Source: a virus. Taken from it: 64,000 nt of DNA. Positions 1-64,000 of the stretch are shown here, in pieces. The number at the start of each line of letters is the position of its first letter. Position 1 is the stretch's first letter. The notes beneath the pieces are model-generated. The model did no database searches, had not been told where the DNA came from, and was given only the letters and a program-made list of their open reading frames with translations. The position numbers were made by a program, and so were the translations under genes. Location: positions 1 through 64,000 of the IMG/VR virus record IMGVR_UViG_3300042946_000615; one strand, 5' to 3'.

Positions 1-550
1 TTGACCAAGTTTGTATTACTCCGGATCTTGGTGTTAACTTGAGGGGCCAATTGCCGCCTCCTCCGTTTAATACATATGAGTAGGACTGATTTGGTATAAG
101 GCCCAAGAATGTAACACTAAATGGTTTTGAATTTCCGTCATCTGAGGTTAGTAGTAAATTACCCATGTTGTCATTGAATTCCATAGATAGCTTAGGATTA
201 CATTCATCGCACTCTACAACACACGGATAGGTATATACTGTTTCTCTAGTGTTAAAATCGCTAATCTTAAGTTCTAATACTGTATATAAACTTTTATTTT
301 CAAGATCCAACCCGGCATTTGTTAGATTCGTTGATGGAATATTATAAAACACAGCAGGGTCAGATGAGGGGCATTCTCCGGTATTGGAGCAGAAATAAAC
401 ATATGTCTTAACACTTTTTGGGTAAAAAACTCCTGATAATGGAGATACTTTAACGGGCCAATTACCACCCTTGTTTAAAAACTCAAAGTTATATCTTTGA
501 TTAGGATTGAGGCCACTTACTGCAATATCTATGGTTTTTATCGTTGACAT
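1..550 (-). CDS. NWP/CxxC-repeat tail protein, C-terminus cut by window edge
   Basis: The frame opens with ATG at 548-550 behind an AAAGGGA leader and runs without a stop to the window edge, so only about 183 residues are seen. It has the repeat found in the next two genes upstream: an aromatic-rich start (NQRYNFEF, then NQSYSYVL), an NWP tripeptide about 10 residues later, a P-x-SG turn, then FCSNTGEC and a CDEC pair. One full copy and the start of a second are visible. It lies in the distal tail region after the tape measure, so an adhesin or fibre role is inferred from position. I recognise no named family. Confidence 0.75.
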   Translation of the reverse strand, partial: MSTIKTIDIAVSGLNPNQRYNFEFLNKGGNWPVKVSPLSGVFYPKSVKTYVYFCSNTGECPSSDPAVFYNIPSTNLTNAGLDLENKSLYTVLELKISDFNTRETVYTYPCVVECDECNPKLSMEFNDNMGNLLLTSDDGNSKPFSVTFLGLIPNQSYSYVLNGGGGNWPLKLTPRSGVIQTWS

Positions 551-578
551 TTGTTAATTTCCCTTTGATTTGATTTTT

Positions 579-1379
579 CTAAGAAGATTGACAGTCTTTT
601 AAGTTATTCACACCAACACTAACCTCAACAGGTCGATCTACGCAATCATAACAGCTATATTTTGCAATATTACTATAGTGAATTACGGATGGATATTCTA
701 GATCAAAAAACGATACTCTAAAAGAAATTTCTGGTTTATACCATGAAGGCTTAGGAAGGTTCTGAATAGTATATGGCAATACTCCATATTGATTATTTTG
801 ACAAACTCCTGTACTTTCACAAAAACCTCCGCCAATCTCAACATTAGCAACCCCACTAGCAGAATTAAAAAATCCACTAGTTGAGGTCAATGTGAATGGC
901 CAATTTGAAGACAATGAGGATACTGAATATTGATAGGTTCTATTTTTGGGTAAATTAACAAACTCCATCTTTATTGGAGTCATCTTATCTCTAAATATTC
1001 CTGTTTGATCCGGAGTAATGGTGCTTTTTGGTAGCTCTCCTGTAAATGGAACTTTAATAGTTTCACTTTCATAAATAGTATTAGGATATTTAGTATTATA
1101 AAAATTTAATTTAACTTTGGAAAAATATTGCTCTCCAACGGTACAAATACTATCAGTACATGGCATATATTCACTAGAAGAACTATTGCAACTAGTTTTT
1201 GTTAAGCAAAAATATACTAAAGCATCAATATTAGCTTCTGGTCCAGAAGCTGAGAATGTACCACTTGCTGGAGTAATTATTGTTGGCCAATTTGAGCCAG
1301 CGCTCTTAAATACATAATTATATTTATCATTGGCCACTAAATTTGTAATTTTAGCAGTAATATCTACTGAGTTTGACAT
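579..1379 (-). CDS. NWP/CxxC-repeat protein, two copies
   Basis: 266 residues starting MSNSVDITAK, with a GAGGT leader just upstream. Two copies of the NWP domain are visible: KYNYVFKSAGSNWP followed by VYFC-x5-C, and TYQYSVSSLSSNWP followed by GGFCESTGVC. A CYDC pair is near the C-terminus. There is no signal peptide or membrane segment. Its neighbours on both sides carry the same repeat, so the three genes look like products of duplication. A candidate promoter motif lies 31 nt upstream of the ATG. The likely role is a distal tail or fibre component; the function is unknown. Confidence 0.8.
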   Translation of the reverse strand: MSNSVDITAKITNLVANDKYNYVFKSAGSNWPTIITPASGTFSASGPEANIDALVYFCLTKTSCNSSSSEYMPCTDSICTVGEQYFSKVKLNFYNTKYPNTIYESETIKVPFTGELPKSTITPDQTGIFRDKMTPIKMEFVNLPKNRTYQYSVSSLSSNWPFTLTSTSGFFNSASGVANVEIGGGFCESTGVCQNNQYGVLPYTIQNLPKPSWYKPEISFRVSFFDLEYPSVIHYSNIAKYSCYDCVDRPVEVSVGVNNLKDCQSS

Positions 1380-1400
1380 TTTTACCTCTAATTTGGGCTA

Positions 1401-1433
1401 TACTAAGAGTTAATACACCATATTTTCTTAGTA
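1401..1433. repeat. 8-bp inverted repeat around promoter-like motif
   Basis: TACTAAGA and TCTTAGTA are perfectly complementary with a 17-nt loop that contains the GTGTATTA motif. It could be an operator-like palindrome or a weak hairpin. No T-run follows, so it is not an obvious terminator. Confidence 0.4.
1411..1419 (-). promoter_or_regulatory. Candidate late promoter motif (GGTGTATTA)
   Basis: Coding-strand GGTGTATTA, 31 nt upstream of the ATG at 1379 and inside the 61-nt gap between two genes. A perfect 8-bp inverted repeat (TACTAAGA at 1401-1408, TCTTAGTA at 1426-1433) brackets it. It is one of nine such motifs. Confidence 0.5.
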
Positions 1434-1440
1434 AATTTGA

Positions 1441-3570
1441 TCATTTATCGTCCAAAGATAGCGTTATATCTGGGATAGTTTGTTTTGGTATTTCTGTTTC
1501 ATATGAAATAACTACAAGATTACTATGAGTTGTGGATAAAGGAGGACTAGTACGATTTAGTGTTGCTCTGAGCACAACATCGTATGTTCCTGAGCCTGTC
1601 CATAGATCGGGATATTCAGGGACAGCATAATCATTTATGGACTCTGCTCCGCTAGGACATATTTCTGTTGATTTGCAAAAAATTAGTTTGCCAAATATTG
1701 GAGCAATGGGTTCTACCTTATCTTGATCTATGTCTAGAGTCCCTGAGGTTTTACCAACAAAAAATGTTGGCCATTCAGATTTAATAACGTCTATAGAATA
1801 ATTATATGTTGCGTCTTTTCTTAAGCCACTGAAATCAATCCCGAATGAAAAATTTGGCGTGGTTTTATCTAAACTAGTAGGACCAGTAGTAGAAATAGCA
1901 ACAGACTGATCTTCTAAACAGTTTGTACAAAAAGATACTACAACAGGCTCGCTATAAATTGTATCTGCTGGACTACTGACACAATCTAAAGAAGCTCTTA
2001 GTACAGCGTCATAAGTTCCTGAGCCTGTCCATAGATTATTATACTCTGGTACCACATAGTCGTTTATTGTTGCTGAATTACTTGGGCATAATCCTGTTGA
2101 TTCGCAAAACACAAGCTTATTTAATACTTTTGAGAAAATAGGAAAATCAGTATCTGAATTTGTTTCTATTGTTCCAGAAGTTTTGCCAATAAAGAACGTG
2201 GGCCATTCTGATCTTATCACATCCACAGAATAATTATATGTTTGGTATTTTTGTAAATTCTGAACACTAAGCCCAAATAAGAAATTACGAGCATCATTTT
2301 TTACAATAAGATTATTTTGATCAAATTGATTAATAGAGATTTTTGGTTCTGGTAAACAGTTTTTACAGAACGAGACCATAACTGGCTTGCTGTATACTGT
2401 TTCTGATAAACAATCGTCGCATCTTAAAAGAGCTCTCAAAGTAACACTGTATGAGGCGGGGGCGTTCCAGAACTCTGGATATGCCGGGATGTTATATGTA
2501 TTTATATTAGAAGATCCGTTGGGGCACAATCCTGTTGATTCACAAAAAACCAACTGACCAGATCCTGGTGTTATTAGTGGGAAATTAACATTCGACTTGG
2601 AGGTGTTTATGACGCCAGATGTTTTGCCAACAAAGAATGTGGGCCACTCAGCATCAATAGCTTCTATGGAATAGAAATAATTATGATTAGGTTTTAATTT
2701 GTCTACTTTCAATGAGAAATTATATTTTTGATACTCTGATGCTGGAGAGTCTGATGACAGGTTGGTTAACAAGAGTGGGTCGGTACTCTCTATTGATATT
2801 GACGGGATTGGTAAACAGTCGCTGCAGAACGTTGTTATGTGATCGCTGATAACTTCTGGTCCTTCGTATGATAGTGGAGTAATTGCTAATTGCATTGTTA
2901 TATACGGATTATTGTCTTCTAAGCAGCTGGTGTCCAATTCATAATCTAAAACATTAGAATCACATTCTCCGCTATTTGGACAAAATAAAATTTTAGTATT
3001 TATTGTGGCGGTATCGGTTGCTGGTTTAATTATTCCAGATACTGGATTAATACTTACTGGCCAGTTTGCGTCTACGCTTTTAAATTCATATTTATATTCT
3101 TCAAATGGCTGAAGATTACCAAATACTGGACTGAATATAAAAGTATGGCCGGTTGTGTTATTCAATTGAGTATTCGGAATAGATGACTTAACTATATTCG
3201 GCAATGAACTAGTATCAGTGAATCCGAGTAAAGATCCACCAATAGCAGGTATTCTTAATGGAAGAGCTGAATCGTCTCTAACAATAAAATAATATGCCGA
3301 TTTAGAACTTAGTTCTGTAAGATCACAATCTGGGTGTGGTATGTAGGAATATTTTTTATTTCCTAAAGCGTCTGTTACTTCTGTTAATTGAGTCCAAAAT
3401 TTTGGTATTTTACCATTAAGAGTTTGACTACTATAAATGGTGCCAACTGATTGTATAAATTTATTATAATCAGCTAATTGAGTAATAGACAGTCCTTCTG
3501 GTACTGTTGTTAATTTTAATGGATTTTTTCCAGTATAGTATGTTATAAAAAATTGACTATTAATAATCAT
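1441..3570 (-). CDS. Large NWP/CxxC-repeat tail protein, four repeats
   Basis: 709 residues. After an N-terminal region of about 150 residues with no recognised family, four copies of the NWP/EWP repeat follow: one diverged copy (KYEFKSVDANWP), then three close copies with the shared core EWPTFFVGKTSG and FCESTGLCP. Each copy ends in a CxxC pair (CSDC, CDDC plus CKNC, CTNC). The last three copies are similar enough to suggest recent tandem duplication. The cysteine spacing (C-x5-C, then CxxC about 70 residues later) could bind metal or form disulfides; that is inference. Position after the tape measure suggests a tail-tip adhesin. Confidence 0.8.
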   Translation of the reverse strand: MIINSQFFITYYTGKNPLKLTTVPEGLSITQLADYNKFIQSVGTIYSSQTLNGKIPKFWTQLTEVTDALGNKKYSYIPHPDCDLTELSSKSAYYFIVRDDSALPLRIPAIGGSLLGFTDTSSLPNIVKSSIPNTQLNNTTGHTFIFSPVFGNLQPFEEYKYEFKSVDANWPVSINPVSGIIKPATDTATINTKILFCPNSGECDSNVLDYELDTSCLEDNNPYITMQLAITPLSYEGPEVISDHITTFCSDCLPIPSISIESTDPLLLTNLSSDSPASEYQKYNFSLKVDKLKPNHNYFYSIEAIDAEWPTFFVGKTSGVINTSKSNVNFPLITPGSGQLVFCESTGLCPNGSSNINTYNIPAYPEFWNAPASYSVTLRALLRCDDCLSETVYSKPVMVSFCKNCLPEPKISINQFDQNNLIVKNDARNFLFGLSVQNLQKYQTYNYSVDVIRSEWPTFFIGKTSGTIETNSDTDFPIFSKVLNKLVFCESTGLCPSNSATINDYVVPEYNNLWTGSGTYDAVLRASLDCVSSPADTIYSEPVVVSFCTNCLEDQSVAISTTGPTSLDKTTPNFSFGIDFSGLRKDATYNYSIDVIKSEWPTFFVGKTSGTLDIDQDKVEPIAPIFGKLIFCKSTEICPSGAESINDYAVPEYPDLWTGSGTYDVVLRATLNRTSPPLSTTHSNLVVISYETEIPKQTIPDITLSLDDK

Positions 3571-3616
3571 ATTTTGCTCTTTATTGTTTTTATACCCTTA
3601 AAATTATCTAATAAGA

Positions 3617-3625
3617 AAATACACC
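3617..3625 (-). promoter_or_regulatory. Candidate late promoter motif (GGTGTATTT)
   Basis: Lies immediately after the stop of the upstream gene (3627) and 46 nt before the ATG at 3570, in the intergenic gap. It matches the shared motif [AG]GTGTAT[AT][AT]. Confidence 0.45.
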
Positions 3626-3626
3626 C

Positions 3627-4538
3627 TTATAAATCAGTAACAGGAATAGTGCCGAGACCAGCTCTTCCCGCTATTTTTACAACTGACACGGCAGGAATAG
3701 GATTAGGTTCATTTTTATCAGCTAATAAAGAAGTATTTTTGATAGGTAGTAAAACGATACAATCTGAATTATTTTCTTTATCGTCTAAAACAAATTGGGC
3801 CAATACCTGGTCTCTAACTTTATATGACCAATTATTATATTGATCTAATACGGTATACTCTGACTGTAATTGAAAACTGCTAGATGATGTTGGATCTATA
3901 CATCCAATTTCTCTGATGATATTATATGTTCCAGAAAACTCTTGTCCGCCAATTTCAAATGGCGTTGAATTTGATGATAGCGCTGTTGGTACTGGTTTTG
4001 TATTTAGTTCTAATGTGGAACTACTAAGAATAGATCTAATCGTTACGGTTAAAGTATCAGGTATCCCAGGCCCCTGAACAACATCTCCAATAGATACTGT
4101 TGAAGTGGCTTGATTTCCTCCTATGATTTGGAGTAGTCTTCCTCCATTTGGTCCAAAGTTACCAGTATATGCTGCTAAAATTTTACCACTAAAAGAGCTT
4201 TCTGCACTAGGAGAACATACTACTAAAATATAATTTGTGTCGATTGTATTATTATTAATATCTTTAATAATTAATCTAATTAGCGTTTTTGTTTGAGCTT
4301 TGTGTAAAGACTTAATAGATACCACAACAGTTAATGGACTATTATTTGAACCACTAATATAATAAGATCCATTATTTGGTTGGAAAGATATTGTGTTAGC
4401 AGGAGTTTCTGGTAAGCTAACAGGAGCATCAAAATAAAGTATATATTGACTACCAGACTTAAGGCTTGCTGGAGCGGGAAATTTTAGCAAAACCCCGTTC
4501 TCTGCTTGTGATAGTGATAAATTAACAGTTGTAATCAT
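3627..4538 (-). CDS. Putative distal tail structural protein
   Basis: 303 residues, probably beta-rich, with many Ser, Thr and Asn. I recognise no family. The first 110 residues (YILYFDAP, then NGSYYISGS and ILVVCSP) look like a very diverged relative of the NWP repeat of the neighbours but lack NWP and the cysteine pairs. The start at 4538 follows a weak AAAGAA leader. It sits 5 nt after the stop of the gene at 4544, within the same run of tail genes. A structural role is inferred from position only. Confidence 0.65.
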   Translation of the reverse strand: MITTVNLSLSQAENGVLLKFPAPASLKSGSQYILYFDAPVSLPETPANTISFQPNNGSYYISGSNNSPLTVVVSIKSLHKAQTKTLIRLIIKDINNNTIDTNYILVVCSPSAESSFSGKILAAYTGNFGPNGGRLLQIIGGNQATSTVSIGDVVQGPGIPDTLTVTIRSILSSSTLELNTKPVPTALSSNSTPFEIGGQEFSGTYNIIREIGCIDPTSSSSFQLQSEYTVLDQYNNWSYKVRDQVLAQFVLDDKENNSDCIVLLPIKNTSLLADKNEPNPIPAVSVVKIAGRAGLGTIPVTDL

Positions 4539-4543
4539 ATTTA

Positions 4544-5074
4544 TTATTCTTTACATTTTATAGTAATAATTTTTTCACCAATCTTGGTGTTAGATAAACT
4601 ATCTATAATACTAAATTTAAAGATACTAATTTGTTGTTGAGAATTTAAAATAGCTAAATTAATTGGAACCATAGCTTTTCTGGCATTTTCTCCAGTACTT
4701 AGTTGGTAATTAGTATATCTTGGTACTTGTATCTCGATATCATTAGGATTAGAGTTGTTGGTTAGTTCCATAAATTCAAAATGATACTTTGCTGGTTCTT
4801 GTTTTAGTTTGCTAACTTCAAATTCTACTATCGCACCAATACAACAGAAATCAGAAATATTATTATTTGACAATAATGTATTTTCATAATATAGATCTAT
4901 ATCGGGAATTGGATCAAAACAGATTTTTTGACCGATCCACTCAACAATGGTACCGTCTTTAAGTTTAGAATATAGTTTACCAGTTTTACTGTTTATGACT
5001 AATTCACCCACCTCTATTTGTTCTGCACTAGGAAAACCATTACCTGTTTCGTCTCTTTTTAATAAAAGTTTCAT
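4544..5074 (-). CDS. Tail fibre accessory protein with GEL-IN N-terminal motif
   Basis: 176 residues from the chosen ATG at 5074. A longer frame starts at 5116, but 5074 has AGGAG about 10 nt upstream and forms an ATGA overlap with the stop of the upstream gene. The N-terminus (MKLLLKRDETG, VGELVINSKTGKLYSK) matches the short domain common at the start of phage tail fibres, with its GEL-xxN and D/TG-KLYxK signatures, also present in the genes at 51353, 54200 and 54952. The remainder is beta-rich with a CC pair and is unrecognised. Confidence 0.7.
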   Translation of the reverse strand: MKLLLKRDETGNGFPSAEQIEVGELVINSKTGKLYSKLKDGTIVEWIGQKICFDPIPDIDLYYENTLLSNNNISDFCCIGAIVEFEVSKLKQEPAKYHFEFMELTNNSNPNDIEIQVPRYTNYQLSTGENARKAMVPINLAILNSQQQISIFKFSIIDSLSNTKIGEKIITIKCKE

Positions 5075-7527
5075 GTTAAACACACTCCTGTAAATAATAC
5101 TACTCCAAAGTCCCAATTACTTAATTGTTCGGTTTGTTGCTGATTAATAGTCTGTACATTTTCTACTTCATTAGCATTACCAGAAACATATACATAGGCA
5201 AATGAGCTTTGATTATAAGAGCTATTAGAGTAATTCCAAGCCGATACTCTATAATAGTAATTAAGATTAGATGACGTGCCAGATATTATTTCTGCAGTAT
5301 CTGTAATTAAGTTAGAGTATGAGTTATAATTTTGCCAAGTAAATCCTCCGTCAGTTGATTCTTGTATTGTGTATCCCAAAATAGCCGAGTCTCCGCTGTC
5401 ACTAGCTGTCCAAGACAGAGAAATATCAGACACATTAGTTTGATCAAAGTCTCTAGTAGCTAAAAGATTATAAGGGGCTTTAGGAGCTGGGGATTGTGGA
5501 ATAATAAGATCAGATCCCAAAGAAGGAGGCCCAATTCCAACAGCATTTTGAGCAGATACCCTTATTGTGTATTCATTGAGTGGCGATAATCCAAGTATGG
5601 ATGCGGAAGTAGCTTTATTGTTGGATCTATTTATTAAATAATTACCAATTGGTAATTCTGTCCAATTTTCTCCACTATCGAGTGAGAACTCTATTATATA
5701 ATTAACAATATCAGACCCACCATTATCTGCTGGTTCAGACCATGAGAATGATATTTCTCCATTACCAACACCATTACCCTGACTAGCAATAACATTCAAT
5801 GGCCTAGTTGGTACCTTAGCATTGGTGGTGGGTACTCTAGAGATAATTTTGCCATTTTGATCTAATGTTAATAATGCATTAGTAATATACTTTCCGGTAT
5901 TATCTTTTGTTGGCTTGGGTCTAAGATAAATATCTTGTGATATAATTTCAGGACTATACAAACTAGAGTTAACTGTTAGATCAGCATAACTATATACATA
6001 GCCGGTCACTCTAACAGTATCTACCAGAAAGGAACCAGTAGGAATAGAGTCAATAACATAATGAGTATTGGTATTTATTGTTACTTTCGATTTTGTATCA
6101 AAAGACCATCCAGTGGCTATTGACTTTTCTCTGTCTAAAAACTTGTCATAAAATACTCCGCTAGTTGCATTTCCGCTAGCGGCATTATTTACATTAGCAT
6201 CTACTCTGAATGCTGGTATTAGTCCGGATGGTAAATTATTACGATCTAATGAGAAGATATTTGCTTCATAATTATTGTATGGTGTTTTTGTTTCTCCATA
6301 AATTACAAAGTCTATATTTTCACCGAGCATATTAAATGCTGTGTGTGTGTTTGGTCTGATACTAATAGCATTCAGTGTGCTTGGCTTAAATTTAAAAGGA
6401 CTATTAGGATCATCGTCACAACTGCATTTATCTGTTGCTGTTCGGCCAAGTTGCATATCTAAATATCCACCCTTTGTTACAGAATGGGCGTAGCCATTCA
6501 CTAATGGCCAATTAACAGGTGGACAGATTAGAATTTCTACAGCAGGGTGCTCGTCTCCGGTGTCAGGATCGGTTACTGTTGTCTCTGAAAAGGTTGGAGG
6601 TATTAATGATGGATCATCGGCATTTCCATCCACTATTTGATTTAGAATATATTTAATCTGTGAAGCAAACTTTACGTATTCTATTTCTCTAGTGTCATTT
6701 CGTACCAATTCAATAGTGTCTAATCCTTCGCCAATCTCTTCTATTAATTTTTCAGTTGACGATGGGAATTGCGCCCAATCTTGTGCCCATTCTGGTTGGG
6801 TTTTATAAAATAGGATTCTGCCACTGTCTATAATAACTGGTCGCTTGGGATATCTGCTCCACTCAACGCCATCTGCTTTAAGATAAGGAGCAGCAGCCCA
6901 TTCTGCTGGGTTTCCAGACCCCATGTGTGTCAAAACGCTTCCTCTATAAGACTCATAGTCTGGATATATTTGAACACCTTTTTCAAATATTGAAAGTGTT
7001 TTATTTGTTATGGACGCTGGAACAACCACAGTATTTCCGTCTTTAATTTCGTCAACATATTGAATCTGATTATATGTTTTAATCTCATGAGTTGCAGGGA
7101 TGTCTGCTGTGCCGGACGATACATATAGTGGGCCATAACTATAATTTGGCATAGTCAACATGCCTAATCCGGTATTATAGACCAATTTGCCATTTGGAAT
7201 ACACTGCAATGTATTATCGTCACTCTTATACATTATGGCTCCGGATGCTCCCGGATAAATTGGAACAATTGTTCCTGTGCTATTTATTTTCTGTATATTT
7301 TCATATTGTAAGGTTTTTGCTCTTATGCCACTACCATCAATAAATCCTTGGCTAACTAAAACAATACCACTTCCAGCAGCTAACCACATATATCCACTAG
7401 CGGAAAGTTGCACACCCTTATCGCTAATAATGTTATAATATTTTCCGTCGATATTCTTATTTCCTGTTTGTATTTGTACTCCGTCCCAATCTTTAGGACC
7501 GAATAATGTATACCATTTGCTGCTCAT
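5071..7527 (-). CDS. Tail fibre/tip protein with two fibronectin type III domains
   Basis: 818 residues starting MSSKWYTLFGP, with a GAGGAA leader. The first 500 residues are unrecognised, apart from a segment (HSVTKGGYLDMQ, AISIRPNTHTAFN, IDFVIYGE) that has a clear counterpart in the next upstream gene. Residues about 600-690 and 695-790 are two fibronectin type III-like domains: PTRPLNVIAS, SWSEPADNGGSDIVNY and YTIRVSAQNAVG, then APYNLLATRDF, SWTASDSGDSAILGY and YYRVSAWN. Such domains are common on virion surfaces and may bind host glycans; that role is inferred. It overlaps the next gene by ATGA. Confidence 0.85.
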   Translation of the reverse strand: MSSKWYTLFGPKDWDGVQIQTGNKNIDGKYYNIISDKGVQLSASGYMWLAAGSGIVLVSQGFIDGSGIRAKTLQYENIQKINSTGTIVPIYPGASGAIMYKSDDNTLQCIPNGKLVYNTGLGMLTMPNYSYGPLYVSSGTADIPATHEIKTYNQIQYVDEIKDGNTVVVPASITNKTLSIFEKGVQIYPDYESYRGSVLTHMGSGNPAEWAAAPYLKADGVEWSRYPKRPVIIDSGRILFYKTQPEWAQDWAQFPSSTEKLIEEIGEGLDTIELVRNDTREIEYVKFASQIKYILNQIVDGNADDPSLIPPTFSETTVTDPDTGDEHPAVEILICPPVNWPLVNGYAHSVTKGGYLDMQLGRTATDKCSCDDDPNSPFKFKPSTLNAISIRPNTHTAFNMLGENIDFVIYGETKTPYNNYEANIFSLDRNNLPSGLIPAFRVDANVNNAASGNATSGVFYDKFLDREKSIATGWSFDTKSKVTINTNTHYVIDSIPTGSFLVDTVRVTGYVYSYADLTVNSSLYSPEIISQDIYLRPKPTKDNTGKYITNALLTLDQNGKIISRVPTTNAKVPTRPLNVIASQGNGVGNGEISFSWSEPADNGGSDIVNYIIEFSLDSGENWTELPIGNYLINRSNNKATSASILGLSPLNEYTIRVSAQNAVGIGPPSLGSDLIIPQSPAPKAPYNLLATRDFDQTNVSDISLSWTASDSGDSAILGYTIQESTDGGFTWQNYNSYSNLITDTAEIISGTSSNLNYYYRVSAWNYSNSSYNQSSFAYVYVSGNANEVENVQTINQQQTEQLSNWDFGVVLFTGVCLT

Positions 7528-7539
7528 ATTTTAATTCCT

Positions 7540-10500
7540 CTATAAAATAAACCACCCAGGACCATTATTTTTATTATCGCACCACCAAGGAATTTCTGTT
7601 GGATCTTTAGGATCGGCAGGATCGTCAACACACAAATCTGCACCATCTGTACCTAGTCTTAGTGGCTTTCCGTCAAAATCACAGCCAGAACCAACGCAAG
7701 ATACTGAACTGATTGATATGATGCTTCCTTTATTAGTATATAGCGAAGTCAATGACGATGTTGGTGTTGATGCGGTATCTGTAGTTTGTCCGCCAACAGG
7801 AGGAGTCGTTGTTGTGGTTGTATTGTCAGACAAATTAGTAAAAGACAAAGGAGAGGATGCTATGCTTCCGTCTCCAATAACTAAGTGATCAACATATAGC
7901 CAGCCACTAACCGTTAAGTTGGCAAAAACCTGAGACTGTTGTCCTGTTGTTAGATCTGTTCCAGATGCTAATAATTTAGGTATGCTGCTATTGACCGCAA
8001 CAGCAGACGATCCGGCCATAGAAGGAGCATCAATAGGTTCATAATATGCTGCTTTATGCCACTGATGAAGGTCGGGTAGCCAATATTTGGCAGTAGACAA
8101 TTTTCTTAGAATGAAAGAATCATTACCAATAGCATTAACTCTATATGCTCCATTATTTATGGTGGCATCTACACTAGTATCTAATACTGTTGCTGCGGCT
8201 CCATTATTGACCCAGTTTATAAAACGTATAGCAGATATGTAGCTTACAAATACAACTGGCTTATTGTCCATGTTTGGCTTGGTGCTATAAACATATCCCT
8301 GATCGCTAATTCTGAGTATGCCCCCAGATTTTTCACTTGACATTTTACTATTATATAAATTATAGTTATCGTTGTTTTTAGCGACAGCATTTAAAAATTT
8401 ACAGTATTGACTATTAGTAATTTCATATTTGCTGATTCTATAAGAAGTATTAACCAATCCTAATCTTGGTATAACTTGTTTAATTGTGCTTGATCCTAAT
8501 TTAATATTCAACCCATCGCCATCCGGAATGTTCGCTGTGTTTCCTACTAGCGAAAAAGATAATTGCAATCCACTAACATTATTTGTAACGGTAGATAGAT
8601 CAGTAACTCCATATGAACTTGCTAATCTAAATCCAACACTCTCAAAACATCCTGACCTTGGCAATAATTCCATTCCCTTTAATCCGCTTACACTAGTAGT
8701 TAAATAAGAACCTCCGGCAGCATATTCTTCACTATCTGAAAACTCAATTTGATTTGGTTTTTCTATCCATTCTGCGGCATTTCCATTTTGATCATATGTG
8801 CCATAAAAGGACGGAGTTCCATTACTTCCAACGCTAGACAAAACTCCAGAGAATAAATTACGATCTGTAGTATTATCATAATAATAATTTGCTGATGAAT
8901 ATCCATTAGATATACCAGATCCATTTCCACTAAGAACAACAATTGGGAAAATATCATTTCTGCGTGTAGCAAAACTATAATATTTGCCTGATGGAACAGA
9001 TACTCTTCCTGTATTCGCCTTGATTAAAAGAGCTGGTTCTTCGTTAGTTCCATAAACCTCAAAATTAATATCTTTCTTACCAGTATTAAATACTGTGTCT
9101 TTTGATGGTCTTATGCTAAGAATATTAGACGATGAGTCATTAATGATCCCATCTGGAACACTGGTTTGAATAGTTAAATATCCACCCTTAGTTACTGAAT
9201 AAACGTCAACAGAGGTAATATCTGCATTGGATAATGGCTCATCAATTAATAAACCATTAATATTATCTCCAGACAAGTCAATCTCTGTAACATATCTATA
9301 ATATGTTGATCCAGAAGATGACAGAGCTATCTGATCTCCTAATGTAAATTCAGTACTAGATAAGGGCGAAGAGAATGTTACTTGTCTTAAACAGATACTG
9401 GCTGTTCTATTGTCAAACTTATCCCAAACTATACTTTGTTCAGTTAGAAAATAATCATCTAGGCTATATATACCAGTTATACTACCGTTACTTGTTGTGC
9501 TTAATAACTTATTACCTGGAACGGATATTCTTAGTGAGCCACCATCGGTTAATGATACTGACCCGGCTACTACTTTACCAGAAGGATTAACAGTTAATAT
9601 ACTGCTGGGAGATATATTAGGAATAGTTATATTATCTGTTCGTATATTTGCAATAATAGTGCCTGTTGATGATATCCCGACAGAATTCAACGTAATACTT
9701 GGAGCGGTTACCACTACAGCATTTGTATCAACGCTAATATTAGCATTGCTGTTTGATAACACTGACGAACCGCCATTTGTTAAAACTAATTTTTGATTTG
9801 AATAACCCAGAGTTGTAGAATCAGTATTGCTGTTTAGGGTTTTAATCTCTGATCCACCAGATATTACAACAATATCCACAGCTCCCTTCTCTGATCCTGA
9901 TGCTACGACCAATGCTCTAGCCTCTATTCTTCCATAATTTTTTTCAACACCGACAGAGTTTTTGGCTGCTAAATTAATTTGTGAAATTTTAGTATCATTA
10001 GGAATATCTGCTATGGGCTTATGAAACAGTGTTATATTTGCTGGATAGCATTGTGATCTATTTTCTAATCTGATGCCTTGTTGGCAGCCCGTATTTACTA
10101 TGTGAAATAAAGTTAATGGTCTTGATCCTGTTGGTATATTTAATCCTATGCGACCATCATATGCAAAAAAGAAATTTCTATCCTTCGTACCACTACCGTA
10201 TACTAAAAAATCGCTACTATAATTAAGATTATTAACTATAAAAGGATATAATCCACTAGTTGGAATAATGGTATCTGCTAAGGACTCAGAGTTTCCTCCT
10301 ATGAAAACTCTTTTTGAAGGAGCGTCCCAGTATATATCTGATGTATTGATTTGGTCACTAAGAATTGAAAAAGTATCAGGATCACCATTCGTTGATTGAG
10401 CTTGTATTTTTTCTGGAGGAGCACTATTTAGTACTACCCAATCCTGTCGAGTTGAGGCTAGTCTAACATAATTATTTGATGAGCTGAGTGTGCATGCTAT

Positions 10501-11010
10501 GGATTGATTATCTTTTTTGATGCATAAGGAGCCGTCTCGACTTAGTAGTTTAAATTCAATAATGAGATTATCAGCTTGTGATACTGGGGGCAAAGTGACA
10601 TTAACATCTTGTGCTGAGTCAACAACATATAATGCGCTTACTGGATCTAGGCGACAATCTTTATCAATAACAACTGTATTATTTAATCCCTTATCAAATG
10701 AACTCTGATTAGCAAAAATAAAAAACTCATTACCTGAGTTGGGGAAATCATTAAATTTATTACCATTAGAAGATTTAATTATTTGTTTTCTTTTAACCAA
10801 AATAATACCATCAACAACTATTACCTCTCCAACTCCAGCTTCATATATTTGCTTACTATTATTTCTAGCTATATACGGTATGTCATAACCAATATGATGA
10901 TTTTCTAATAAGCTAAAATTATTAATTTCAGATAAAGGTTGTATATATCCGTCTTTATTAAGAAGAAATTTAAATCCTATATTATCAAAAACTCTAATTA
11001 AGTTACTCAT
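7540..11010 (-). CDS. Tail fibre protein with permuted FGE/C-type-lectin-like fold
   Basis: 1156 residues; its ATG overlaps the tape-measure stop (ATGA), so the two are translationally coupled. The N-terminal half has fibre-type segments (GRIGLNIPTGS, ITLFHKPIA, SQINLAAKNS). Residues about 600-670 repeat the SVTKGGYL/ISIRP/NFEVYG module of the next gene. Residues about 676-800 carry the second half of a formylglycine-generating-enzyme (FGE)-sulfatase fold (GTYDQNGNAAEW, GGSY, VGFRLASS). Residues about 815-990 carry its first half (YRISKYEITNSQYCKFLNAV, NKPVVFVSY, ISAIRFINWVNNG, KAAYYEP). The reversed order suggests circular permutation. In phages this fold usually serves as a receptor-binding scaffold, not as an enzyme. 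Confidence 0.85.
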   Translation of the reverse strand: MSNLIRVFDNIGFKFLLNKDGYIQPLSEINNFSLLENHHIGYDIPYIARNNSKQIYEAGVGEVIVVDGIILVKRKQIIKSSNGNKFNDFPNSGNEFFIFANQSSFDKGLNNTVVIDKDCRLDPVSALYVVDSAQDVNVTLPPVSQADNLIIEFKLLSRDGSLCIKKDNQSIACTLSSSNNYVRLASTRQDWVVLNSAPPEKIQAQSTNGDPDTFSILSDQINTSDIYWDAPSKRVFIGGNSESLADTIIPTSGLYPFIVNNLNYSSDFLVYGSGTKDRNFFFAYDGRIGLNIPTGSRPLTLFHIVNTGCQQGIRLENRSQCYPANITLFHKPIADIPNDTKISQINLAAKNSVGVEKNYGRIEARALVVASGSEKGAVDIVVISGGSEIKTLNSNTDSTTLGYSNQKLVLTNGGSSVLSNSNANISVDTNAVVVTAPSITLNSVGISSTGTIIANIRTDNITIPNISPSSILTVNPSGKVVAGSVSLTDGGSLRISVPGNKLLSTTSNGSITGIYSLDDYFLTEQSIVWDKFDNRTASICLRQVTFSSPLSSTEFTLGDQIALSSSGSTYYRYVTEIDLSGDNINGLLIDEPLSNADITSVDVYSVTKGGYLTIQTSVPDGIINDSSSNILSIRPSKDTVFNTGKKDINFEVYGTNEEPALLIKANTGRVSVPSGKYYSFATRRNDIFPIVVLSGNGSGISNGYSSANYYYDNTTDRNLFSGVLSSVGSNGTPSFYGTYDQNGNAAEWIEKPNQIEFSDSEEYAAGGSYLTTSVSGLKGMELLPRSGCFESVGFRLASSYGVTDLSTVTNNVSGLQLSFSLVGNTANIPDGDGLNIKLGSSTIKQVIPRLGLVNTSYRISKYEITNSQYCKFLNAVAKNNDNYNLYNSKMSSEKSGGILRISDQGYVYSTKPNMDNKPVVFVSYISAIRFINWVNNGAAATVLDTSVDATINNGAYRVNAIGNDSFILRKLSTAKYWLPDLHQWHKAAYYEPIDAPSMAGSSAVAVNSSIPKLLASGTDLTTGQQSQVFANLTVSGWLYVDHLVIGDGSIASSPLSFTNLSDNTTTTTTPPVGGQTTDTASTPTSSLTSLYTNKGSIISISSVSCVGSGCDFDGKPLRLGTDGADLCVDDPADPKDPTEIPWWCDNKNNGPGWFIL

Positions 11011-14000
11011 TTAATTGATTTTCCCATTATGGAAGTTGTGTCAGGACCAAATATGCCGCTATCTAATTGACCTGGACCCTTGTTTATTTTGTTAAATGCG
11101 TTGTTTAGCTGGTTATTTGTTTGTTGTTCCATTGATGGACCCAGTGTAGAAAGGACATTGTTGGCTGCTTCAGCACCGTTGAATCTGTGTTCGCTTGTAA
11201 CGTTTCCGGTAAGTTTTATACTATCTGGTAAACTTACAGTACTAAGTTTATCAGCATATGATCCCAAGTTTGTTGTGGAGCTCTTTAATCCGTCAACTAA
11301 TGATTGTGATTGTGATCCGAAATTATCAATAAATCCGGTCATATTTTGATTTAATTGATTAATTTGAGATATCTTATCTTCCAAAGAACTAGACATTGAC
11401 TGTACTATCTTATTTAAAGCAGACTCTATGTCTCCAATGTTAGAACTATTATTAGATACACCAGGGGCTTGTTTGATAGCATTCGAAAGTTGTTGTCCTC
11501 CATCGGCATAATATTTGGGTGCAACAACTCCACCATTGGCCAAATAATTAACAATTCCACCTCTATTAAAGTGGCCACTATTAATAGCATTAAGGAGAGG
11601 CATATGCTTTTGGCTAGATTCTCTATTGACTACAAATTCTCCAGGAGTCAACATGGCTGGCACATTATCTGTACCAGAAGCTGCTTGAGCTAATGCTCCA
11701 TTATTAGCATAAATTAATCCCCCAGTATTATGATGACTTGCTTCATGTCTTTTGTTTGGATCACTAGTTACTTTTTGTACAAGTTCTGCTTTATGAAAAG
11801 GTTCAATAGTGCTTTTAGCAATTGTATGACCCGTGTGCTCACCCAAATGAGTATATTTATTTCTTAGTGTTGGCATTCCAAGATCATAAACGCTTTTAAT
11901 ATTAGAAGGCCTATTGCTAGCCAAAGCGCCAGCATCATGAATAGCTACTGTTGATGTCATGGTTTCTCTAGCCACACTACCTCCTCCCAAAGGAACCTCA
12001 ATAGTTGGAACCATATCAGGATCAAATATTTTGCTCGTAGGATTTTTTGAGACTTGAATTCCAAAGTCTTTTATTACAGCTTGTGATGCTAGTTTTGGAT
12101 CCAGACCCTTACTCGTAAGTCTAGTAGTTTCAGCATTAATAATAGTGCTTGGCTCTAGAGTTCCCATAGCTGCTTGCTTTACCATATTAGGATCAGCAGA
12201 TAGCGTGGGACTCTTCTCAACCATTTGTCGTACCGTACTAGCAGAGTCTTTTGCACTTCCAAGCGTTGCTGTAGCATTATCTAATGCTCCTGGTACCATA
12301 TCAGCTGTCATTACCTGTGCTGCTTTAGAACCAACTTGTTGAGCATTAGGAAGTGCATATCTGCTAACAGCAGCTCCAACATCAGCTGATTTTTCTCCTG
12401 TTAATGCGTAACTACCTGGCCCGCTATTTCCTGGCCAAAAGAACTTGCCATTACTCTCCGTGGCTCTCCAAACATCTGGACCTAATACTTCTATTGGTTT
12501 GCCTGTGGCAGTGTCGATTGCTGCTTCCACCATAGGAGATACTCCAGCTTGTCCTCCTGATAGTGTTCGGCTTCCTGCTATACCTTCTCCGTGTCTCCAC
12601 CATTCCGCAGTTTCTGCTGCTGCGCCAGGAGCAACAGGAGCTGGTCTAACTGAGCTTAAAACAGAATTACCTTTTGAAGCAATCTGAGCTTCAGCATGCA
12701 TTTTTCCTGCTGCTGTAGTAAAATTAGCGATATCCTCTGCGGTTTGTGTTCCGTGAGTAAAAGGGTCTCTACGGGCATAACTAAGAGTTTCTGCTCCTTG
12801 TATTCCCAAATCTGTAACCTTACCAGCTGTTTTGGCTGCCAAAGGAATAGGATCAGCAGCTAAATTAAATGCACCTTCTCCAACTATTGGAGCAAGACGT
12901 TGAACTGTTCCAGCAGCAGTTCCAAACTCATCTGTAACTTGCGCCACTTGACTATCCATAATCTCATTAGCAGCAGCAGTGGCTTCTGCTCTTTGTTTTT
13001 CATAAACTCCTCCAGATAAATAATCTAGCCCTAGTCCTTGTCCAGCCATAGCTCCGCCAGCTGCTATATTTGCTGCGCCTAAATCTCCCGTTTGTTGACC
13101 GCTTTTAGATAATCCACCAAAAAATCCATCATCGCTAGCACCTAAACCTTGTCCAATATCTCCAACCATCATACCAGCACCACCAGCGGCTATTTGCATA
13201 GCTCCATAACCGGACTTACCAATACCTCCTAATACTTGCATTGGTGGAAGTTCTGCTACAGTATGTAGAGCGTGTGGTATGTCTTGTTGAACTTGCTGTA
13301 AAGCTAATTGATTAGCGCTATTTGCTGCCATTTCATTAGCAAGATCTCCTTGTGCTCTTGCTATCTCCATATCATTAATATTAGCATAATCATTATTTGA
13401 TGATATACCCATCATATCATTTACATTATTTAGCATAGCTTGTCCAGCTGCGGCATCATAAGCGCTAATTTGTGGACTTTGTTGTGGCTCAAGTCTCATA
13501 TCCTTAAATGGGTCATTAGCTGGATCTGCTTGTGTGATAGGACGAATATCTGGTGCTTTTTGTTCATCATCTGTTCTTCCGCCTGTAGCTAAATATTTTA
13601 CTGGATTTTCTCGCTTATATTGAAGAATATAGTCCACTCCTTTGTCCATCCATGCTTTTTCATCATCAGAAATAGGCATAGGCTTCGGTTTCAGGGGCAG
13701 ATAACCGGGACCGTCGTAAATAGTAGAACTGGGACCGTCTGGGAAAAAAATGTCTTGCATTGCCTTTTTTTGTTGTATAGTATTTCTCTTAATTCCTTCA
13801 ATAAACCATCTAGTTTGTGCAAGTTCATTTTCCTTAGCCGCCCATTCCTCAGGTGGTGGATTTCTAATGTCATATGGCTTGCCATATACTCGACTCTTAT
13901 CAGGAGCTTTACGCTTGGTTTTTTTATTAGTTTTCGTCTTACCTCCTTTACTTAAATAATTTATCTCACCTCCTTTACTTTTGTTAATAGCATGTAAAAG

Positions 14001-17000
14001 TCCCAAATTCTCCTTTGTTGATTTTGCATTAACAACAAACTCGCCAGGAGTTAGCATAGCAGGAACAGTATCAGTACCCTTTGGTGAAAAATCAATTAAT
14101 TGTCCATTTTCAGCATATATCAATCCTCCACTAGCTCTTCTGGCTGGTTTTTTAGTCTTGGTTTTTTCTTTTTGAGGAGATGTTACAGCTTTTACTCCTG
14201 ACGATATGAGCTGAGCACCTCCAGCAAGAACCGCTCCCTTTTTTATAAGATCTGTTGTTGATGATTTGGTGTCTGGAGCAGATGGTAATGGGGTCGTGGG
14301 ATCTTTATTTAATAAGCTATTATATTTACTTAACTCTTTTACATAGCTAGGATTATCTAATGGTTTCTGACCCAAAGATCTTGCAACAGCTGCTTCTTCT
14401 TGAACTCTCGCTAGCGCATTATTAACGGCTACATCTTGTGGTACTTGTGCTTTAGTACCTCGAATATCCATTCTGGCTTGTGTAAATTCGTCCATTGCTG
14501 AGATTCTTGGCCCGGCGCCTTCGGCTAATACTCTGAATTTTTTAGGTAGTTTTGATATAACTCCTTTTGTTAATAAGTTTTGATCGTCTAATATCCCTAA
14601 TATTCTGGATACTGCATGACTTTGTTCATGTAAAGCAGCAAATGTGTCTGTTGGACTTCTTAGTACTGTTGTGCCAGTGACAGATCCTGGGGCGTCTGGT
14701 CTAAAGTAACCTCTACGATTTAATGCTGGATTAATACTAGTAGGTGTCGCCTCGGCTAATTGTTGAATTCTTTTTGCGACTACTGCTTCTCCCTTGGGAG
14801 TTAATCTTTGTGGACTGCTATAGCTTGTTGTTCCTGGCTTTAAGTCGAGCATTTCTGGCGCAAGAGCTTTGGCTGCTCTTGCGTTTAGTGTTGTGGCATC
14901 ACCTCCTCCTGTTCCGAATTCTGTTCCTCTCATTGCTCCTTTCTCTATTGCTGAGCTAGCCTTTGCAATAACTGAATCTTTTCCTCTTTTAACTTCTTTG
15001 CCAATATTTTGCCATAGTCTCGCCTCTTCTGCGTCATTAAGCTTTTCAGTTATATTATATCTGGATTCGTCTAAAGCTTGTTTCATATCTTTATCTATTG
15101 CTGATTCTGCTTTAGTTTGTTCTGTTGTCATTTGTCTTTGCGATTTTTGTCCACCAAGAATACCTTGTCCTCTACCACTGAGTTGTTCAGCAGTTCTGGC
15201 GCTATTTGCCATAGAAGCTATTCCTGCCGTTATCTGAATAAGATCAACAGCATCTTGTGGAGTGGATTCTCCCTTAATAACTCTTCCAGCAATATCAGGA
15301 ACTTTTCTAAGAGATGCTCCAGCCGTTACTACTCCAACAGGAGTAAGCATACTAGCAGCAGCAACTCCAACAGCTGTTATATCTTCTGGTTCAGATGTTC
15401 TTAAATAGTTTGTTCCATCGGCAAATAAAACATTACCATTTTTATCAGAATACTGTATAGGACCATGTTTCTGGATCATTTCTTCTAAATCTTGTTCTTT
15501 TTGGATTTTATTCAAGGTTTGAATAGAAGATGCTCCGGTTCCTCCTTGGGCAAAAATTACAGGCGGAACACCACCACTATCTCTCCATAAAGTATCTTTT
15601 GTCTTAGACTCTAAAGAAGCAAACATTTCTGCGTCCGTTAGTGGACCGGCCAACATAGGATCCACACCAAGTGCCACAGCATCTTCTTTAGTTAGTTTAG
15701 CTTGTGTTTTAGTATCTTGAGATCTATCTCTAGAAGCTTCGAATCTGTTTCTAGCTGATAATCTAGCAACATTTTTTCCGTCTGCACTAATTTCCAGACC
15801 AGCTGTGTGTCTTTCAGATCCGTCAAGTTTAAAGCCTGTTACATAGTCCACTAGTCCTGCCATAAAATTAGAAACCGCCTCGGCTCTTTCTTTAACTCTT
15901 TTTGTTCTGTCTGAGCCTATCATTTCTGGCGGCAATGTAGCATCGAATACTTCTGAACCAAATAACTTGGGTTTATCGGCACCGTATTTTTTAAATAAGT
16001 CTCTAGCTTTTTTAGCTTCAAAATAATCTTCAGCATTTTTATAAGACTCACGAGCCCAGCGCTCTCCGTCTGGCTTATTAACACCTCTGCCAAGTCCTAT
16101 TGGATTTAACCCAGCACTGGCCCTGCCAGTAGAACCAAACTCAACCTGAGCATGTCTTAATTGCTGTAGTCGTTTCTCTCTTTCGTTATCGCTTATGCCT
16201 TCTTCTTGAGAATGTTGTCTATATACGTCTATAATTTTTTTGCCTTCATCTATGGCAAATTGTACTTTTCTTGCAGACTCTTCTGCTGTTCCTGCCCTAG
16301 AAGAAGTTGCTTGCTGAGCAACAACCGTTGCTTGTGCTTCTTTATTAGCTGTTGACTGAGTTACGGAAGGTGCCAAAGGCTGCTGTGTCTGAACAGGTTG
16401 TGATTTTGTTGTATTAACCGGTGACGTTCCGGAAGATGTATTAAGTGGTTTGCCATCTTTATCCAGACCCATTACATTTAGTTTCACTTGAGCAATCTGT
16501 CTAACTATTGCTGCTTCTCCTCTAGGATCATTAGCCAAAGTCACATAATGCTGTGGTTCCATTTTGCTGTAATCTATATCTAATAGTTGGTCGCTAATTG
16601 TTCCATCAATATGTGGATATCCAGCATTAGTGGGTTTTACAGGAGTAGTCGGTACGGTCATTCCTGATGGTGTTGTTTTATCCGCAAGTAAGTCTGGCCA
16701 AGATGGAGATTTAGCAATAACATTATTCACATAATCTTTGATTTGACTTGCGTATCTAGGATTAGATGGTGATACAACTTGTGGATCTGTTAAAGATGAT
16801 GATGTTGTGATTGTTTCTGAAGCTAGGGTGGGTTTTGGTAATTGGCCATTAATCGCTTCAGCCCTTGCTCTGCTTTTGTATGAGGGGTTTCTATAATCAT
16901 ATTCATTTTCGCCCTTATCATAATCGTGGCGACTAATATTTCCGTTTTTGTCTAAGCGGAATGGCTCGGTATTATTGGCCATCCACTGCTTCATTATTGT

Positions 17001-20000
17001 TGGTCCAAGAGCCGTTGCGGCAAGAGTCCATCTATTTACATAGTCGTTAGCGTCTTGAATCGGACCCATAGAAGATGCGAATCGGTTCATTAATCCTGTT
17101 ACACGAGCATTAGCATCTTCTATTGCTGCTTCTTGAGCAGCATTGGGGTCTGCTGCTGAATCTGCTTTTTTAGTTTTTGATTTACCTTTACGCTCTTCAT
17201 ATAATGATCTTAATTTTGTATATTCTGATTCTTCCTCAGGAGTTCTTCCTTTTGATCCCTTGAGCCATAGTTGTTTTCTTCTGTTGTCTTCTGTGCGAGA
17301 TTGTGCTGCTGCAACTTGTGTAGAAGCTTTGGCTCCAACAGCAGTTGATTGTGGAGTAGAGGGTTCTTTTTCTTGTGCTGGATCTAGTCCTAGCCTTTCT
17401 CTTCTGTATTGGTCCTGTCTTTGATATATGTATCTATTATTTTCATTAAGTCTTGCTTGTCTTTCGGTAATTTTTTTAGCCTTACTTGCTTCAATTGGAT
17501 TCTCTTTGGTCCATTTTTGCCTTAGTGACTGATATTCTTCTTCTTCGCCTTGTGTTCGTTTGGCTTTTCCTTTCATATTTAAATTCATCCTTCTTATAGA
17601 CTCTTGCTTTCGTCTAATTTCAGGATTTAAAACTCTTTGCTCTTCTCTGAGATTTTGATATTCTATTTCTTCTTCTGGAGTTCTTTTGGCTTTTCCTTTA
17701 ATATTTAAATTCAGTCTTCTAAAACTATTTTTTTGTTGTCTGATTTCTTCTGCTCTCAATGTATCAGATTTTAATTGTGATGATAGTATTTCGTTATAAT
17801 TTTTATATTCGCTTTCCTCTGAGAATGTTCTCTTATCTGCTTTGTTTTTAAGTTGATCGTACCTCTTATTATGAAATGTTCCTGCTTTATTTAACAAACG
17901 AAGTAATTTAGCTCTATTCTGTACTTTGTTTCCATATTCTAAAAATTCATTTATATCTATCGCTTTATCTTTATTTAAATCAAAATCAGAAAAATAGTCC
18001 AAAAATTCATTTTCAGATAATATACTATTTTGATCTTTATCAAATCCTCTAAATAACGATGCTAATCCACCATCTTTAAAATATTTAACTTTGCCACCAT
18101 TAGCATATCCATTATTAATAGCTTCTAATAGTGGTAAATTTTGGGCTGTAGATTTAGCATTGATAACAAACTCTCCCGGACTAAGCATTGCTGGTATAGT
18201 ATCAGTTCCCTTTGGTTTAAAGTCTATCATCTGTCCTTCAGCGGCATATATTAAGCCTCCACGACTAGCCGTAATAGCAGCCTGATTCTGATACTGTTCG
18301 CCAAGATCAGTAGTCCCAAGATTAAGTTGAATTGTTTTTGCTCCAGAACTATCTCTTCCTTCTATTGTGTCATTTCTTGAAAAAGAGTCTGCTAATTGAT
18401 TTTTTAGGTCAATTATTGCTACAGTAAGATTATCCATAGCGAACACATTAAGTTCCATGGCCTGAACTTCTCTTAACTTAGCTTGTTCCTCTGTTGCTGC
18501 TTTCTGTAAGCCAGCAGCTTCTAGTACCTGATTAGCCGCGGCTTGAGCCATTGGTTCAGACTCAGGGTTCATCTTTGTTTGGATGGCTTGCATAACAACA
18601 GGATTATTTGCAAAGCCACTCTCAATGGCCATTTGTTGCATCATTTTGCCTTCTTGCTGTCTAAACATATTGTCTAGATCAGCTTCGCTAAGTAATCCTT
18701 GTCCAGCAGTTGCTCGTTGATTTTGTATTTGACCCTTGATTATTGCCTTAAACCCAGGATCTTGCATCAAGCCTAGAGTTTCTTTTCTTTGATTAGCTAG
18801 AACAGTATTTCCTGCTCTATATGCTTCTCTCATGCTTCCTGTTTTAAATAGTGCTTCATTAAATGCTTTTCTTGCATCTCTTTGATTCCATGGACTATTT
18901 AATCCACCAGATAAATTTCGCTGAAGTCTAATAAATGCTTGATTTAAATTGTCTGCTTCTTCTGGAGTATTTGTTAATAATTTCTCAACAAAAGACTGTC
19001 TATCTTTTTGTGTTTCAGCAACATTCTTAGCTTCTTGTAAAGCTCTCTCATACATATTAGTACTATTAGCTAATTTATCTAAAGCATCATTATAGTTTTT
19101 GATCTTGTCGCTACTGTCTTGTATGTCTTGAGTAAATTGTATAACATCATTAAAGTCTTTATTTAGTAATGCGTCATCTCTTTGTTTTACAAGTCCGGTG
19201 TTGGGATCATTTATACGATCTGATTCTTGTCTTATCGCTTGGGCAATAGCAACAGGATCGGTTATTCCTCCTGTCATTTGTGCAACTTCATTTAGAGTTT
19301 GACCCTTTGCTTCATTATAGCTTTCTCCAACATCTCTAAAGATTTCTCTAGTATCAATATTCGCTTTATACATGATTTTATCAGCTTTGCGACGAAGCTC
19401 GGTTGATTGTCTAATATAGTCTGAGCTTTGTTGTAAAGACTTTGCAAAATCATTAAGACCATTTTGTCTAAACTCAAGCATTGCTTTTGCAGCGTCTGTT
19501 GCTTTGCGAGCTAGTCCCTCGCCAAGTGCGGATGAAGACGTTCTGATCTGATCCAAGAATATTTCTAATGCTACTTTGCGATTATTAGCTAATCCCTCGT
19601 CGCTAATTTTTTCAGATGCATTTTTTACGTATGCTTCTAGCTGACTATTTAATTTTTCTTTGGTTTCATTATCTAGACCAGAAGAATTGATAATACCCTG
19701 TCCAACAGATAAAGCCTGGGCCGAAGCGTCCTCTTTAGTTAATGATGCTTCTGTACTAAGACGATCAGCTATCGCTTTGGTCATAACATCTGGCAAAGAT
19801 TTACTAAAATTAATCATACTTTCAATATTTTTGCCTTCTTTTCCTCCTATTAAATCGGCGGCTTTGCCAACAGCCAATGCAAAATCTTGTGGGGTATATG
19901 CCTGAGGATTTTCTAAAATATTAAGTTCTGGTATATTTATTTCTGGAGGGCCAGATTCACCAGTAAGTCCCTTTATACGAGATTGTGCGTACTTGGTTCT

Positions 20001-23000
20001 TTGTTGTGACTCATACTGAATTCTATTAATTGACTGATTAATACTATCAATCATGCGATCAAAACTAACAGCCAACTGTCTGCCTGCTCTGTCAGCGGCC
20101 TCCATAGCCTTAGCAAGGTCATTAGCCTTAATAATCGTATCTAATATAACATTTCCTTGTTCATAATAATCTTTTGTAACTTTCTTAAGAACTTCATCTA
20201 ATTCGCCCTCTGTTAGCTCTCTGCCTCCCACCGCACTTGATGCTGAGGCCATAGCGGCATTAAATGCAGCAACTCCCTTAACATCAGACATTAATAAGCC
20301 AGCTCTTTCATTTGTATATTTATCTCCTGATATTATGTCTTCTCTTGTTGCTCCCTGACTAAGTGCTGACATTATAGCTTGTTGAGCAATGGCTCCTGTT
20401 TCTTTATTCTTAGATGCCATTTCAGCATTTATTCTTGCCATTTCTTGAGCGCCCATAGTTTCTCTACTAGCGCCTAATCCTGTAAAGGTTGGCATAACAG
20501 AAGCTATCATATTGCCAAGAGTTTCATTGATATATTGAAGACCAGTTGCTTTGGATGGCGTCATACCAGCAATAGGCGACTGTCTACCAAAATCTAATTT
20601 AGCTTCTCTGAGCTGAAATTGAGCATCGCTAACTGATATATTATTAACATCTTTTAATGCATCTGAAAGATTATTTCTAAGATCAGTATTTCCAACATTT
20701 GTTTCATATTCTTTAGCTGATCTATTTAGTCTTTCCATTGCTGCATCTAATTGTACCGCTCTATTCTCTGACTGCTGTTGTCTTCTTGCTTCTGCTTGAG
20801 ATCCACTAATATCACTAAAATATTCTGCCAGACCATATAGCGTCGAACCTATTGCCACAATAGAAGCAGCTATAACTCCAGCTTTGCCAGGAACATTGGC
20901 TAATATTTCTGCCGCAGTAGCAAGTCCTGTACTGATAATGATTCCTGAGCTTTCAATAGCTGCTGATGTTTCAGCTGATTTGATTTTTGCATCATTGTTC
21001 TGTTGTCCATATAATAATCTTCCTATGTTTTTGCCCTGACCAGCAACAAGTCCTGTCGCTATAGAAGCTCCTCCAAGAACCTGTGGAGCACTTAGTGATT
21101 TGATATATTTTAATATTGGACTATTATTAAAGTCCATCATATCAATAGCTCCTACTCCCTTCTGGCCAGTTCTGGAAGCTAAATCGTTTATTAATGAACG
21201 TCTAACAGAAATTTCTCGTCTTGTTTCTTTTTCCAGTTCTTTAATCATTCTTTGTTGCTGTTTTGATCCGACACTAGCAAATTGAGATGATCTTTTGAGT
21301 TCAGCCATTTTTTGAGCAGCGTACTCTTTGTCAAGTTCAGTTAGTGTTTTTCTGTCTCTTTTGGACTCGTTTATATATTCTTTGATATCTTTACCACTTA
21401 TATCAAAATCAGAAAAAGATTTTTGGCTGACTCCAGACACCTTAGATGCTGCAATTTTATAAGCTTTATCTGTAAGCTTTGACAAATCAACATCTTTACC
21501 AGATGCTCTAAGTTTTTGAGTCGCTCCAGATATTATATACTGTGCTTCTTTCTCAATCATTTCTTGAGCAGCGGCTGATCCTTGATTAATATCTCCCATC
21601 ATCATTTTTCCACCCATAAATTGGGCAGTAGCGCTTCCTCTTTGAGAAAAAGCTCCTTCTAGATTTCTCTTAAGGTCAACATCTCTTTTTCCTTGCCTTC
21701 TAATTTGATATAGAGCCTCTTCTGCACGAATTATAGTATCAAATCCTGCACCAGCAGTTTTTAGCTTATCTAAATCACCAGATAAGGCTTTTTCTACTTC
21801 TTTATAACTAACTTCACTAGAATTTCTAAGCTTTTTAATAACGGTTGCTGATTGAGCAGCACTAAATCCTAGTTTATTAATGCCCTCAATCAGATCCTCT
21901 AATACCTTTGGAACATCTTTATTAATTTGAGTAGAAGCTCTTCCAATTATATCTGGTCTTCTGTCAAAACGTTTAACTTGATTATTTTTTGGTTGTTCTG
22001 TAAACCATTGTCCAAATTTACGAATAAAAGAGTTAGGATCAGCAAACCCGCCGCCAGCAAGTTTTTGAAAAGTCCCAACAACTCCGCCCTTGTTATAACC
22101 CTGAACTTTATCAGCTTTATTTAATTTATGTAAATTGCTATATCCTATTTTTTGAGCAGCATCCTTATTAACAACAAATTCTCCAGGAGTTAATAGTGCC
22201 GGTACAGTATCTTTGGGTGATCCGCCTTTGGCGAATTTTTCGGTAATCCATCCGGTATCATTTATATTTTTTTGTCTAGTAAAAATCTGTGCCAGTACTG
22301 GCTTTAGCGGATCTTTACCAACATATTTTAATCCCTGCTTTGGTTTTAGGTTATTAAAGAAACTATTCTCAAACTCCTCATAAAAATCAGGATCAGAATG
22401 CATTAGAGATTTTACTAGTGAACTTAATACTTCTCCTGATCTAGCATCTCCAGAATTATTATTTGCAAGTAGTTTTTCAGCATCTTTACCCTGATCCTTA
22501 AAGGATATTCCCATTTTTCTCATCATGGTATTATCTGTTGTGTCTAAATATTCATCATATTTTTTATCTAATGAAAAATCTTTTAGATTAGTACCTAGAT
22601 CAACACCTTTAGATTTTGCAATAGCTTCTTTTACTCTATCGTAATTAGCATGAATAAAATTAACAATATCAGCATTTTGGAATTCATAATCTAAATCCCA
22701 GTTTTTACCATCTAATAATTCTGTAAACTTTAAAGCCATTGGCCTACCATTAGGATCAGCCGCTGTTAAAAAGTTTGCACCTCCCTCTAGCTCCATTGCT
22801 CTTAACATAGCAGATGTTGGATCAGAATAAACATAAAATCCATGTCCCTGTCCGAATCCGTGAGACACATCGGACTTGGCCCCATACTTTTTAAAGCTTT
22901 CTAAAACACTATCATCTTTACCTGTTGTTGTACCATGCCAAATGTCTCTGATAACTCCACCAGCTTTATATTTTTTGGGTAATGTCTTATAGAACTCTGG

Positions 23001-26000
23001 GTTTAATCCACTGTCTTGAAACATATTACCAAGGATTGAATTTGCTCCTTTATTACCAACTGCTGATGCCGATATGAGTACTGGTACTACTTCTAAGCGA
23101 CCTAAATCATACTGTGACTCTCCTATTGATCCAAGTATTCCGTTAGATAGATTAGAAAGATTTTTTTTTGTCTTTTTCTTAACTGATTCTATAGCTAATA
23201 AAGAAGTGTCTGGTCCATAGGGTGAATTAGATTTACCTGGTATCGGAAAGAAGTGCTCAGGTTTATAATCCTTTGGTCCGGCCCACTCAGCATTAGCTGG
23301 ATCATTATACCATTTAATTATATCGTCTTTATATTTTTCTGCTGATACTTGTAATTTATCTATAATCTCTGGATGATTATCATATAAATATCCTTGAATA
23401 TCATGAAAAGTTTCGTGAGCAAGAACTCCTTTGTGTTTTCCTCCAGCTGTCTTAATAATATCTTCGCCGCCTTGAAATAGTAGATTCTCATCTATAAAAG
23501 TTTTTAATGCACGATACTCATCGTCTGGTATAGTTTTTTTATTTTTTTCTAACCTATGTCTCATGGTTTTATAATGCAAACCACCCTGATAAAATGCTCC
23601 TGTTTGTTCTTCTGGTGGAACTTGTTCACTCTTGCCTAAAAGTATTGACATCATTGTGCTTCTACTTTTTTCAGCAAGAGTTCTTGGTGGTATAAATTCA
23701 ATAGGTTCTGCTTGTCCTGATGGCATTTTAAGATAGCCGTCAGACGTTAACATTTCTTTTGGTAAAATACTTGCAAGTATTTGTTTATACTCTTCTTCAA
23801 CTTTTCCACCTTTAGCAAACTTATAATGTATCGCTTCGTGCCCCTGACCCTTCAATCGCGTTATTGTTTCTAAATTATCGTCAATCATCTTTTGATAACC
23901 GGTAATCTTCTTATTTTGAGGACCGTCTGATCCTCTTATTTTTGATACGGGAATAGGCAGCCCTAATCTTGACAAGGTATCAGCCAATATTCCTGCTTGA
24001 TTCTGATTTCTGGCTGAAAGTATACTAATGTTATCAACAAGAGAAGGTTCCTGTTTGATTGCTTCGGATAAGTGTTGTCCTAGTGGGGTTAACTTTCCTT
24101 TTTTTAGCATCTGCTCAACTAGTGGAATATTATCTTTTTGAGATAAGTCTAATGAACCGTCTGGTTTTCTAATTTCTCCACCGGTAACTAGAGTATCATC
24201 AAAATCAAAAACCATTTCTTTAAATGGGCCGGTCGAGTTATTGTTTGGGAATATTTCTCCATACTTTTTAAGTAGTCCTCCGCCCGATAATTTCTGAACC
24301 ATCTTATCGTTCTTTGGTTCTGGGATTCCATATTGTGCTCTAAAATATCTTTGAAATTCTTCAACAGCCTTGCCTCTACTACCACTGTCTATTGTTCTTT
24401 TAACCTCTGTGGGAATATCAGGATCGATACCAAATATTTTTGCTGCTTTAGGTCCGATGCCCATTGGGAAGTCTATTGGACGAGTTCTTAAAGCGTCGTC
24501 TAATATTGTGGCATCTGCTGATCCAAAAATTTGTTCTAGTAAAGCGCCTTCAATATTGCCCTGACCTAATGTTTCTCTTTGTTTTTTACTTAATTTTTTT
24601 GGAGTAATTCCAAGAAGCTTAGATGCTCCACCGACAATTTCTTCTGTTTGACCACTAAGATAATCAATGACATTTTGATACTGTGTTGGTAATCCTCTCT
24701 GAACTATTGATGCGTCTATTGATCTTTCTTGGCCAGATGGATCGATTCCAAGATTCCAAGTTTCTGGCCCTAGTAATCCAGTATATCCTAATGGATTTAA
24801 TCCAACCAACCCTAACTGTTTGGAAGATAACACAGCATTAGTTGTATCTTCTAGGGCTGTAGCCCTTTGAATTCCTTGTGATTCATTAAATTTATCTATT
24901 AGGTAGTCTCTTGTTGCAGTATAGTAGGCGAGTTTATCTGCTTTTGTTTCTGGTCTAAAAGCAGAATTCCAATATTTTAGTTTTCCACCATCAGCAGTAT
25001 CTCTTACTGTTTTTCCTGAGAATGGACCAAAACTAGCGTCTGTCGGCAATCTTGATGTTCCAAATCTTTTTAGAATCTCTGATCCTTGTGCTGGTAATAT
25101 TCCGGAGGACTTTTTGACCTGGGTAGTCTTTTCTACATTTTTTAGTATTGCAGCTTCTAGTCCAGAAGGCATCGCTGTTGGAACTCCACCAAACTCACCA
25201 CTCATCTGTTCTGAAAGTTGTGCTGCTATAGTCTCTCTTGTTATGTCTGATGGCTGTGCAGATACGGAGGATTTTCTTGATGGATCTAGTCCATAAATTT
25301 CTGGATATTTAGCAGATAGTGCTCTGATAATGTTGAATGCTCTATAACCAAAGGCTCCTCTGGACGCTCTATCTCTTTGACTTCTGATGTCTTGAATTTG
25401 ACCAGCTATTTCTGGAGCATTTTGCTTTAGCTTAGCATTGACATTACCATAGGGGCCACCAGGGGCAGATGCTAGTAATCCACTAATCTCCGCATTAGAT
25501 TTTGCTTTGTCTTGATCAACAAATTTTTGTATTTCTTCAATCAGCATGGGAACCATCGTGCTACGATTTCTTAACTGTGCTCTGTTACCCATGAGAATCG
25601 ATGCTACTTCAGGATTAAGAAAACTAGTTAATGTTTTATCATCACCAGAAAATAACGCGTCTCTAACTTTAGTGGCACTGATATCTTCTATTCTTGGAAT
25701 ATCTTTAACATTCATTCCTGCTCTCTCATATTTACCAAGAACACCTTCTTCTTTTCCTGATGTTATAGCCATAGCTCCTTTTAATTTAGCAAATCTTCTT
25801 CTGTCTCCGCTTCCAGCAATTTCCATAAATTTTGACAAACCGCCAGCAGGCTGGTCTTGGGTACTAATCTGCGCATTTCCAAAGTTTATTTTACTTAATA
25901 GAGCTCTAAAATCTGCTGGGAAAATACCATATCGTGCAGCGTGTTCTATTCCTTCTTTACCGGCGATCATAGGAAGATCCGGAGCAACGCTCACAACAAT

Positions 26001-29000
26001 ATCTTCTAAAGAAGAGTTTGGATTTTTAGCTAACATATTATCCAATAGAGTATCTAGTGCTCCACGATGACCCCTGGTAGGAGGAGCAAAGCCTCCTGTA
26101 TAAAATCCACCAGCTTGAACTATTTCTGGCAATTCATTTTCTCTTTTACGTCTTAAGCCAAAACTGTCTTTTTTTCTTCCTAGTACAGTTGCCCTTTTGC
26201 CTAACTCATCTCTTAATATAGTCTCTTCTAAACCAAAATCAGAATTAGCACCGACTGTAGTACCTGGTTTACGACCGTATAATCCTTCTCCAGTAAGATC
26301 TCTACTACTTCTATTTGACCTTACTCTGTCTTGTTCATCTCTACTATTAGAGCTTAATATATATGCTCTATCAACATCTTTTAAATAAGAATCTAATTTA
26401 GTTTGACTAGCTGTTGAAGTTAGTACAAAAACCTCATTAACTTTTTCTATATCCTCAGGTGTTAATATTTGAGAGCGAGTTGTTTTTCTCAAAGTAGCAT
26501 CATCATTAGCTCCCTTACCAGTTGCCACACTACTTTTTCCACTTCCAGCAGCCCCAGCAATAGCCATGAATTTTGATAGTGATTTATTTTTTCGTGCTTT
26601 AGCAGCCAACTCTCCGAGTCTTGTTGTGTAATCACTAACATCAGTGATTCCAAGCTTTTCCATTGCTGGTCTAACCACTGTTGCATTAGCTGCGTCTCTT
26701 AGGACATCTGTATCAATTATACCAATATTCCTTAAAACTTGTCCACCGCGAGCAAATTTTTGAATTTTTCCGCCTCTAGCAAGTTCTAATTTGCCAGACT
26801 CATTCCATTTTCTTCCTGTTGTCAAAGAAGAATCCATAGTAAATCCGCTTGCTAAGTACCGACCAAATCCACCACCAACCTTTATCTTACTCGTATCTTT
26901 AAAATCAGCTATCTGTGTTTGTAGTGCTTTTGTACCTTCTTCGGCAGCTTTAGATGCTGTCATATCGTTTGAGACATAATAATCTGATGGAATGACGAAT
27001 CCGCTTGGTCCTTGTTTTGGTTTTCTTTTATTTTTATTTTTTTGTATATCTAATAAATTTACAGCTTTGGCTTCAGATACTCTACTGGTTTTATTACCAA
27101 TTTCATAGGTATCAAAATCAGCAATTCTAAAACTAGCAGTAAAGGGTTTTCCTGTGGGGGTAACTGTAGCAGTAAATGTATCTCCATCCGTGGCCTTTTG
27201 ATCTCCGTCTATACTTGCTACTTCTGCTGCTCCTCCTTTAGCAAATTTTTTCCTTTTACCTGCTCTTCCGCCACTCCTAATACTTCCACCACCACCATAC
27301 TTATTTATATTATGAAGATTATTTGATCCAATAGTTTCAACAGCTTTCTTTCTTATAACAAATTCTCCTGGCATTAACATAGCAGGAACAGTATCTCTAT
27401 TTCCTGATCCTGGAACAACGCCACCTCTGGCAAACTTACGAACAGGGCCGCCATCTGCAAATGGTTCTGATCTACCAGATCCCTTTTTATTATCTGGTCC
27501 TCCTCTGAACCCCTTATTAAATCCACCAGCAAATTGAGTTAATGCTTTTGCTCCTTTAAAAGCAAGCATAACGCTTAATGCAGGAAGTAGAGTTTTGCTA
27601 GCATCTGCAACCTTTATTAAAGCTCCAGATAATGACAACGCTCCTTTAACCAGCGTTTGGAATCCTTGACTTTGGCCTAGTTCTCTGAATAGTGCAAAAA
27701 ATTGTTCTCTAACTTTGCTAATTTGATTAGCCAAAGAGAGTTGTGCTTTTACAGCATCTCTGGCTAGCGAACCTTGTCCTTGTTGGGCCACTGCCAAAGC
27801 CTCTTGAGCTACTGAAAATTGTTGGATTAACGGAATAACCTTACCGATTTGTCGGAATCCACCAAGTTCTTCAACAATTCTAGAAAATTTTAAGTCTCTT
27901 GGATCAATAGAATTTAATCCTTCGCTTAATAACTGTACCGCTTTATAGGCTCCAACGAATTTACCCTGAGCATCAGTTAAATTAACACCAAACTCCTTTA
28001 GAGCATTAATTGTATCTCCTCGCTGCACGCGAGTAAAAATAGTTCTTAATCCAGTAGCAATAGTTTCTGCACTTTCACGAGTAGTTGCTCTAACGCTAGT
28101 AAACACAGCAATAAATTCATTAAGAGCATCAGTTCCGGTACTAACTCCTTTACTGGCTGTTGCAAACACTCCACCGGTACGCTGAATGGCTGCTATAATA
28201 TCACTAGCTTCAACAGCGAATTTAGCAGCAACGGTATTTACTGAGCCGAGTGCTGATTCTAATTCACCAGCGCCTATGCCGAACTGTCTCATTAAAGCGA
28301 TACTGCCTTCTACCGTTTCGTTCATACTGTCGAATGAAGGGGCTAAACTACTTAATGCTAAAGCTTTTAATGATCGTTCTGTGTCTTTTGCGCTCAATCC
28401 TGCCTGAGCTAAAGTTACAGCTACTGTTGTTAACTCTTTTGAACTAACGCCCAAAGAAGTGGATAAATCAGTAATTCTTGATTGTAATTGTGTTAGTCCT
28501 TTTAGTGACTGACCAGTAACTTGTTGTAATCTAACTAATTCCTTATCATATTCTATAAAAGCCTGAACACCCTTACTAATACTATTAGTCAAACCATAAA
28601 TAACACTGGTTACGGTAGCAAATGCAGTAAATCTTCTAACTGCTAATCCGGCCTGCTTACCGAAATCTTCCATCTCGTTAGTAACGCTAGAAAATGATGA
28701 TTTTGCTTTGGTTGCATTGTTATTTAAAGTGGATACTGATTTACTAATATTATTAACTTGTTGTGGAATATTATTAAGCTTAACAGAATTAACCGATTGA
28801 CCAAGCATCTTTATTGCAGAGGCGGCTGATGATGCGGACTTATTAGTTGCTGATAGTGTAGAATTTAATTTTTGTAATGCTGATGTTAGTGCTGTTACGT
28901 TTTTTGTTGCTGTTGGATCTAACTTAAAATTAACAGTAGCATTAACATTGCCAAGATCTTTCTTTATCTGAGCAGCTATCTGTTTAACATTTGTCGGCCC

Positions 29001-29042
29001 AACCAAATTTAGTTGAGCTGTTAGATTAAATCCTTTAGACAT
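11007..29042 (-). CDS. Giant tape measure protein with embedded enzyme-like modules
   Basis: 6011 residues, far longer than usual tape measures (about 700-2500). It starts with ATG at 29042 behind AGGATAA. Residues 140-420 resemble the TP901-type tape-measure core (IYGLTNSISKGVQAFIEYDK, LAQAGLSAKDTERSLKALA). Between 530 and 2290 lies a string of enzyme-like modules. Residues 2300-3600 are long helices with membrane segments near 2650-2740. Residues 3660-3705 hold two EF-hands. A second HExxH module is near 4805, and a glycine-rich hydrophobic stretch near 5260. Five D-T-x-P-A-x-L/M-x-P-G-E-F-V motifs (prolines 558, 2286, 3622, 4999, 5800) and repeated K-F-A-K/R-G-G linkers separate modules. 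The usual role is setting tail length and being ejected into the host; the cargo role is inferred. Confidence 0.93.
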   Translation of the reverse strand: MSKGFNLTAQLNLVGPTNVKQIAAQIKKDLGNVNATVNFKLDPTATKNVTALTSALQKLNSTLSATNKSASSAASAIKMLGQSVNSVKLNNIPQQVNNISKSVSTLNNNATKAKSSFSSVTNEMEDFGKQAGLAVRRFTAFATVTSVIYGLTNSISKGVQAFIEYDKELVRLQQVTGQSLKGLTQLQSRITDLSTSLGVSSKELTTVAVTLAQAGLSAKDTERSLKALALSSLAPSFDSMNETVEGSIALMRQFGIGAGELESALGSVNTVAAKFAVEASDIIAAIQRTGGVFATASKGVSTGTDALNEFIAVFTSVRATTRESAETIATGLRTIFTRVQRGDTINALKEFGVNLTDAQGKFVGAYKAVQLLSEGLNSIDPRDLKFSRIVEELGGFRQIGKVIPLIQQFSVAQEALAVAQQGQGSLARDAVKAQLSLANQISKVREQFFALFRELGQSQGFQTLVKGALSLSGALIKVADASKTLLPALSVMLAFKGAKALTQFAGGFNKGFRGGPDNKKGSGRSEPFADGGPVRKFARGGVVPGSGNRDTVPAMLMPGEFVIRKKAVETIGSNNLHNINKYGGGGSIRSGGRAGKRKKFAKGGAAEVASIDGDQKATDGDTFTATVTPTGKPFTASFRIADFDTYEIGNKTSRVSEAKAVNLLDIQKNKNKRKPKQGPSGFVIPSDYYVSNDMTASKAAEEGTKALQTQIADFKDTSKIKVGGGFGRYLASGFTMDSSLTTGRKWNESGKLELARGGKIQKFARGGQVLRNIGIIDTDVLRDAANATVVRPAMEKLGITDVSDYTTRLGELAAKARKNKSLSKFMAIAGAAGSGKSSVATGKGANDDATLRKTTRSQILTPEDIEKVNEVFVLTSTASQTKLDSYLKDVDRAYILSSNSRDEQDRVRSNRSSRDLTGEGLYGRKPGTTVGANSDFGLEETILRDELGKRATVLGRKKDSFGLRRKRENELPEIVQAGGFYTGGFAPPTRGHRGALDTLLDNMLAKNPNSSLEDIVVSVAPDLPMIAGKEGIEHAARYGIFPADFRALLSKINFGNAQISTQDQPAGGLSKFMEIAGSGDRRRFAKLKGAMAITSGKEEGVLGKYERAGMNVKDIPRIEDISATKVRDALFSGDDKTLTSFLNPEVASILMGNRAQLRNRSTMVPMLIEEIQKFVDQDKAKSNAEISGLLASAPGGPYGNVNAKLKQNAPEIAGQIQDIRSQRDRASRGAFGYRAFNIIRALSAKYPEIYGLDPSRKSSVSAQPSDITRETIAAQLSEQMSGEFGGVPTAMPSGLEAAILKNVEKTTQVKKSSGILPAQGSEILKRFGTSRLPTDASFGPFSGKTVRDTADGGKLKYWNSAFRPETKADKLAYYTATRDYLIDKFNESQGIQRATALEDTTNAVLSSKQLGLVGLNPLGYTGLLGPETWNLGIDPSGQERSIDASIVQRGLPTQYQNVIDYLSGQTEEIVGGASKLLGITPKKLSKKQRETLGQGNIEGALLEQIFGSADATILDDALRTRPIDFPMGIGPKAAKIFGIDPDIPTEVKRTIDSGSRGKAVEEFQRYFRAQYGIPEPKNDKMVQKLSGGGLLKKYGEIFPNNNSTGPFKEMVFDFDDTLVTGGEIRKPDGSLDLSQKDNIPLVEQMLKKGKLTPLGQHLSEAIKQEPSLVDNISILSARNQNQAGILADTLSRLGLPIPVSKIRGSDGPQNKKITGYQKMIDDNLETITRLKGQGHEAIHYKFAKGGKVEEEYKQILASILPKEMLTSDGYLKMPSGQAEPIEFIPPRTLAEKSRSTMMSILLGKSEQVPPEEQTGAFYQGGLHYKTMRHRLEKNKKTIPDDEYRALKTFIDENLLFQGGEDIIKTAGGKHKGVLAHETFHDIQGYLYDNHPEIIDKLQVSAEKYKDDIIKWYNDPANAEWAGPKDYKPEHFFPIPGKSNSPYGPDTSLLAIESVKKKTKKNLSNLSNGILGSIGESQYDLGRLEVVPVLISASAVGNKGANSILGNMFQDSGLNPEFYKTLPKKYKAGGVIRDIWHGTTTGKDDSVLESFKKYGAKSDVSHGFGQGHGFYVYSDPTSAMLRAMELEGGANFLTAADPNGRPMALKFTELLDGKNWDLDYEFQNADIVNFIHANYDRVKEAIAKSKGVDLGTNLKDFSLDKKYDEYLDTTDNTMMRKMGISFKDQGKDAEKLLANNNSGDARSGEVLSSLVKSLMHSDPDFYEEFENSFFNNLKPKQGLKYVGKDPLKPVLAQIFTRQKNINDTGWITEKFAKGGSPKDTVPALLTPGEFVVNKDAAQKIGYSNLHKLNKADKVQGYNKGGVVGTFQKLAGGGFADPNSFIRKFGQWFTEQPKNNQVKRFDRRPDIIGRASTQINKDVPKVLEDLIEGINKLGFSAAQSATVIKKLRNSSEVSYKEVEKALSGDLDKLKTAGAGFDTIIRAEEALYQIRRQGKRDVDLKRNLEGAFSQRGSATAQFMGGKMMMGDINQGSAAAQEMIEKEAQYIISGATQKLRASGKDVDLSKLTDKAYKIAASKVSGVSQKSFSDFDISGKDIKEYINESKRDRKTLTELDKEYAAQKMAELKRSSQFASVGSKQQQRMIKELEKETRREISVRRSLINDLASRTGQKGVGAIDMMDFNNSPILKYIKSLSAPQVLGGASIATGLVAGQGKNIGRLLYGQQNNDAKIKSAETSAAIESSGIIISTGLATAAEILANVPGKAGVIAASIVAIGSTLYGLAEYFSDISGSQAEARRQQQSENRAVQLDAAMERLNRSAKEYETNVGNTDLRNNLSDALKDVNNISVSDAQFQLREAKLDFGRQSPIAGMTPSKATGLQYINETLGNMIASVMPTFTGLGASRETMGAQEMARINAEMASKNKETGAIAQQAIMSALSQGATREDIISGDKYTNERAGLLMSDVKGVAAFNAAMASASSAVGGRELTEGELDEVLKKVTKDYYEQGNVILDTIIKANDLAKAMEAADRAGRQLAVSFDRMIDSINQSINRIQYESQQRTKYAQSRIKGLTGESGPPEINIPELNILENPQAYTPQDFALAVGKAADLIGGKEGKNIESMINFSKSLPDVMTKAIADRLSTEASLTKEDASAQALSVGQGIINSSGLDNETKEKLNSQLEAYVKNASEKISDEGLANNRKVALEIFLDQIRTSSSALGEGLARKATDAAKAMLEFRQNGLNDFAKSLQQSSDYIRQSTELRRKADKIMYKANIDTREIFRDVGESYNEAKGQTLNEVAQMTGGITDPVAIAQAIRQESDRINDPNTGLVKQRDDALLNKDFNDVIQFTQDIQDSSDKIKNYNDALDKLANSTNMYERALQEAKNVAETQKDRQSFVEKLLTNTPEEADNLNQAFIRLQRNLSGGLNSPWNQRDARKAFNEALFKTGSMREAYRAGNTVLANQRKETLGLMQDPGFKAIIKGQIQNQRATAGQGLLSEADLDNMFRQQEGKMMQQMAIESGFANNPVVMQAIQTKMNPESEPMAQAAANQVLEAAGLQKAATEEQAKLREVQAMELNVFAMDNLTVAIIDLKNQLADSFSRNDTIEGRDSSGAKTIQLNLGTTDLGEQYQNQAAITASRGGLIYAAEGQMIDFKPKGTDTIPAMLSPGEFVINAKSTAQNLPLLEAINNGYANGGKVKYFKDGGLASLFRGFDKDQNSILSENEFLDYFSDFDLNKDKAIDINEFLEYGNKVQNRAKLLRLLNKAGTFHNKRYDQLKNKADKRTFSEESEYKNYNEILSSQLKSDTLRAEEIRQQKNSFRRLNLNIKGKAKRTPEEEIEYQNLREEQRVLNPEIRRKQESIRRMNLNMKGKAKRTQGEEEEYQSLRQKWTKENPIEASKAKKITERQARLNENNRYIYQRQDQYRRERLGLDPAQEKEPSTPQSTAVGAKASTQVAAAQSRTEDNRRKQLWLKGSKGRTPEEESEYTKLRSLYEERKGKSKTKKADSAADPNAAQEAAIEDANARVTGLMNRFASSMGPIQDANDYVNRWTLAATALGPTIMKQWMANNTEPFRLDKNGNISRHDYDKGENEYDYRNPSYKSRARAEAINGQLPKPTLASETITTSSSLTDPQVVSPSNPRYASQIKDYVNNVIAKSPSWPDLLADKTTPSGMTVPTTPVKPTNAGYPHIDGTISDQLLDIDYSKMEPQHYVTLANDPRGEAAIVRQIAQVKLNVMGLDKDGKPLNTSSGTSPVNTTKSQPVQTQQPLAPSVTQSTANKEAQATVVAQQATSSRAGTAEESARKVQFAIDEGKKIIDVYRQHSQEEGISDNEREKRLQQLRHAQVEFGSTGRASAGLNPIGLGRGVNKPDGERWARESYKNAEDYFEAKKARDLFKKYGADKPKLFGSEVFDATLPPEMIGSDRTKRVKERAEAVSNFMAGLVDYVTGFKLDGSERHTAGLEISADGKNVARLSARNRFEASRDRSQDTKTQAKLTKEDAVALGVDPMLAGPLTDAEMFASLESKTKDTLWRDSGGVPPVIFAQGGTGASSIQTLNKIQKEQDLEEMIQKHGPIQYSDKNGNVLFADGTNYLRTSEPEDITAVGVAAASMLTPVGVVTAGASLRKVPDIAGRVIKGESTPQDAVDLIQITAGIASMANSARTAEQLSGRGQGILGGQKSQRQMTTEQTKAESAIDKDMKQALDESRYNITEKLNDAEEARLWQNIGKEVKRGKDSVIAKASSAIEKGAMRGTEFGTGGGDATTLNARAAKALAPEMLDLKPGTTSYSSPQRLTPKGEAVVAKRIQQLAEATPTSINPALNRRGYFRPDAPGSVTGTTVLRSPTDTFAALHEQSHAVSRILGILDDQNLLTKGVISKLPKKFRVLAEGAGPRISAMDEFTQARMDIRGTKAQVPQDVAVNNALARVQEEAAVARSLGQKPLDNPSYVKELSKYNSLLNKDPTTPLPSAPDTKSSTTDLIKKGAVLAGGAQLISSGVKAVTSPQKEKTKTKKPARRASGGLIYAENGQLIDFSPKGTDTVPAMLTPGEFVVNAKSTKENLGLLHAINKSKGGEINYLSKGGKTKTNKKTKRKAPDKSRVYGKPYDIRNPPPEEWAAKENELAQTRWFIEGIKRNTIQQKKAMQDIFFPDGPSSTIYDGPGYLPLKPKPMPISDDEKAWMDKGVDYILQYKRENPVKYLATGGRTDDEQKAPDIRPITQADPANDPFKDMRLEPQQSPQISAYDAAAGQAMLNNVNDMMGISSNNDYANINDMEIARAQGDLANEMAANSANQLALQQVQQDIPHALHTVAELPPMQVLGGIGKSGYGAMQIAAGGAGMMVGDIGQGLGASDDGFFGGLSKSGQQTGDLGAANIAAGGAMAGQGLGLDYLSGGVYEKQRAEATAAANEIMDSQVAQVTDEFGTAAGTVQRLAPIVGEGAFNLAADPIPLAAKTAGKVTDLGIQGAETLSYARRDPFTHGTQTAEDIANFTTAAGKMHAEAQIASKGNSVLSSVRPAPVAPGAAAETAEWWRHGEGIAGSRTLSGGQAGVSPMVEAAIDTATGKPIEVLGPDVWRATESNGKFFWPGNSGPGSYALTGEKSADVGAAVSRYALPNAQQVGSKAAQVMTADMVPGALDNATATLGSAKDSASTVRQMVEKSPTLSADPNMVKQAAMGTLEPSTIINAETTRLTSKGLDPKLASQAVIKDFGIQVSKNPTSKIFDPDMVPTIEVPLGGGSVARETMTSTVAIHDAGALASNRPSNIKSVYDLGMPTLRNKYTHLGEHTGHTIAKSTIEPFHKAELVQKVTSDPNKRHEASHHNTGGLIYANNGALAQAASGTDNVPAMLTPGEFVVNRESSQKHMPLLNAINSGHFNRGGIVNYLANGGVVAPKYYADGGQQLSNAIKQAPGVSNNSSNIGDIESALNKIVQSMSSSLEDKISQINQLNQNMTGFIDNFGSQSQSLVDGLKSSTTNLGSYADKLSTVSLPDSIKLTGNVTSEHRFNGAEAANNVLSTLGPSMEQQTNNQLNNAFNKINKGPGQLDSGIFGPDTTSIMGKSIK
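14373..14855 (-). other. Tape measure module: second zincin-like domain (HEQSH)
   Basis: Residues about 4730-4890. TFAALHEQSHAVSRIL contains HExxH at 4805-4809 within a helix; the following EEAAVARS helix could hold a third ligand. It is unrelated by eye to the HETFH module upstream except for the motif. Confidence 0.5.
17208..17855 (-). repeat. Tape measure: four RTPEEE-type helical repeats
   Basis: Residues about 3730-3945 hold four related units with the core K-R-T-x-x-E-E-x-E-Y-x-x-L (RTFSEESEYKNY, RTPEEEIEYQNL, RTQGEEEEYQSL, RTPEEESEYTKL). The middle two share an NLNxKGKAKRT lead-in. The spacing is irregular (about 47, 44 and 106 residues). Confidence 0.75.
17928..18065 (-). other. Tape measure module: paired EF-hands
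   Basis: Residues about 3660-3705. There are two 12-residue loops: DKDQNSILSENE from Asp 3668 and DLNKDKAIDINE from Asp 3688. Both have Asp at loop positions 1, Asp or Asn at 3 and Asp, Asn or Ser around 5, and Glu at 12, the calcium-binding pattern. Helices flank each loop. Confidence 0.75.
20823..21095 (-). other. Tape measure hydrophobic/membrane segments
   Basis: Residues about 2650-2740 contain long uncharged stretches (SGIIISTGLATAAEILANV, GVIAASIVAIGSTLYGLAEY). Membrane-spanning segments in tape measures are thought to help form the DNA channel through the host inner membrane. Confidence 0.6.
22248..22955 (-). other. Tape measure module: ADP-ribosyltransferase-like domain
   Basis: Residues about 2030-2265. 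DIWHGT has His 2036, and GQGHGFYVYSDPTSAMLRAM has Tyr 2070 followed by a helix. This is the H...Y pattern of PARP/DUF3990-like ART folds (HGT, then GxGFY-x-T/S-x3-A). The final catalytic Glu is not identified. The module ends at TEKFAKGG. Confidence 0.55.
22983..23795 (-). other. Tape measure module: zincin-like metallopeptidase (HETFH)
   Basis: Residues about 1750-2020. AHETFHDIQGYL contains HExxH at 1876-1880 inside a predicted helix, preceded by a GGKHKGVL strand. The surrounding segment has the size of a small zincin. The third ligand is not assigned. Zincins are frequent in polyvalent phage proteins. Confidence 0.6.
23838..24230 (-). other. Tape measure module: HAD-like phosphatase domain
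   Basis: Residues about 1605-1735. VFDFDDTLV gives the DxDxT nucleophile motif (Asp 1613, Asp 1615). ILSAR gives motif II (Ser 1676), KITGYQKMI may hold the motif III Lys, and IDDN at 1720-1723 gives the acidic motif IV. All four HAD motifs appear in order in a compact, capless domain ending at a K-F-A-K-G-G linker. Confidence 0.7.
24333..24905 (-). other. Tape measure module: possible PD-(D/E)XK nuclease-like domain
   Basis: Residues about 1380-1570. GNIEGALLEQIFG places a Glu at 1498; IDFP has Asp 1524; TEVKRT has Glu 1546 and Lys 1548. The E...D...ExK spacing is typical of the PD-(D/E)XK fold. The call rests on motif order only and is moderate. Confidence 0.45.
25623..26120 (-). other. 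Tape measure module: nucleotidylyltransferase-like domain
   Basis: Residues about 975-1140. GGFAPPTRGH at 983-992 matches the GxFxPxxxGH nucleotide-binding signature (TRGH in place of HxGH), and ISATKVRDAL at 1121-1130 matches the ISxTxxR motif of the same superfamily (nicotinamide mononucleotide or pantetheine-phosphate adenylyltransferases). Both key motifs are present at the expected distance. Confidence 0.7.
26253..26750 (-). other. Tape measure module: P-loop kinase-like domain
   Basis: Residues about 765-930. A classic Walker A is at 830-837 (GAAGSGKS), preceded by a beta strand (FMAIA) and followed about 45 residues later by VFVLTST and RAYILSS strands. The neighbouring nucleotidylyltransferase-like module suggests a two-step nucleotide or cofactor kinase/transferase, as in NadR-type fusions. 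The substrate is unknown. Confidence 0.65.
26808..27230 (-). other. Tape measure module: staphylococcal-nuclease-like domain
   Basis: Residues about 605-745, bounded by K-F-A-K-G-G and K-F-A-R-G-G linkers. DGDT at 619-622, FRIADFDTYE, a following helix with EAKAVNLL, and GRYLA at 727-731 match the order of conserved blocks in SNase/thermonuclease folds (Ca-binding Asp, Arg, Asp/Glu, then G-R-x-L-A). Catalytic competence cannot be judged. Confidence 0.65.
27783..28625 (-). other. Tape measure module: TP901-like core
   Basis: Residues about 140-420. Helical repeats such as TVAVTLAQAGLSAKDTERSL and GSIALMRQFGIGAGELESAL match the common core of phage minor tail/tape-measure proteins. This module identifies the gene. 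Confidence 0.8.
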
Positions 29043-29068
29043 AATTTATCCTGTATTACAAGGCTAAT

Positions 29069-29116
29069 ATAAAAAATATTCCCAACAATAGGATCTCTCC
29101 TACGGCTGGGAATATT
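29069..29116 (-). terminator. Hairpin terminator between chaperone-like gene and tape measure
   Basis: The coding strand has AATATTCCCA (29107-29116) pairing with TGGGAATATT (29075-29084), and TAGGA pairs with TCCTA inside the loop. It is followed by a run of T residues. This is a long stem with a T-tract in the only sizeable gap between tail chaperone-like and tape-measure genes. It may attenuate transcription into the 18-kb gene. Confidence 0.7.
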
Positions 29117-29140
29117 GAGACACAAAAATTATTTATAATC

Positions 29141-30058
29141 TCAGGCTGTTGCTGGCTGTTCAACTTTCGGTTCTGCCACTGGTGCTGGTGCTGGTACTTC
29201 AACAGCTGGCTGACTTTCTTTGGTTTCTGAACTAGCAGCTTTTGGTTCATCTTTTTTGTCTTCTTCTAAAATAATTGGGTTTCCACTATCATCTAAGAAG
29301 GGTTGAGGATCAACGAGATAATCACCGTCTGAATTTACCTTATTGCCATACTTATCTACGAAGTTACCTTCTTCGTCTATAAATCTACCGCTCTCGTCGA
29401 TCAACCTACCTTCTGCATCAATTAATCTGCCTTTTTTATCAACTAAACGTAATTTTTCATCAACAAATTTATATTTCTTTAAAAACTTGTTTTCTGGTAA
29501 ATTACTCTCGTAGTCATTATCCAAACCATAAAGCATATTAGCCAAATTTTGTGCTCCTAATAATCCAACAGAATCTGTTGACCTATTAAGGTAGTCTTCC
29601 ATATTGTTGAAATATGGCTGTTTAGTATCATTATACACCACACAAACACCAACTAAATAATTAAATCTAGCATTATCAGCCTGTCCTTCAGCACTATGAT
29701 TGTCTAAGGAGGTTCTAACACTGATCAAATCTCTTATTTCATCTCTAACGGTCTTCATTTGAATAGCAAGGTCTTTAGCCTCATTTAAACTAAATCCACC
29801 CTTAGCTAGTCTCTTCTCTCCATCTAGCAATTCTTTTTGCAGAGTGGTGAACTTGGCCTGTTTCTCATCATTCCACAACCCTTGATCTTCAAGAAGATCG
29901 TCTAGCTTAGCCCTTACCACGCTCTTGCTTTTAATAGCATCGGTGAAAGCCTGATTATAAACTTTTTGAGCTTCTCTTTGGTCGTTAAGCGATGGTGTCT
30001 TAACAAGAAATTCTTTTTCAACACCGTCGATAGTTGCCTTAAATGTTTTAGTCTTCAT
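29141..30058 (-). CDS. Putative tail assembly chaperone-like protein with 7-residue repeats
   Basis: 305 residues from the ATG at 30058, chosen because AAGGAG lies 5-6 nt upstream; an in-frame ATG at 30082 lacks such a leader. It directly precedes the tape measure, the normal place for tail assembly chaperones. The middle is helical and charged. Residues about 203-250 are seven-residue tandem repeats with the pattern R-L-I-D-x-x-G (RLVDKKG, RLIDAEG, RLIDESG, RFIDEEG, NFVDKYG). The C-terminus is rich in Pro, Ala and Glu (VEVPAPAPVAEPKVE). No family match was certain. Confidence 0.6.
   Translation of the reverse strand: MKTKTFKATIDGVEKEFLVKTPSLNDQREAQKVYNQAFTDAIKSKSVVRAKLDDLLEDQGLWNDEKQAKFTTLQKELLDGEKRLAKGGFSLNEAKDLAIQMKTVRDEIRDLISVRTSLDNHSAEGQADNARFNYLVGVCVVYNDTKQPYFNNMEDYLNRSTDSVGLLGAQNLANMLYGLDNDYESNLPENKFLKKYKFVDEKLRLVDKKGRLIDAEGRLIDESGRFIDEEGNFVDKYGNKVNSDGDYLVDPQPFLDDSGNPIILEEDKKDEPKAASSETKESQPAVEVPAPAPVAEPKVEQPATA
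29300..29460 (-). repeat. Tandem 21-bp (7-residue) repeats
   Basis: In-frame repeats coding RLxDxxG units, six or seven in a row, decaying toward the C-terminal side (NKVNSDG, DYLVD). This is a possible extended beta or spacer segment in the chaperone-like protein. Confidence 0.7.
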
Positions 30059-30356
30059 AATTATCTCCTTGGTTATTATCAAAATTTATCTTGTAATTAT
30101 ATTTGTTGCTCATATTGCATTTGCTTTTATTTAAGAATTCACCAATATCTTCAACAGCTCCTCTAGCTTGTTTGTTACCATTGTTTAATATGCTATTTCT
30201 TGCATATTCCCACATATCGGCAAATTCGTCTCCTCTCTTAGACTCCTCTTCCCATAAGTGTCCAAATATGTTTTCAAATCTTGCTAGAGCACCTATCATT
30301 GTGGTTTGAAATCTCTTGTATACCTTATCTATTAATTCATTCTCTTCTTTTGTCAT
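30048..30356 (-). CDS. Small helical protein in tail chaperone region
   Basis: 102 residues, charged and helical: KRFQTTMIGALARFENIFGH, LWEEESKRGDEFADMWEYAR. It overlaps the start of the chaperone-like gene by 11 nt, which suggests coupled translation. It sits between two chaperone-like genes just before the tape measure. I recognise no domain with confidence. Confidence 0.65.
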   Translation of the reverse strand: MTKEENELIDKVYKRFQTTMIGALARFENIFGHLWEEESKRGDEFADMWEYARNSILNNGNKQARGAVEDIGEFLNKSKCNMSNKYNYKINFDNNQGDNYED

Positions 30357-30360
30357 GGTA

Positions 30361-31404
30361 CTACTTTCTATTTTTGGATGCTTGCATCATTTGATTCTGT
30401 AAATCAGATTGAATATCTGGTAAGTCAAAAACCTCTACTGATCCTTTTTGGTTTATTATATTATTTCGAGTCTTAATTTTATTTAAATTTTCTTGAGTAT
30501 TTAATCCCATGATTTCGCTAATTTCTTGTTGACTTTGTGGTGTAATAAATACTTCTTGTGCATTCTTTAATTTGGGATTAAGTTTATCTATTTCTTCTTG
30601 TTTTTTCGCCTTTTTAACTTTTTCTCTTTGATGAATCATCCATCCATCAAGCATATCGTCATCATCTATAATAGTGTCTGCTGGACATTCTGGATGCTCA
30701 TAAACGCTATCATACATTCTTGTGATACTAACTAATGTTCTTTGATCATCTGTCCAATTAATAACCGCATTTTCAAATATTTTATCTTTATTACAGCCCC
30801 AATAAGATCTCCACATATTACTTCGGGCTAATCTTTTATAGTTATCAATAGAAATGCTCTGTTTATTTACTTCACTAACAATATCATTAAAATATAAATA
30901 TGATGTTTGATCATTAATATGCTGATTTGAAAATACTCTTTTGTTATTTTTAAATAAAGTATTACATACTATAAATTCGTGTTTTATACTAGAAGCATAT
31001 CCTTCTAATGTATTAACGAACATATCGTTTTTATGATTCATAATTCCATTAAGTTGATTTCGTAAACTATTCAAACTTTTCCTAATTTTTTTAACCTTCT
31101 CATTTAACGAACTGTTCAAGAATAACTCAATTTTAGTTTTATCAATTTTACTTTCAATGTCTTTAATAATAATTTGAGTGTCTATTGACCAAAGTGCTAA
31201 ATTAATTAATAAATTATCTAAATCATATTCTCTAATCCATTCGTTAAATTTTTCATCATTGATTATATTATTATAAATAACTTGGGATTCATATCTTAAT
31301 TCTGCTGATGGGGCCCTAAGTTCGTATTGCTCATTCTTATAAAAGAAAATGATCTTTCCTGAGAGTATTCTATACAAGAGCAATTCCAGATCAGCATCAT
31401 TCAT
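30361..31404 (-). CDS. Putative tail assembly/tape-measure chaperone-like protein
   Basis: 347 residues starting MNDADLELLLYRILSGKI. The N-terminus (LYRILSGKIIFFYKNEQYEL, then AELRYESQVIYNNII) and the long helical middle (LNEKVKKIRKSLNSLRNQL) resemble proteins found between tail tube and tape measure in many large phages, but no motif is decisive. A DDDD stretch lies near residue 245. The start overlaps the 48-residue gene upstream by 8 nt. A chaperone role is inferred from position. Confidence 0.6.
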   Translation of the reverse strand: MNDADLELLLYRILSGKIIFFYKNEQYELRAPSAELRYESQVIYNNIINDEKFNEWIREYDLDNLLINLALWSIDTQIIIKDIESKIDKTKIELFLNSSLNEKVKKIRKSLNSLRNQLNGIMNHKNDMFVNTLEGYASSIKHEFIVCNTLFKNNKRVFSNQHINDQTSYLYFNDIVSEVNKQSISIDNYKRLARSNMWRSYWGCNKDKIFENAVINWTDDQRTLVSITRMYDSVYEHPECPADTIIDDDDMLDGWMIHQREKVKKAKKQEEIDKLNPKLKNAQEVFITPQSQQEISEIMGLNTQENLNKIKTRNNIINQKGSVEVFDLPDIQSDLQNQMMQASKNRK

Positions 31405-31543
31405 CCTTTGTCCTGGCTTGTTGTTTTAGCTTGATAATTTCCGAATCTTTATCTTTTAATTGCTGCTTCATATGCTCCAGTAGTTTTTGCATACTGTGCA
31501 TATCGACATACAATTTTCCTATTATTGCAAATAAATCTTCCAT
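31397..31543 (-). CDS. 48-residue coiled-coil protein
   Basis: The frame starts with ATG at 31541-31543 (MEDLFAIIGKLYVDMH), preceded by TAAGGACAAT, and ends with TGA overlapping the next ATG by 8 nt, the same junction type as at 34869/34876. The body (MQKLLEHMKQQLKDKDSEII, KLKQQ) is a heptad-rich helix. It fills the otherwise unexplained 190-nt gap between the tail tube and chaperone-like genes. Function unknown. Confidence 0.65.
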   Translation of the reverse strand: MEDLFAIIGKLYVDMHSMQKLLEHMKQQLKDKDSEIIKLKQQARTKDE

Positions 31544-31597
31544 ATTGTCCTTAGTCCAGTTCTAATATCCATTGTCTGCTTACAATACTAAAATATA

Positions 31598-32716
31598 TCA
31601 ATCACCAACGATACCGCCGGTGTTTGTGGCATCGACATAACCGACATTTACGAAGCCGCTATTATTAGAACCTGTAATTTTTAACTTATTATAAGTTTGA
31701 TAACTATAGGTAACCGTAGCATTACCACCTCCAGTATCTCCACCGCTATAATTAACACTGGTTAGTTTATTCTTGTTTCCAAGATCAATAGTTAAAGAAT
31801 CAGAACTTCCCGATCCGCAAATAACAATTTTAACTTCTTTATCTTGTAGATTTCTATAAGGCGTTGCGCAGTCAGCTACCGATGAGGAAAAGTCGTTAGC
31901 TTGGACTTGATCACCGCTAGCAGCAATAACTTCGAACTCACTGGTTACTTCAACAGGGAAGGTTACATATCTGTGATATGGAGCCATACGACCTAGTTCA
32001 TAGATAGCTTCACGACCAAGGTCAGTGCTAATTGTGATATTCTGTAAATATGGTTTAGTTTGACCATCTGCAACAGGAATACCTCCACCAACACCTGTTG
32101 GCACAAGACTATCAACTTTATTAAATTTATAACGTCTAGCAATAGCTGGAGCTGTCATGGTTCCTCCAACGTCACCAGCGGTTGTAGTATTGCTAAATGC
32201 TCCTGCAAAACCAGCACCAAAGTATCCACTATTCCATACTTTATTATTTCCTACAAGAGTAATATCTTCTGTAGCATTACCTTCAACAGGAATGGTATAG
32301 CTAGCACTAGACAAATACATGCCGCTGCAATCAACATAAACCGGAGCAACTCCGGTAGCTGCTGATACTGTGTCTGGGTATATTCCTAAACGAAAATTAA
32401 CTCTGTTATTGGCTAATTCAACCATTTCTTTATCATTGGCTCCGTTTATACCGGTTGCCCCACCCATACACAAGGTCCATAAGCAAGGTGTTCCGTCTAT
32501 AGCCTTATTGATTGTTACTTCAATCTCAGGAACATTTTCAACGTTTTCATATAGTTCAAGTTGACCAAGCTGGAAAACCTGCTCTAGTCCGAAATTTGTT
32601 GTGATGCCAACACTTTGAACACCACGAGGAAAGTACCAGCTGGAGTATATTCCGGCGTCACTTTGTGGCTTAAGAGCAACTGCTTGTGTAGCATAAAAAA
32701 TTCTATTATTGGGCAT
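31598..32716 (-). CDS. Major tail tube protein
   Basis: 372 residues with a CGGAGA leader. The pair of similar beta segments (GLEQVFQLGQLELYENVENV and LGREAIYELGRMAPYHRYVT, followed by PVEVTSEFEV) matches tail-tube proteins of long-tailed phages, where the tube stacks as hexamer rings around the tape measure. The Gly-rich C-terminal 80 residues may be an outward decoration domain. It lies after the completion/neck genes and before the chaperone-like genes, as expected. No sheath gene is adjacent. Confidence 0.8.
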   Translation of the reverse strand: MPNNRIFYATQAVALKPQSDAGIYSSWYFPRGVQSVGITTNFGLEQVFQLGQLELYENVENVPEIEVTINKAIDGTPCLWTLCMGGATGINGANDKEMVELANNRVNFRLGIYPDTVSAATGVAPVYVDCSGMYLSSASYTIPVEGNATEDITLVGNNKVWNSGYFGAGFAGAFSNTTTAGDVGGTMTAPAIARRYKFNKVDSLVPTGVGGGIPVADGQTKPYLQNITISTDLGREAIYELGRMAPYHRYVTFPVEVTSEFEVIAASGDQVQANDFSSSVADCATPYRNLQDKEVKIVICGSGSSDSLTIDLGNKNKLTSVNYSGGDTGGGNATVTYSYQTYNKLKITGSNNSGFVNVGYVDATNTGGIVGD

Positions 32717-32754
32717 TTTATGTCTCCGAAAATGGGTGTTTTGTTATTGATGAA

Positions 32755-32763
32755 TTATACACC
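32755..32763 (-). promoter_or_regulatory. Candidate late promoter motif (GGTGTATAA)
   Basis: 38 nt upstream of the tail tube ATG, in the gap after the previous gene's stop at 32767. It matches the shared motif, followed by TTCATC. It would allow separate high expression of the tail tube. Confidence 0.55.
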
Positions 32764-32766
32764 AAA

Positions 32767-33702
32767 CTATGGGAAAATTTCTATCGACCATTTCATTATA
32801 GCGTTATACAAGCTATTGCTCAAAGAGTTAATTTCACCAACTGAACTATTACTTATAGTACACCAGCTATGACGAAAATTGGTTGTTAAATCTGGATATT
32901 TATAACCACTAGGATTGATATTTCCGTATTTATTGAGAGAATAAACCTGATTTTGGGCTACTTTATTGCTGTCATATAAATATAAGACCTTGTCTTTTTG
33001 GGCCAATAAAATATCTAATAGAATATTTCGTTGAGAAGCCGTTTGAGCAAAAATATGTAAAAATATTTCTTGTTTCCAAATGTTTTGTGTTGTTCCTAAT
33101 TGGTATGGTTTAAGTTCTACTCTTGGAGATAGCTCTATCATAACACAGGGCATTTGAATTCTATGTATTGAAGATATGCTAAAGTCTCCATTTGGCTTAT
33201 AATTAGCCGGATTATAGGTATCTTTTTGAAGTTCTTTCCACCAAAAAGAATCACTTGCCTTGTACACTTGAACATAGCGATAAGAATAGCTGGCCGAAAC
33301 TTTGCTTGTTGATGAAACAGCATTATCAAATAATACTTGTCCTAATGGATAATTTACAGAATATCCATAATTACCACTTCCACTAGGTCCGGACAAAAAT
33401 GTTCCATTTAAATACAAACCAGAAAAGCGAATTGGTGACATTCCACTATAAGAGATGCCTGATTCATATACCCAATCCTTTCTTTGTGATTCCCATAGTT
33501 TATTACCATTAACCGTTGGGTCTGGAGATTTTTGCAGACTATGGAATCCAACAACTCCTGTTATACCACTTGTTGGTATGTTAACATTAACAAATCCACC
33601 AATATTTAAAAAAGACCAATCTAAAAAACCCTTTAGATTATCTTCTAGAATAGATATCTTATCTTTAGTAGTTATTGAATTAACATTATGAAATTGTGTC
33701 AT
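32767..33702 (-). CDS. Putative tail completion/terminator protein
   Basis: 311 residues, beta-rich, starting MTQFHNVNSITTKD with ATG overlapping the upstream stop (ATGA). WSFLNIGGFVNVNIPTSG and a C-terminal segment of about 60 residues (YNAIMKWSIEIFP) show no named motif. Position between the neck protein with HK97 gp10-like features and the tail tube fits a tail terminator or head-tail joining protein. The call is by synteny. Confidence 0.5.
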   Translation of the reverse strand: MTQFHNVNSITTKDKISILEDNLKGFLDWSFLNIGGFVNVNIPTSGITGVVGFHSLQKSPDPTVNGNKLWESQRKDWVYESGISYSGMSPIRFSGLYLNGTFLSGPSGSGNYGYSVNYPLGQVLFDNAVSSTSKVSASYSYRYVQVYKASDSFWWKELQKDTYNPANYKPNGDFSISSIHRIQMPCVMIELSPRVELKPYQLGTTQNIWKQEIFLHIFAQTASQRNILLDILLAQKDKVLYLYDSNKVAQNQVYSLNKYGNINPSGYKYPDLTTNFRHSWCTISNSSVGEINSLSNSLYNAIMKWSIEIFP

Positions 33703-34343
33703 AAATATTTTTCTATATTGTTTTGTATAATAGCATAAACATCTTGTTCTACACTATTTATTGCTCTTGTTGTCCAATTGTCTGATTCTGTTCCTGAAAA
33801 CTCTGGTGGCACAGACCAACTTGACTCTGATGGAACCATTATGGCTAATCCTGATCGTGAGTATGTTGATGATCCATATTGAACACTATAGTTTTTAACT
33901 ATGGAATTTGATCCTTCTAATAATAACCATTTAAGCCATGGTAAAGAATATCCTTTTTCATCACTAACTGACGCTATATCTGTATTTATGAGTCCATTAA
34001 AATCGTCTGATTTTATCATGGTTAATATGAATCCGCCAAAAATTCCTGATCTGGATCTTATCGCGGTTTTTTGTTTTTCAACATTTAAAGAATTAACAAG
34101 GCCCTCAATAACCGACTCTACTCTTGATGAGTCTGGTATACCAAATTCGGCTTTTAGTTTTCCTGTCATTAATGAGGTATATTCCGGTTGATCTCTAAGA
34201 GCTACTGATACTCTATTTTTAATCTCTAAAGAAATATTTGGAATAGCTTTATTAACAGCCGAATCAATTTTATTTTTTATATCTTCTGTAATTGCTTTAT
34301 AGATACTATCATTAGAATCCAATAAGTTTAATTTGAATTTCAT
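33699..34343 (-). CDS. Putative neck protein (HK97 gp10-like)
   Basis: 214 residues from ATG at 34343. A GTG four codons upstream is possible, but the ATG forms ATGA with the previous stop. A helical N-terminus (AITEDIKNKIDSAVNKAI, SLEIKNRVSVALRD) is followed by a beta region and a W-L-x-W-L-L-L-E-G motif, the layout of HK97 gp10-like/tail completion proteins that bridge head and tail. There are no cysteines. It is in the neck gene cluster. Confidence 0.55.
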   Translation of the reverse strand: MKFKLNLLDSNDSIYKAITEDIKNKIDSAVNKAIPNISLEIKNRVSVALRDQPEYTSLMTGKLKAEFGIPDSSRVESVIEGLVNSLNVEKQKTAIRSRSGIFGGFILTMIKSDDFNGLINTDIASVSDEKGYSLPWLKWLLLEGSNSIVKNYSVQYGSSTYSRSGLAIMVPSESSWSVPPEFSGTESDNWTTRAINSVEQDVYAIIQNNIEKYL

Positions 34344-34876
34344 TTTCTTTTCCACATACTTATTATATATTTGTGACTACCTAATCCAGCCGGTTCGGGG
34401 TCTGATGCCCTTTCATATATATAATTACCATATTTAGCAATTTCAGTATCAATAGTTATTTCTGTTGCGTTTCTTATTTTTGGTAGTAATTCGTTTTTAC
34501 ATATTATTTGAACCATATTATCTGGTATGTTCACTGACTTTGATGACCAATTCAACCAATATTTACTATCAAATATGCAAGCTAAGTATAAGGTTTCAGC
34601 AGAAGATGCTGATATTGTTGTTCCCATACCAACACAAACAGGACAAACAGAACCGTTAGCAAAAGAATTTGGTCCGGTACCATTGTATTTATTTGATGAT
34701 AGTCCTGATATTGTGTCGTAAACACAATTATTACAATATACTGTATTATTTGCTCCAGAATATCTTAATAAACATGGAACAGTAAGTCCATTAATAGATA
34801 ATAGTGAATCTATAGCATTGTTATATAAATTTTTAAATTCTTTACTAATAACATTATCAAATATATTATCATTCAT
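34340..34876 (-). CDS. Putative head-tail adaptor with two CxxC knuckles
   Basis: 178 residues. YCNNCVYD and SVCPVCVGMGT form two CxxC pairs separated by about 30 residues, separated by an SSNKYNGTGPNSFANG loop, which is a plausible zinc-binding site. Small neck proteins with such a pair occur in several environmental phages. The start overlaps the previous gene by 8 nt and the end overlaps the next by ATGA, so the three are coupled. Confidence 0.55.
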   Translation of the reverse strand: MNDNIFDNVISKEFKNLYNNAIDSLLSINGLTVPCLLRYSGANNTVYCNNCVYDTISGLSSNKYNGTGPNSFANGSVCPVCVGMGTTISASSAETLYLACIFDSKYWLNWSSKSVNIPDNMVQIICKNELLPKIRNATEITIDTEIAKYGNYIYERASDPEPAGLGSHKYIISMWKRK

Positions 34877-35066
34877 TTATATTTACCGTATCAAGTTGAG
34901 AGTAATTAATAATTATATTTTGCTTAGCCGAACTAGAACCATAGGTTAGATAACTATCATTTACAACAATAAAGTTCTTAACGGTGTCTACTAACGTTGC
35001 CTCTAAAGTTTTAAGGCTCATTTGAATATTAAAGTCTGATGAATTATCAACCTGTAAAATAATCAC
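34869..35066 (-). CDS. Small neck-region protein, GTG start
   Basis: 65 residues starting at GTG (35064-35066); the GTG overlaps the TGA of the upstream gene (GTGA). The sequence (NIQMSLKTLEATLVDTVKNF, YLTYGSSSAKQNII) shows no domain. The tight coupling with both neighbours supports that it is translated. Confidence 0.55.
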   Translation of the reverse strand: MIILQVDNSSDFNIQMSLKTLEATLVDTVKNFIVVNDSYLTYGSSSAKQNIIINYSQLDTVNINE

Positions 35067-35305
35067 GTTGTGACCTGATTTTTAGGTTCTCCCGCTAAGC
35101 CAGGACCGGCTGGAGCAAATGGGGCATCGGTGTCAACAATTGACTGTATGCATAATTGAGCCCATAATGTAGATTCTGCTGCTGAAGACCACGGAGTAGA
35201 ATTAGGCCAGTCTGGTTGATATACTATTGGTTCATTTTGTCCACTAGCATAAATTTTAATACTAAAATCATTTGGGTCCACGGTATAAGTTAAATTTAAT
35301 GACAT
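35063..35305 (-). CDS. Small neck-region protein
   Basis: 80 residues with an AGGAG leader. NSTPWSSAAESTLWAQLCI followed by a Pro/Ala-rich tail (APFAPAGPGLAGEP) resembles short proteins encoded near phage fibres and tails (GxxW...AExxA-x-x-WA), but the function of those is uncertain. It ends in a GTGA overlap. Confidence 0.55.
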   Translation of the reverse strand: MSLNLTYTVDPNDFSIKIYASGQNEPIVYQPDWPNSTPWSSAAESTLWAQLCIQSIVDTDAPFAPAGPGLAGEPKNQVTT

Positions 35306-35326
35306 TTTAATTCTCCTATTTTGTAT

Positions 35327-36970
35327 TTATGTTAAACAAATCCAATTTGCGTTTGGCGATGATCTTTGTGTCCATGTATTACCGTCTGGTGAAACTATTA
35401 CAATTGATCCATTACTTACTGATATAAAATTATTATCTTCATATATTATATCTTGATACGAAGCAGCAGGGACGGGGATGGTTGTCCATGAGTTTAGGTC
35501 CGTGGAGGTTAATAAATATGATTCGGAGGATAGTGAAACTAAAACATATTTATTGTTATTATAAGCTATTCCTGACCAGTTTGAGTATGTTGGTAGTGTT
35601 TTTTGAGTCCAATTAATACCATCAGAACTTACTAATAAGTAGTTTCTATTTTTTAGAACTATTATAAATTGTCCGTTTATAAATGTCATATTGCTCATAG
35701 TATTGGCCGTTACTGGTAAAGTCCTTTGAGTCCAAGTTAGAGCATTGGCAGAAGTAGCATATGTTAAAGATAATGACACGGCAACAAACAAACCATTTCC
35801 GTAGGCTATATCATCCCAATTTCCGTATGACGGCAATATAACCCTAGACCATGTTGATCCGGCATCTGATGATTTGGCTCCTCCGTTTGATCCGTGAGAC
35901 AATGCTATAAAGTAATCATCTCCAAGGTTATTATAACTTTTAGCAAAATATATCTTATTCCATAAAGTATCTGTAATATTAAAGCTTGTTAAATTAATTG
36001 ATGACCATGAGCTTCCATTCAGTGATCTGGCAAAAGTGCTGTTATTATATGCGCAACCAACGTATGATTTTGAGGCTATGTTATTAGTATATCCCTTAGC
36101 AACAGATGACCATAAGGCGGATGACGGCAGATCGTTCGTGGTCCAAGAACTACCTCCATTAGACGATATCATGGACTTGTTGTTATTCAAAGATAAAGAC
36201 ACAGCATCAAAATCAACACTAATTAATGATGTTGGAGTAGGAGTTGGTGTGGGGTATCCAACAGGAGTAAATGTTGAGGCAGGCGGGGTGCAGTCGCTGT
36301 CGTAGGTGCTTCCTACAGAAGAGACATTATTTGGAGTATACTGCGTAATATCCCAAAAAATATTTATTAATGAACTAGAAGTAAAATAAGGCTCTTCAGA
36401 CGCATAGCTTAGTGTTGTGTATATTGCCCAAGACTCATAAAGATTATTATACTCTATAATAATTTGATCATTTGGACCACTAACGTTTTTAGTATATCTT
36501 GTAATTCCATTATTATTGCTTAATACGTATTGACCATTATATACATCAGGATCAAACGAGCAAACATACACAGACTGTATCAATGGCGCCACTGATGGCG
36601 TGGGAGTTATTGTTCTTGTTAAAGTCGGAGTTACTGTTTGTGTTAATGTTGGTGTTATGGTCGGGGTTATTGATGGTGTTGGCGTGTTACTTGCTGTTAA
36701 ACTAATAGTTGGAGTAACTGTTTTGGTAACTGTTGGCGTTCTTGTTGGAGTTCTTGTTGGAGTTCGTGTAACATTAGGCGCGTTATATGATTGAAATTTA
36801 TAATATGCAACATCATCAAATTTATCGTCATACAAAGAAGAGATATCATTAAGATTTGGATCAACATCTTTAGAATTATCAAATCGTTTAAGATTTAATC
36901 CTCCAGCATTAACAATGGATGATCCGTTTCTTATTGGTTCGTCTTCTTTTGCCTTAAAAATATCTGTCAT
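35327..36970 (-). CDS. Beta-propeller (BNR/Asp-box) virion protein with TP-rich linker
   Basis: 547 residues. Residues 1-65 are an anchor region; about 66-126 are a Thr-Pro rich linker (RTPTRTPTRTPT, TPTLTQTVTPTLTR); about 130-225 are a beta domain; the rest is repeated blades with Asp-box-like turns (SSNGGSSWTT, SSDAGSTWSR, SSDGINWTQ, SPDGNTWTQ) and a recurring GNGLFVAVS/NGQFIIVL strand. This is the sialidase-like propeller layout, usually glycan-binding. It sits inside the neck gene group. A head- or collar-borne fibre is inferred. Catalytic residues cannot be assigned. Confidence 0.75.
   Translation of the reverse strand: MTDIFKAKEDEPIRNGSSIVNAGGLNLKRFDNSKDVDPNLNDISSLYDDKFDDVAYYKFQSYNAPNVTRTPTRTPTRTPTVTKTVTPTISLTASNTPTPSITPTITPTLTQTVTPTLTRTITPTPSVAPLIQSVYVCSFDPDVYNGQYVLSNNNGITRYTKNVSGPNDQIIIEYNNLYESWAIYTTLSYASEEPYFTSSSLINIFWDITQYTPNNVSSVGSTYDSDCTPPASTFTPVGYPTPTPTPTSLISVDFDAVSLSLNNNKSMISSNGGSSWTTNDLPSSALWSSVAKGYTNNIASKSYVGCAYNNSTFARSLNGSSWSSINLTSFNITDTLWNKIYFAKSYNNLGDDYFIALSHGSNGGAKSSDAGSTWSRVILPSYGNWDDIAYGNGLFVAVSLSLTYATSANALTWTQRTLPVTANTMSNMTFINGQFIIVLKNRNYLLVSSDGINWTQKTLPTYSNWSGIAYNNNKYVLVSLSSESYLLTSTDLNSWTTIPVPAASYQDIIYEDNNFISVSNGSIVIVSPDGNTWTQRSSPNANWICLT
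36592..36777 (-). repeat. Thr-Pro rich low-complexity tandem repeat
   Basis: Repeated 12-bp and related units coding RTPT/TxTPT; the most regular part is at 36736-36775. It codes an extended linker that may vary in length by slippage. Confidence 0.75.
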
Positions 36971-36985
36971 AATAATTATTTTGTT

Positions 36986-38005
36986 TTAATTTGTTGGAAT
37001 GTATGTGACAATTAATTTCCATCCGTCTATATATCCAGAACCAATAGGGTCTGTATCTCTGATAATAAGATTCCAATTTCCAGTTATGCCTGATTGATTA
37101 AATAAATGGTTAAAACTAGAATTTAAACTTTCTGATGAATATTTAACAATATCAGTTTTATTATAAATATTGCACATGTCTCCCTTAGATATATTATGTA
37201 AGAATGCTGAAGGGGCAGACTTGTTAGAGAACATGTAGCTAAAATTACTACTATAATTTGGAATTTTTTGATTAGCAGATAATAGTATTTTATTTCCAGA
37301 AGGTGGGGCTAAAAAGAATTGTAAATCTTGAGGACTATTGTGATTTAAATTATTTATTACCAACTCAACATTCTCTATTTTTCTTGTGTCAGAGGTAACA
37401 ACATAACCACTAACAGTAGAATCATCAGTTAAAGATATTCCTGATCCATTATATATAACTGAATAAATATCAAGATTTGTACAACTGGTGGCATAGCATA
37501 AGTCATCAGACACCGGAGTTGACGGAGTAGTATCTCCGCCAGAACCAGCGTTGTTGTTATTGTTGTTGTTGTTAGTATTGTTATTGTTATTAGCAGCTGG
37601 GTCCGTGCTGAGACTTACCTCTGGATATAAAGTCTGTCGTTGCTGTATTGTGATTGTACCATAAGCTAATCTAACGCTTTTATTTAAATCAGCTGTAGAA
37701 ACAACGTCTAGATCGTATTTTGCAGTATTGTACGCTATTCCACTAGTATAGTTGGACCCAAGTTTGAAAGAAATTAATCCTTTGTTATTTCCTTCTAGGG
37801 CCCAATTATTTACTTGCATGCTTGCGGGTGCTTTTGAAGAAAAAACAAGACCACTAGAAATGGGTTGGTTTTCCGGCACTATTTGCATTACAACAGCTTT
37901 ATCCTGTGATAAATCTATAGAATTATTAGCAGCATCATTATATTGAAACTGCAAATTAAATTCTGATCCTTGTTCAATGATAAAATTATAATTTACTGCC
38001 GACAT
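36986..38005 (-). CDS. Virion protein with N-terminal fibre-anchor domain and C-terminal P-domain
   Basis: 339 residues with an AAGGAA leader. Residues 1-120 (FIIEQGSEFNLQFQYND, YDLDVVSTADLNKSVRL, GTITI) closely parallel the small protein at 55358, suggesting a shared virion-binding domain. A poly-Asn linker follows, then residues about 195-339 match the proprotein convertase P-domain layout (NVELVINNLNHNSPQDLQFF, then GNWNLIIRDTDPIGSGYIDG, WKLIVTY). P-domains are jelly-roll folds used for binding. No protease domain is present. Confidence 0.75.
   Translation of the reverse strand: MSAVNYNFIIEQGSEFNLQFQYNDAANNSIDLSQDKAVVMQIVPENQPISSGLVFSSKAPASMQVNNWALEGNNKGLISFKLGSNYTSGIAYNTAKYDLDVVSTADLNKSVRLAYGTITIQQRQTLYPEVSLSTDPAANNNNNTNNNNNNNNAGSGGDTTPSTPVSDDLCYATSCTNLDIYSVIYNGSGISLTDDSTVSGYVVTSDTRKIENVELVINNLNHNSPQDLQFFLAPPSGNKILLSANQKIPNYSSNFSYMFSNKSAPSAFLHNISKGDMCNIYNKTDIVKYSSESLNSSFNHLFNQSGITGNWNLIIRDTDPIGSGYIDGWKLIVTYIPTN
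37551..37592 (-). repeat. Poly-asparagine coding repeat
   Basis: Runs of AAC/AAT codons giving NNNNTNNNNNNNN, a flexible linker between the N-terminal domain and the P-domain. Confidence 0.8.
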
Positions 38006-38017
38006 AAAATTTCCTTG

Positions 38018-38527
38018 TTAAAATAAATCTCTTCCTCTATTATCAGAGAATAGGGATCGTGGATCAAATTTATTACCAACAAACGGACCAAGAATTGCTC
38101 TAACAGCAGTAGCCTGACTAACATCCCAATGAGAAGTTAATTCGTCGTATGATGCGCATGGTCCTTTTTCTAGTATCTTTATAAATCCGTCCAAACTTCC
38201 CTTTACTGTTAATGTTGCTGATCCTAGTGATGCTCTTATTCCTTCTAAAGCGGCCTTTGTTCTTAGCGCACTCTGGTCAATAATACAAGCTGCCTTAAGA
38301 GATACTAAACTAATAAAAATTTCATCATTATGATTAGTTGGATCAGGACTTATATTTCCTTCAACAACATCCACATTATAAGAATAATCAAGAACAACGT
38401 CAAATTGAACATATTTAGCAGCAACTGCTATTATTTGTTTTATTCTTTCATCACTATATGACGGTTGATCACTTAAATCATTAATGAGTGTTCTTACAAT
38501 AATTGGTATTTCTATATCCCAAGACAT
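38018..38527 (-). CDS. Head-tail connector/adaptor protein
   Basis: 169 residues, mostly helical, with an AAAGG leader. DLSDQPSYSDERIKQIIAVA, KAACIIDQSALRTKAALEGI and a C-terminal Arg/Asp tail fit the small helical adaptors (HK97 gp6/SPP1 gp15-like) that dock on the portal. It leads the neck cluster after the adhesin block. The call is by size, helix content and synteny. Confidence 0.6.
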   Translation of the reverse strand: MSWDIEIPIIVRTLINDLSDQPSYSDERIKQIIAVAAKYVQFDVVLDYSYNVDVVEGNISPDPTNHNDEIFISLVSLKAACIIDQSALRTKAALEGIRASLGSATLTVKGSLDGFIKILEKGPCASYDELTSHWDVSQATAVRAILGPFVGNKFDPRSLFSDNRGRDLF

Positions 38528-38579
38528 AATATGGCCTTTTTAAAAAATGAAATCTTAAGTACTTATAGGCATTATCTAT

Positions 38580-38588
38580 TTATACACT
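38580..38588 (-). promoter_or_regulatory. Candidate late promoter motif (AGTGTATAA)
   Basis: 52 nt upstream of the connector ATG in the 63-nt gap. The continuation gives GTGTATAAATAG, which contains TATAAATA, the T4 late promoter core. It is the best match of the nine. Confidence 0.55.
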
Positions 38589-38590
38589 TT

Positions 38591-38938
38591 TTAAACTGAT
38601 CCTGATGGATTTGGGAGCTGATCCTGAATAGTCACAGTACCATCTTCATTCATGGTAAATTGACCAATAACAGATGCTCCAATGGCAATATCTGCTGGAT
38701 TAACAGTGGATATTAATTGACCTAATTGATAATGTAATTCAAATAATTGTTTAGCATCATTTCCCAAAGCTGCTGATAGTTGTTCTGGAGTAGCATTAGG
38801 ATTATTCCAGAACATTTTTGACCCTCTATTGAAAGTATTTACCATGTTAAGATATACGTTTTTAGCTTGCGTTTTTAATGCTTGTGCTATTTGTTCTGGT
38901 TGGGCGGGCAGTTGTTTAGGACTAAAATCTAGTGGCAT
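38591..38938 (-). CDS. Small virion-associated protein
   Basis: 115 residues with an AAGGAG leader located inside the end of the upstream sulfotransferase gene (10-nt overlap). LKTQAKNVYLNMVNTFNRGS and NATPEQLSAALGNDAKQLFE are amphipathic helices; the C-terminus is short and polar. I recognise no family. Confidence 0.6.
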   Translation of the reverse strand: MPLDFSPKQLPAQPEQIAQALKTQAKNVYLNMVNTFNRGSKMFWNNPNATPEQLSAALGNDAKQLFELHYQLGQLISTVNPADIAIGASVIGQFTMNEDGTVTIQDQLPNPSGSV

Positions 38939-39660
38939 AATAGTTCTCCTTGTTGAATAGTTAATTGACCATGTTCTTTTACGCTATTAAAGAGTATGAT
39001 ATCTTTTTCATAGTATTTTTCTATTTGTGACTTTTGTTCTTCTGATAGTATTGGTTTGGTTCTTTTTGCCTTGTTAGCTACTAAGGATTCATTCTCATTT
39101 ATTCCTATAAACTTCAAACAGTCTCTTAAATTATCAGGAAAGTTAAAGACATAAGTTTCTCTTTGAATATATTTATGCTGATGAAAGAAATGCACATCGT
39201 CTCTTAAGTATCCAAATCGTTTAAAATCTCTTACTGGTAATCCTTGATCTATTCTATTTTGTCTAGTTTCTAGCTTTTTAGCATTTATTTTTTCTAAATT
39301 AGCTAGTTGGTTCGATACTTCAATATCTTCTCTTGTTCGGAGAAAAGCGCTATCATTTACTAAAGAATCTATTGCTTTATCTATATCTTCAAATTTAATT
39401 GCTATTTGCTGACAAGCAGTAATAAATCGATCAACTGGATTTCGTACCATTAATATTATAGGTTTATCTGGAGTTGTTGATCCGGGACACATCCAGTGCC
39501 ATTGTTTTTGGCTTTCATCAATACCATTAGGAAATCTTGCATAAACTATTTTTTGATGTTCTTTTGGATAAAACTCTTTAATGATCAATCGAGCCATAGT
39601 TGATGAGCCAACTTTAGCATTAAGAGCAACGCTATAATTAGGAGTAGTATAATAATACAT
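38929..39660 (-). CDS. Sulfotransferase-like enzyme
   Basis: 243 residues. NAKVGSST (14-21) matches the 5'-phosphosulfate-binding loop of PAPS-dependent sulfotransferases, and VRNPVDRFITA (72-82) matches the 3'-phosphate-binding motif (RNP-x-x-R-x-x-S/T, with Arg 73 and Thr 81). The length and strand order fit the sulfotransferase fold. The likely reaction is transfer of sulfate from PAPS to a sugar or tyrosine, on either a virion protein or a host glycan. It is coupled by a TAATG overlap to the LamG protein upstream, which could be its target. The substrate is unknown. Confidence 0.7.
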   Translation of the reverse strand: MYYYTTPNYSVALNAKVGSSTMARLIIKEFYPKEHQKIVYARFPNGIDESQKQWHWMCPGSTTPDKPIILMVRNPVDRFITACQQIAIKFEDIDKAIDSLVNDSAFLRTREDIEVSNQLANLEKINAKKLETRQNRIDQGLPVRDFKRFGYLRDDVHFFHQHKYIQRETYVFNFPDNLRDCLKFIGINENESLVANKAKRTKPILSEEQKSQIEKYYEKDIILFNSVKEHGQLTIQQGELLCH

Positions 39661-41501
39661 TATGGATAAGTGGTTAGTTGTGAAACTGGCGGGGTAAAGT
39701 TTGAAGAATAAATTGCTGCCCCTCTAATTATTCTAAGATCATCAATGTATGCATTAGTTGTCTGACTCAATCCATAAGTGGCACCTATTTTTATTTTATA
39801 AGGCCCAGCTGGAGTTGGTTGAGTAGCAGAACTTACAAGAGTACCATTTATAAAAAGTTTTTTAACGCTATTTTTAGAAACACAAGCAACATGATACCAT
39901 TGAGTAGCTCCAACTGTTCCGCCAGCAGTAGCATCAGTTTGACCATCATTAAATCGTATCTCATTGCTAGTATATAAGTAAATATTTACTCCAACCGTTG
40001 AGCTTCCATTAGAAAGATTAATCACTCCTTCATAAGCAGCAGTTGCTGTTGGTCGATATATCCAAAACTCAATAGTATAATCAACTTGTGATAAATCTGG
40101 AATTACAAATGATGAATTACCAATATTTCCGCCATTAAACGATAATGATGCGCTTCCATATTGTTTAATTGATGTGGAAAAAGCTGGACTTCCTCCTAAT
40201 CCTGATACTGATATATTTTGTGACGATGAGTCTGTGTAGTTACTATTTAAATTTAATAATAATGTTGTATATGGTGCTATCGACCCATAAACCGTGTATC
40301 CTTTGGTTGTTGCTATGCTAGGATCATCAGAATCACCACCAGTATTGTCACTAACATCTATGGTTCCGTCTCCATTCAATAAGTCTGTATAAATTTGATT
40401 TAGTGATGATGAATCTAAAAGATTTGAACTAACATCTAAACGGTACTCAACTCCGGGAATTCCAGGGATATAAGTCCATCTACTATAATAGTAGGGGTAA
40501 CCAACATAACCATATTGACTATATCCAGCAGTTGCTGGTCCAACAATAAATCTTGAATAAAAAGGTCGTACTGAAGTTAAATTATTATTTGAAACGTCAA
40601 CATTGTAAAAATATCCGTCTAAAGATCCGTTTGATGTTGACGGATAAATTGTTATACTTTGATTTCCTCCAATTGAAGCTTTGCTAAAATTAGTTCCACT
40701 AACATAAGTACTTTTTGTTCCGTCCCACCAGTTAACAGTATAATAGCCACTTGAGGTGGTTATATTACCAGTTATATTTCCACTAGACTTTGTGCTAACC
40801 ATAACTATATGATTATATAATTTTGGTGGTATAGTAGAATTTGACGATAATAAAACAGGTATAGGACTAAAATAATCAACTTGATAAAGTGCTATTCCTT
40901 TTGTTATTCTAAATTCATCAATATAGCCTGAGAATTGCTCAGTTGAGCCTGTTGCAACATTACCTATTGTAATCGATCCACTAATACTATTTGGAAAAGA
41001 TACAGATTCTAATAAACTGCCATTTAGATATAATTTTAAGTTTCCATTAAATCTAACTAATGATATATGCACCCATTCATTACGAGGACAAAGAATGCCA
41101 TGGTAGCCCTGCAAGACATAATCTGATACACTAGTATCATATGTAAACATACCTCTACTATTATCATGCAACCATAAGGTATGAGAACCAATTTTAAATA
41201 TTCCTGGTTGGGCCGCCGTATTGCTCTCGGTATTGAACACCCAGAGTTCTACTGTAAAGTCTTCATTATAAGCAATATTAATAGTATTGGTGGTTATAAC
41301 ATAACCATACTCTGGAATATATGCGCTAGTATTTCCTACCTTACTTTGAGTGGTACTAATTACTGCTCCATTATATGAGGTTAAAGTCATTGCTTGAGAA
41401 CTACTATCAGTAAAAGTAGTACTATTATTACTTCCATCAAAGTGTAAAAGTAAACTTGCTGGATAGGTTCGTTGTGTTGATGCTAATAGCGCATTATTCA
41501 T
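39660..41501 (-). CDS. Double LamG-like lectin protein with LRR-like middle
   Basis: 613 residues. Residues about 15-215 (LLLHFDGSNNSTTFTDSS, FTVELWVFN, NEWVHISLVRFNGNLKLYLN, YIDEFRITKG) and about 410-610 (LLLNLNSNYTDSS, YTIEFWIYR, QWYHVACVSKN, YIDDLRIIRG) are two LamG/concanavalin A-like jelly rolls. Between them YNVDVSNNNLTSV and EYRLDVSSNLLDSSSLNQIY form leucine-rich-repeat-like turns. These folds bind carbohydrate on phage fibres. It starts 1 nt after the upstream stop and its own stop overlaps the sulfotransferase start. Confidence 0.8.
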   Translation of the reverse strand: MNNALLASTQRTYPASLLLHFDGSNNSTTFTDSSSQAMTLTSYNGAVISTTQSKVGNTSAYIPEYGYVITTNTINIAYNEDFTVELWVFNTESNTAAQPGIFKIGSHTLWLHDNSRGMFTYDTSVSDYVLQGYHGILCPRNEWVHISLVRFNGNLKLYLNGSLLESVSFPNSISGSITIGNVATGSTEQFSGYIDEFRITKGIALYQVDYFSPIPVLLSSNSTIPPKLYNHIVMVSTKSSGNITGNITTSSGYYTVNWWDGTKSTYVSGTNFSKASIGGNQSITIYPSTSNGSLDGYFYNVDVSNNNLTSVRPFYSRFIVGPATAGYSQYGYVGYPYYYSRWTYIPGIPGVEYRLDVSSNLLDSSSLNQIYTDLLNGDGTIDVSDNTGGDSDDPSIATTKGYTVYGSIAPYTTLLLNLNSNYTDSSSQNISVSGLGGSPAFSTSIKQYGSASLSFNGGNIGNSSFVIPDLSQVDYTIEFWIYRPTATAAYEGVINLSNGSSTVGVNIYLYTSNEIRFNDGQTDATAGGTVGATQWYHVACVSKNSVKKLFINGTLVSSATQPTPAGPYKIKIGATYGLSQTTNAYIDDLRIIRGAAIYSSNFTPPVSQLTTYP

Positions 41502-41502
41502 A

Positions 41503-43863
41503 TCAGTTGCTCTTACTGCCTATATAGTGACCTTCTACAATTCCACTTCCTATCCCTCTTAATAGTACGATATGTCTGCCGCTTGGTAATGGAGAATCTG
41601 GTTGTCGGTACCAATCGTTAACTATGGTCCAAGTAACGCTAGTATTTCCGCTGGAAAAAATATTGAGCGTAGTTTCTCTTGATACAGAGTTACTTGATGG
41701 CCAACCAGTTCCTGTTGTGAAAGTTGTTGCAACTCCGTTAAGTGTTAAAGTCTGGATTTGACGATCTTGACCACAATTAATAGCATTAGTTCCACTTATG
41801 GTTCCAAGATTAAATACTGAAGTATCATATAGACCAACACCAGATCCGTTCAATTGTAAACTATTAGTAAAATTACCACTATTAGCGGTTATTAATCCAC
41901 TAACTTGTAATTCGCTAGATGGAATAGCGGTTCCAATACCTATTCTATCATTATTTCTGTCAGTACACAAAAGAGTGCTTGAGCCATAACCATATAATGT
42001 CAATCCGTTTTCTGCGTCTAATAAGAAACTAGTATTGGTGCTAGAGTCAAGAAAATAAATAGAGCCTAAACCGGCGGCAACATTAGTGACGGACTGATTA
42101 ATATATAGAGTATCTGTTGATAAACTGCCGCCGATTGATGGACCAGCATTAACGAACATGCAGTTAATTGTACCGGCTATGTTTGGGTCTACGTTTAAAG
42201 AGCCATCTATAGAGAACGTGTCATATTGGGCATCAATATCTACAAAAGTTTGATCTGATCTAGCTATTATTAATCTTCCATTAGTCAAAAATGATGCTGA
42301 TGGAGTTCCGCTAAGATTTGATAGTCCTATTCCTCCTATTGTAAGTGTTGGTCTATTATTTACCCCTGTGATAGATATCAAGTTTAAAACATTTTTATTA
42401 TTCCCACTCAAATATAAATTACTATTAGCATTAATTCCTATATTAGACCCATCACTAGTTAATATTCTATTATTTCCACTATTGGCTATATTTGGTAATA
42501 GTCCACTAACACCACTATTAAAATTAGTAATGCTACTACTAGGAATTCCAGTGACTCCTATAGTTATACTCCCTGAACCATTAATTATACCAATACCACT
42601 AACAGTAGTTAAAGTATTAGCAACTAAACTTATTCCGCTACCAATTAGTAATTGTCCATTACTATATGTTGAAGTATTTGTTCCTCCTTTAGAAACAGAT
42701 AGTACTCCAGTAATTTGAGAGGTATTTATATTCGTCAATAGCGCTAATGTTCCGCTGGTATTTGGCAGATTTAATACTATATTATTTCCATCTGCTGTTG
42801 TGGTGCGTAATGTGGTATTAGCAGAAGCAAGGGTGGTTGCTGGAGTCACATCAAATATTAATCTACTAGCACTAACACCACCTCCATTATCAAAATAATG
42901 TACCACACCTATACCACTATTACCAGCAAACAACAGTTGTTCATCGTAGCCTGGACTATTAGCTCCTTTGCCTATTAATAGTTCTCTAGTATCTATATAA
43001 TTAGTACCACCATCATTATAGGAAGTAGAAACACTATTTATACCTAAACCATTACTGGTTTTACCAAATAAAACAACAGCATCCGCCGACGAGCCCAGTT
43101 CTATTGGGGTATTTATACCATTGCCAACTACCTTTAAACCATCAGCAAATGTTTTAACTCCGCTAATAGTTTGAGTTCCAATAGTTCTAACAATATTACT
43201 ACTATCAAAATTACCACTATGCCAAACTCCAGTACCATTAACTTGTAAAGATTGAGTAAAATTCCCGCTATTAGCTGTTACTAGTCCGCTAACTTGTAAC
43301 TTACTGGTTGGAGAACCAACTCCTATTCCAACATTACCACCACTAGTCATAATAAAATCATTTTGTCCAAAACGACCAGCAACTACTCGGTCATCACTAA
43401 AAACTTCAAATACTGGTAATCCAGCATCATTATTAACACTCATTAAACTTCCGCTAAGATTGTCTGTCACGGAAAATAGTGTTCCTTTGGTTCCGGCCAC
43501 GTTTAGTATGGTCGCCCCACTAGTTGAACTATAAACATCCAATGGAATACTAGTAAAACTATTTTGATTAATATTAACCTTGCTAGCTAGTATCTGGGTA
43601 AAAGACCCAGAAGTTCCTATGTTGAGAGTTTTGGATGGAAGTGGTCTGATTTCACCGTTTTGTTCAAAAATTATATCAACATCATTAATACCATTACCAA
43701 TATAAACGTCTCTACTAGCATCTCCAATGATTAAATTACCACTAGTAGTAGATAGTGCTAAATCATTAGCTGCTGTTAATTCAATCTTTGCTAATGATGA
43801 CGCCCCAAGATCTTGATAAAAGTCTATTTTACCACTAGCAGGAGTTATAATAATGTCGCTCAT
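41503..43863 (-). CDS. Fibre-like virion protein with duplicated modules
   Basis: 786 residues, Ser/Thr/Asn/Gly rich and beta-like. Two closely related copies of a module are visible: TSKLQVSGLVTANSGNFTQS and SSELQVSGLITANSGNFTNS, each after a GIG turn. TIGTQTISGVKTFADGL matches modules in the 942-residue protein. Such repeats form elongated trimeric fibre shafts. The C-terminus (SGRHIVLLRGIGSGIVEGHY) is unrecognised. An AGGCGGA leader precedes the ATG. Confidence 0.75.
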   Translation of the reverse strand: MSDIIITPASGKIDFYQDLGASSLAKIELTAANDLALSTTSGNLIIGDASRDVYIGNGINDVDIIFEQNGEIRPLPSKTLNIGTSGSFTQILASKVNINQNSFTSIPLDVYSSTSGATILNVAGTKGTLFSVTDNLSGSLMSVNNDAGLPVFEVFSDDRVVAGRFGQNDFIMTSGGNVGIGVGSPTSKLQVSGLVTANSGNFTQSLQVNGTGVWHSGNFDSSNIVRTIGTQTISGVKTFADGLKVVGNGINTPIELGSSADAVVLFGKTSNGLGINSVSTSYNDGGTNYIDTRELLIGKGANSPGYDEQLLFAGNSGIGVVHYFDNGGGVSASRLIFDVTPATTLASANTTLRTTTADGNNIVLNLPNTSGTLALLTNINTSQITGVLSVSKGGTNTSTYSNGQLLIGSGISLVANTLTTVSGIGIINGSGSITIGVTGIPSSSITNFNSGVSGLLPNIANSGNNRILTSDGSNIGINANSNLYLSGNNKNVLNLISITGVNNRPTLTIGGIGLSNLSGTPSASFLTNGRLIIARSDQTFVDIDAQYDTFSIDGSLNVDPNIAGTINCMFVNAGPSIGGSLSTDTLYINQSVTNVAAGLGSIYFLDSSTNTSFLLDAENGLTLYGYGSSTLLCTDRNNDRIGIGTAIPSSELQVSGLITANSGNFTNSLQLNGSGVGLYDTSVFNLGTISGTNAINCGQDRQIQTLTLNGVATTFTTGTGWPSSNSVSRETTLNIFSSGNTSVTWTIVNDWYRQPDSPLPSGRHIVLLRGIGSGIVEGHYIGSKSN

Positions 43864-43864
43864 A

Positions 43865-46399
43865 TTATCCGCCTAATATAGTTTTAAATTGTGTGAGTGA
43901 TGATTTTACCCTAACTGGTACTCTAGTATTTAGATAATTAATAACAGGATCAGCTTCTGAAAAACCGTTTGAGTTTTCTATACTAATGTCCAAATCTTTT
44001 TCCCACCATCCTAACCTACTGTTATTAGCAGAATTAAGACATCCTATTCCTACGCTCAAATAATAGTCAAAAGGAAGTTTTGGAAGTGTAAGAGTTCTAT
44101 TTTCCCAAACATTAGAACTGCTTGTAAATTGTACACTAATATCTCGGAAGCCAACTCCGGCTGTAACGTTAGCACTATCAAATGTTATTATACTTTCGCT
44201 ATTATTATGATAAAGCCCATTGTTATAACCATCAGAATAATGTCTAGCATATATATAAGGATAATTAGTATTGCCACTTGCTGTTTTCACAGAACCTCTG
44301 ATAAACACCCTACTATTAGCAGGAACATATATGTCATTATTAAAACCCATCCATCCGCTTTCATCTCTATCTGGATATATTCTCCATGCTGTCTCATTAA
44401 GGTCATAAATTCTCAATGCTCTTCTATTCCAACTAATATTTTTACCATATTTAAAATTATAGCCATTACAAATAAACTGCTGAGTAAACGCTGACTTAGC
44501 GTCCAGGCGGCCTTGAGCACCGTCTGTTAAATTAACGTTATCAATATATAATCCAAGACCATTATAATTTGTCACATCCCAAGAGTTTCCAAGATAACAA
44601 TTATTCATAACTGTCATATTGGTTCGTTCACCATAAGGCCAGGAAACAAAATAATCTATATAACAATTATCTATATAATTATTACCATTTTGATAGACCA
44701 TAACAAATGGGCGACTCAGCATAAATAACATATAGTTTTGTCTAAATTTTGCTGATGTTTCGTACCATTGATTGATAGAAAATCCAGCGTTGGGATTTCT
44801 AGTAGCAAAATTATATGCTACTTCTGTGGTAGTACCATACATTCCTTCTAAATATATTTGATCACCATATCTTGCTGCTATATTATTAAAAAATCCATGA
44901 TCATTGCCATATCGAGCAAAAGCCCAACTATTAGTATTATAACTAACACAATTCCTAATATTTAAAAAATGATGATCCCACCAAAAACCACAATTGCGAT
45001 TATTACGTTCTGTCGGATTTATAACAATGCCATCAAAGTAACTGGTATAACTTGTTCCTATTCCACTTGCTGTAGTATTTTGATAGCTAAAACTACCTCT
45101 TAGTCCTATCGCTCCATAATCAGCGCTATTAGTATTTGCTCCAACATTAATTAAACAATTAGTAATTCTCATTCTTCTAGTATGATTATTAGATAAGTTA
45201 TTAGAATAGATAAAACTTCGTTGGTCAGCACCATGCAGAGTACCTTCTGGAGCTTTTATCTTTGTGTCTCTATTCAGATTAACTACAATTCCACCAACTC
45301 CAGCTTTTACGTTTCTTTGCAATGTGGTAGTTGCAGGAGATGTAAATCCACCAGTCAGAGTTATAACTTTTGTTGTTGTATTAATAGCTGAAATAGTATA
45401 ATCCATAATATTATCCCAGCTAGTAGCATTACTATACTGTGGATCATTAACAGGAACCATGATCAAATCGCCAACACTAAAACCATTAGTATTATTAACA
45501 GTAATAGTATTAGTTCCTTGATTACTATTAGCAGTAACAATAGCAGCTATTCTAAGAACAATATCTCCTGATATATGACTTTTTTCTAACCCTGTTCTAT
45601 ATATAGTTTCTCCTATTATGCTTCCTGAAGGAGTACCAGACAATGTTAATAAATTAGTAGCATAATTAATATCCGTTATAGTCAGAATATTTCTATTAGC
45701 TCCAGTACCAAAAATAATCTTATAGCCAACTCTCATTACACTAGCATCAGAGACTGTTACAGTAGCTCCAGTTGTTGCAGATATAATTGTTGATGGACTA
45801 ACAAAATGTCGAAAATAAATAGTATTACCACTTACATCATGTATCCACATCCCCTCATCGCTTTTTAAGAACTGATAAGCCTTATTAGTATAATCATTTC
45901 TATAAACTGTTATCCAATCACCGGCTGCAAAATTACTAGCATCAACAACACTAAGAGAAGTATCATTATTATTAGCGTTACTCGCCAGGGTAGTTTTAGG
46001 GTTAGGATTAGTTCCTTCTATTTCACAAGTGACATATTGGTGGGCCTGTATTTGTAGTCGGTGTTGTTCAGCATTACTTCCCTTAAATTCTAACAAGCTG
46101 CCAGGATCCATTCTAAAAAATCCAGCACTATTTGTGTTTTCGGTAAACCATGTGGTATAAGAAGCGGTATTGTCAACATAAAGGATCCCATTCATCCTTA
46201 GTTTGCCGGTACTTGTTATTACTAATTTACCTCTAACAAAACTATCATCAAATCCATTTGTTACTCTGCGATCATCATTAATAGTAACAACATGGCCATA
46301 ATTAACAATGAAAATATCAGCATCAACAGGCACAGGATTTCCGCCCCATGTTGCTGTGCTATTAAAATTACCGCTTTGAGTACTAGTTCGTGTTGCCAT
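43865..46399 (-). CDS. G8-like plus parallel beta-helix protein
   Basis: 844 residues. Residues about 8-110 match a G8 domain (SGNFNSTATWGGNPVP, DADIFIVNYGHVVTI, GKLVITSTGKLRMNG). A strand-rich region follows, with two repeats of TSLSVVDASNF/NTITVNNTNGFSVGD. Residues about 390-640 are short repeating strands with many Asn (ITNCLIN, IRNCVSYN, FFNNIAA, IDNCYIDYF, MNNCYLGN), the pattern of a pectate-lyase-type right-handed beta-helix. G8 plus beta-helix occurs in hyaluronan-degrading CEMIP-like proteins. Depolymerase activity is an inference; no catalytic residue is proven. Confidence 0.75.
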   Translation of the reverse strand: MATRTSTQSGNFNSTATWGGNPVPVDADIFIVNYGHVVTINDDRRVTNGFDDSFVRGKLVITSTGKLRMNGILYVDNTASYTTWFTENTNSAGFFRMDPGSLLEFKGSNAEQHRLQIQAHQYVTCEIEGTNPNPKTTLASNANNNDTSLSVVDASNFAAGDWITVYRNDYTNKAYQFLKSDEGMWIHDVSGNTIYFRHFVSPSTIISATTGATVTVSDASVMRVGYKIIFGTGANRNILTITDINYATNLLTLSGTPSGSIIGETIYRTGLEKSHISGDIVLRIAAIVTANSNQGTNTITVNNTNGFSVGDLIMVPVNDPQYSNATSWDNIMDYTISAINTTTKVITLTGGFTSPATTTLQRNVKAGVGGIVVNLNRDTKIKAPEGTLHGADQRSFIYSNNLSNNHTRRMRITNCLINVGANTNSADYGAIGLRGSFSYQNTTASGIGTSYTSYFDGIVINPTERNNRNCGFWWDHHFLNIRNCVSYNTNSWAFARYGNDHGFFNNIAARYGDQIYLEGMYGTTTEVAYNFATRNPNAGFSINQWYETSAKFRQNYMLFMLSRPFVMVYQNGNNYIDNCYIDYFVSWPYGERTNMTVMNNCYLGNSWDVTNYNGLGLYIDNVNLTDGAQGRLDAKSAFTQQFICNGYNFKYGKNISWNRRALRIYDLNETAWRIYPDRDESGWMGFNNDIYVPANSRVFIRGSVKTASGNTNYPYIYARHYSDGYNNGLYHNNSESIITFDSANVTAGVGFRDISVQFTSSSNVWENRTLTLPKLPFDYYLSVGIGCLNSANNSRLGWWEKDLDISIENSNGFSEADPVINYLNTRVPVRVKSSLTQFKTILGG

Positions 46400-46607
46400 T
46401 AATATGATCTAATATTGGTGAAGTATTTGTATTAGGAAACATTTTGTTCTCAAATGAAGTTGTATTGAAAGCTATCTCAAAAGTTGTGGCACTTTCTGTC
46501 TCTACTAAAGTAGTCTGGTTGAGTTGCACAACATCGCTATCTGGATATCGGTCATTATTTACTGTTATATTTCCAGTAGTTTTATCTATATTAACATAAA
46601 TTATCAT
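46383..46607 (-). CDS. Small virion-region protein
   Basis: 74 residues with a GAGGT leader, overlapping the next ATG by 17 nt. It is mostly polar (TTGNITVNNDRYPDSDVVQL). A candidate promoter motif ends 16 nt upstream. No domain is recognised. Confidence 0.55.
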   Translation of the reverse strand: MIIYVNIDKTTGNITVNNDRYPDSDVVQLNQTTLVETESATTFEIAFNTTSFENKMFPNTNTSPILDHINGNTN

Positions 46608-46623
46608 AAATTACCTCAATCTG

Positions 46624-46632
46624 ATATACACT
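46624..46632 (-). promoter_or_regulatory. Candidate late promoter motif (AGTGTATAT)
   Basis: In the 23-nt gap, 16 nt before the ATG at 46607 and overlapping the stop of the upstream gene by one or two bases. It is the closest of the nine to a start codon. Confidence 0.4.
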
Positions 46633-47725
46633 ATAAGTACTTCTTTCTCATCACATCATAATTAGCCTTAATTTCATTAGCACTTAAAATTCGATTATAT
46701 ATTTTAGTACTATATAAATGACCAAAAACAGAATGGTTTCCACAATGATTAGTATTTCCCGCCAGATTAAAAACTAAAGTTGGATGAGAATAGCTCTGAG
46801 TACCACTGTTAGAAGCCACAAGAACCCCATTCACATACATTAGTAATGTTTGAGTACCTCCAACAATAATTTGCTGAAAAGTATAGTTATATAAAGTATT
46901 GATTATATTATTATCATAAAACACACTAAGACTAGATGATCCAGCAATATTAAAGAATAGTCTTGAGGTAGTTGCTGTGACGGTATCGAACTGTGTTCTG
47001 AGTCCTGTGTAAAGTGGTCCGTTTGGTCCGTTAAAGCCTCCTTGCTTACTAAATAAACTATATCCAGCTGCTGCTCCACAACTACTATTAACTCCGTAAT
47101 AACTACTAGCTTTATACCACATATCAATAGTCATTAAGTCAGTAAAAGGAACACTATTCACAACATTTTCATAAGCATTGCTATTAGCCCCAGTATATAA
47201 TAATGCTTTATTGTCTGAGGATACTCCAGCTCCCACATTAAAATGTCTATTATTACCACTAAGATCATACCATAAATTAGAATTTGGGGTTAATACTTCT
47301 TTAATACTTAAATAATCAATATCAAAATCTGCTCCAACATTATCAGAAGATATGCTAAAATTACCAGTAGTATTACAAGTAAATGTTCTTGAATATGTTC
47401 CAACGGGTAGACTCATTCCACCACTAAGACTAGGAGTTGTACTTGGTCCAAAACTAGCACTCGTTGTAAGTCTTCTTGCGCTAATAGTCCAAACCATTTT
47501 ATATCTTTTTCCAGCAACAGCCGGAGCTATATTAGAAAAATTAATATAATTTCCCCCGATACTGCTAATTGTTTTAACTTGACCGTCTCCAGGTGTTAAC
47601 ACACTGGCCTCAGTTACTAGTTCTGGCCCGTAAGAAATTGTGCCAGGATAACTTTTCTCTGTTGTAGAATCTAAATATAATATTAGTCCATCTGTTACTA
47701 TTTTTGGTCCGTGTATTCTGGTCAT
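46631..47725 (-). CDS. LamG-like lectin domain protein
   Basis: 364 residues; its ATG overlaps the upstream stop (ATGA). The N-terminus KIVTDGLILYLDSTTEKSYP is shared with the next LamG protein. Then a carbohydrate-binding-like insert (YINFSNIAPAVAGKRYKMVW) and the LamG signature (NLWYDLSGNNRHFN, MTIDMWYKAS, ILSANEIKANYDVMRKKY) follow. The C-terminal A/SANE-I-x-x-NY motif is typical of phage and bacterial LamG domains. A glycan-binding virion decoration role is inferred. Confidence 0.8.
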   Translation of the reverse strand: MTRIHGPKIVTDGLILYLDSTTEKSYPGTISYGPELVTEASVLTPGDGQVKTISSIGGNYINFSNIAPAVAGKRYKMVWTISARRLTTSASFGPSTTPSLSGGMSLPVGTYSRTFTCNTTGNFSISSDNVGADFDIDYLSIKEVLTPNSNLWYDLSGNNRHFNVGAGVSSDNKALLYTGANSNAYENVVNSVPFTDLMTIDMWYKASSYYGVNSSCGAAAGYSLFSKQGGFNGPNGPLYTGLRTQFDTVTATTSRLFFNIAGSSSLSVFYDNNIINTLYNYTFQQIIVGGTQTLLMYVNGVLVASNSGTQSYSHPTLVFNLAGNTNHCGNHSVFGHLYSTKIYNRILSANEIKANYDVMRKKYL

Positions 47726-48432
47726 AATCCAAACCTATTTTTAAGAGCGTTATAATTATTTAATACTTCACTAGCTGAAAGAACTTTATTATATACTCTT
47801 ACTATAGCAATATCTCCATTATAATAATATCCTCTGCTACCAGCATATCCTCCATAAACTCCTATACTCATACCTCCATTGTTTGTAGCAATAGTTCCTG
47901 TTTGAGAGTCACTATTTTTTAATATTCCATTAACATATAATTTTCTACTTCCTGTTATGAAAGTACCAACAACTTGAAACCAACTAGATGTATTGATTCC
48001 AGCGGCAGCAGTAGTTGTTGTAATTAATTCATTAAATGTACCAAAATTTTGTCTCCAATATATAGTATTTGATTCTTGAAATAAACTATATTGACTATTA
48101 ACAGTTCCTTTTTCAAACCAAAAACCGCTTTGTGTTGTTGCATTTGTTCTTATCCAAACTTCAACTGATGGTGTTTGAGTATCGAGTAGTGTGCTATTTG
48201 GTACTCTTATAAGTCTGTTATTTGTAGTTCCATTAAAACTAAAATATTTATTACTAACAGAACTATTAAGAACCGGCTGAAAAAGACCGGCTGTTCCAAG
48301 TTCTCCTATTATATTACTAGTACTTATATCATAGCAAGAACTTCCACTACCAGGATAACATTTAATATTTGCAAAATCCATGCAAAATACTAATCCATCA
48401 GTAACTATTTTAGGAGAATAATCTATACTCAT
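47722..48432 (-). CDS. LamG-like lectin domain protein, short form
   Basis: 236 residues with AAGGAG. It shares KIVTDGLVFCMDFANIKCYP and the C-terminal VLSASEVLNNYNALKNRF with the gene that follows it, but lacks the insert. The central PSVEVWIRTNATTQSG, WFQVVGTFITGSRKLYVNG strands fit LamG. Its stop overlaps the next ATG, so the two LamG paralogues are translationally coupled. They are probably a duplication. Confidence 0.8.
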   Translation of the reverse strand: MSIDYSPKIVTDGLVFCMDFANIKCYPGSGSSCYDISTSNIIGELGTAGLFQPVLNSSVSNKYFSFNGTTNNRLIRVPNSTLLDTQTPSVEVWIRTNATTQSGFWFEKGTVNSQYSLFQESNTIYWRQNFGTFNELITTTTAAAGINTSSWFQVVGTFITGSRKLYVNGILKNSDSQTGTIATNNGGMSIGVYGGYAGSRGYYYNGDIAIVRVYNKVLSASEVLNNYNALKNRFGL

Positions 48433-51353
48433 TAATTCTCCTTTTCAACAACTAGATGATCAACATCCTTGCGTACTCCAGTTAATGTCCAGCAGAATTG
48501 TAGTTCTCCTAAACTTTTGGCTCGATCAACCTTTACAATAAATCGGTCATTCTGTAAATCAATCTTATCAATATAAATAGTTTTACCATGTTTAATATTA
48601 GTAATTTGAATATTTAAAGTATCGTCATCGTGGATAAGATCTTTTAAATAAGATGGTAGAGATACTGTGCCAACGCCTTTAATCACCGTTCCTCGTCCTG
48701 TTAATCTTACTCCGTGATACGGACTTTCTAGTGAACCATATTCTAAAGAATGATCTTTTTTAGAAGGATGATCAATTCGGAAACTCTTGGTACTAGCAGC
48801 AAAACTACCGTTAACTTGAAGCTTATATGTTGGAGTTGTTGTGCCTATGCCAACATTACCATTATTAATAACTCTAACCGCTTCTGTAGCACCATTATTT
48901 CCAACTACTAATTTAATATGATCTGTCGTACCAACATTAGTGGTTGATTTAAGAGTTAAAGAAGATCCTACTAATGTGCCTCCAGCTATACCAGCTGTTG
49001 GTCGTAGCTCGTTTTGTAAGGTCAAAGCATTAATGTCCCAAACACCAACTTGTGTTGATCCAGAAACTGCTTGATAGGTACCTCCTCCGCCAATATGAAA
49101 GTAGTGTTGACCAGTAACATAGTCTGTTATAAATGGGGCACTAATTAGTAATCTATTTTGTCTATAAAATCCATCACTAGTAAATCCAGTGCCACCCAAA
49201 CTAATTTCTGCACCATAGCTTCCATTATATAAAGATAATAATGACCTTGCTGATGTTCCAGCAGAATTATTAAGTATCTGTATACCATTATTAGAATTTG
49301 ATGCTGGATTAACATTTAATGCGTATGATGGAGTAGCTGTTCCTATTCCAACATTTCCATTATTAATTATAGCAATTCTTGATATTGGGGTGGTTGAACC
49401 AGTAGGAGCAACCTCCAAAGATAAATAACCTCCACCAGAAGTATTTGCCGCAGTATTTGGTGCATTTCCACCAAGTATACGAGCCATAATGCCTCTATTT
49501 GTAGCATTACCTCTATCTCTACTATCAAAATCTATACTAGCAGTGCCTCCCTGATGTCCTCCTGGCCTACTGACTAATAAGTTTATTAATGGATAATTGG
49601 GATTAGTACTAGTATCTTCTGGACTAGTAATTCTCATACCAGAATGATGGATACCAAATGCATATCCTGCGGTAGAATTAATATTAGAGCTTGATCCAAT
49701 AGTGGTATTAATGGTAAGAGAACTTTCGGGAGAAGTTGTTCTTATACCAACATTTCCAGCACTAGTTATTCTTAATCTTTCAGAAGCGTCAGTATCAGCA
49801 GATTGAGATGAATTAGTATAAAATCTTATTGTTCCGTCTGAAGAATAATAATAACTAGAGAGTGCTCCAACGCTATTATGTTTTGGCATTGACCCGCTCA
49901 AATAAACATTGTATCCTCCAGCAAAACCACCACCACCATCCATTGTTGCAACTCTAGCGAATGCCAAATTATTCAGTCTAAATTCAGTATCTGAAGTAAT
50001 ATATGAAGTAGATCTTATTACTCCACTAACATGTAGCTTATGTGAAGGAGAGCTTATGCCTATTCCAACATTTCCGTTAGAAGATATTCTCATGTACTCA
50101 GACAATGAGGTTGTTCCACCACCAGCCCAAAATGTTAGAGCATGATTATTGCTAGTGTCTGTTCTATTACTAACTATCCTTGCCCCAGTATATTCTGTAC
50201 TGGAACTTTTTGTAACAAAATCAATGCCAACACCAGCACCAACTCCAACTCCATTAGATCCTGTTAATAATAGTTTTAATGGCCTAACACCACTAGCAAA
50301 TCCAGCAGTATTATTAGTATATTCTATTGTTGTATTTAAATCATTTGTATCAGTTATATGAACTTTACTTTGTGGAGTAACTGTTCCAATACCAACATTA
50401 GTACCATTATCAAAAATTAAACTATTACCAATTGTTGAGCTACTAGTAAACTTACTTATATAGTTAGTCGTTCCTCCACTGCTAGATATTACTCCAGTGC
50501 CATTAACACTTAAAGAAGTAAAGTTTCCGCTACTACTAGGAACCCAGTAATCCGTAGATGAATTATATTGTAAGAATTGACCATTAGTCGCACCGCTAAC
50601 ATTAACATCGTGGTTATCATTCAAATGACCATAACTAGTTGGTCTTACAAAAATTTTGCCATTACTAGCAGCATCCAAAATTATAGCAGTAGAAATAGAG
50701 TGTTTTGGTTCAACGTTGGTTAACTTACCAGATACAGTAGGGTGAACATATAATATGTCACCGTCTGCCCAAGTTTCATTTCCAACAGCTATATTGCTTG
50801 CTACATTTCCGCGAGTGTCAATTTCTGTTACATGTCCAAACTGTATAGCATAACCATTATTATTATTATTTATATTTTCTAAAATGAGTCCAATGAAACG
50901 GACTTCACGAACACTACCATTTGCAACATATAGGGACGGTGTAATAATTCCATTGCTGTGAACACCAGTAGCATAAACAGCTTGGCCTTTATAAAGCACA
51001 GACCCAGTTTGATTTCTTACTCTATAAAAATTATGTTGGCCAATATGAATATCAGTATTATCTGTAAGAGCTACATTAACAGTACCTTCGGTGTCATTCC
51101 ATCCAATTTGACCTCTTAATAAATCGGGTTCAACATTGGTATTAAATTGGATAGTCTGAAATGTACCACTAGCTGGGGTAATATATGTTCCACTTATACT
51201 ACTAACACCAAGATTAATAATAGCATTACTACTATTTTTAGTATATAATTTACCATCTCCTATATTTATTCCTAATTCACCTTGGCTTAGTCCAGTAGCT
51301 AGCGGAACAGCACCAGGAGTGCTACTCCTTTTATGTTGTATAATATTTGGCAT
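48432..51353 (-). CDS. Long fibre-like protein with NVGIGT repeats
   Basis: 973 residues. The N-terminus (IIQHKRSSTPGAVP, LSQGELGINIGDGKLY) is the GEL-xxN fibre N-terminal domain. It is followed by a module shared with the gene at 54254 (YKGQAVYATG, GNETWADGDILYVHP, GKLTNVEPKHS). The shaft has at least five NVGIGT/xTP-x-L/V-x-V units. The last 140 residues (KSFRIDHPSKKDHSLEYGSL, then a conserved beta region) resemble a C-terminal fibre domain found in other marine phages. It is probably a trimeric virion fibre encoded in the head-decoration block. Confidence 0.8.
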   Translation of the reverse strand: MPNIIQHKRSSTPGAVPLATGLSQGELGINIGDGKLYTKNSSNAIINLGVSSISGTYITPASGTFQTIQFNTNVEPDLLRGQIGWNDTEGTVNVALTDNTDIHIGQHNFYRVRNQTGSVLYKGQAVYATGVHSNGIITPSLYVANGSVREVRFIGLILENINNNNNGYAIQFGHVTEIDTRGNVASNIAVGNETWADGDILYVHPTVSGKLTNVEPKHSISTAIILDAASNGKIFVRPTSYGHLNDNHDVNVSGATNGQFLQYNSSTDYWVPSSSGNFTSLSVNGTGVISSSGGTTNYISKFTSSSTIGNSLIFDNGTNVGIGTVTPQSKVHITDTNDLNTTIEYTNNTAGFASGVRPLKLLLTGSNGVGVGAGVGIDFVTKSSSTEYTGARIVSNRTDTSNNHALTFWAGGGTTSLSEYMRISSNGNVGIGISSPSHKLHVSGVIRSTSYITSDTEFRLNNLAFARVATMDGGGGFAGGYNVYLSGSMPKHNSVGALSSYYYSSDGTIRFYTNSSQSADTDASERLRITSAGNVGIRTTSPESSLTINTTIGSSSNINSTAGYAFGIHHSGMRITSPEDTSTNPNYPLINLLVSRPGGHQGGTASIDFDSRDRGNATNRGIMARILGGNAPNTAANTSGGGYLSLEVAPTGSTTPISRIAIINNGNVGIGTATPSYALNVNPASNSNNGIQILNNSAGTSARSLLSLYNGSYGAEISLGGTGFTSDGFYRQNRLLISAPFITDYVTGQHYFHIGGGGTYQAVSGSTQVGVWDINALTLQNELRPTAGIAGGTLVGSSLTLKSTTNVGTTDHIKLVVGNNGATEAVRVINNGNVGIGTTTPTYKLQVNGSFAASTKSFRIDHPSKKDHSLEYGSLESPYHGVRLTGRGTVIKGVGTVSLPSYLKDLIHDDDTLNIQITNIKHGKTIYIDKIDLQNDRFIVKVDRAKSLGELQFCWTLTGVRKDVDHLVVEKEN

Positions 51354-51371
51354 TTAATTTTCTTTAACTAT

Positions 51372-54200
51372 TTAGAACGTTCCGCCATCTAGTGAGCAAT
51401 CAACAATAGCAGCACATACTGTTCCTGCGGTTAAGTATGTTGCCGTGGTTACTGCTGTAACGTGTCCCATTCCATCAACAGTAAAACTAGCAATACCATT
51501 ACTTCCTTGGGCACCAGTCAATGTTGAAGTATCATTATGGCCAATCGTTATGCTGCCACCTCCATTAGTAATATCTATTGCTGTTCCTTGTGTCAATGTG
51601 GCTTTAGTTAATGTGTTACCAGTAGTATTGCCTATTAATAATTGACCATTAGTATAAGAAGTTTGGCCGGTTCCTCCTTTGTCAACAGCAATCGTGGTTG
51701 CATTCCATGTTCCAGTAACCACTGTGCCGAGAGTTGTAAGATTAGCACTACCAGCCCAAGTACTAAGAGCAGTATTCTCTACATTACTTAATCCTACCTT
51801 AGATTTGGCTAAACTAGTTATCCATGATGGATCAGCATATGAACCATATGTATAAATACCGCTTGTAACAGTTCCGGCATTTCCTGTAACAGAAATGTTC
51901 CAAGTACCAGTAGCATTAGATCCACTTATCGAAGGGGCGCCAATACTATTATAAGAAATTGTTCTGGCCGCACTACCATTGAATGTGAAACTAGAACTAT
52001 CTCCGGCTCCACCATTATTAACGGTAATAGAATTTGTGGTATTTCTAGTATCACTCAGTCTGCTATCATTACCTTGACAAAAAGTATTAGCTGTTGATCC
52101 AAAGCTTCCTGTTGTTAATGCTCCAGCAGTTGTTGTTATAATTGGCAAGTTTGCTGTTGAGCCGATAGCACCAGCATTTGTTATATTTCCATGAACGTGA
52201 CCAGCTGTAGCAAAACTACTAGAACTTAAAGAACTATCTTTAACAATCTTACCCGTAGTTCCATCAAACATAGCAAAGTTGCCGCTAGTGGCGCTAGTTG
52301 GGCCGGTTACTAAAATGCTAGCATCAACAATGTTTGTTTGTAAAATATTCCAATTACTACCAACAGAAGCATGAGTGCCAGCAGCAGTGCCGTCTGTTCC
52401 ACAAATTATCGTATCATTAACTTCTACTACCGGGCCAGAAGCTCCACCAATTCTACCAGCAACACTAATTTTATATACCCAACCTCTATCAGCTGCTGGA
52501 TAATTAGGATTAGTTGAACAGTCTATTGTTCCCTTGAAAATCATAGCATCATTGGTGGCAATGCCACTACCAATCATATTATCAACATAAGTTTTAACAG
52601 CATCTGCTCTTGGTAATGCCCCAGTTCCACCAGTTAATGTTGTTTCAACGCTATATCCGATGTTAAGAGCATCTCCGGTTGTGCCATTCCATGTTGGTAC
52701 ATACCCACCAGATGTTGATGCTAGTTTTTTAATTTGTGCATCGTTGGTAACATTGTTCAAACTAAGATCAGTTTTAACTTGAGATGTTGATCGTGAAACT
52801 AGAGATCTGTCAGCAGAATTAGAATCTGGGGGAGAGCCTCCACCATCAAGCCCAACAAAATAATAAGTTGTATCATTTACATTTGGAGCTTTAACATAAA
52901 ATTTATCATTGACTGTACTGAATATATTATAATTATTTGATGAGTCAAGAAAACTTTTTGCACCGTTTATGCTTTGAGTTCCCGTTGTTCTTACTACAGT
53001 ACTATCAACAGATATACTATCTGCACTAACATTTATTCCATCTCCCTGACCAATATTAAATGTTCTATCAGCACTAAGATCCCCTCCTCCAACTAATCCA
53101 CTTCCAGCAATCATATTTCTTTTATCTAAAGCTAAAGTACCGCTAGTGTCTGGCAATCTTACTGTAATATTTTGAACGGGGGCATTACTTTTTAATGTGG
53201 TAACATATCCATTACCATTTTCGCTATCAATATCAAGCCTCAAAGCATCACCATCAAATCCTGGGTTAAGATTACCAGCATCAATTTGAAAATTAATTTG
53301 AGGATGTGTAAATCTAACACCACTTGTGCCTGCTAAAAAATTACCAACATTATTGCCGACTGTTAGACCGTCTCCAAATGTTTTAGCTCCACCAATACTT
53401 TGGGTTCCTGTTGTTCTTACAACAGTACTATCAACAGCTATAGCATCTGCACTTACGCTAATACCATCACCTTGACCAATATTAAATGTTCTATTAGCAG
53501 CTAATGTTCCTCCACCAGCTAATCCACTACCAGCAGTGAAAGTAATACCAGAAAGTGCTAGATTCTCAACATTTCCTAGTCCAATATCGCTCTTTAATTC
53601 GCTTGGTGTTCTAGTATAAATGGTTTGAGCTGAAGAGTTTGGATTAGAAATAAATACTGGAATATTTGTTGCTGATGAGCTAGTACCAGTAGCTCTTACT
53701 TCAAGGTGTGTATTAACCTGAAAAGTAAATGCAGTAGCCGGTGCTGATCCTGTAAGTAGCTTGAATTTATTAACACTACCATCCCACATGAAAGATATCT
53801 TCGGTGAAGAGCTACCTTCCATGAAAGAGAGTGCCGGAGCATAGTCTGTATCTGACTTAATTCCAACTGCGGAGGAACCACCAGATGTATAAAATATTTT
53901 AGTTCCTTCTATTGTCTGATTTCCTGTTGTGTAAACAGCATTTGTAGTATAGGCGGAGTTTCCATTGATACTTATTGGCCAAGTTCCACTAGCATTAGAT
54001 CCTCCTCTTAGTGAATATGCTCCACTACCAGCTATAGCAGGCACTGCTGTTGATATTCCACCTACTCCGCTTCCATAAGCATAATATAGAATATTATCAT
54101 TTTCATTAAAGGCTAATTCTCCATTATATAACGATGCTGCTGATGGTGATCCAGCTGATCCGCTTGATGGTCTTCTTTTAATTCTGATAGTATTAGCCAT
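51372..54200 (-). CDS. Long fibre-like protein with internal duplications
   Basis: 942 residues. The N-terminus (IRIKRRPSSGSAGSPSAASL, YNGELAFNENDNILYYAYG) is the fibre N-terminal domain. The shaft has duplicated modules GLAGGGTLAANRTFNIGQGD / GLVGGGDLSADRTFNIGQGD and DSTVVRTTGTQSIGGAKTF / DSTVVRTTGTQSINGAKSF. The C-terminal third (TTGNTLTKATLTQGTAIDI, GGSITIGHND) is common in environmental phage fibres. Its leader contains (CT)9 and a candidate promoter. AAGGA precedes the ATG. Confidence 0.8.
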   Translation of the reverse strand: MANTIRIKRRPSSGSAGSPSAASLYNGELAFNENDNILYYAYGSGVGGISTAVPAIAGSGAYSLRGGSNASGTWPISINGNSAYTTNAVYTTGNQTIEGTKIFYTSGGSSAVGIKSDTDYAPALSFMEGSSSPKISFMWDGSVNKFKLLTGSAPATAFTFQVNTHLEVRATGTSSSATNIPVFISNPNSSAQTIYTRTPSELKSDIGLGNVENLALSGITFTAGSGLAGGGTLAANRTFNIGQGDGISVSADAIAVDSTVVRTTGTQSIGGAKTFGDGLTVGNNVGNFLAGTSGVRFTHPQINFQIDAGNLNPGFDGDALRLDIDSENGNGYVTTLKSNAPVQNITVRLPDTSGTLALDKRNMIAGSGLVGGGDLSADRTFNIGQGDGINVSADSISVDSTVVRTTGTQSINGAKSFLDSSNNYNIFSTVNDKFYVKAPNVNDTTYYFVGLDGGGSPPDSNSADRSLVSRSTSQVKTDLSLNNVTNDAQIKKLASTSGGYVPTWNGTTGDALNIGYSVETTLTGGTGALPRADAVKTYVDNMIGSGIATNDAMIFKGTIDCSTNPNYPAADRGWVYKISVAGRIGGASGPVVEVNDTIICGTDGTAAGTHASVGSNWNILQTNIVDASILVTGPTSATSGNFAMFDGTTGKIVKDSSLSSSSFATAGHVHGNITNAGAIGSTANLPIITTTAGALTTGSFGSTANTFCQGNDSRLSDTRNTTNSITVNNGGAGDSSSFTFNGSAARTISYNSIGAPSISGSNATGTWNISVTGNAGTVTSGIYTYGSYADPSWITSLAKSKVGLSNVENTALSTWAGSANLTTLGTVVTGTWNATTIAVDKGGTGQTSYTNGQLLIGNTTGNTLTKATLTQGTAIDITNGGGSITIGHNDTSTLTGAQGSNGIASFTVDGMGHVTAVTTATYLTAGTVCAAIVDCSLDGGTF
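52960..53490 (-). repeat. Intragenic direct duplication in fibre gene
   Basis: Segments of about 100 bp near 52965-53065 and 53391-53490 are highly similar (both code VVRTTGTQS and the NIGQGDGI lead-in), about 425 bp apart. They form a possible recombination substrate for fibre shortening or lengthening. Confidence 0.7.
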
Positions 54201-54216
54201 TATTAAGATTCCTTAA

Positions 54217-54234
54217 AGAGAGAGAGAGAGAGAG
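54217..54234 (-). repeat. (CT)9 dinucleotide microsatellite in fibre gene leader
   Basis: Nine AG units on the plus strand, that is (CT)9 in the transcript, between the candidate promoter (54244) and the AAGGA leader of the fibre gene at 54200. A length change here would alter spacing in the untranslated leader. Confidence 0.85.
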
Positions 54235-54243
54235 ATTAAAAAT

Positions 54244-54252
54244 ATATACACC
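54244..54252 (-). promoter_or_regulatory. Candidate late promoter motif (GGTGTATAT)
   Basis: 43 nt upstream of the ATG at 54200, immediately after the stop of the upstream gene (54254). Confidence 0.5.
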
Positions 54253-54253
54253 C

Positions 54254-54952
54254 CTAAACAGTTCCACCATCAATATCGTTTGAATTACTCCAAGCAGATA
54301 AAGAACTATTATATTTTAATAAATTAGAATTAATAGGATTAGTAATACTAACACCATTTAACTGATCAAATTTTGGATTAATAATTGATCTTATTAAGAT
54401 TGTACCACTCATATTACTATACAGCACTAAGCCAACTAAAATTATATTATATCGTGGTTTAATTGTTGTTAGCTTACCATAATCATATGGACTAACATAT
54501 AAAATATCTCCATTAGACCAACTTTCGTTACCTGTAGATATGTTGCTAAGGCTGCCTGTTGTATCTACATTCGAAAGCATTCCAAAAACAATCGTAAAAC
54601 CGACAGAGCCGTTGGGTATATATGATGATGATAAGCCTAAAAAGTTTTGTTCACTAGACATGTTGTTCGCACTATATAGCTCAACCGTTGGCAGGCCACC
54701 AGACACATCATATCCGGTAATATAAACTGCTTGACCTTTATTTATAGCATAACCGGAATTATTTTTAATTTGAATAGTGTTTTCGAATGATGCAACATAA
54801 TTCAATTTTAGCCAATTGTCGCTACCATTGCCAATTTTTAATCTGTTTGTGTCAGTTTCAAAACCAAACTCTCCATTAGAAAGAACTGGATTTTGAGATG
54901 TCCACTCAGACATTACTCCTCTACGAATTTGTATTAATGTTCCTCTTGGCAT
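54254..54952 (-). CDS. Short fibre-like protein, paralogue of 973-residue protein N-terminus
   Basis: 232 residues with a GAGGAA leader. The N-terminus (LIQIRRGVMSEWTSQNPVLS, NGEFGFETDTNRLKIGNGSD) is a GE-F/L fibre-start domain. Then AINKGQAVYITGYDVSGG, NVDTTGSLSNISTGNESW and GKLTTIKPRYNIILVGLVL align with residues about 80-250 of the protein at 48432. It lacks the long shaft and ends SNDIDGGTV, the same last residues as several neighbours (DGGTx), possibly a shared short tail motif. Confidence 0.75.
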   Translation of the reverse strand: MPRGTLIQIRRGVMSEWTSQNPVLSNGEFGFETDTNRLKIGNGSDNWLKLNYVASFENTIQIKNNSGYAINKGQAVYITGYDVSGGLPTVELYSANNMSSEQNFLGLSSSYIPNGSVGFTIVFGMLSNVDTTGSLSNISTGNESWSNGDILYVSPYDYGKLTTIKPRYNIILVGLVLYSNMSGTILIRSIINPKFDQLNGVSITNPINSNLLKYNSSLSAWSNSNDIDGGTV

Positions 54953-55357
54953 TTATGGTGTTCCTCCATCTATAGAGATGGTAGTTAAAATATCATATAG
55001 TCCGCTAATTCTGGATACTGGCAAATTTCCAATCGTAGAAGATATTGGATATCCATAAGGCAAATCACTAGCTAATATTTTTTCAGTATTAACTATCTCA
55101 ATAGTATTATTGTTTTGATACTCAATAGTAATATTATCAGTATCTAATATGCTTGTTTCTATGTCAATAGTATTATTGTTTTGATACTCAATAGTAATAT
55201 TATCAGTAACAGTATCTAATATTCTTGTTTCTATGTCAATAGTATTATTGTTTTGATACTCAATAGTAATATTATTAGTAACAGTATCTAATATGCTTGT
55301 TTCTATCTCAATAGTATTAGCTACTGGCTCTAAAATTTCCAGTATAAAATCACTCAT
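54953..55357 (-). CDS. Repeat-containing small fibre-like protein
   Basis: 134 residues. Residues about 13-85 are three tandem units with core NITIEYQNNNTIDIETSILD; the third has lost a two-residue TV segment. The end (TTISIDGGTP) shares the DGGTx ending with the neighbours. It lies directly downstream of the BppU-like gene with no gap. Function unknown; a fibre spacer or assembly role is inferred. Confidence 0.65.
   Translation of the reverse strand: MSDFILEILEPVANTIEIETSILDTVTNNITIEYQNNNTIDIETRILDTVTDNITIEYQNNNTIDIETSILDTDNITIEYQNNNTIEIVNTEKILASDLPYGYPISSTIGNLPVSRISGLYDILTTISIDGGTP
55095..55320 (-). repeat. Three tandem repeats of 66-72 bp
   Basis: The plus-strand segment TATTGTTTTGATACTCAATA recurs with TGTTTT starting at 55111, 55177 and 55249: spacings of 66 and 72 bp. 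The 6-bp difference is an in-frame loss. The near identity suggests recent expansion. Confidence 0.9.
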
Positions 55358-55756
55358 TTAGCACACTAGTTCGTTTAAAGATTGACTAAATCGTTTAACA
55401 AAAGATATTGTTCCAAATAATGGTCTTATAGTATATTTTCCTCCACTAGTATATAAATCATCTGGGCTTTGTAATTCTAAATCATATTTAGCCATACTAA
55501 AAGTATAAGTATTAGTGACTGATGCGGGAATCATAAGAGTTAATTTGCCATTAACTCCATCTATAGTAAATTTATATAAACTATAATCGGTATTTTTAGA
55601 GCTAAAAGTTTGAAAAGCATTAGTATTGGTTTTCCAGACTAATCGGGCACACCAATTAGTTAAATTTATAGGATTTCCATTAGAATCTTTATAAACTAGA
55701 CTAATTTTAAATGATGTACCTTGCTCTATAGCAAAATCATATTTACTTGCTGCCAT
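55358..55756 (-). CDS. BppU-like/fibre anchor domain protein
   Basis: 132 residues from ATG at 55756 with AGGTG 6 nt upstream; a GTG at 55765 in frame is less likely. MAASKYDFAIEQGTSFKISL, INLTNWCARLVWKT, and KYDLELQSPDDLYTSGGKYT match the fibre/baseplate upper-protein N-terminal style and the first 120 residues of the P-domain protein at 38005. It is the first gene after the capsid terminator. It likely anchors decoration fibres to the virion. Confidence 0.65.
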   Translation of the reverse strand: MAASKYDFAIEQGTSFKISLVYKDSNGNPINLTNWCARLVWKTNTNAFQTFSSKNTDYSLYKFTIDGVNGKLTLMIPASVTNTYTFSMAKYDLELQSPDDLYTSGGKYTIRPLFGTISFVKRFSQSLNELVC

Positions 55757-55790
55757 AGTATTCACCTATTAGTGTTATTAAGATAAATAG

Positions 55791-55799
55791 TTATACACC
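55791..55799 (-). promoter_or_regulatory. Candidate late promoter motif (GGTGTATAA)
   Basis: Follows the capsid-gene terminator by a few bases and lies 34 nt upstream of the ATG at 55756. A terminator followed by a restart motif is the best contextual support for promoter function. Confidence 0.6.
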
Positions 55800-55802
55800 C
55801 AA

Positions 55803-55834
55803 TAAAAAAGGCTGGCACTAGGCCAGCCCTTTTC
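55803..55834 (-). terminator. Intrinsic terminator after the major capsid gene
   Basis: The coding strand forms GGCTGGC, a 5-nt loop (CTAGT), GCCAGCC, then TTTTTT. This GC-rich stem is unusual in this AT-rich sequence. It ends transcripts from the capsid gene and is also a weak hairpin for the other strand. Confidence 0.9.
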
Positions 55835-55864
55835 ATTGTGATTGCGCTGTAGATGACTATCGGA

Positions 55865-56884
55865 TCATAGTGAACCAATTAGAACTCTACGGTTATCTAG
55901 AACGGCAAAACCTAGTTCTGCCCAACCGTAGAAACCAGCTCTCTTCTGACGATGTAGTGTCTCGTCTTCGAAGATCTGAACTTCTTGGCGAATTGGCATT
56001 ATGAAACTGTCTCTCTTGCGAAGATCAAGACCAACTACGATCTCAGTCTTGCCTGCTGGCATTGAGGCGCCTAGGCCACCAGAAGCAGAACTGTAGAATA
56101 GTTGGTACTGTTGACCAACACCTAGTTCGTCTAGGTCGTGTAGATTAACACCGAATACTCTATTGATGGCTCCGTCGTTAGCTGTATAGATCTCTCTACG
56201 AGTTACTTCGTCGATTTGATCAACACCCCAATTACGAATGTCTTCCATAGCTTCTGGACTAACATAAAGATCTGTTAAAAGACCTCTGTTAGCTGAAGTA
56301 CTATTACCACCACCGTTACGACGCATAACAGTTTTCATTAAACTGACTAAGCGCTTTGTGAACTGACTAGCGTTGGCATCACTATCGTATACAACGATAT
56401 TACGATCAACACCAGCAGCAAGTAGTGTGTGCCAACCATCATCATTCATCTTCTTAACGAAGGAAGCTTCGAGAACTTCCATAGCACGACCAACAACGTC
56501 CCAACGGGCGTCACGAGCATACTTTAGAAGATAATCGATACTAGCACCAACGTCATAGGTTGGGACCATGACGTAATCGCCTTCAACATGGCGCTCTGGA
56601 ATGTAGCCATGATTTGGGATTGTATAGGCAACGAAGTCTTTTTCTGTGCCTGGAGCTAAGAAATCGAGTGGGAATTCTGGAGTAGCACTTTGAGCTAATT
56701 GAATTGGCTCGAAGATACCATCAAGAACATCGCCACTAAGAATACCCTTACGAAGAGGAAGCTCAAGAGCTTTTGCAAACTCTGCATTAGCAGCAAGAGC
56801 AGTCTCTCTATTAGCCGAACCAGAACGCATTAGAAGGTCTGTTAATTCTGGTGTTGGCTGAAATCTTTCGGTTTTAGCTGACAT
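55865..56884 (-). CDS. Major capsid protein (HK97 fold)
   Basis: 339 residues, starting MSAKTERFQPTPELTDLLMR behind GGGAGA. Strand and helix order, the PEFPLDFLAPGTEK region, KKMNDDGWHTLLAAG spine helix, and the C-terminal GFYGWAELGFAVLDNRRV match HK97-like major capsid proteins. It forms the icosahedral shell. There is no N-terminal delta domain of usual size, consistent with the separate scaffold. It follows the decoration protein and is followed by a strong terminator. Confidence 0.88.
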   Translation of the reverse strand: MSAKTERFQPTPELTDLLMRSGSANRETALAANAEFAKALELPLRKGILSGDVLDGIFEPIQLAQSATPEFPLDFLAPGTEKDFVAYTIPNHGYIPERHVEGDYVMVPTYDVGASIDYLLKYARDARWDVVGRAMEVLEASFVKKMNDDGWHTLLAAGVDRNIVVYDSDANASQFTKRLVSLMKTVMRRNGGGNSTSANRGLLTDLYVSPEAMEDIRNWGVDQIDEVTRREIYTANDGAINRVFGVNLHDLDELGVGQQYQLFYSSASGGLGASMPAGKTEIVVGLDLRKRDSFIMPIRQEVQIFEDETLHRQKRAGFYGWAELGFAVLDNRRVLIGSL

Positions 56885-56914
56885 GTGTTTTTCTCCCTTT
56901 ATTTAAAAAATGAA

Positions 56915-57373
56915 TTATAGGTTAACTGATACTTTGGCATAACCGTCGGCGTCTTTGGCACTGAGGAACTGGCCAATCTTAACGGCGTTAGTTGAGCTTG
57001 TTCCAATTAGGCCGCTGACACCAACATAAGCATCAGCACCAGCAGATGGTGTTGTGCCTGCAACTAGTTGATTTGTGGTTACTTGACCTACTCTAAGTAG
57101 GGTCACCTTGCCACCAACTTGTGTTTCGTCTTTGTGCCAATTGATGTGTTGTCTTGTTAGATCAAGATTAACAACATCATTTAATAGAACACCTACTGGC
57201 TTGGCGCCAGAAGCTACAGCAGCATAAGCTACTACGGCATTGCCATCATCCATTGAGACGCCGACGCCGCTTGTGGCTGTTACAACACTAGCAACACCGC
57301 CTCTTTCGGCTGTTGTGCTCATGAAGAATGAAACGTCAGTTAAAAGTTCGATACGATCTGGTTTTAGAGCCAT
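56915..57373 (-). CDS. Capsid decoration-like protein
   Basis: 152 residues with a CGGAGA leader, small and beta-rich (GVASVVTATSGVGVSMDDGN, KPVGVLLNDVVNLDL, VTLLRVGQVTTNQLV). Position between scaffold and major capsid genes and size match lambda gpD-like decoration or head-stabilising proteins. It is coupled closely to the capsid gene (30-nt gap). Confidence 0.65.
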   Translation of the reverse strand: MALKPDRIELLTDVSFFMSTTAERGGVASVVTATSGVGVSMDDGNAVVAYAAVASGAKPVGVLLNDVVNLDLTRQHINWHKDETQVGGKVTLLRVGQVTTNQLVAGTTPSAGADAYVGVSGLIGTSSTNAVKIGQFLSAKDADGYAKVSVNL

Positions 57374-57399
57374 TGTAATTTCTCCGTATTAGTTGGTTA

Positions 57400-58104
57400 T
57401 TACTTGTTAGTTTTCTTGCCTAGTTTACTTGATACAAATTCGACCAATGCTGCTCTAGTTGACTCTAGTGCAGATTCTACATCGTTACTGCCAACACCTA
57501 GATTAACGTTTGCTTCAACCTCGGCTGTTTCTAGTACCGATGGGTCTGCTTCAATTGAAGTTTCTTCTGATGCTCTTTTGCGCATCATCATGGCTTCTTC
57601 TTCTTTGTCTTTCTTTTTGAATTTTTCTAACCAAGGTGGCAATTTGCCAGCAAAAAGAGAAGTCATAGCTTCAAAAGCTTCGTCATCCAAACTTTCGAAT
57701 TTGTCAACTGTTGCTTCAGCTGATTCGTTATCAATACCAGCCTCAATTAAAGTAGCCATTCTCTTCATCTTCTTTTCTTTCTTCATCATGGCTTCTTCTT
57801 TAGCAACATATTCTGCGATAGTGGTAAGAGCAGCCTGTAATTCACTCTTAGCCTTTTTCATATCTTCTTCTTTTTTCATTTGCTCTTCGTTCTTTTTGGC
57901 TGCTTCTGATTTGATTTGATCAATTTCAGCTAGTAGTGCCTCGTTAGCAACAGTTAGCTCTTCGATTTTTGATGTTAATTCTGCGGCATTAACTTCAGCA
58001 ACTGGAGCAACTTCAGTTTGCTCTGTTACTGTTTCTGCCACTACTTCTGCTACTGTTGGAACTTCTTTGGTTTCCATCTCTGTCTCTGTATTAGCTGAAC
58101 TCAT
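57400..58104 (-). CDS. Possible scaffold protein from internal start
   Basis: Same frame as the 515-residue protein. ATG at 58102-58104 begins MSSANTETEMETKEVPT and has GGAGA 8 nt upstream, the same type of leader as the capsid gene. It would give 234 residues covering only the coiled-coil scaffold part. It parallels lambda gpNu3 within gpC. Expression is inferred. Confidence 0.5.
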   Translation of the reverse strand: MSSANTETEMETKEVPTVAEVVAETVTEQTEVAPVAEVNAAELTSKIEELTVANEALLAEIDQIKSEAAKKNEEQMKKEEDMKKAKSELQAALTTIAEYVAKEEAMMKKEKKMKRMATLIEAGIDNESAEATVDKFESLDDEAFEAMTSLFAGKLPPWLEKFKKKDKEEEAMMMRKRASEETSIEADPSVLETAEVEANVNLGVGSNDVESALESTRAALVEFVSSKLGKKTNK

Positions 58105-58947
58105 AATTAAAGTCTCCGATTGTATATTGGATTGAAAATTTAATACACCTGAATTGACAATTTCTTCATTTTTTTCTTCAATATTATCATTACTAGCAAC
58201 TGCATTTACTGGAACTATTATGTTTTTAGAAAAAATAACGCTATCTTCGTTGGCCGGTCTGTTCACAAAACCCTTACCGGTAAAGGTGATATTTCTTAAA
58301 ACTCTACCAATTTTATAGTTCTCGTGTTCTCCGACTCCTCCATATGATCTTAAAAATTTTGTTAAATATGCAGTATCTTCATTTCGTCCAAGAACATGAT
58401 ATTGACCAGTGCCATTATCTAATAAGCCATAATCAAACCCCTTAAAGAAGCACTCCATACTAACATATTTAGTTCCGTCTTCTATTTCTGATATTAATTT
58501 CATGGATCTTTCGCGTAAATTTTCGTCGCTAAAACCCTTGTATATAACTGATCCTGTTAAAATGTGATATTTTTCAGGAAGATTCTCTATTGGGGTATTT
58601 TCGTCAATTAAAATTCCATCTTCTGTTATGGGCCAATTAGAAACAATATGACCGATAATAGAGTGCTCATCATGCTCAAGATTAGTAGGTTTATGTTCTG
58701 GGGTATTTTTAGCATTCCATACTTCTACCTTGTCAAAAATGTCATCATTTTTATTCCAAGATGACGAAACTAAAATAGATTGAACATAATATAGGTCTTC
58801 ATCATCAAATGACGCTATGCTTTTAAAGTATTTTGAATCTTTTTTGGAGCCACCATATGGCTCAACAACACAAGCATATGATATAGAAGCAGAGGCTTTA
58901 AGAGACTCTTCTAATCCATCAAGTTTTTCTTGCTCATATATTTTCAT
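57400..58947 (-). CDS. Capsid protease fused to scaffold
   Basis: 515 residues with AAGGT upstream. Residues about 50-240 are protease-like: NLEHDEHSIIGHI with His 92, and KYVSMECFFKG with Ser 163 are candidate catalytic His and Ser. GRVLRNITFTGKGFVNRPAN is typical of prohead proteases of this type. Residues about 282-515 are a coiled-coil-rich scaffold (EELTVANEALLAEIDQIKSE, AAKKNEEQMKKEEDMKKAKS). A Met with its own GGAGA leader at 58104 could give scaffold alone, as lambda C/Nu3. Confidence 0.75.
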   Translation of the reverse strand: MKIYEQEKLDGLEESLKASASISYACVVEPYGGSKKDSKYFKSIASFDDEDLYYVQSILVSSSWNKNDDIFDKVEVWNAKNTPEHKPTNLEHDEHSIIGHIVSNWPITEDGILIDENTPIENLPEKYHILTGSVIYKGFSDENLRERSMKLISEIEDGTKYVSMECFFKGFDYGLLDNGTGQYHVLGRNEDTAYLTKFLRSYGGVGEHENYKIGRVLRNITFTGKGFVNRPANEDSVIFSKNIIVPVNAVASNDNIEEKNEEIVNSGVLNFQSNIQSETLIMSSANTETEMETKEVPTVAEVVAETVTEQTEVAPVAEVNAAELTSKIEELTVANEALLAEIDQIKSEAAKKNEEQMKKEEDMKKAKSELQAALTTIAEYVAKEEAMMKKEKKMKRMATLIEAGIDNESAEATVDKFESLDDEAFEAMTSLFAGKLPPWLEKFKKKDKEEEAMMMRKRASEETSIEADPSVLETAEVEANVNLGVGSNDVESALESTRAALVEFVSSKLGKKTNK

Positions 58948-58969
58948 ATTATTTAACCTTTTATTTTGG

Positions 58970-61156
58970 TTAGTTATCTATTTCGTTATACACCATAGAA
59001 TAAAAAGAGGCTTTAGCTTGCTTAGTTTCATCAACAGAAAGTTCTCTGCCTAAATCTGACTGTAGAGCTTTTAGCCATAAATAATAGTTATTAAGATAAG
59101 GACTGGTTGTTGATGCTATAAGATTTATAGTATTATCTTCACTTAGCGCTGAAAATGGACTAATTGATAATAGCACATTTGTTTTTATGCTTTCTAGTTT
59201 TTCAGATTCTATATTACTTAAGCTTCTTAGATTTTTCTTATTAAAAAACTCTAACACTATAGGATTAATTATTTCACTAATTTTATCCTGTGCTCCTGAT
59301 GCCCACATGGATAATTTGGCGCCAGTCTGAGGAGAAAACTTTTTAGTCTTTCTTTTTTCTGTATCTTTGGACAACTTCGGGCGACCTTCTCCGGACTGCT
59401 TAGGCAATGAAGAAGTTTTTGGAGAACCATTACCTCCAACTGGCACTCCTGGAGTTTTCATTTCTAATGCGGGTTTTTCCCCACCCTTTTTCTTGTCTAG
59501 TTCTAAACCAACCTGACTTGGGGCAACTACTCCTGTTTGTAATGCTATTTTCTTTAATGAATTCTCAAACTGAGGATCAAACCACGGACCAGATTTAGCA
59601 ACCATTCTATTACTATCTCTTTCTCGACTCTCTCTATTAAGTCTTGTTTTCTCCATATCAGGATCAAATCCAAATTTAGTTTGTAATAACTCATCACTAA
59701 TAAGATTACGATCAGCCAACTGAACCAATAAAGCTTTTTCACTATCTTCGTTGCTTAAATCCATTTTATCAAATTCTAATTTAGCAGGGTACTTGAAACC
59801 CATTGCTTTCTGAACAAGAGCAATTTCTTCTTCCCAAAATTCTATTAATCTGTCTCGACCATATTGAAGTCTTTGAGTAAGGGTCTTTAAGCTAATGAAA
59901 TTATTTGTTGTTCCTGCTGCACCAAATGTTCCTGTTAATGTAGGAGGAATACCTAATCCTGCATATATTGCATTAAGGTGGGGAATATATTTGCCTTCTC
60001 CCAAGAAATTATGAACATTGGTATTGCTTTCCATTAATTCTATATCTGGCCCCCAAATCAAATCCATGGTTCCTCCGCCAACATTATTACCAAGGATCTG
60101 GGCAAGTTTGGATGTGGCTGCTTTGGTTGGAGCAATTTTATGCTCTAAGCTACCTAATTTAAAAATTCTAATATTACTAATAGCACCGTCAAGAGCTGCC
60201 ATGTCAGCTAATTTAAGCTTCTCAACAACTGTAATATCGTCCATGATAGCATAGATCATAGGATATGCCCATGCTTGCCAATCGTCTTTTTTATAATGAA
60301 ATACTAGTGTCTTATCGTAATCAAGAGGATATGGTTTCTTGTTTTTAGCAGCTTCTATGATTTGTGCAGGTAGGTTCTCGATAACTCTCTTTTCGTTTTC
60401 TGTTTTGGGATTATTAATAACCTTGCGTAATGAGGCTGGTAAAATTAATTCGTATGTTTTATTGTTTAAGAATGATGATAATGCACCAGCAGATACCTCA
60501 ACGCAAACAGGATCTATAAAAGTATATTTCCATGGGATTTCTCTTTTTTCAACACTAATTTCTGGAAGTTCATTCAGCTGCATGTCTGCTGTTCCAAGGG
60601 CTTTATATAATTTATCAGCAACTTTTATGCTTATCTTTGCTGTTCGTCTGTCTATAACTATGTTGCCGCTTTTATATAGATTATTAAGAAATCTTTCGCT
60701 ACGATCTTTGCCATTTATCTTCTTAAACCATCTTCTATAAAATCTTTCTATTCTTTTATTTCTATGAACTAAACGGATACCCTGACTAGCAAAATCGCCC
60801 ATAAGATCTATTACGTTTTTTACTAATCCCACCCTTTGATAAATTCGCTCTGCTCTTTGTAAGATCATTTTGATCTCATTAGGAGGAGCCTCTTGTGGTC
60901 TAAATGTATAGTAATCGTCTTTTGTTAATCCTGGGCGACTTCCAGTAAGACCATCTAAACTAGAAAAATCAAGACTATATCTTCTTCCTCCTGCGGTTGC
61001 CTTTTCTACCAGAGTAAATTCGTCTAGTGATGCCCCAGCAGTTTTTAAAGCTTCTTGTTTACTTAATAAATCATCACCCCATGTTACATAAGCTTCTGGT
61101 GGTGCAGTGTTAGATGTGCCTAAAACTTCCTCTTTTGTTCTTTTTTTATTGGCCAT
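58970..61156 (-). CDS. Portal protein
   Basis: 728 residues. Helix-strand core with IDLMGDFASQGIRLVHRNKR, RRTAKISIKV, DDITVVEKLKLADMAALDGA and the GLGIPPTLTGTFGAAGTTNN segment match the portal of HK97-like phages; the long C-terminal part (from about 550) is a Lys/Ser/Pro-rich extension and helices. It is the 12-fold ring at the vertex through which DNA enters, and the dock for neck proteins. It directly follows the large terminase. The extension is longer than usual (about 450-550). Confidence 0.82.
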   Translation of the reverse strand: MANKKRTKEEVLGTSNTAPPEAYVTWGDDLLSKQEALKTAGASLDEFTLVEKATAGGRRYSLDFSSLDGLTGSRPGLTKDDYYTFRPQEAPPNEIKMILQRAERIYQRVGLVKNVIDLMGDFASQGIRLVHRNKRIERFYRRWFKKINGKDRSERFLNNLYKSGNIVIDRRTAKISIKVADKLYKALGTADMQLNELPEISVEKREIPWKYTFIDPVCVEVSAGALSSFLNNKTYELILPASLRKVINNPKTENEKRVIENLPAQIIEAAKNKKPYPLDYDKTLVFHYKKDDWQAWAYPMIYAIMDDITVVEKLKLADMAALDGAISNIRIFKLGSLEHKIAPTKAATSKLAQILGNNVGGGTMDLIWGPDIELMESNTNVHNFLGEGKYIPHLNAIYAGLGIPPTLTGTFGAAGTTNNFISLKTLTQRLQYGRDRLIEFWEEEIALVQKAMGFKYPAKLEFDKMDLSNEDSEKALLVQLADRNLISDELLQTKFGFDPDMEKTRLNRESRERDSNRMVAKSGPWFDPQFENSLKKIALQTGVVAPSQVGLELDKKKGGEKPALEMKTPGVPVGGNGSPKTSSLPKQSGEGRPKLSKDTEKRKTKKFSPQTGAKLSMWASGAQDKISEIINPIVLEFFNKKNLRSLSNIESEKLESIKTNVLLSISPFSALSEDNTINLIASTTSPYLNNYYLWLKALQSDLGRELSVDETKQAKASFYSMVYNEIDN
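58986..58994 (-). promoter_or_regulatory. Candidate late promoter motif (GGTGTATAA), inside portal end
   Basis: 38 nt upstream of the protease-scaffold ATG, but lying in the last codons of portal (coding Met-Val-Tyr-Asn). Same distance as at the tail tube. As it is coding, coincidence is possible. Confidence 0.4.
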
Positions 61157-61204
61157 AATTGTTAATTCTAATGTAATGAGATTGTAAAGTGATTACTGAT
61201 TTAA

Positions 61205-61213
61205 TAATACACT
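61205..61213 (-). promoter_or_regulatory. Candidate late promoter motif (AGTGTATTA)
   Basis: 48 nt upstream of the portal ATG, in the gap after the terminase stop at 61214. Confidence 0.5.
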
Positions 61214-63238
61214 TTATCTATAAATTCCTGTATATACGTCATCATTTGCTCCGTTAACAAACCATTCTGGTCCTCTGTACATATTGCCATTGTTTTTAAC
61301 CGAGTCTTTAGCGTTGGCTCCTATTATATCATAATCAATAGGTTTTAGGCTTTTATTAAGTTGTCTTGCTAACATATTGGCAATAATTAAAGAACTATAG
61401 CGGTCCTTTCGTAATCTTCCTTTTCTTCCTTGTCCTAGTTTAGTTTCTGGTGTGTCCCAGCGATCTCTAGCGTTCGGTCCTTGACTAGTTTGTGTCATGA
61501 CTATGGTGGTAAGCTCATTTTTTAATTCTTCAATTTCTAATATGCATTCGCTAACACTATCGTATAATGGATTTAAATCTGTTTCCAATATGCTTTTGCC
61601 TTCTCTTTCTATAGCTAGTCCTAGAGTTAAGTTGTCAAACGCAGGAAATAATAAAGCCTTATCTTCTAAATCTTTTCGCAACCCGTGATTGGCTTGACTT
61701 GTCCATTCAGCTTTTGCAAACTGTATTAATTCTAAAACATGCAATCCTGGTTGATCATCCGTGTCTTTACTTTTATCTTCAATTGTTGGCCAAATTAATA
61801 TTTCTCCTTCCTCCAGCTTATTTGGATCGTGCAGCGATTCTTCAATAGCCACACCACCTCCTTGAGCGTCCATCCCTATTTTAATGGGCTTAAACGTTTT
61901 CATCAAATTTCTAATTTTACGAGCACAGAAACCATAGAAATCATGTTCCGTTATGAGTCCGGTTTTTTGGCGCTCTTTAAAATTAGCTCTATTAGTAGTC
62001 CAGCAATACACGATCTTGGAATGCGTCGGATTAACTTCCAATACAACTATACTAAAATTATCTTGCTCACTAGCAGGATCGATACCATATACATATTCTT
62101 TATTAGGGTCTCCTTTTGTTATGGCGTCGAACATTACTGGTTTTCCATCTATGATTATTTGGGTGTTGGACACCACGCAACTTTCTATTAAACTTCGTCT
62201 AAAAAATCCCTCACTATCTTTTACGAAACATGCAGCATATTCCATATTGTATATACCGCTATGTATTGTAGCTTTAGCTCTACTAACTTGTTTATCATCC
62301 ATGAATCCTTTTGGAATAAGCTCATAAGGAATTCGAATAATACTATAATCTTTCCAGTTAAAGCTATCAGGAACTTCTCCTTTGAATATGTCTTCAAGTT
62401 TTCTTTTGTCCCCTTTGCTTTCTATGATAGCCTTATATCTTTTCCAATAACTAGCAAAGTGTTTAAAGTCATAGTCTGCTGTGCCACTAATTATAGCTTG
62501 ATTTCCCATTTTAGTATTTAGCACTTCTAGCTCTTCATTCCATATTCCTGCTTCTATCATTGCGTTCTTTTTAGCTTCTTCTTTAACATTTTGAATAGGA
62601 CTAGCAGATACCGCAGCGAATCCGGAAACTACTGTTTCGTATATATCTGGTGATATGGATGCAAATTCGTCAGCAATAATAATATGTGCTCTCAAACCTC
62701 TAATCTTGCTTCCGTCGCCCATAGGGATAGCAATCGTCCAACTGTCACCTAGTCTTATAGTGCATCTGTCTACGTCTCTTCGCGGACCATCGTCGTTACC
62801 ATTAAAGATACTTCTTAATATCGGACTACTACGCCAAATGGTTTCCATATATTCGAAAATAATTTTACTTTGACGAAACGCGGCGCCTACTACAACTATT
62901 TTTGTTCCTGGACAAAATGTACATTTGATAATACAATACAAAGCCATTAAGAACGATTTACCCCAGCCACGACTAGCGATATACATTGGAAATGGTCTTA
63001 TCCAAAATTCTTGTAATATTAAAATTTGCATAGGATGCAATTCAATATTGAATAAAAGCTTCACCATACTACCAATATACTTTGGATCTTTTAAAACTTT
63101 CATCAGATGAAGATCAGGCAGTTCAATATCTCTTTCTGATCTATTGATCATCACATTTTTATTGATTTTAAGTTGACTTACGTCGCCCAGACCTAGCCAA
63201 GCGTCATCAAAAGATATCTTATTTAACGATTCAGCCAT
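61214..63238 (-). CDS. terL: Terminase large subunit
   Basis: 674 residues. ATPase: Walker A SRGWGKS (89-95), Walker B IIIADE (186-191), and the SGT coupling motif at 251-253. RNase H-like nuclease: Asp 387 in YGIDPAS, Asp 457 in IGMDAQGGG, and a C-terminal RKDRYSSLIIAN which likely supplies the third acidic residue. It cuts and pumps concatemeric DNA into the prohead. The ATG overlaps the upstream nuclease by 8 nt. The length is somewhat larger than average (about 450-600). Confidence 0.95.
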   Translation of the reverse strand: MAESLNKISFDDAWLGLGDVSQLKINKNVMINRSERDIELPDLHLMKVLKDPKYIGSMVKLLFNIELHPMQILILQEFWIRPFPMYIASRGWGKSFLMALYCIIKCTFCPGTKIVVVGAAFRQSKIIFEYMETIWRSSPILRSIFNGNDDGPRRDVDRCTIRLGDSWTIAIPMGDGSKIRGLRAHIIIADEFASISPDIYETVVSGFAAVSASPIQNVKEEAKKNAMIEAGIWNEELEVLNTKMGNQAIISGTADYDFKHFASYWKRYKAIIESKGDKRKLEDIFKGEVPDSFNWKDYSIIRIPYELIPKGFMDDKQVSRAKATIHSGIYNMEYAACFVKDSEGFFRRSLIESCVVSNTQIIIDGKPVMFDAITKGDPNKEYVYGIDPASEQDNFSIVVLEVNPTHSKIVYCWTTNRANFKERQKTGLITEHDFYGFCARKIRNLMKTFKPIKIGMDAQGGGVAIEESLHDPNKLEEGEILIWPTIEDKSKDTDDQPGLHVLELIQFAKAEWTSQANHGLRKDLEDKALLFPAFDNLTLGLAIEREGKSILETDLNPLYDSVSECILEIEELKNELTTIVMTQTSQGPNARDRWDTPETKLGQGRKGRLRKDRYSSLIIANMLARQLNKSLKPIDYDIIGANAKDSVKNNGNMYRGPEWFVNGANDDVYTGIYR

Positions 63239-63719
63239 CTGATTTTTTAACCATTTCTATATAATGTATTTTCTTAAAGATAAATTCAGCTATCTTTTCA
63301 GCATTAGACGCGCTACCGCAAAATATAACTTTAATATTATGATTTAGTTGTAGCTCTAAAATATTCTTAATAAGAAAGGAAGGAGTAATCTTAACTTTAT
63401 CCCACATTCTTTTAGGAACAGTACTTCCTTCTGGATATATTAATAGATCTTCGAGATTAAATTCTAATAATAAAAATGAATATTTAAATTGGCTCAATCG
63501 CATCACAACATCTTTGAATCGACTCTCGACAATGTTAGTTGCAAATTCGCTAGAGCTTTTCTTTCTCTCAATAGTTAATATGTGCTCTAAGCCCTCAATA
63601 CTATAGTCCCCGGTATCTAACTTTTTATGAGCCTTGGTATAGTCGTTAAAATTCCACGGCTGTTGTTCTCTGGTATCTATTATTATGGTAAAGTTATTAT
63701 AGGTATTATTATTTGTCAT
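63231..63719 (-). CDS. ERCC4-type nuclease domain protein
   Basis: 162 residues. IIIDTREQQPW (12-22), GDYS (37-40) and LTIERKK (48-54, with the ERK signature) match the ERCC4/XPF nuclease fold, a PD-(D/E)XK relative that cuts branched DNA. A free-standing version without HhH domain is unusual, so a structure-specific resolvase or packaging role is possible. It overlaps terL and the HNH gene by a few nt, so it is co-translated with packaging genes. Confidence 0.8.
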   Translation of the reverse strand: MTNNNTYNNFTIIIDTREQQPWNFNDYTKAHKKLDTGDYSIEGLEHILTIERKKSSSEFATNIVESRFKDVVMRLSQFKYSFLLLEFNLEDLLIYPEGSTVPKRMWDKVKITPSFLIKNILELQLNHNIKVIFCGSASNAEKIAEFIFKKIHYIEMVKKSDG

Positions 63720-63999
63720 TTTTTGGCTTCTGCTTTATTATGTTATAAAAAACGGCCTCATAATAAGTTTCTACACCAGTAATCATTTTATGATGATCTT
63801 TACAAAGAGTGATTCCGTTATCTACTTCAAATCGTAGTCCCGGACAATCAGCCCAACGACGAACATGATGAGCATTTAATTTTTTCTTGCTAGAACATCC
63901 TGGCCACTGACAAGTATGATTGTCTCTTGCATAAATTTTGTTTCTCCATTTTTTATATTCTGGATCATTAAAGTTCCTAAGCACGAGAGTATAGTTCAA
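63709..63999 (-). CDS. HNH endonuclease, start uncertain at window edge
   Basis: At least 96 residues. HTCQWPGC (Cys 30, Cys 35), NAHHVRRW (His 44/45), DNGITLCKDHH (Asn 61, Cys 66, His 69/70) form an HNH motif with a zinc site. The first codon within the window is TTG; no ATG is seen, and the frame is open to the edge, so the gene may be longer. HNH genes beside terL are common in HK97-like phages and help packaging. It overlaps the ERCC4-type gene by 11 nt. Confidence 0.8.
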   Translation of the reverse strand: MNYTLVLRNFNDPEYKKWRNKIYARDNHTCQWPGCSSKKKLNAHHVRRWADCPGLRFEVDNGITLCKDHHKMITGVETYYEAVFYNIIKQKPKNDK

Positions 64000-64000
64000 T

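What the first reader, a model, noticed from the sequence alone, without database searches (positions are those of the whole stretch)
11007..29042. A 6011-residue tape measure carrying a string of enzyme-like modules
One uninterrupted frame of 18 kb combines a TP901-like tape-measure core and membrane segments with at least seven apparent catalytic or binding modules. The usual tape measure contains at most a lysozyme or peptidase. Polyvalent proteins (described for phage and plasmid MuF/ART/zincin fusions) are known, but this number inside a tape measure looks exceptional. Since tape measures are ejected into the host, it may be an effector delivery vehicle.
Basis: partly seen in the sequence, partly recalled or inferred. 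Interest (0 to 1): 0.93.

Follow-up and report, generated by a model that had tools for sequence, protein, structure and literature searches.

The report
Giant cargo-carrying phage tape measure
This virus of bacteria makes one enormous tail protein that combines the usual tail-length ruler with interchangeable enzyme-like cassettes, and about fifty related viruses do the same with different cassettes, which suggests the ruler doubles as a vehicle for injecting enzymes into the host.

Summary
In detail: one uninterrupted 6011-residue frame on the minus strand (29042 to 11007) of a 71.7-kb IMG/VR phage record. It is not an assembly merger. Fifty relatives (51 proteins with the window's) have the same kind of gene, 1958 to 7794 residues.

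The protein is a shared tape-measure backbone (N-terminal core, middle region, C-terminus) interrupted by variable cargo. A repeated 'DTVPAMLTPGEFV' linker, five copies here, brackets the slots. Cargo in the window:
- well supported: a P-loop kinase-like domain with a HIGH-motif nucleotidyltransferase, a HAD phosphatase, an HExxH zincin;
- weaker: SNase-like, ADP-ribosyltransferase-like, PD-(D/E)XK-like, a second zincin.

Relatives with similar backbones carry different cassettes in the same slots. Some carry ADP-ribosyltransferase or SNase domains above Pfam cut-offs, inside the tape-measure frame.

Key new fact: the protein has no cysteine. Cargo across the family has 17 cysteines in 163,773 residues, against about 1,744 expected. 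Ordinary tape measures also lack cysteine, so the cargo appears to share the tape's constraint.

Best reading: a polyvalent tape measure that delivers effectors. Ejection and enzyme activity are inferred, not shown. The module count is exceptional for phages at large but normal in this clade.

The parts
11007..29042 (-). Giant tape-measure gene, 6011 aa, zero cysteines
   Evidence: one frame in 40 of 40 relatives
27243..29042 (-). N-terminal tape-measure core, aa 1-600
   Evidence: PF10145 E 1.6e-20; PHROG tape measures; covered in about 47-50 of 50 relatives
27288..27395 (-). Linker 1 (DTVPAMLMPGEFV), aa 550-585
   Evidence: same motif in cyanophage S-SM2
26778..27251 (-). SNase-like cargo module, aa 598-755 (DGDTF motif)
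   Evidence: alignment; SNase PF00565 over cut-off inside two relatives' tape measures, not in the window itself; moderate
26163..26750 (-). P-loop kinase-like domain, zeta-toxin-like fold, aa 765-960
   Evidence: Walker A conserved; AlphaFold pLDDT about 90; Foldseek to zeta toxin, prob 0.98; Pfam Zeta_toxin not matched
25308..26120 (-). HIGH-motif nucleotidyltransferase (NMNAT/NadM-like), aa 975-1245
   Evidence: TxGH and IS(G/A)TxxR motifs in 13 sequences; PDB profile hit 5llt 7.5e-5; Pfam CTP_transf_like in 5 of 13 and HIGH_NTase1_ass in 11 of 13 at E<=0.1; Foldseek NadM prob 0.99
24228..25055 (-). PD-(D/E)XK-like module, aa 1330-1605
   Evidence: NIEG..LE / IDFP / TEVK motif in 32 proteins, degenerate in several; inconclusive
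23718..24245 (-). HAD phosphatase module, aa 1600-1775
   Evidence: DxDxT, T/S-A-R, K, DD motifs over 18 sequences; found in 27 of 51 proteins; PHROG nucleotidase and polynucleotide kinase hits in relatives
22908..23720 (-). Zincin metallopeptidase-like module, aa 1775-2045 (LAHETFHD)
   Evidence: dN/dS 0.22 against L114 (dS near saturation)
22257..22949 (-). ADP-ribosyltransferase-like module, aa 2032-2262
   Evidence: HG[ST]xTG ... G[FL][YF]xY ... DLDYE conserved in 14 sequences; model pLDDT about 80; weak Foldseek to ART toxins, prob 0.75
22008..22235 (-). Linker 2, aa 2270-2345
   Evidence: low model confidence
18243..21995 (-). Middle backbone, aa 2350-3600
   Evidence: 36-42 of 50 relatives over aa 3000-3600; 12-19 over aa 2400-2950
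18063..18260 (-). Linker 3, aa 3595-3660
14133..18059 (-). Variable slot 2, aa 3661-4970, mostly unique to the window
   Evidence: no relatives over aa 3951-4700; a different stretch lies in the same slot in L083
17934..18059 (-). EF-hand/dockerin-like calcium loop, aa 3662-3703
   Evidence: PF13499 E 0.011, below the cut-off; clear EF-hands in a relative's cargo
14343..14705 (-). Second zincin-like motif (LHEQSHAV), aa 4780-4900
   Evidence: motif and context; no convincing relatives; weak
13938..14132 (-). Linker 4, aa 4971-5035
11769..13937 (-). Variable slot 3, aa 5036-5758, no relatives over most of it
11523..11723 (-). Linker 5, aa 5774-5840
11010..11522 (-). C-terminal backbone, aa 5841-6011
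   Evidence: about 28-49 of 50 relatives over aa 5800-5950
29141..31404 (-). Three small genes (347, 102 and about 305 aa) directly upstream, conserved in order in relatives
   Evidence: L175 shows the same order, with the first gene in pieces

Best explanation
It is a polyvalent tape measure. The backbone (core, middle, C-terminus, roughly 2,100 residues) serves tail assembly as in other phages. The variable stretches between the repeated linkers are effector-like cargo cassettes that are built into the same chain, packed with it, and ejected with it at infection. The enzymes then act in the host envelope or cytoplasm: nucleotide and NAD-type chemistry (kinase-like, nucleotidyltransferase, HAD, ART-like), nucleic acids (SNase-like), and proteolysis that may also release the modules (zincins). 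Cassettes are exchanged between phages, often at linker edges. Shown here: anatomy, homology, motif and fold evidence, purifying selection on modules, cassette exchange, cysteine avoidance. Inferred: packing in the tube, ejection, and the activities.
For: Core homology to tape measures and conserved gene order upstream. Fifty relatives share the backbone with variable cargo. Close backbones with different cargo: window/L083, L084/L085, L096/L114. Edges of replaced intervals lie within 75 aa of a linker in 45% of cases against 11% for random positions (pairs are not independent). Nucleotidyltransferase and kinase-like folds: confident model, PDB fold and profile hits. HAD motifs complete. ADPrib_exo_Tox over cut-off in 6 of 39 relatives, all seven matches inside the tape-measure frame, 0 of 14 control genomes. 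SNase over cut-off in 2 relatives, inside the frame. HExxH 30 seen against 0.23 expected. Kinase-nucleotidyltransferase dN/dS 0.15, core 0.13, same comparison. Cysteine: 0 of 6011; cargo 17 of 163,773 against about 1,744 expected; named enzyme modules 0. Tape measures of lambda, SPbeta, Perkons, S-SM2 and T4 also have 0 cysteines.
Against: No experiment shows the protein in virions or in host cells. Folded enzymes would not be expected to fit in a tail tube, so cargo would have to be unfolded or located elsewhere. Most modules of the window itself have no sequence-family hit, and Pfam Zeta_toxin and NCBIfam give none. The ART fold match is weak. Slots 2 and 3 remain largely unidentified. Tail type is unresolved: no sheath or gp25 was found. 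The set of control tape measures for cysteine is small (7).
Confidence: 0.62

Rival explanations
1. The cargo acts only during entry: peptidases and nucleotide or wall-active enzymes work in the envelope and periplasm to let DNA through, an enlarged version of the lysozyme or peptidase known in other tape measures, with no host take-over role.
For: Tape measures with cell-wall enzymes are established (TM4 motif cited in PMC12619734). Zincins are a widely scattered cargo motif. Zeta-type kinases act on wall precursors in polyvalent proteins (PMC5512222). Cysteine avoidance fits exposure to an oxidising periplasm.
Against: HAD, NMNAT-like nucleotidyltransferase and ART-like modules would need cytoplasmic substrates (NAD, nucleotides; from knowledge of those families). 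No lysozyme or other wall hydrolase was recognised by Pfam in the window or the sampled cargo.
Confidence: 0.2
2. The gene makes a polyprotein that is cut before or during assembly, and the cargo ends up as separate proteins, for example in the head, like T4 Alt.
For: Zincins may process the chain, as argued for polyvalent proteins (PMC5512222). Linker 2 is modelled with low confidence, as a flexible stretch would be.
Against: Cargo shows the same cysteine avoidance as tape measures, which free cytosolic or head proteins need not show. Many relatives have cargo but no HExxH motif.
Confidence: 0.12
3. The extra length is only ruler or filler; enzyme-like motifs are remnants without activity, and the size reflects a very long tail.
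For: Tape length follows tail length in general. Some modules have degenerate motifs (PD-(D/E)XK).
Against: Motif sets and dN/dS of 0.15 in the kinase-nucleotidyltransferase module show purifying selection. Lengths from 1958 to 7794 aa among related backbones would imply a fourfold range of tails. A ruler has no need of folded globular domains such as the one modelled.
Confidence: 0.05
4. Assembly or annotation artefact merging several genes.
For: None found.
Against: Same single-frame architecture in 40 of 40 related contigs, with a conserved gene order upstream.
Confidence: 0.01

Closest known systems
Phage tape measure proteins with an enzymatic domain (SPbeta YomI, TM4 Tmp)
   Same: YomI matches the same core; position in a tail operon; no cysteine in YomI (0 of 2285)
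   Different: One or two wall-active domains (from annotation and literature) against a series of diverse, mostly non-wall enzymes; no exchangeable slots described; YomI is 2.6 times shorter
Polyvalent proteins (Iyer et al. 2017, PMC5512222)
   Same: Many unrelated enzyme domains in one chain (ART, zeta-type kinase, metallopeptidases); predicted injection with DNA
   Different: That paper does not mention tape measures; here the scaffold is a tape measure and cassettes are bracketed by a repeated linker
Tape-measure-like effectors of contractile injection systems (Sle1 of Streptomyces, PMC13277306; Tme)
   Same: Tape-measure-related platform with diverse functional domains, packaged and ejected
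   Different: Bacterial nanomachines, not phage; one C-terminal functional domain rather than several slots
T4 Alt and other head-delivered effectors
   Same: ART-type enzyme entering with DNA
   Different: Separate protein carried in the head, not part of the tail ruler

Membership tests
Tape measure protein | PhageMin_Tail/TP901 core homology | tested here: met
   PF10145 E 1.6e-20, PHROG tape measures
Tape measure protein | Location in a tail/structural gene block with conserved neighbours | tested here: met
   Conserved trio upstream, adhesin-type genes downstream
Tape measure protein | Sets tail length, sits in the tube, is ejected | not testable with these tools
   needs virions
Tape measure protein | Cysteine avoidance (as seen in the controls here; not a textbook definition) | tested here: met
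   0 of 6011; five of seven control tape measures 0
Polyvalent protein (Iyer 2017) | Two or more enzymatic domains with disparate activities in one chain | tested here: met
   kinase-like, nucleotidyltransferase, HAD, zincin-like, by motif, profile and fold; activities not tested
Polyvalent protein (Iyer 2017) | Delivered into the host with DNA | not testable with these tools
   inferred only
HIGH nucleotidyltransferase | HxGH-type and ISxTxxR motifs, Rossmann-type fold | tested here: met
   TxGH/ISGTxxR, 5llt profile hit, NadM fold
HAD phosphatase | DxDxT, S/T, K, DD motif set | tested here: met
   PHROG hits in relatives; Pfam not matched; fold not modelled reliably
Zeta toxin kinase | Pfam Zeta_toxin profile match | tested here: not met
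   0 of 39 records; resemblance is by fold only
ADP-ribosyltransferase | ART fold with catalytic triad | tested here: inconclusive
   Conserved H, Y/F and E positions; weak fold match; clear PF03496 only in relatives
Zincin metallopeptidase | HExxH in helix with downstream ligand, zincin fold | tested here: inconclusive
   HExxH and context; fold not modelled; no PDB sequence hit
Staphylococcal nuclease | Pfam SNase match | tested here: inconclusive
   Not in the window, over cut-off in two relatives inside the frame
PD-(D/E)XK nuclease | Conserved E, D and E-x-K | tested here: inconclusive
   Present in most, degenerate in several

The most novel reading that the evidence does not exclude
Phages of a widespread aquatic clade, with no close cultured member in the collection searched, use the tail tape measure as a general effector-delivery chain: a ruler with linker-bracketed slots into which enzyme cassettes are exchanged, so that each virion injects a set of host-directed enzymes covalently tied to the ruler before any phage gene is expressed.
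Probability: 0.45. Interest if true: 0.92.

Novelty: new variant of a known kind. Interest (0 to 1): 0.8.

Why it matters
If cargo is delivered, tape measures are effector-delivery chains comparable to polymorphic toxins, and a large reservoir of unknown early-infection enzymes (about 72,000 non-redundant cargo residues from 50 proteins, few with Pfam hits) is open to study. It ties together phage tape measures, polyvalent proteins and tape-measure-like effectors of contractile injection systems. The lack of cysteine offers a possible marker for proteins that travel through tail tubes, and makes the question of how folded enzymes pass a tube directly testable.

Tried and rejected
Pfam, PHROGs and NCBIfam on the window protein found no enzyme family over its cut-off; module identity rests on relatives, motifs and folds. 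PDB profile searches for the HAD and ART modules gave nothing useful, nor did those for the two zincins.

In the first structure job the HAD part was misaligned by MAFFT (seen only after submission), so only aa 765-1284 of that model is trusted. Alignments A8, A9 and A10 were set aside for the same reason.

A programmed frameshift between the two genes upstream was considered and dropped: the 305-aa gene has its own AAGGAG site and ATG.

Contractile markers were sought and not found, so no claim is made on tail type. An apparent hit of the second zincin region to the cores of L032/L033 was judged too weak to use.

Identity with the 'moraphages' (PMC12619734), for which no tape measure was found, could not be tested. 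Parsimony change counts of modules on the backbone tree (kinNT 9, HAD 15, ART 4, SNase 4) were printed without shuffled controls and are used only as description.

Full report
Observation. The window is bases 1-64000 of a 71,662-base virus record. The first 600 residues hold a tape-measure core by Pfam PF10145 (E 1.6e-20) and by several PHROG tape-measure families. In cultured phages, tblastn over most of the protein (all but the last about 170 residues) found only this core, in SPbeta-type and other tape measures, and the repeated motif, in cyanophage S-SM2 and marine viruses; no cargo module was found.

Relatives. A search with the core found 116 related stretches in IMG/VR, 80 kept. All 40 records searched whole have it in one open frame of 3636-7795 codons. 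Fifty relatives' proteins were extracted (51 with the window's): 1958 to 7794 aa, median 4648, two of them running off the contig end. An assembly merger is therefore ruled out, and giant size is a trait of this clade.

Anatomy. Mapping relatives on the window protein gives a clear pattern. The core (aa 1-600), much of the middle (about 3000-3640) and the C-terminus (about 5750-5950) are shared by most relatives. Between them lie stretches shared by few or none. A repeated motif, DTVPAMLTPGEFV, sits at aa 550, 2278, 3614, 4991 and 5792, that is, at the edges of the slots; most relatives have 2 to 8 copies. Across the family the backbone plus linkers average about 1,550 aa and the rest 3,240 aa, with the rest varying from 793 to 6,264.

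Modules. (1) aa 765-1245: a P-loop domain and a HIGH nucleotidyltransferase, found together in 14 of 51 proteins, with conserved Walker A, TxGH and IS(G/A)TxxR motifs. The AlphaFold model is confident (about 90) over aa 765-1284. Foldseek gives NadM (prob 0.99) and the epsilon/zeta toxin kinase (0.98), although E-values are modest, about 0.01; a profile search gives nicotinate-nucleotide adenylyltransferase at 7.5e-5 covering both nucleotidyltransferase motifs. Pfam Zeta_toxin does not match any of the 39 records, so the kinase is zeta-like by fold only. (2) aa 1600-1775: a HAD phosphatase with the full motif set, in 27 of 51 proteins; relatives match nucleotidase and polynucleotide-kinase PHROGs. 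(3) aa 1775-2045: HExxH zincin-like, found in two other contigs. Over the family HExxH occurs 30 times against 0.23 expected, mostly in zincin context and in several distinct types. (4) aa 2032-2262: ART-like by motifs; the model (pLDDT about 80) matches ART toxins only weakly. A related domain is a stand-alone 436-aa ORF in a 358-kb phage contig. Independent support: six relatives carry ADPrib_exo_Tox over the Pfam cut-off, all seven matches inside the tape-measure frame. (5) Weaker: SNase-like, PD-(D/E)XK-like, a second zincin, and an EF-hand-like loop. Most of slots 2 and 3 is unidentified.

Selection and exchange. Against L105 the kinase-nucleotidyltransferase module has dN/dS 0.15, close to the core's 0.13; several other comparisons are near saturation in dS and are only rough. 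On a tree of the core the window groups with L083 (82% identity over the aligned core), yet the two differ completely over aa 3660-4940 and 5040-5760, with homology resuming at linkers. L096 and L114 have nearly identical cores over the tree region but different cargo, the zincin module among it; L084 and L085 carry different versions of the kinase-nucleotidyltransferase. Over 410 pairs, 45% of the edges of replaced intervals lie within 75 aa of a linker, against 11% for random positions. The pairs are not independent, so this is a description rather than a test.

Cysteine. The window protein has no cysteine; about 50-64 would be expected from other ORFs. Across the family 41 of 51 proteins have none; cargo has 17 in 163,773 residues against about 1,744 expected; the named enzyme modules have none. 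Other ORFs upstream in the same contigs have 1.06%, and all those with zero cysteine are at most 348 aa. Tape measures of lambda, SPbeta, Perkons, S-SM2 and T4 have none, and two others have one and two. This is a property of tape measures in this small control set, and cargo shares it. The simplest reading is that cargo takes the same path as the tape: inside the tube and through the envelope. This is inference; a shared cysteine-poor composition could have other causes. Histidine and tryptophan are also about threefold depleted.

Mechanism. Steps shown: one chain, conserved tape backbone, exchangeable cargo, folds or motifs of several enzymes, selection on them. Steps inferred: packing with the tape, ejection, folding in the host, activity, and possible self-processing by zincins. 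How a folded enzyme passes a tube is unknown; [quoted passage not shown]

Known kinds. Polyvalent proteins combine ART, zeta-type kinase and metallopeptidase domains and are predicted to be injected; the paper does not mention tape measures (PMC5512222). Tape-measure-related effectors with diverse domains are known from bacterial contractile injection systems (PMC13277306). Literature searches in the held library found no giant multi-enzyme tape measure; the library is partial. The verdict is a new variant of a known kind, of high interest.

Noticed in passing
11007-29042: No cysteine in 6011 residues; near-total cysteine avoidance in the whole family and in most control tape measures, with tryptophan and histidine also depleted.
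   Followed up: yes
L136:3923-5233: Stand-alone 436-aa ORF with the ART-like domain in a 358-kb phage contig.
   Followed up: partly
7540-11010: The gene overlapping the tape-measure stop encodes a 1156-aa protein with an FGE-sulfatase-type domain match; the next gene downstream has fibronectin domains. Possibly receptor-binding proteins.
   Followed up: no
39660-41501: Laminin-G/lectin-type domains in a 613-aa protein that PHROGs call a baseplate wedge.
   Followed up: no
L112 (record G021): Largest relative, 7794 aa, has two ADP-ribosyltransferase domains in one tape measure and eight linkers.
   Followed up: partly
L175: A 5.3-kb contig with the same gene order, binned into an alphaproteobacterial MAG named Lanier; weak hint on the host.
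   Followed up: no
L082 (record 60001-71662): Next to the terminase gene lie ORFs that by eye look like a sugar-nucleotide dehydratase/epimerase and a small HNH-type nuclease.
   Followed up: no
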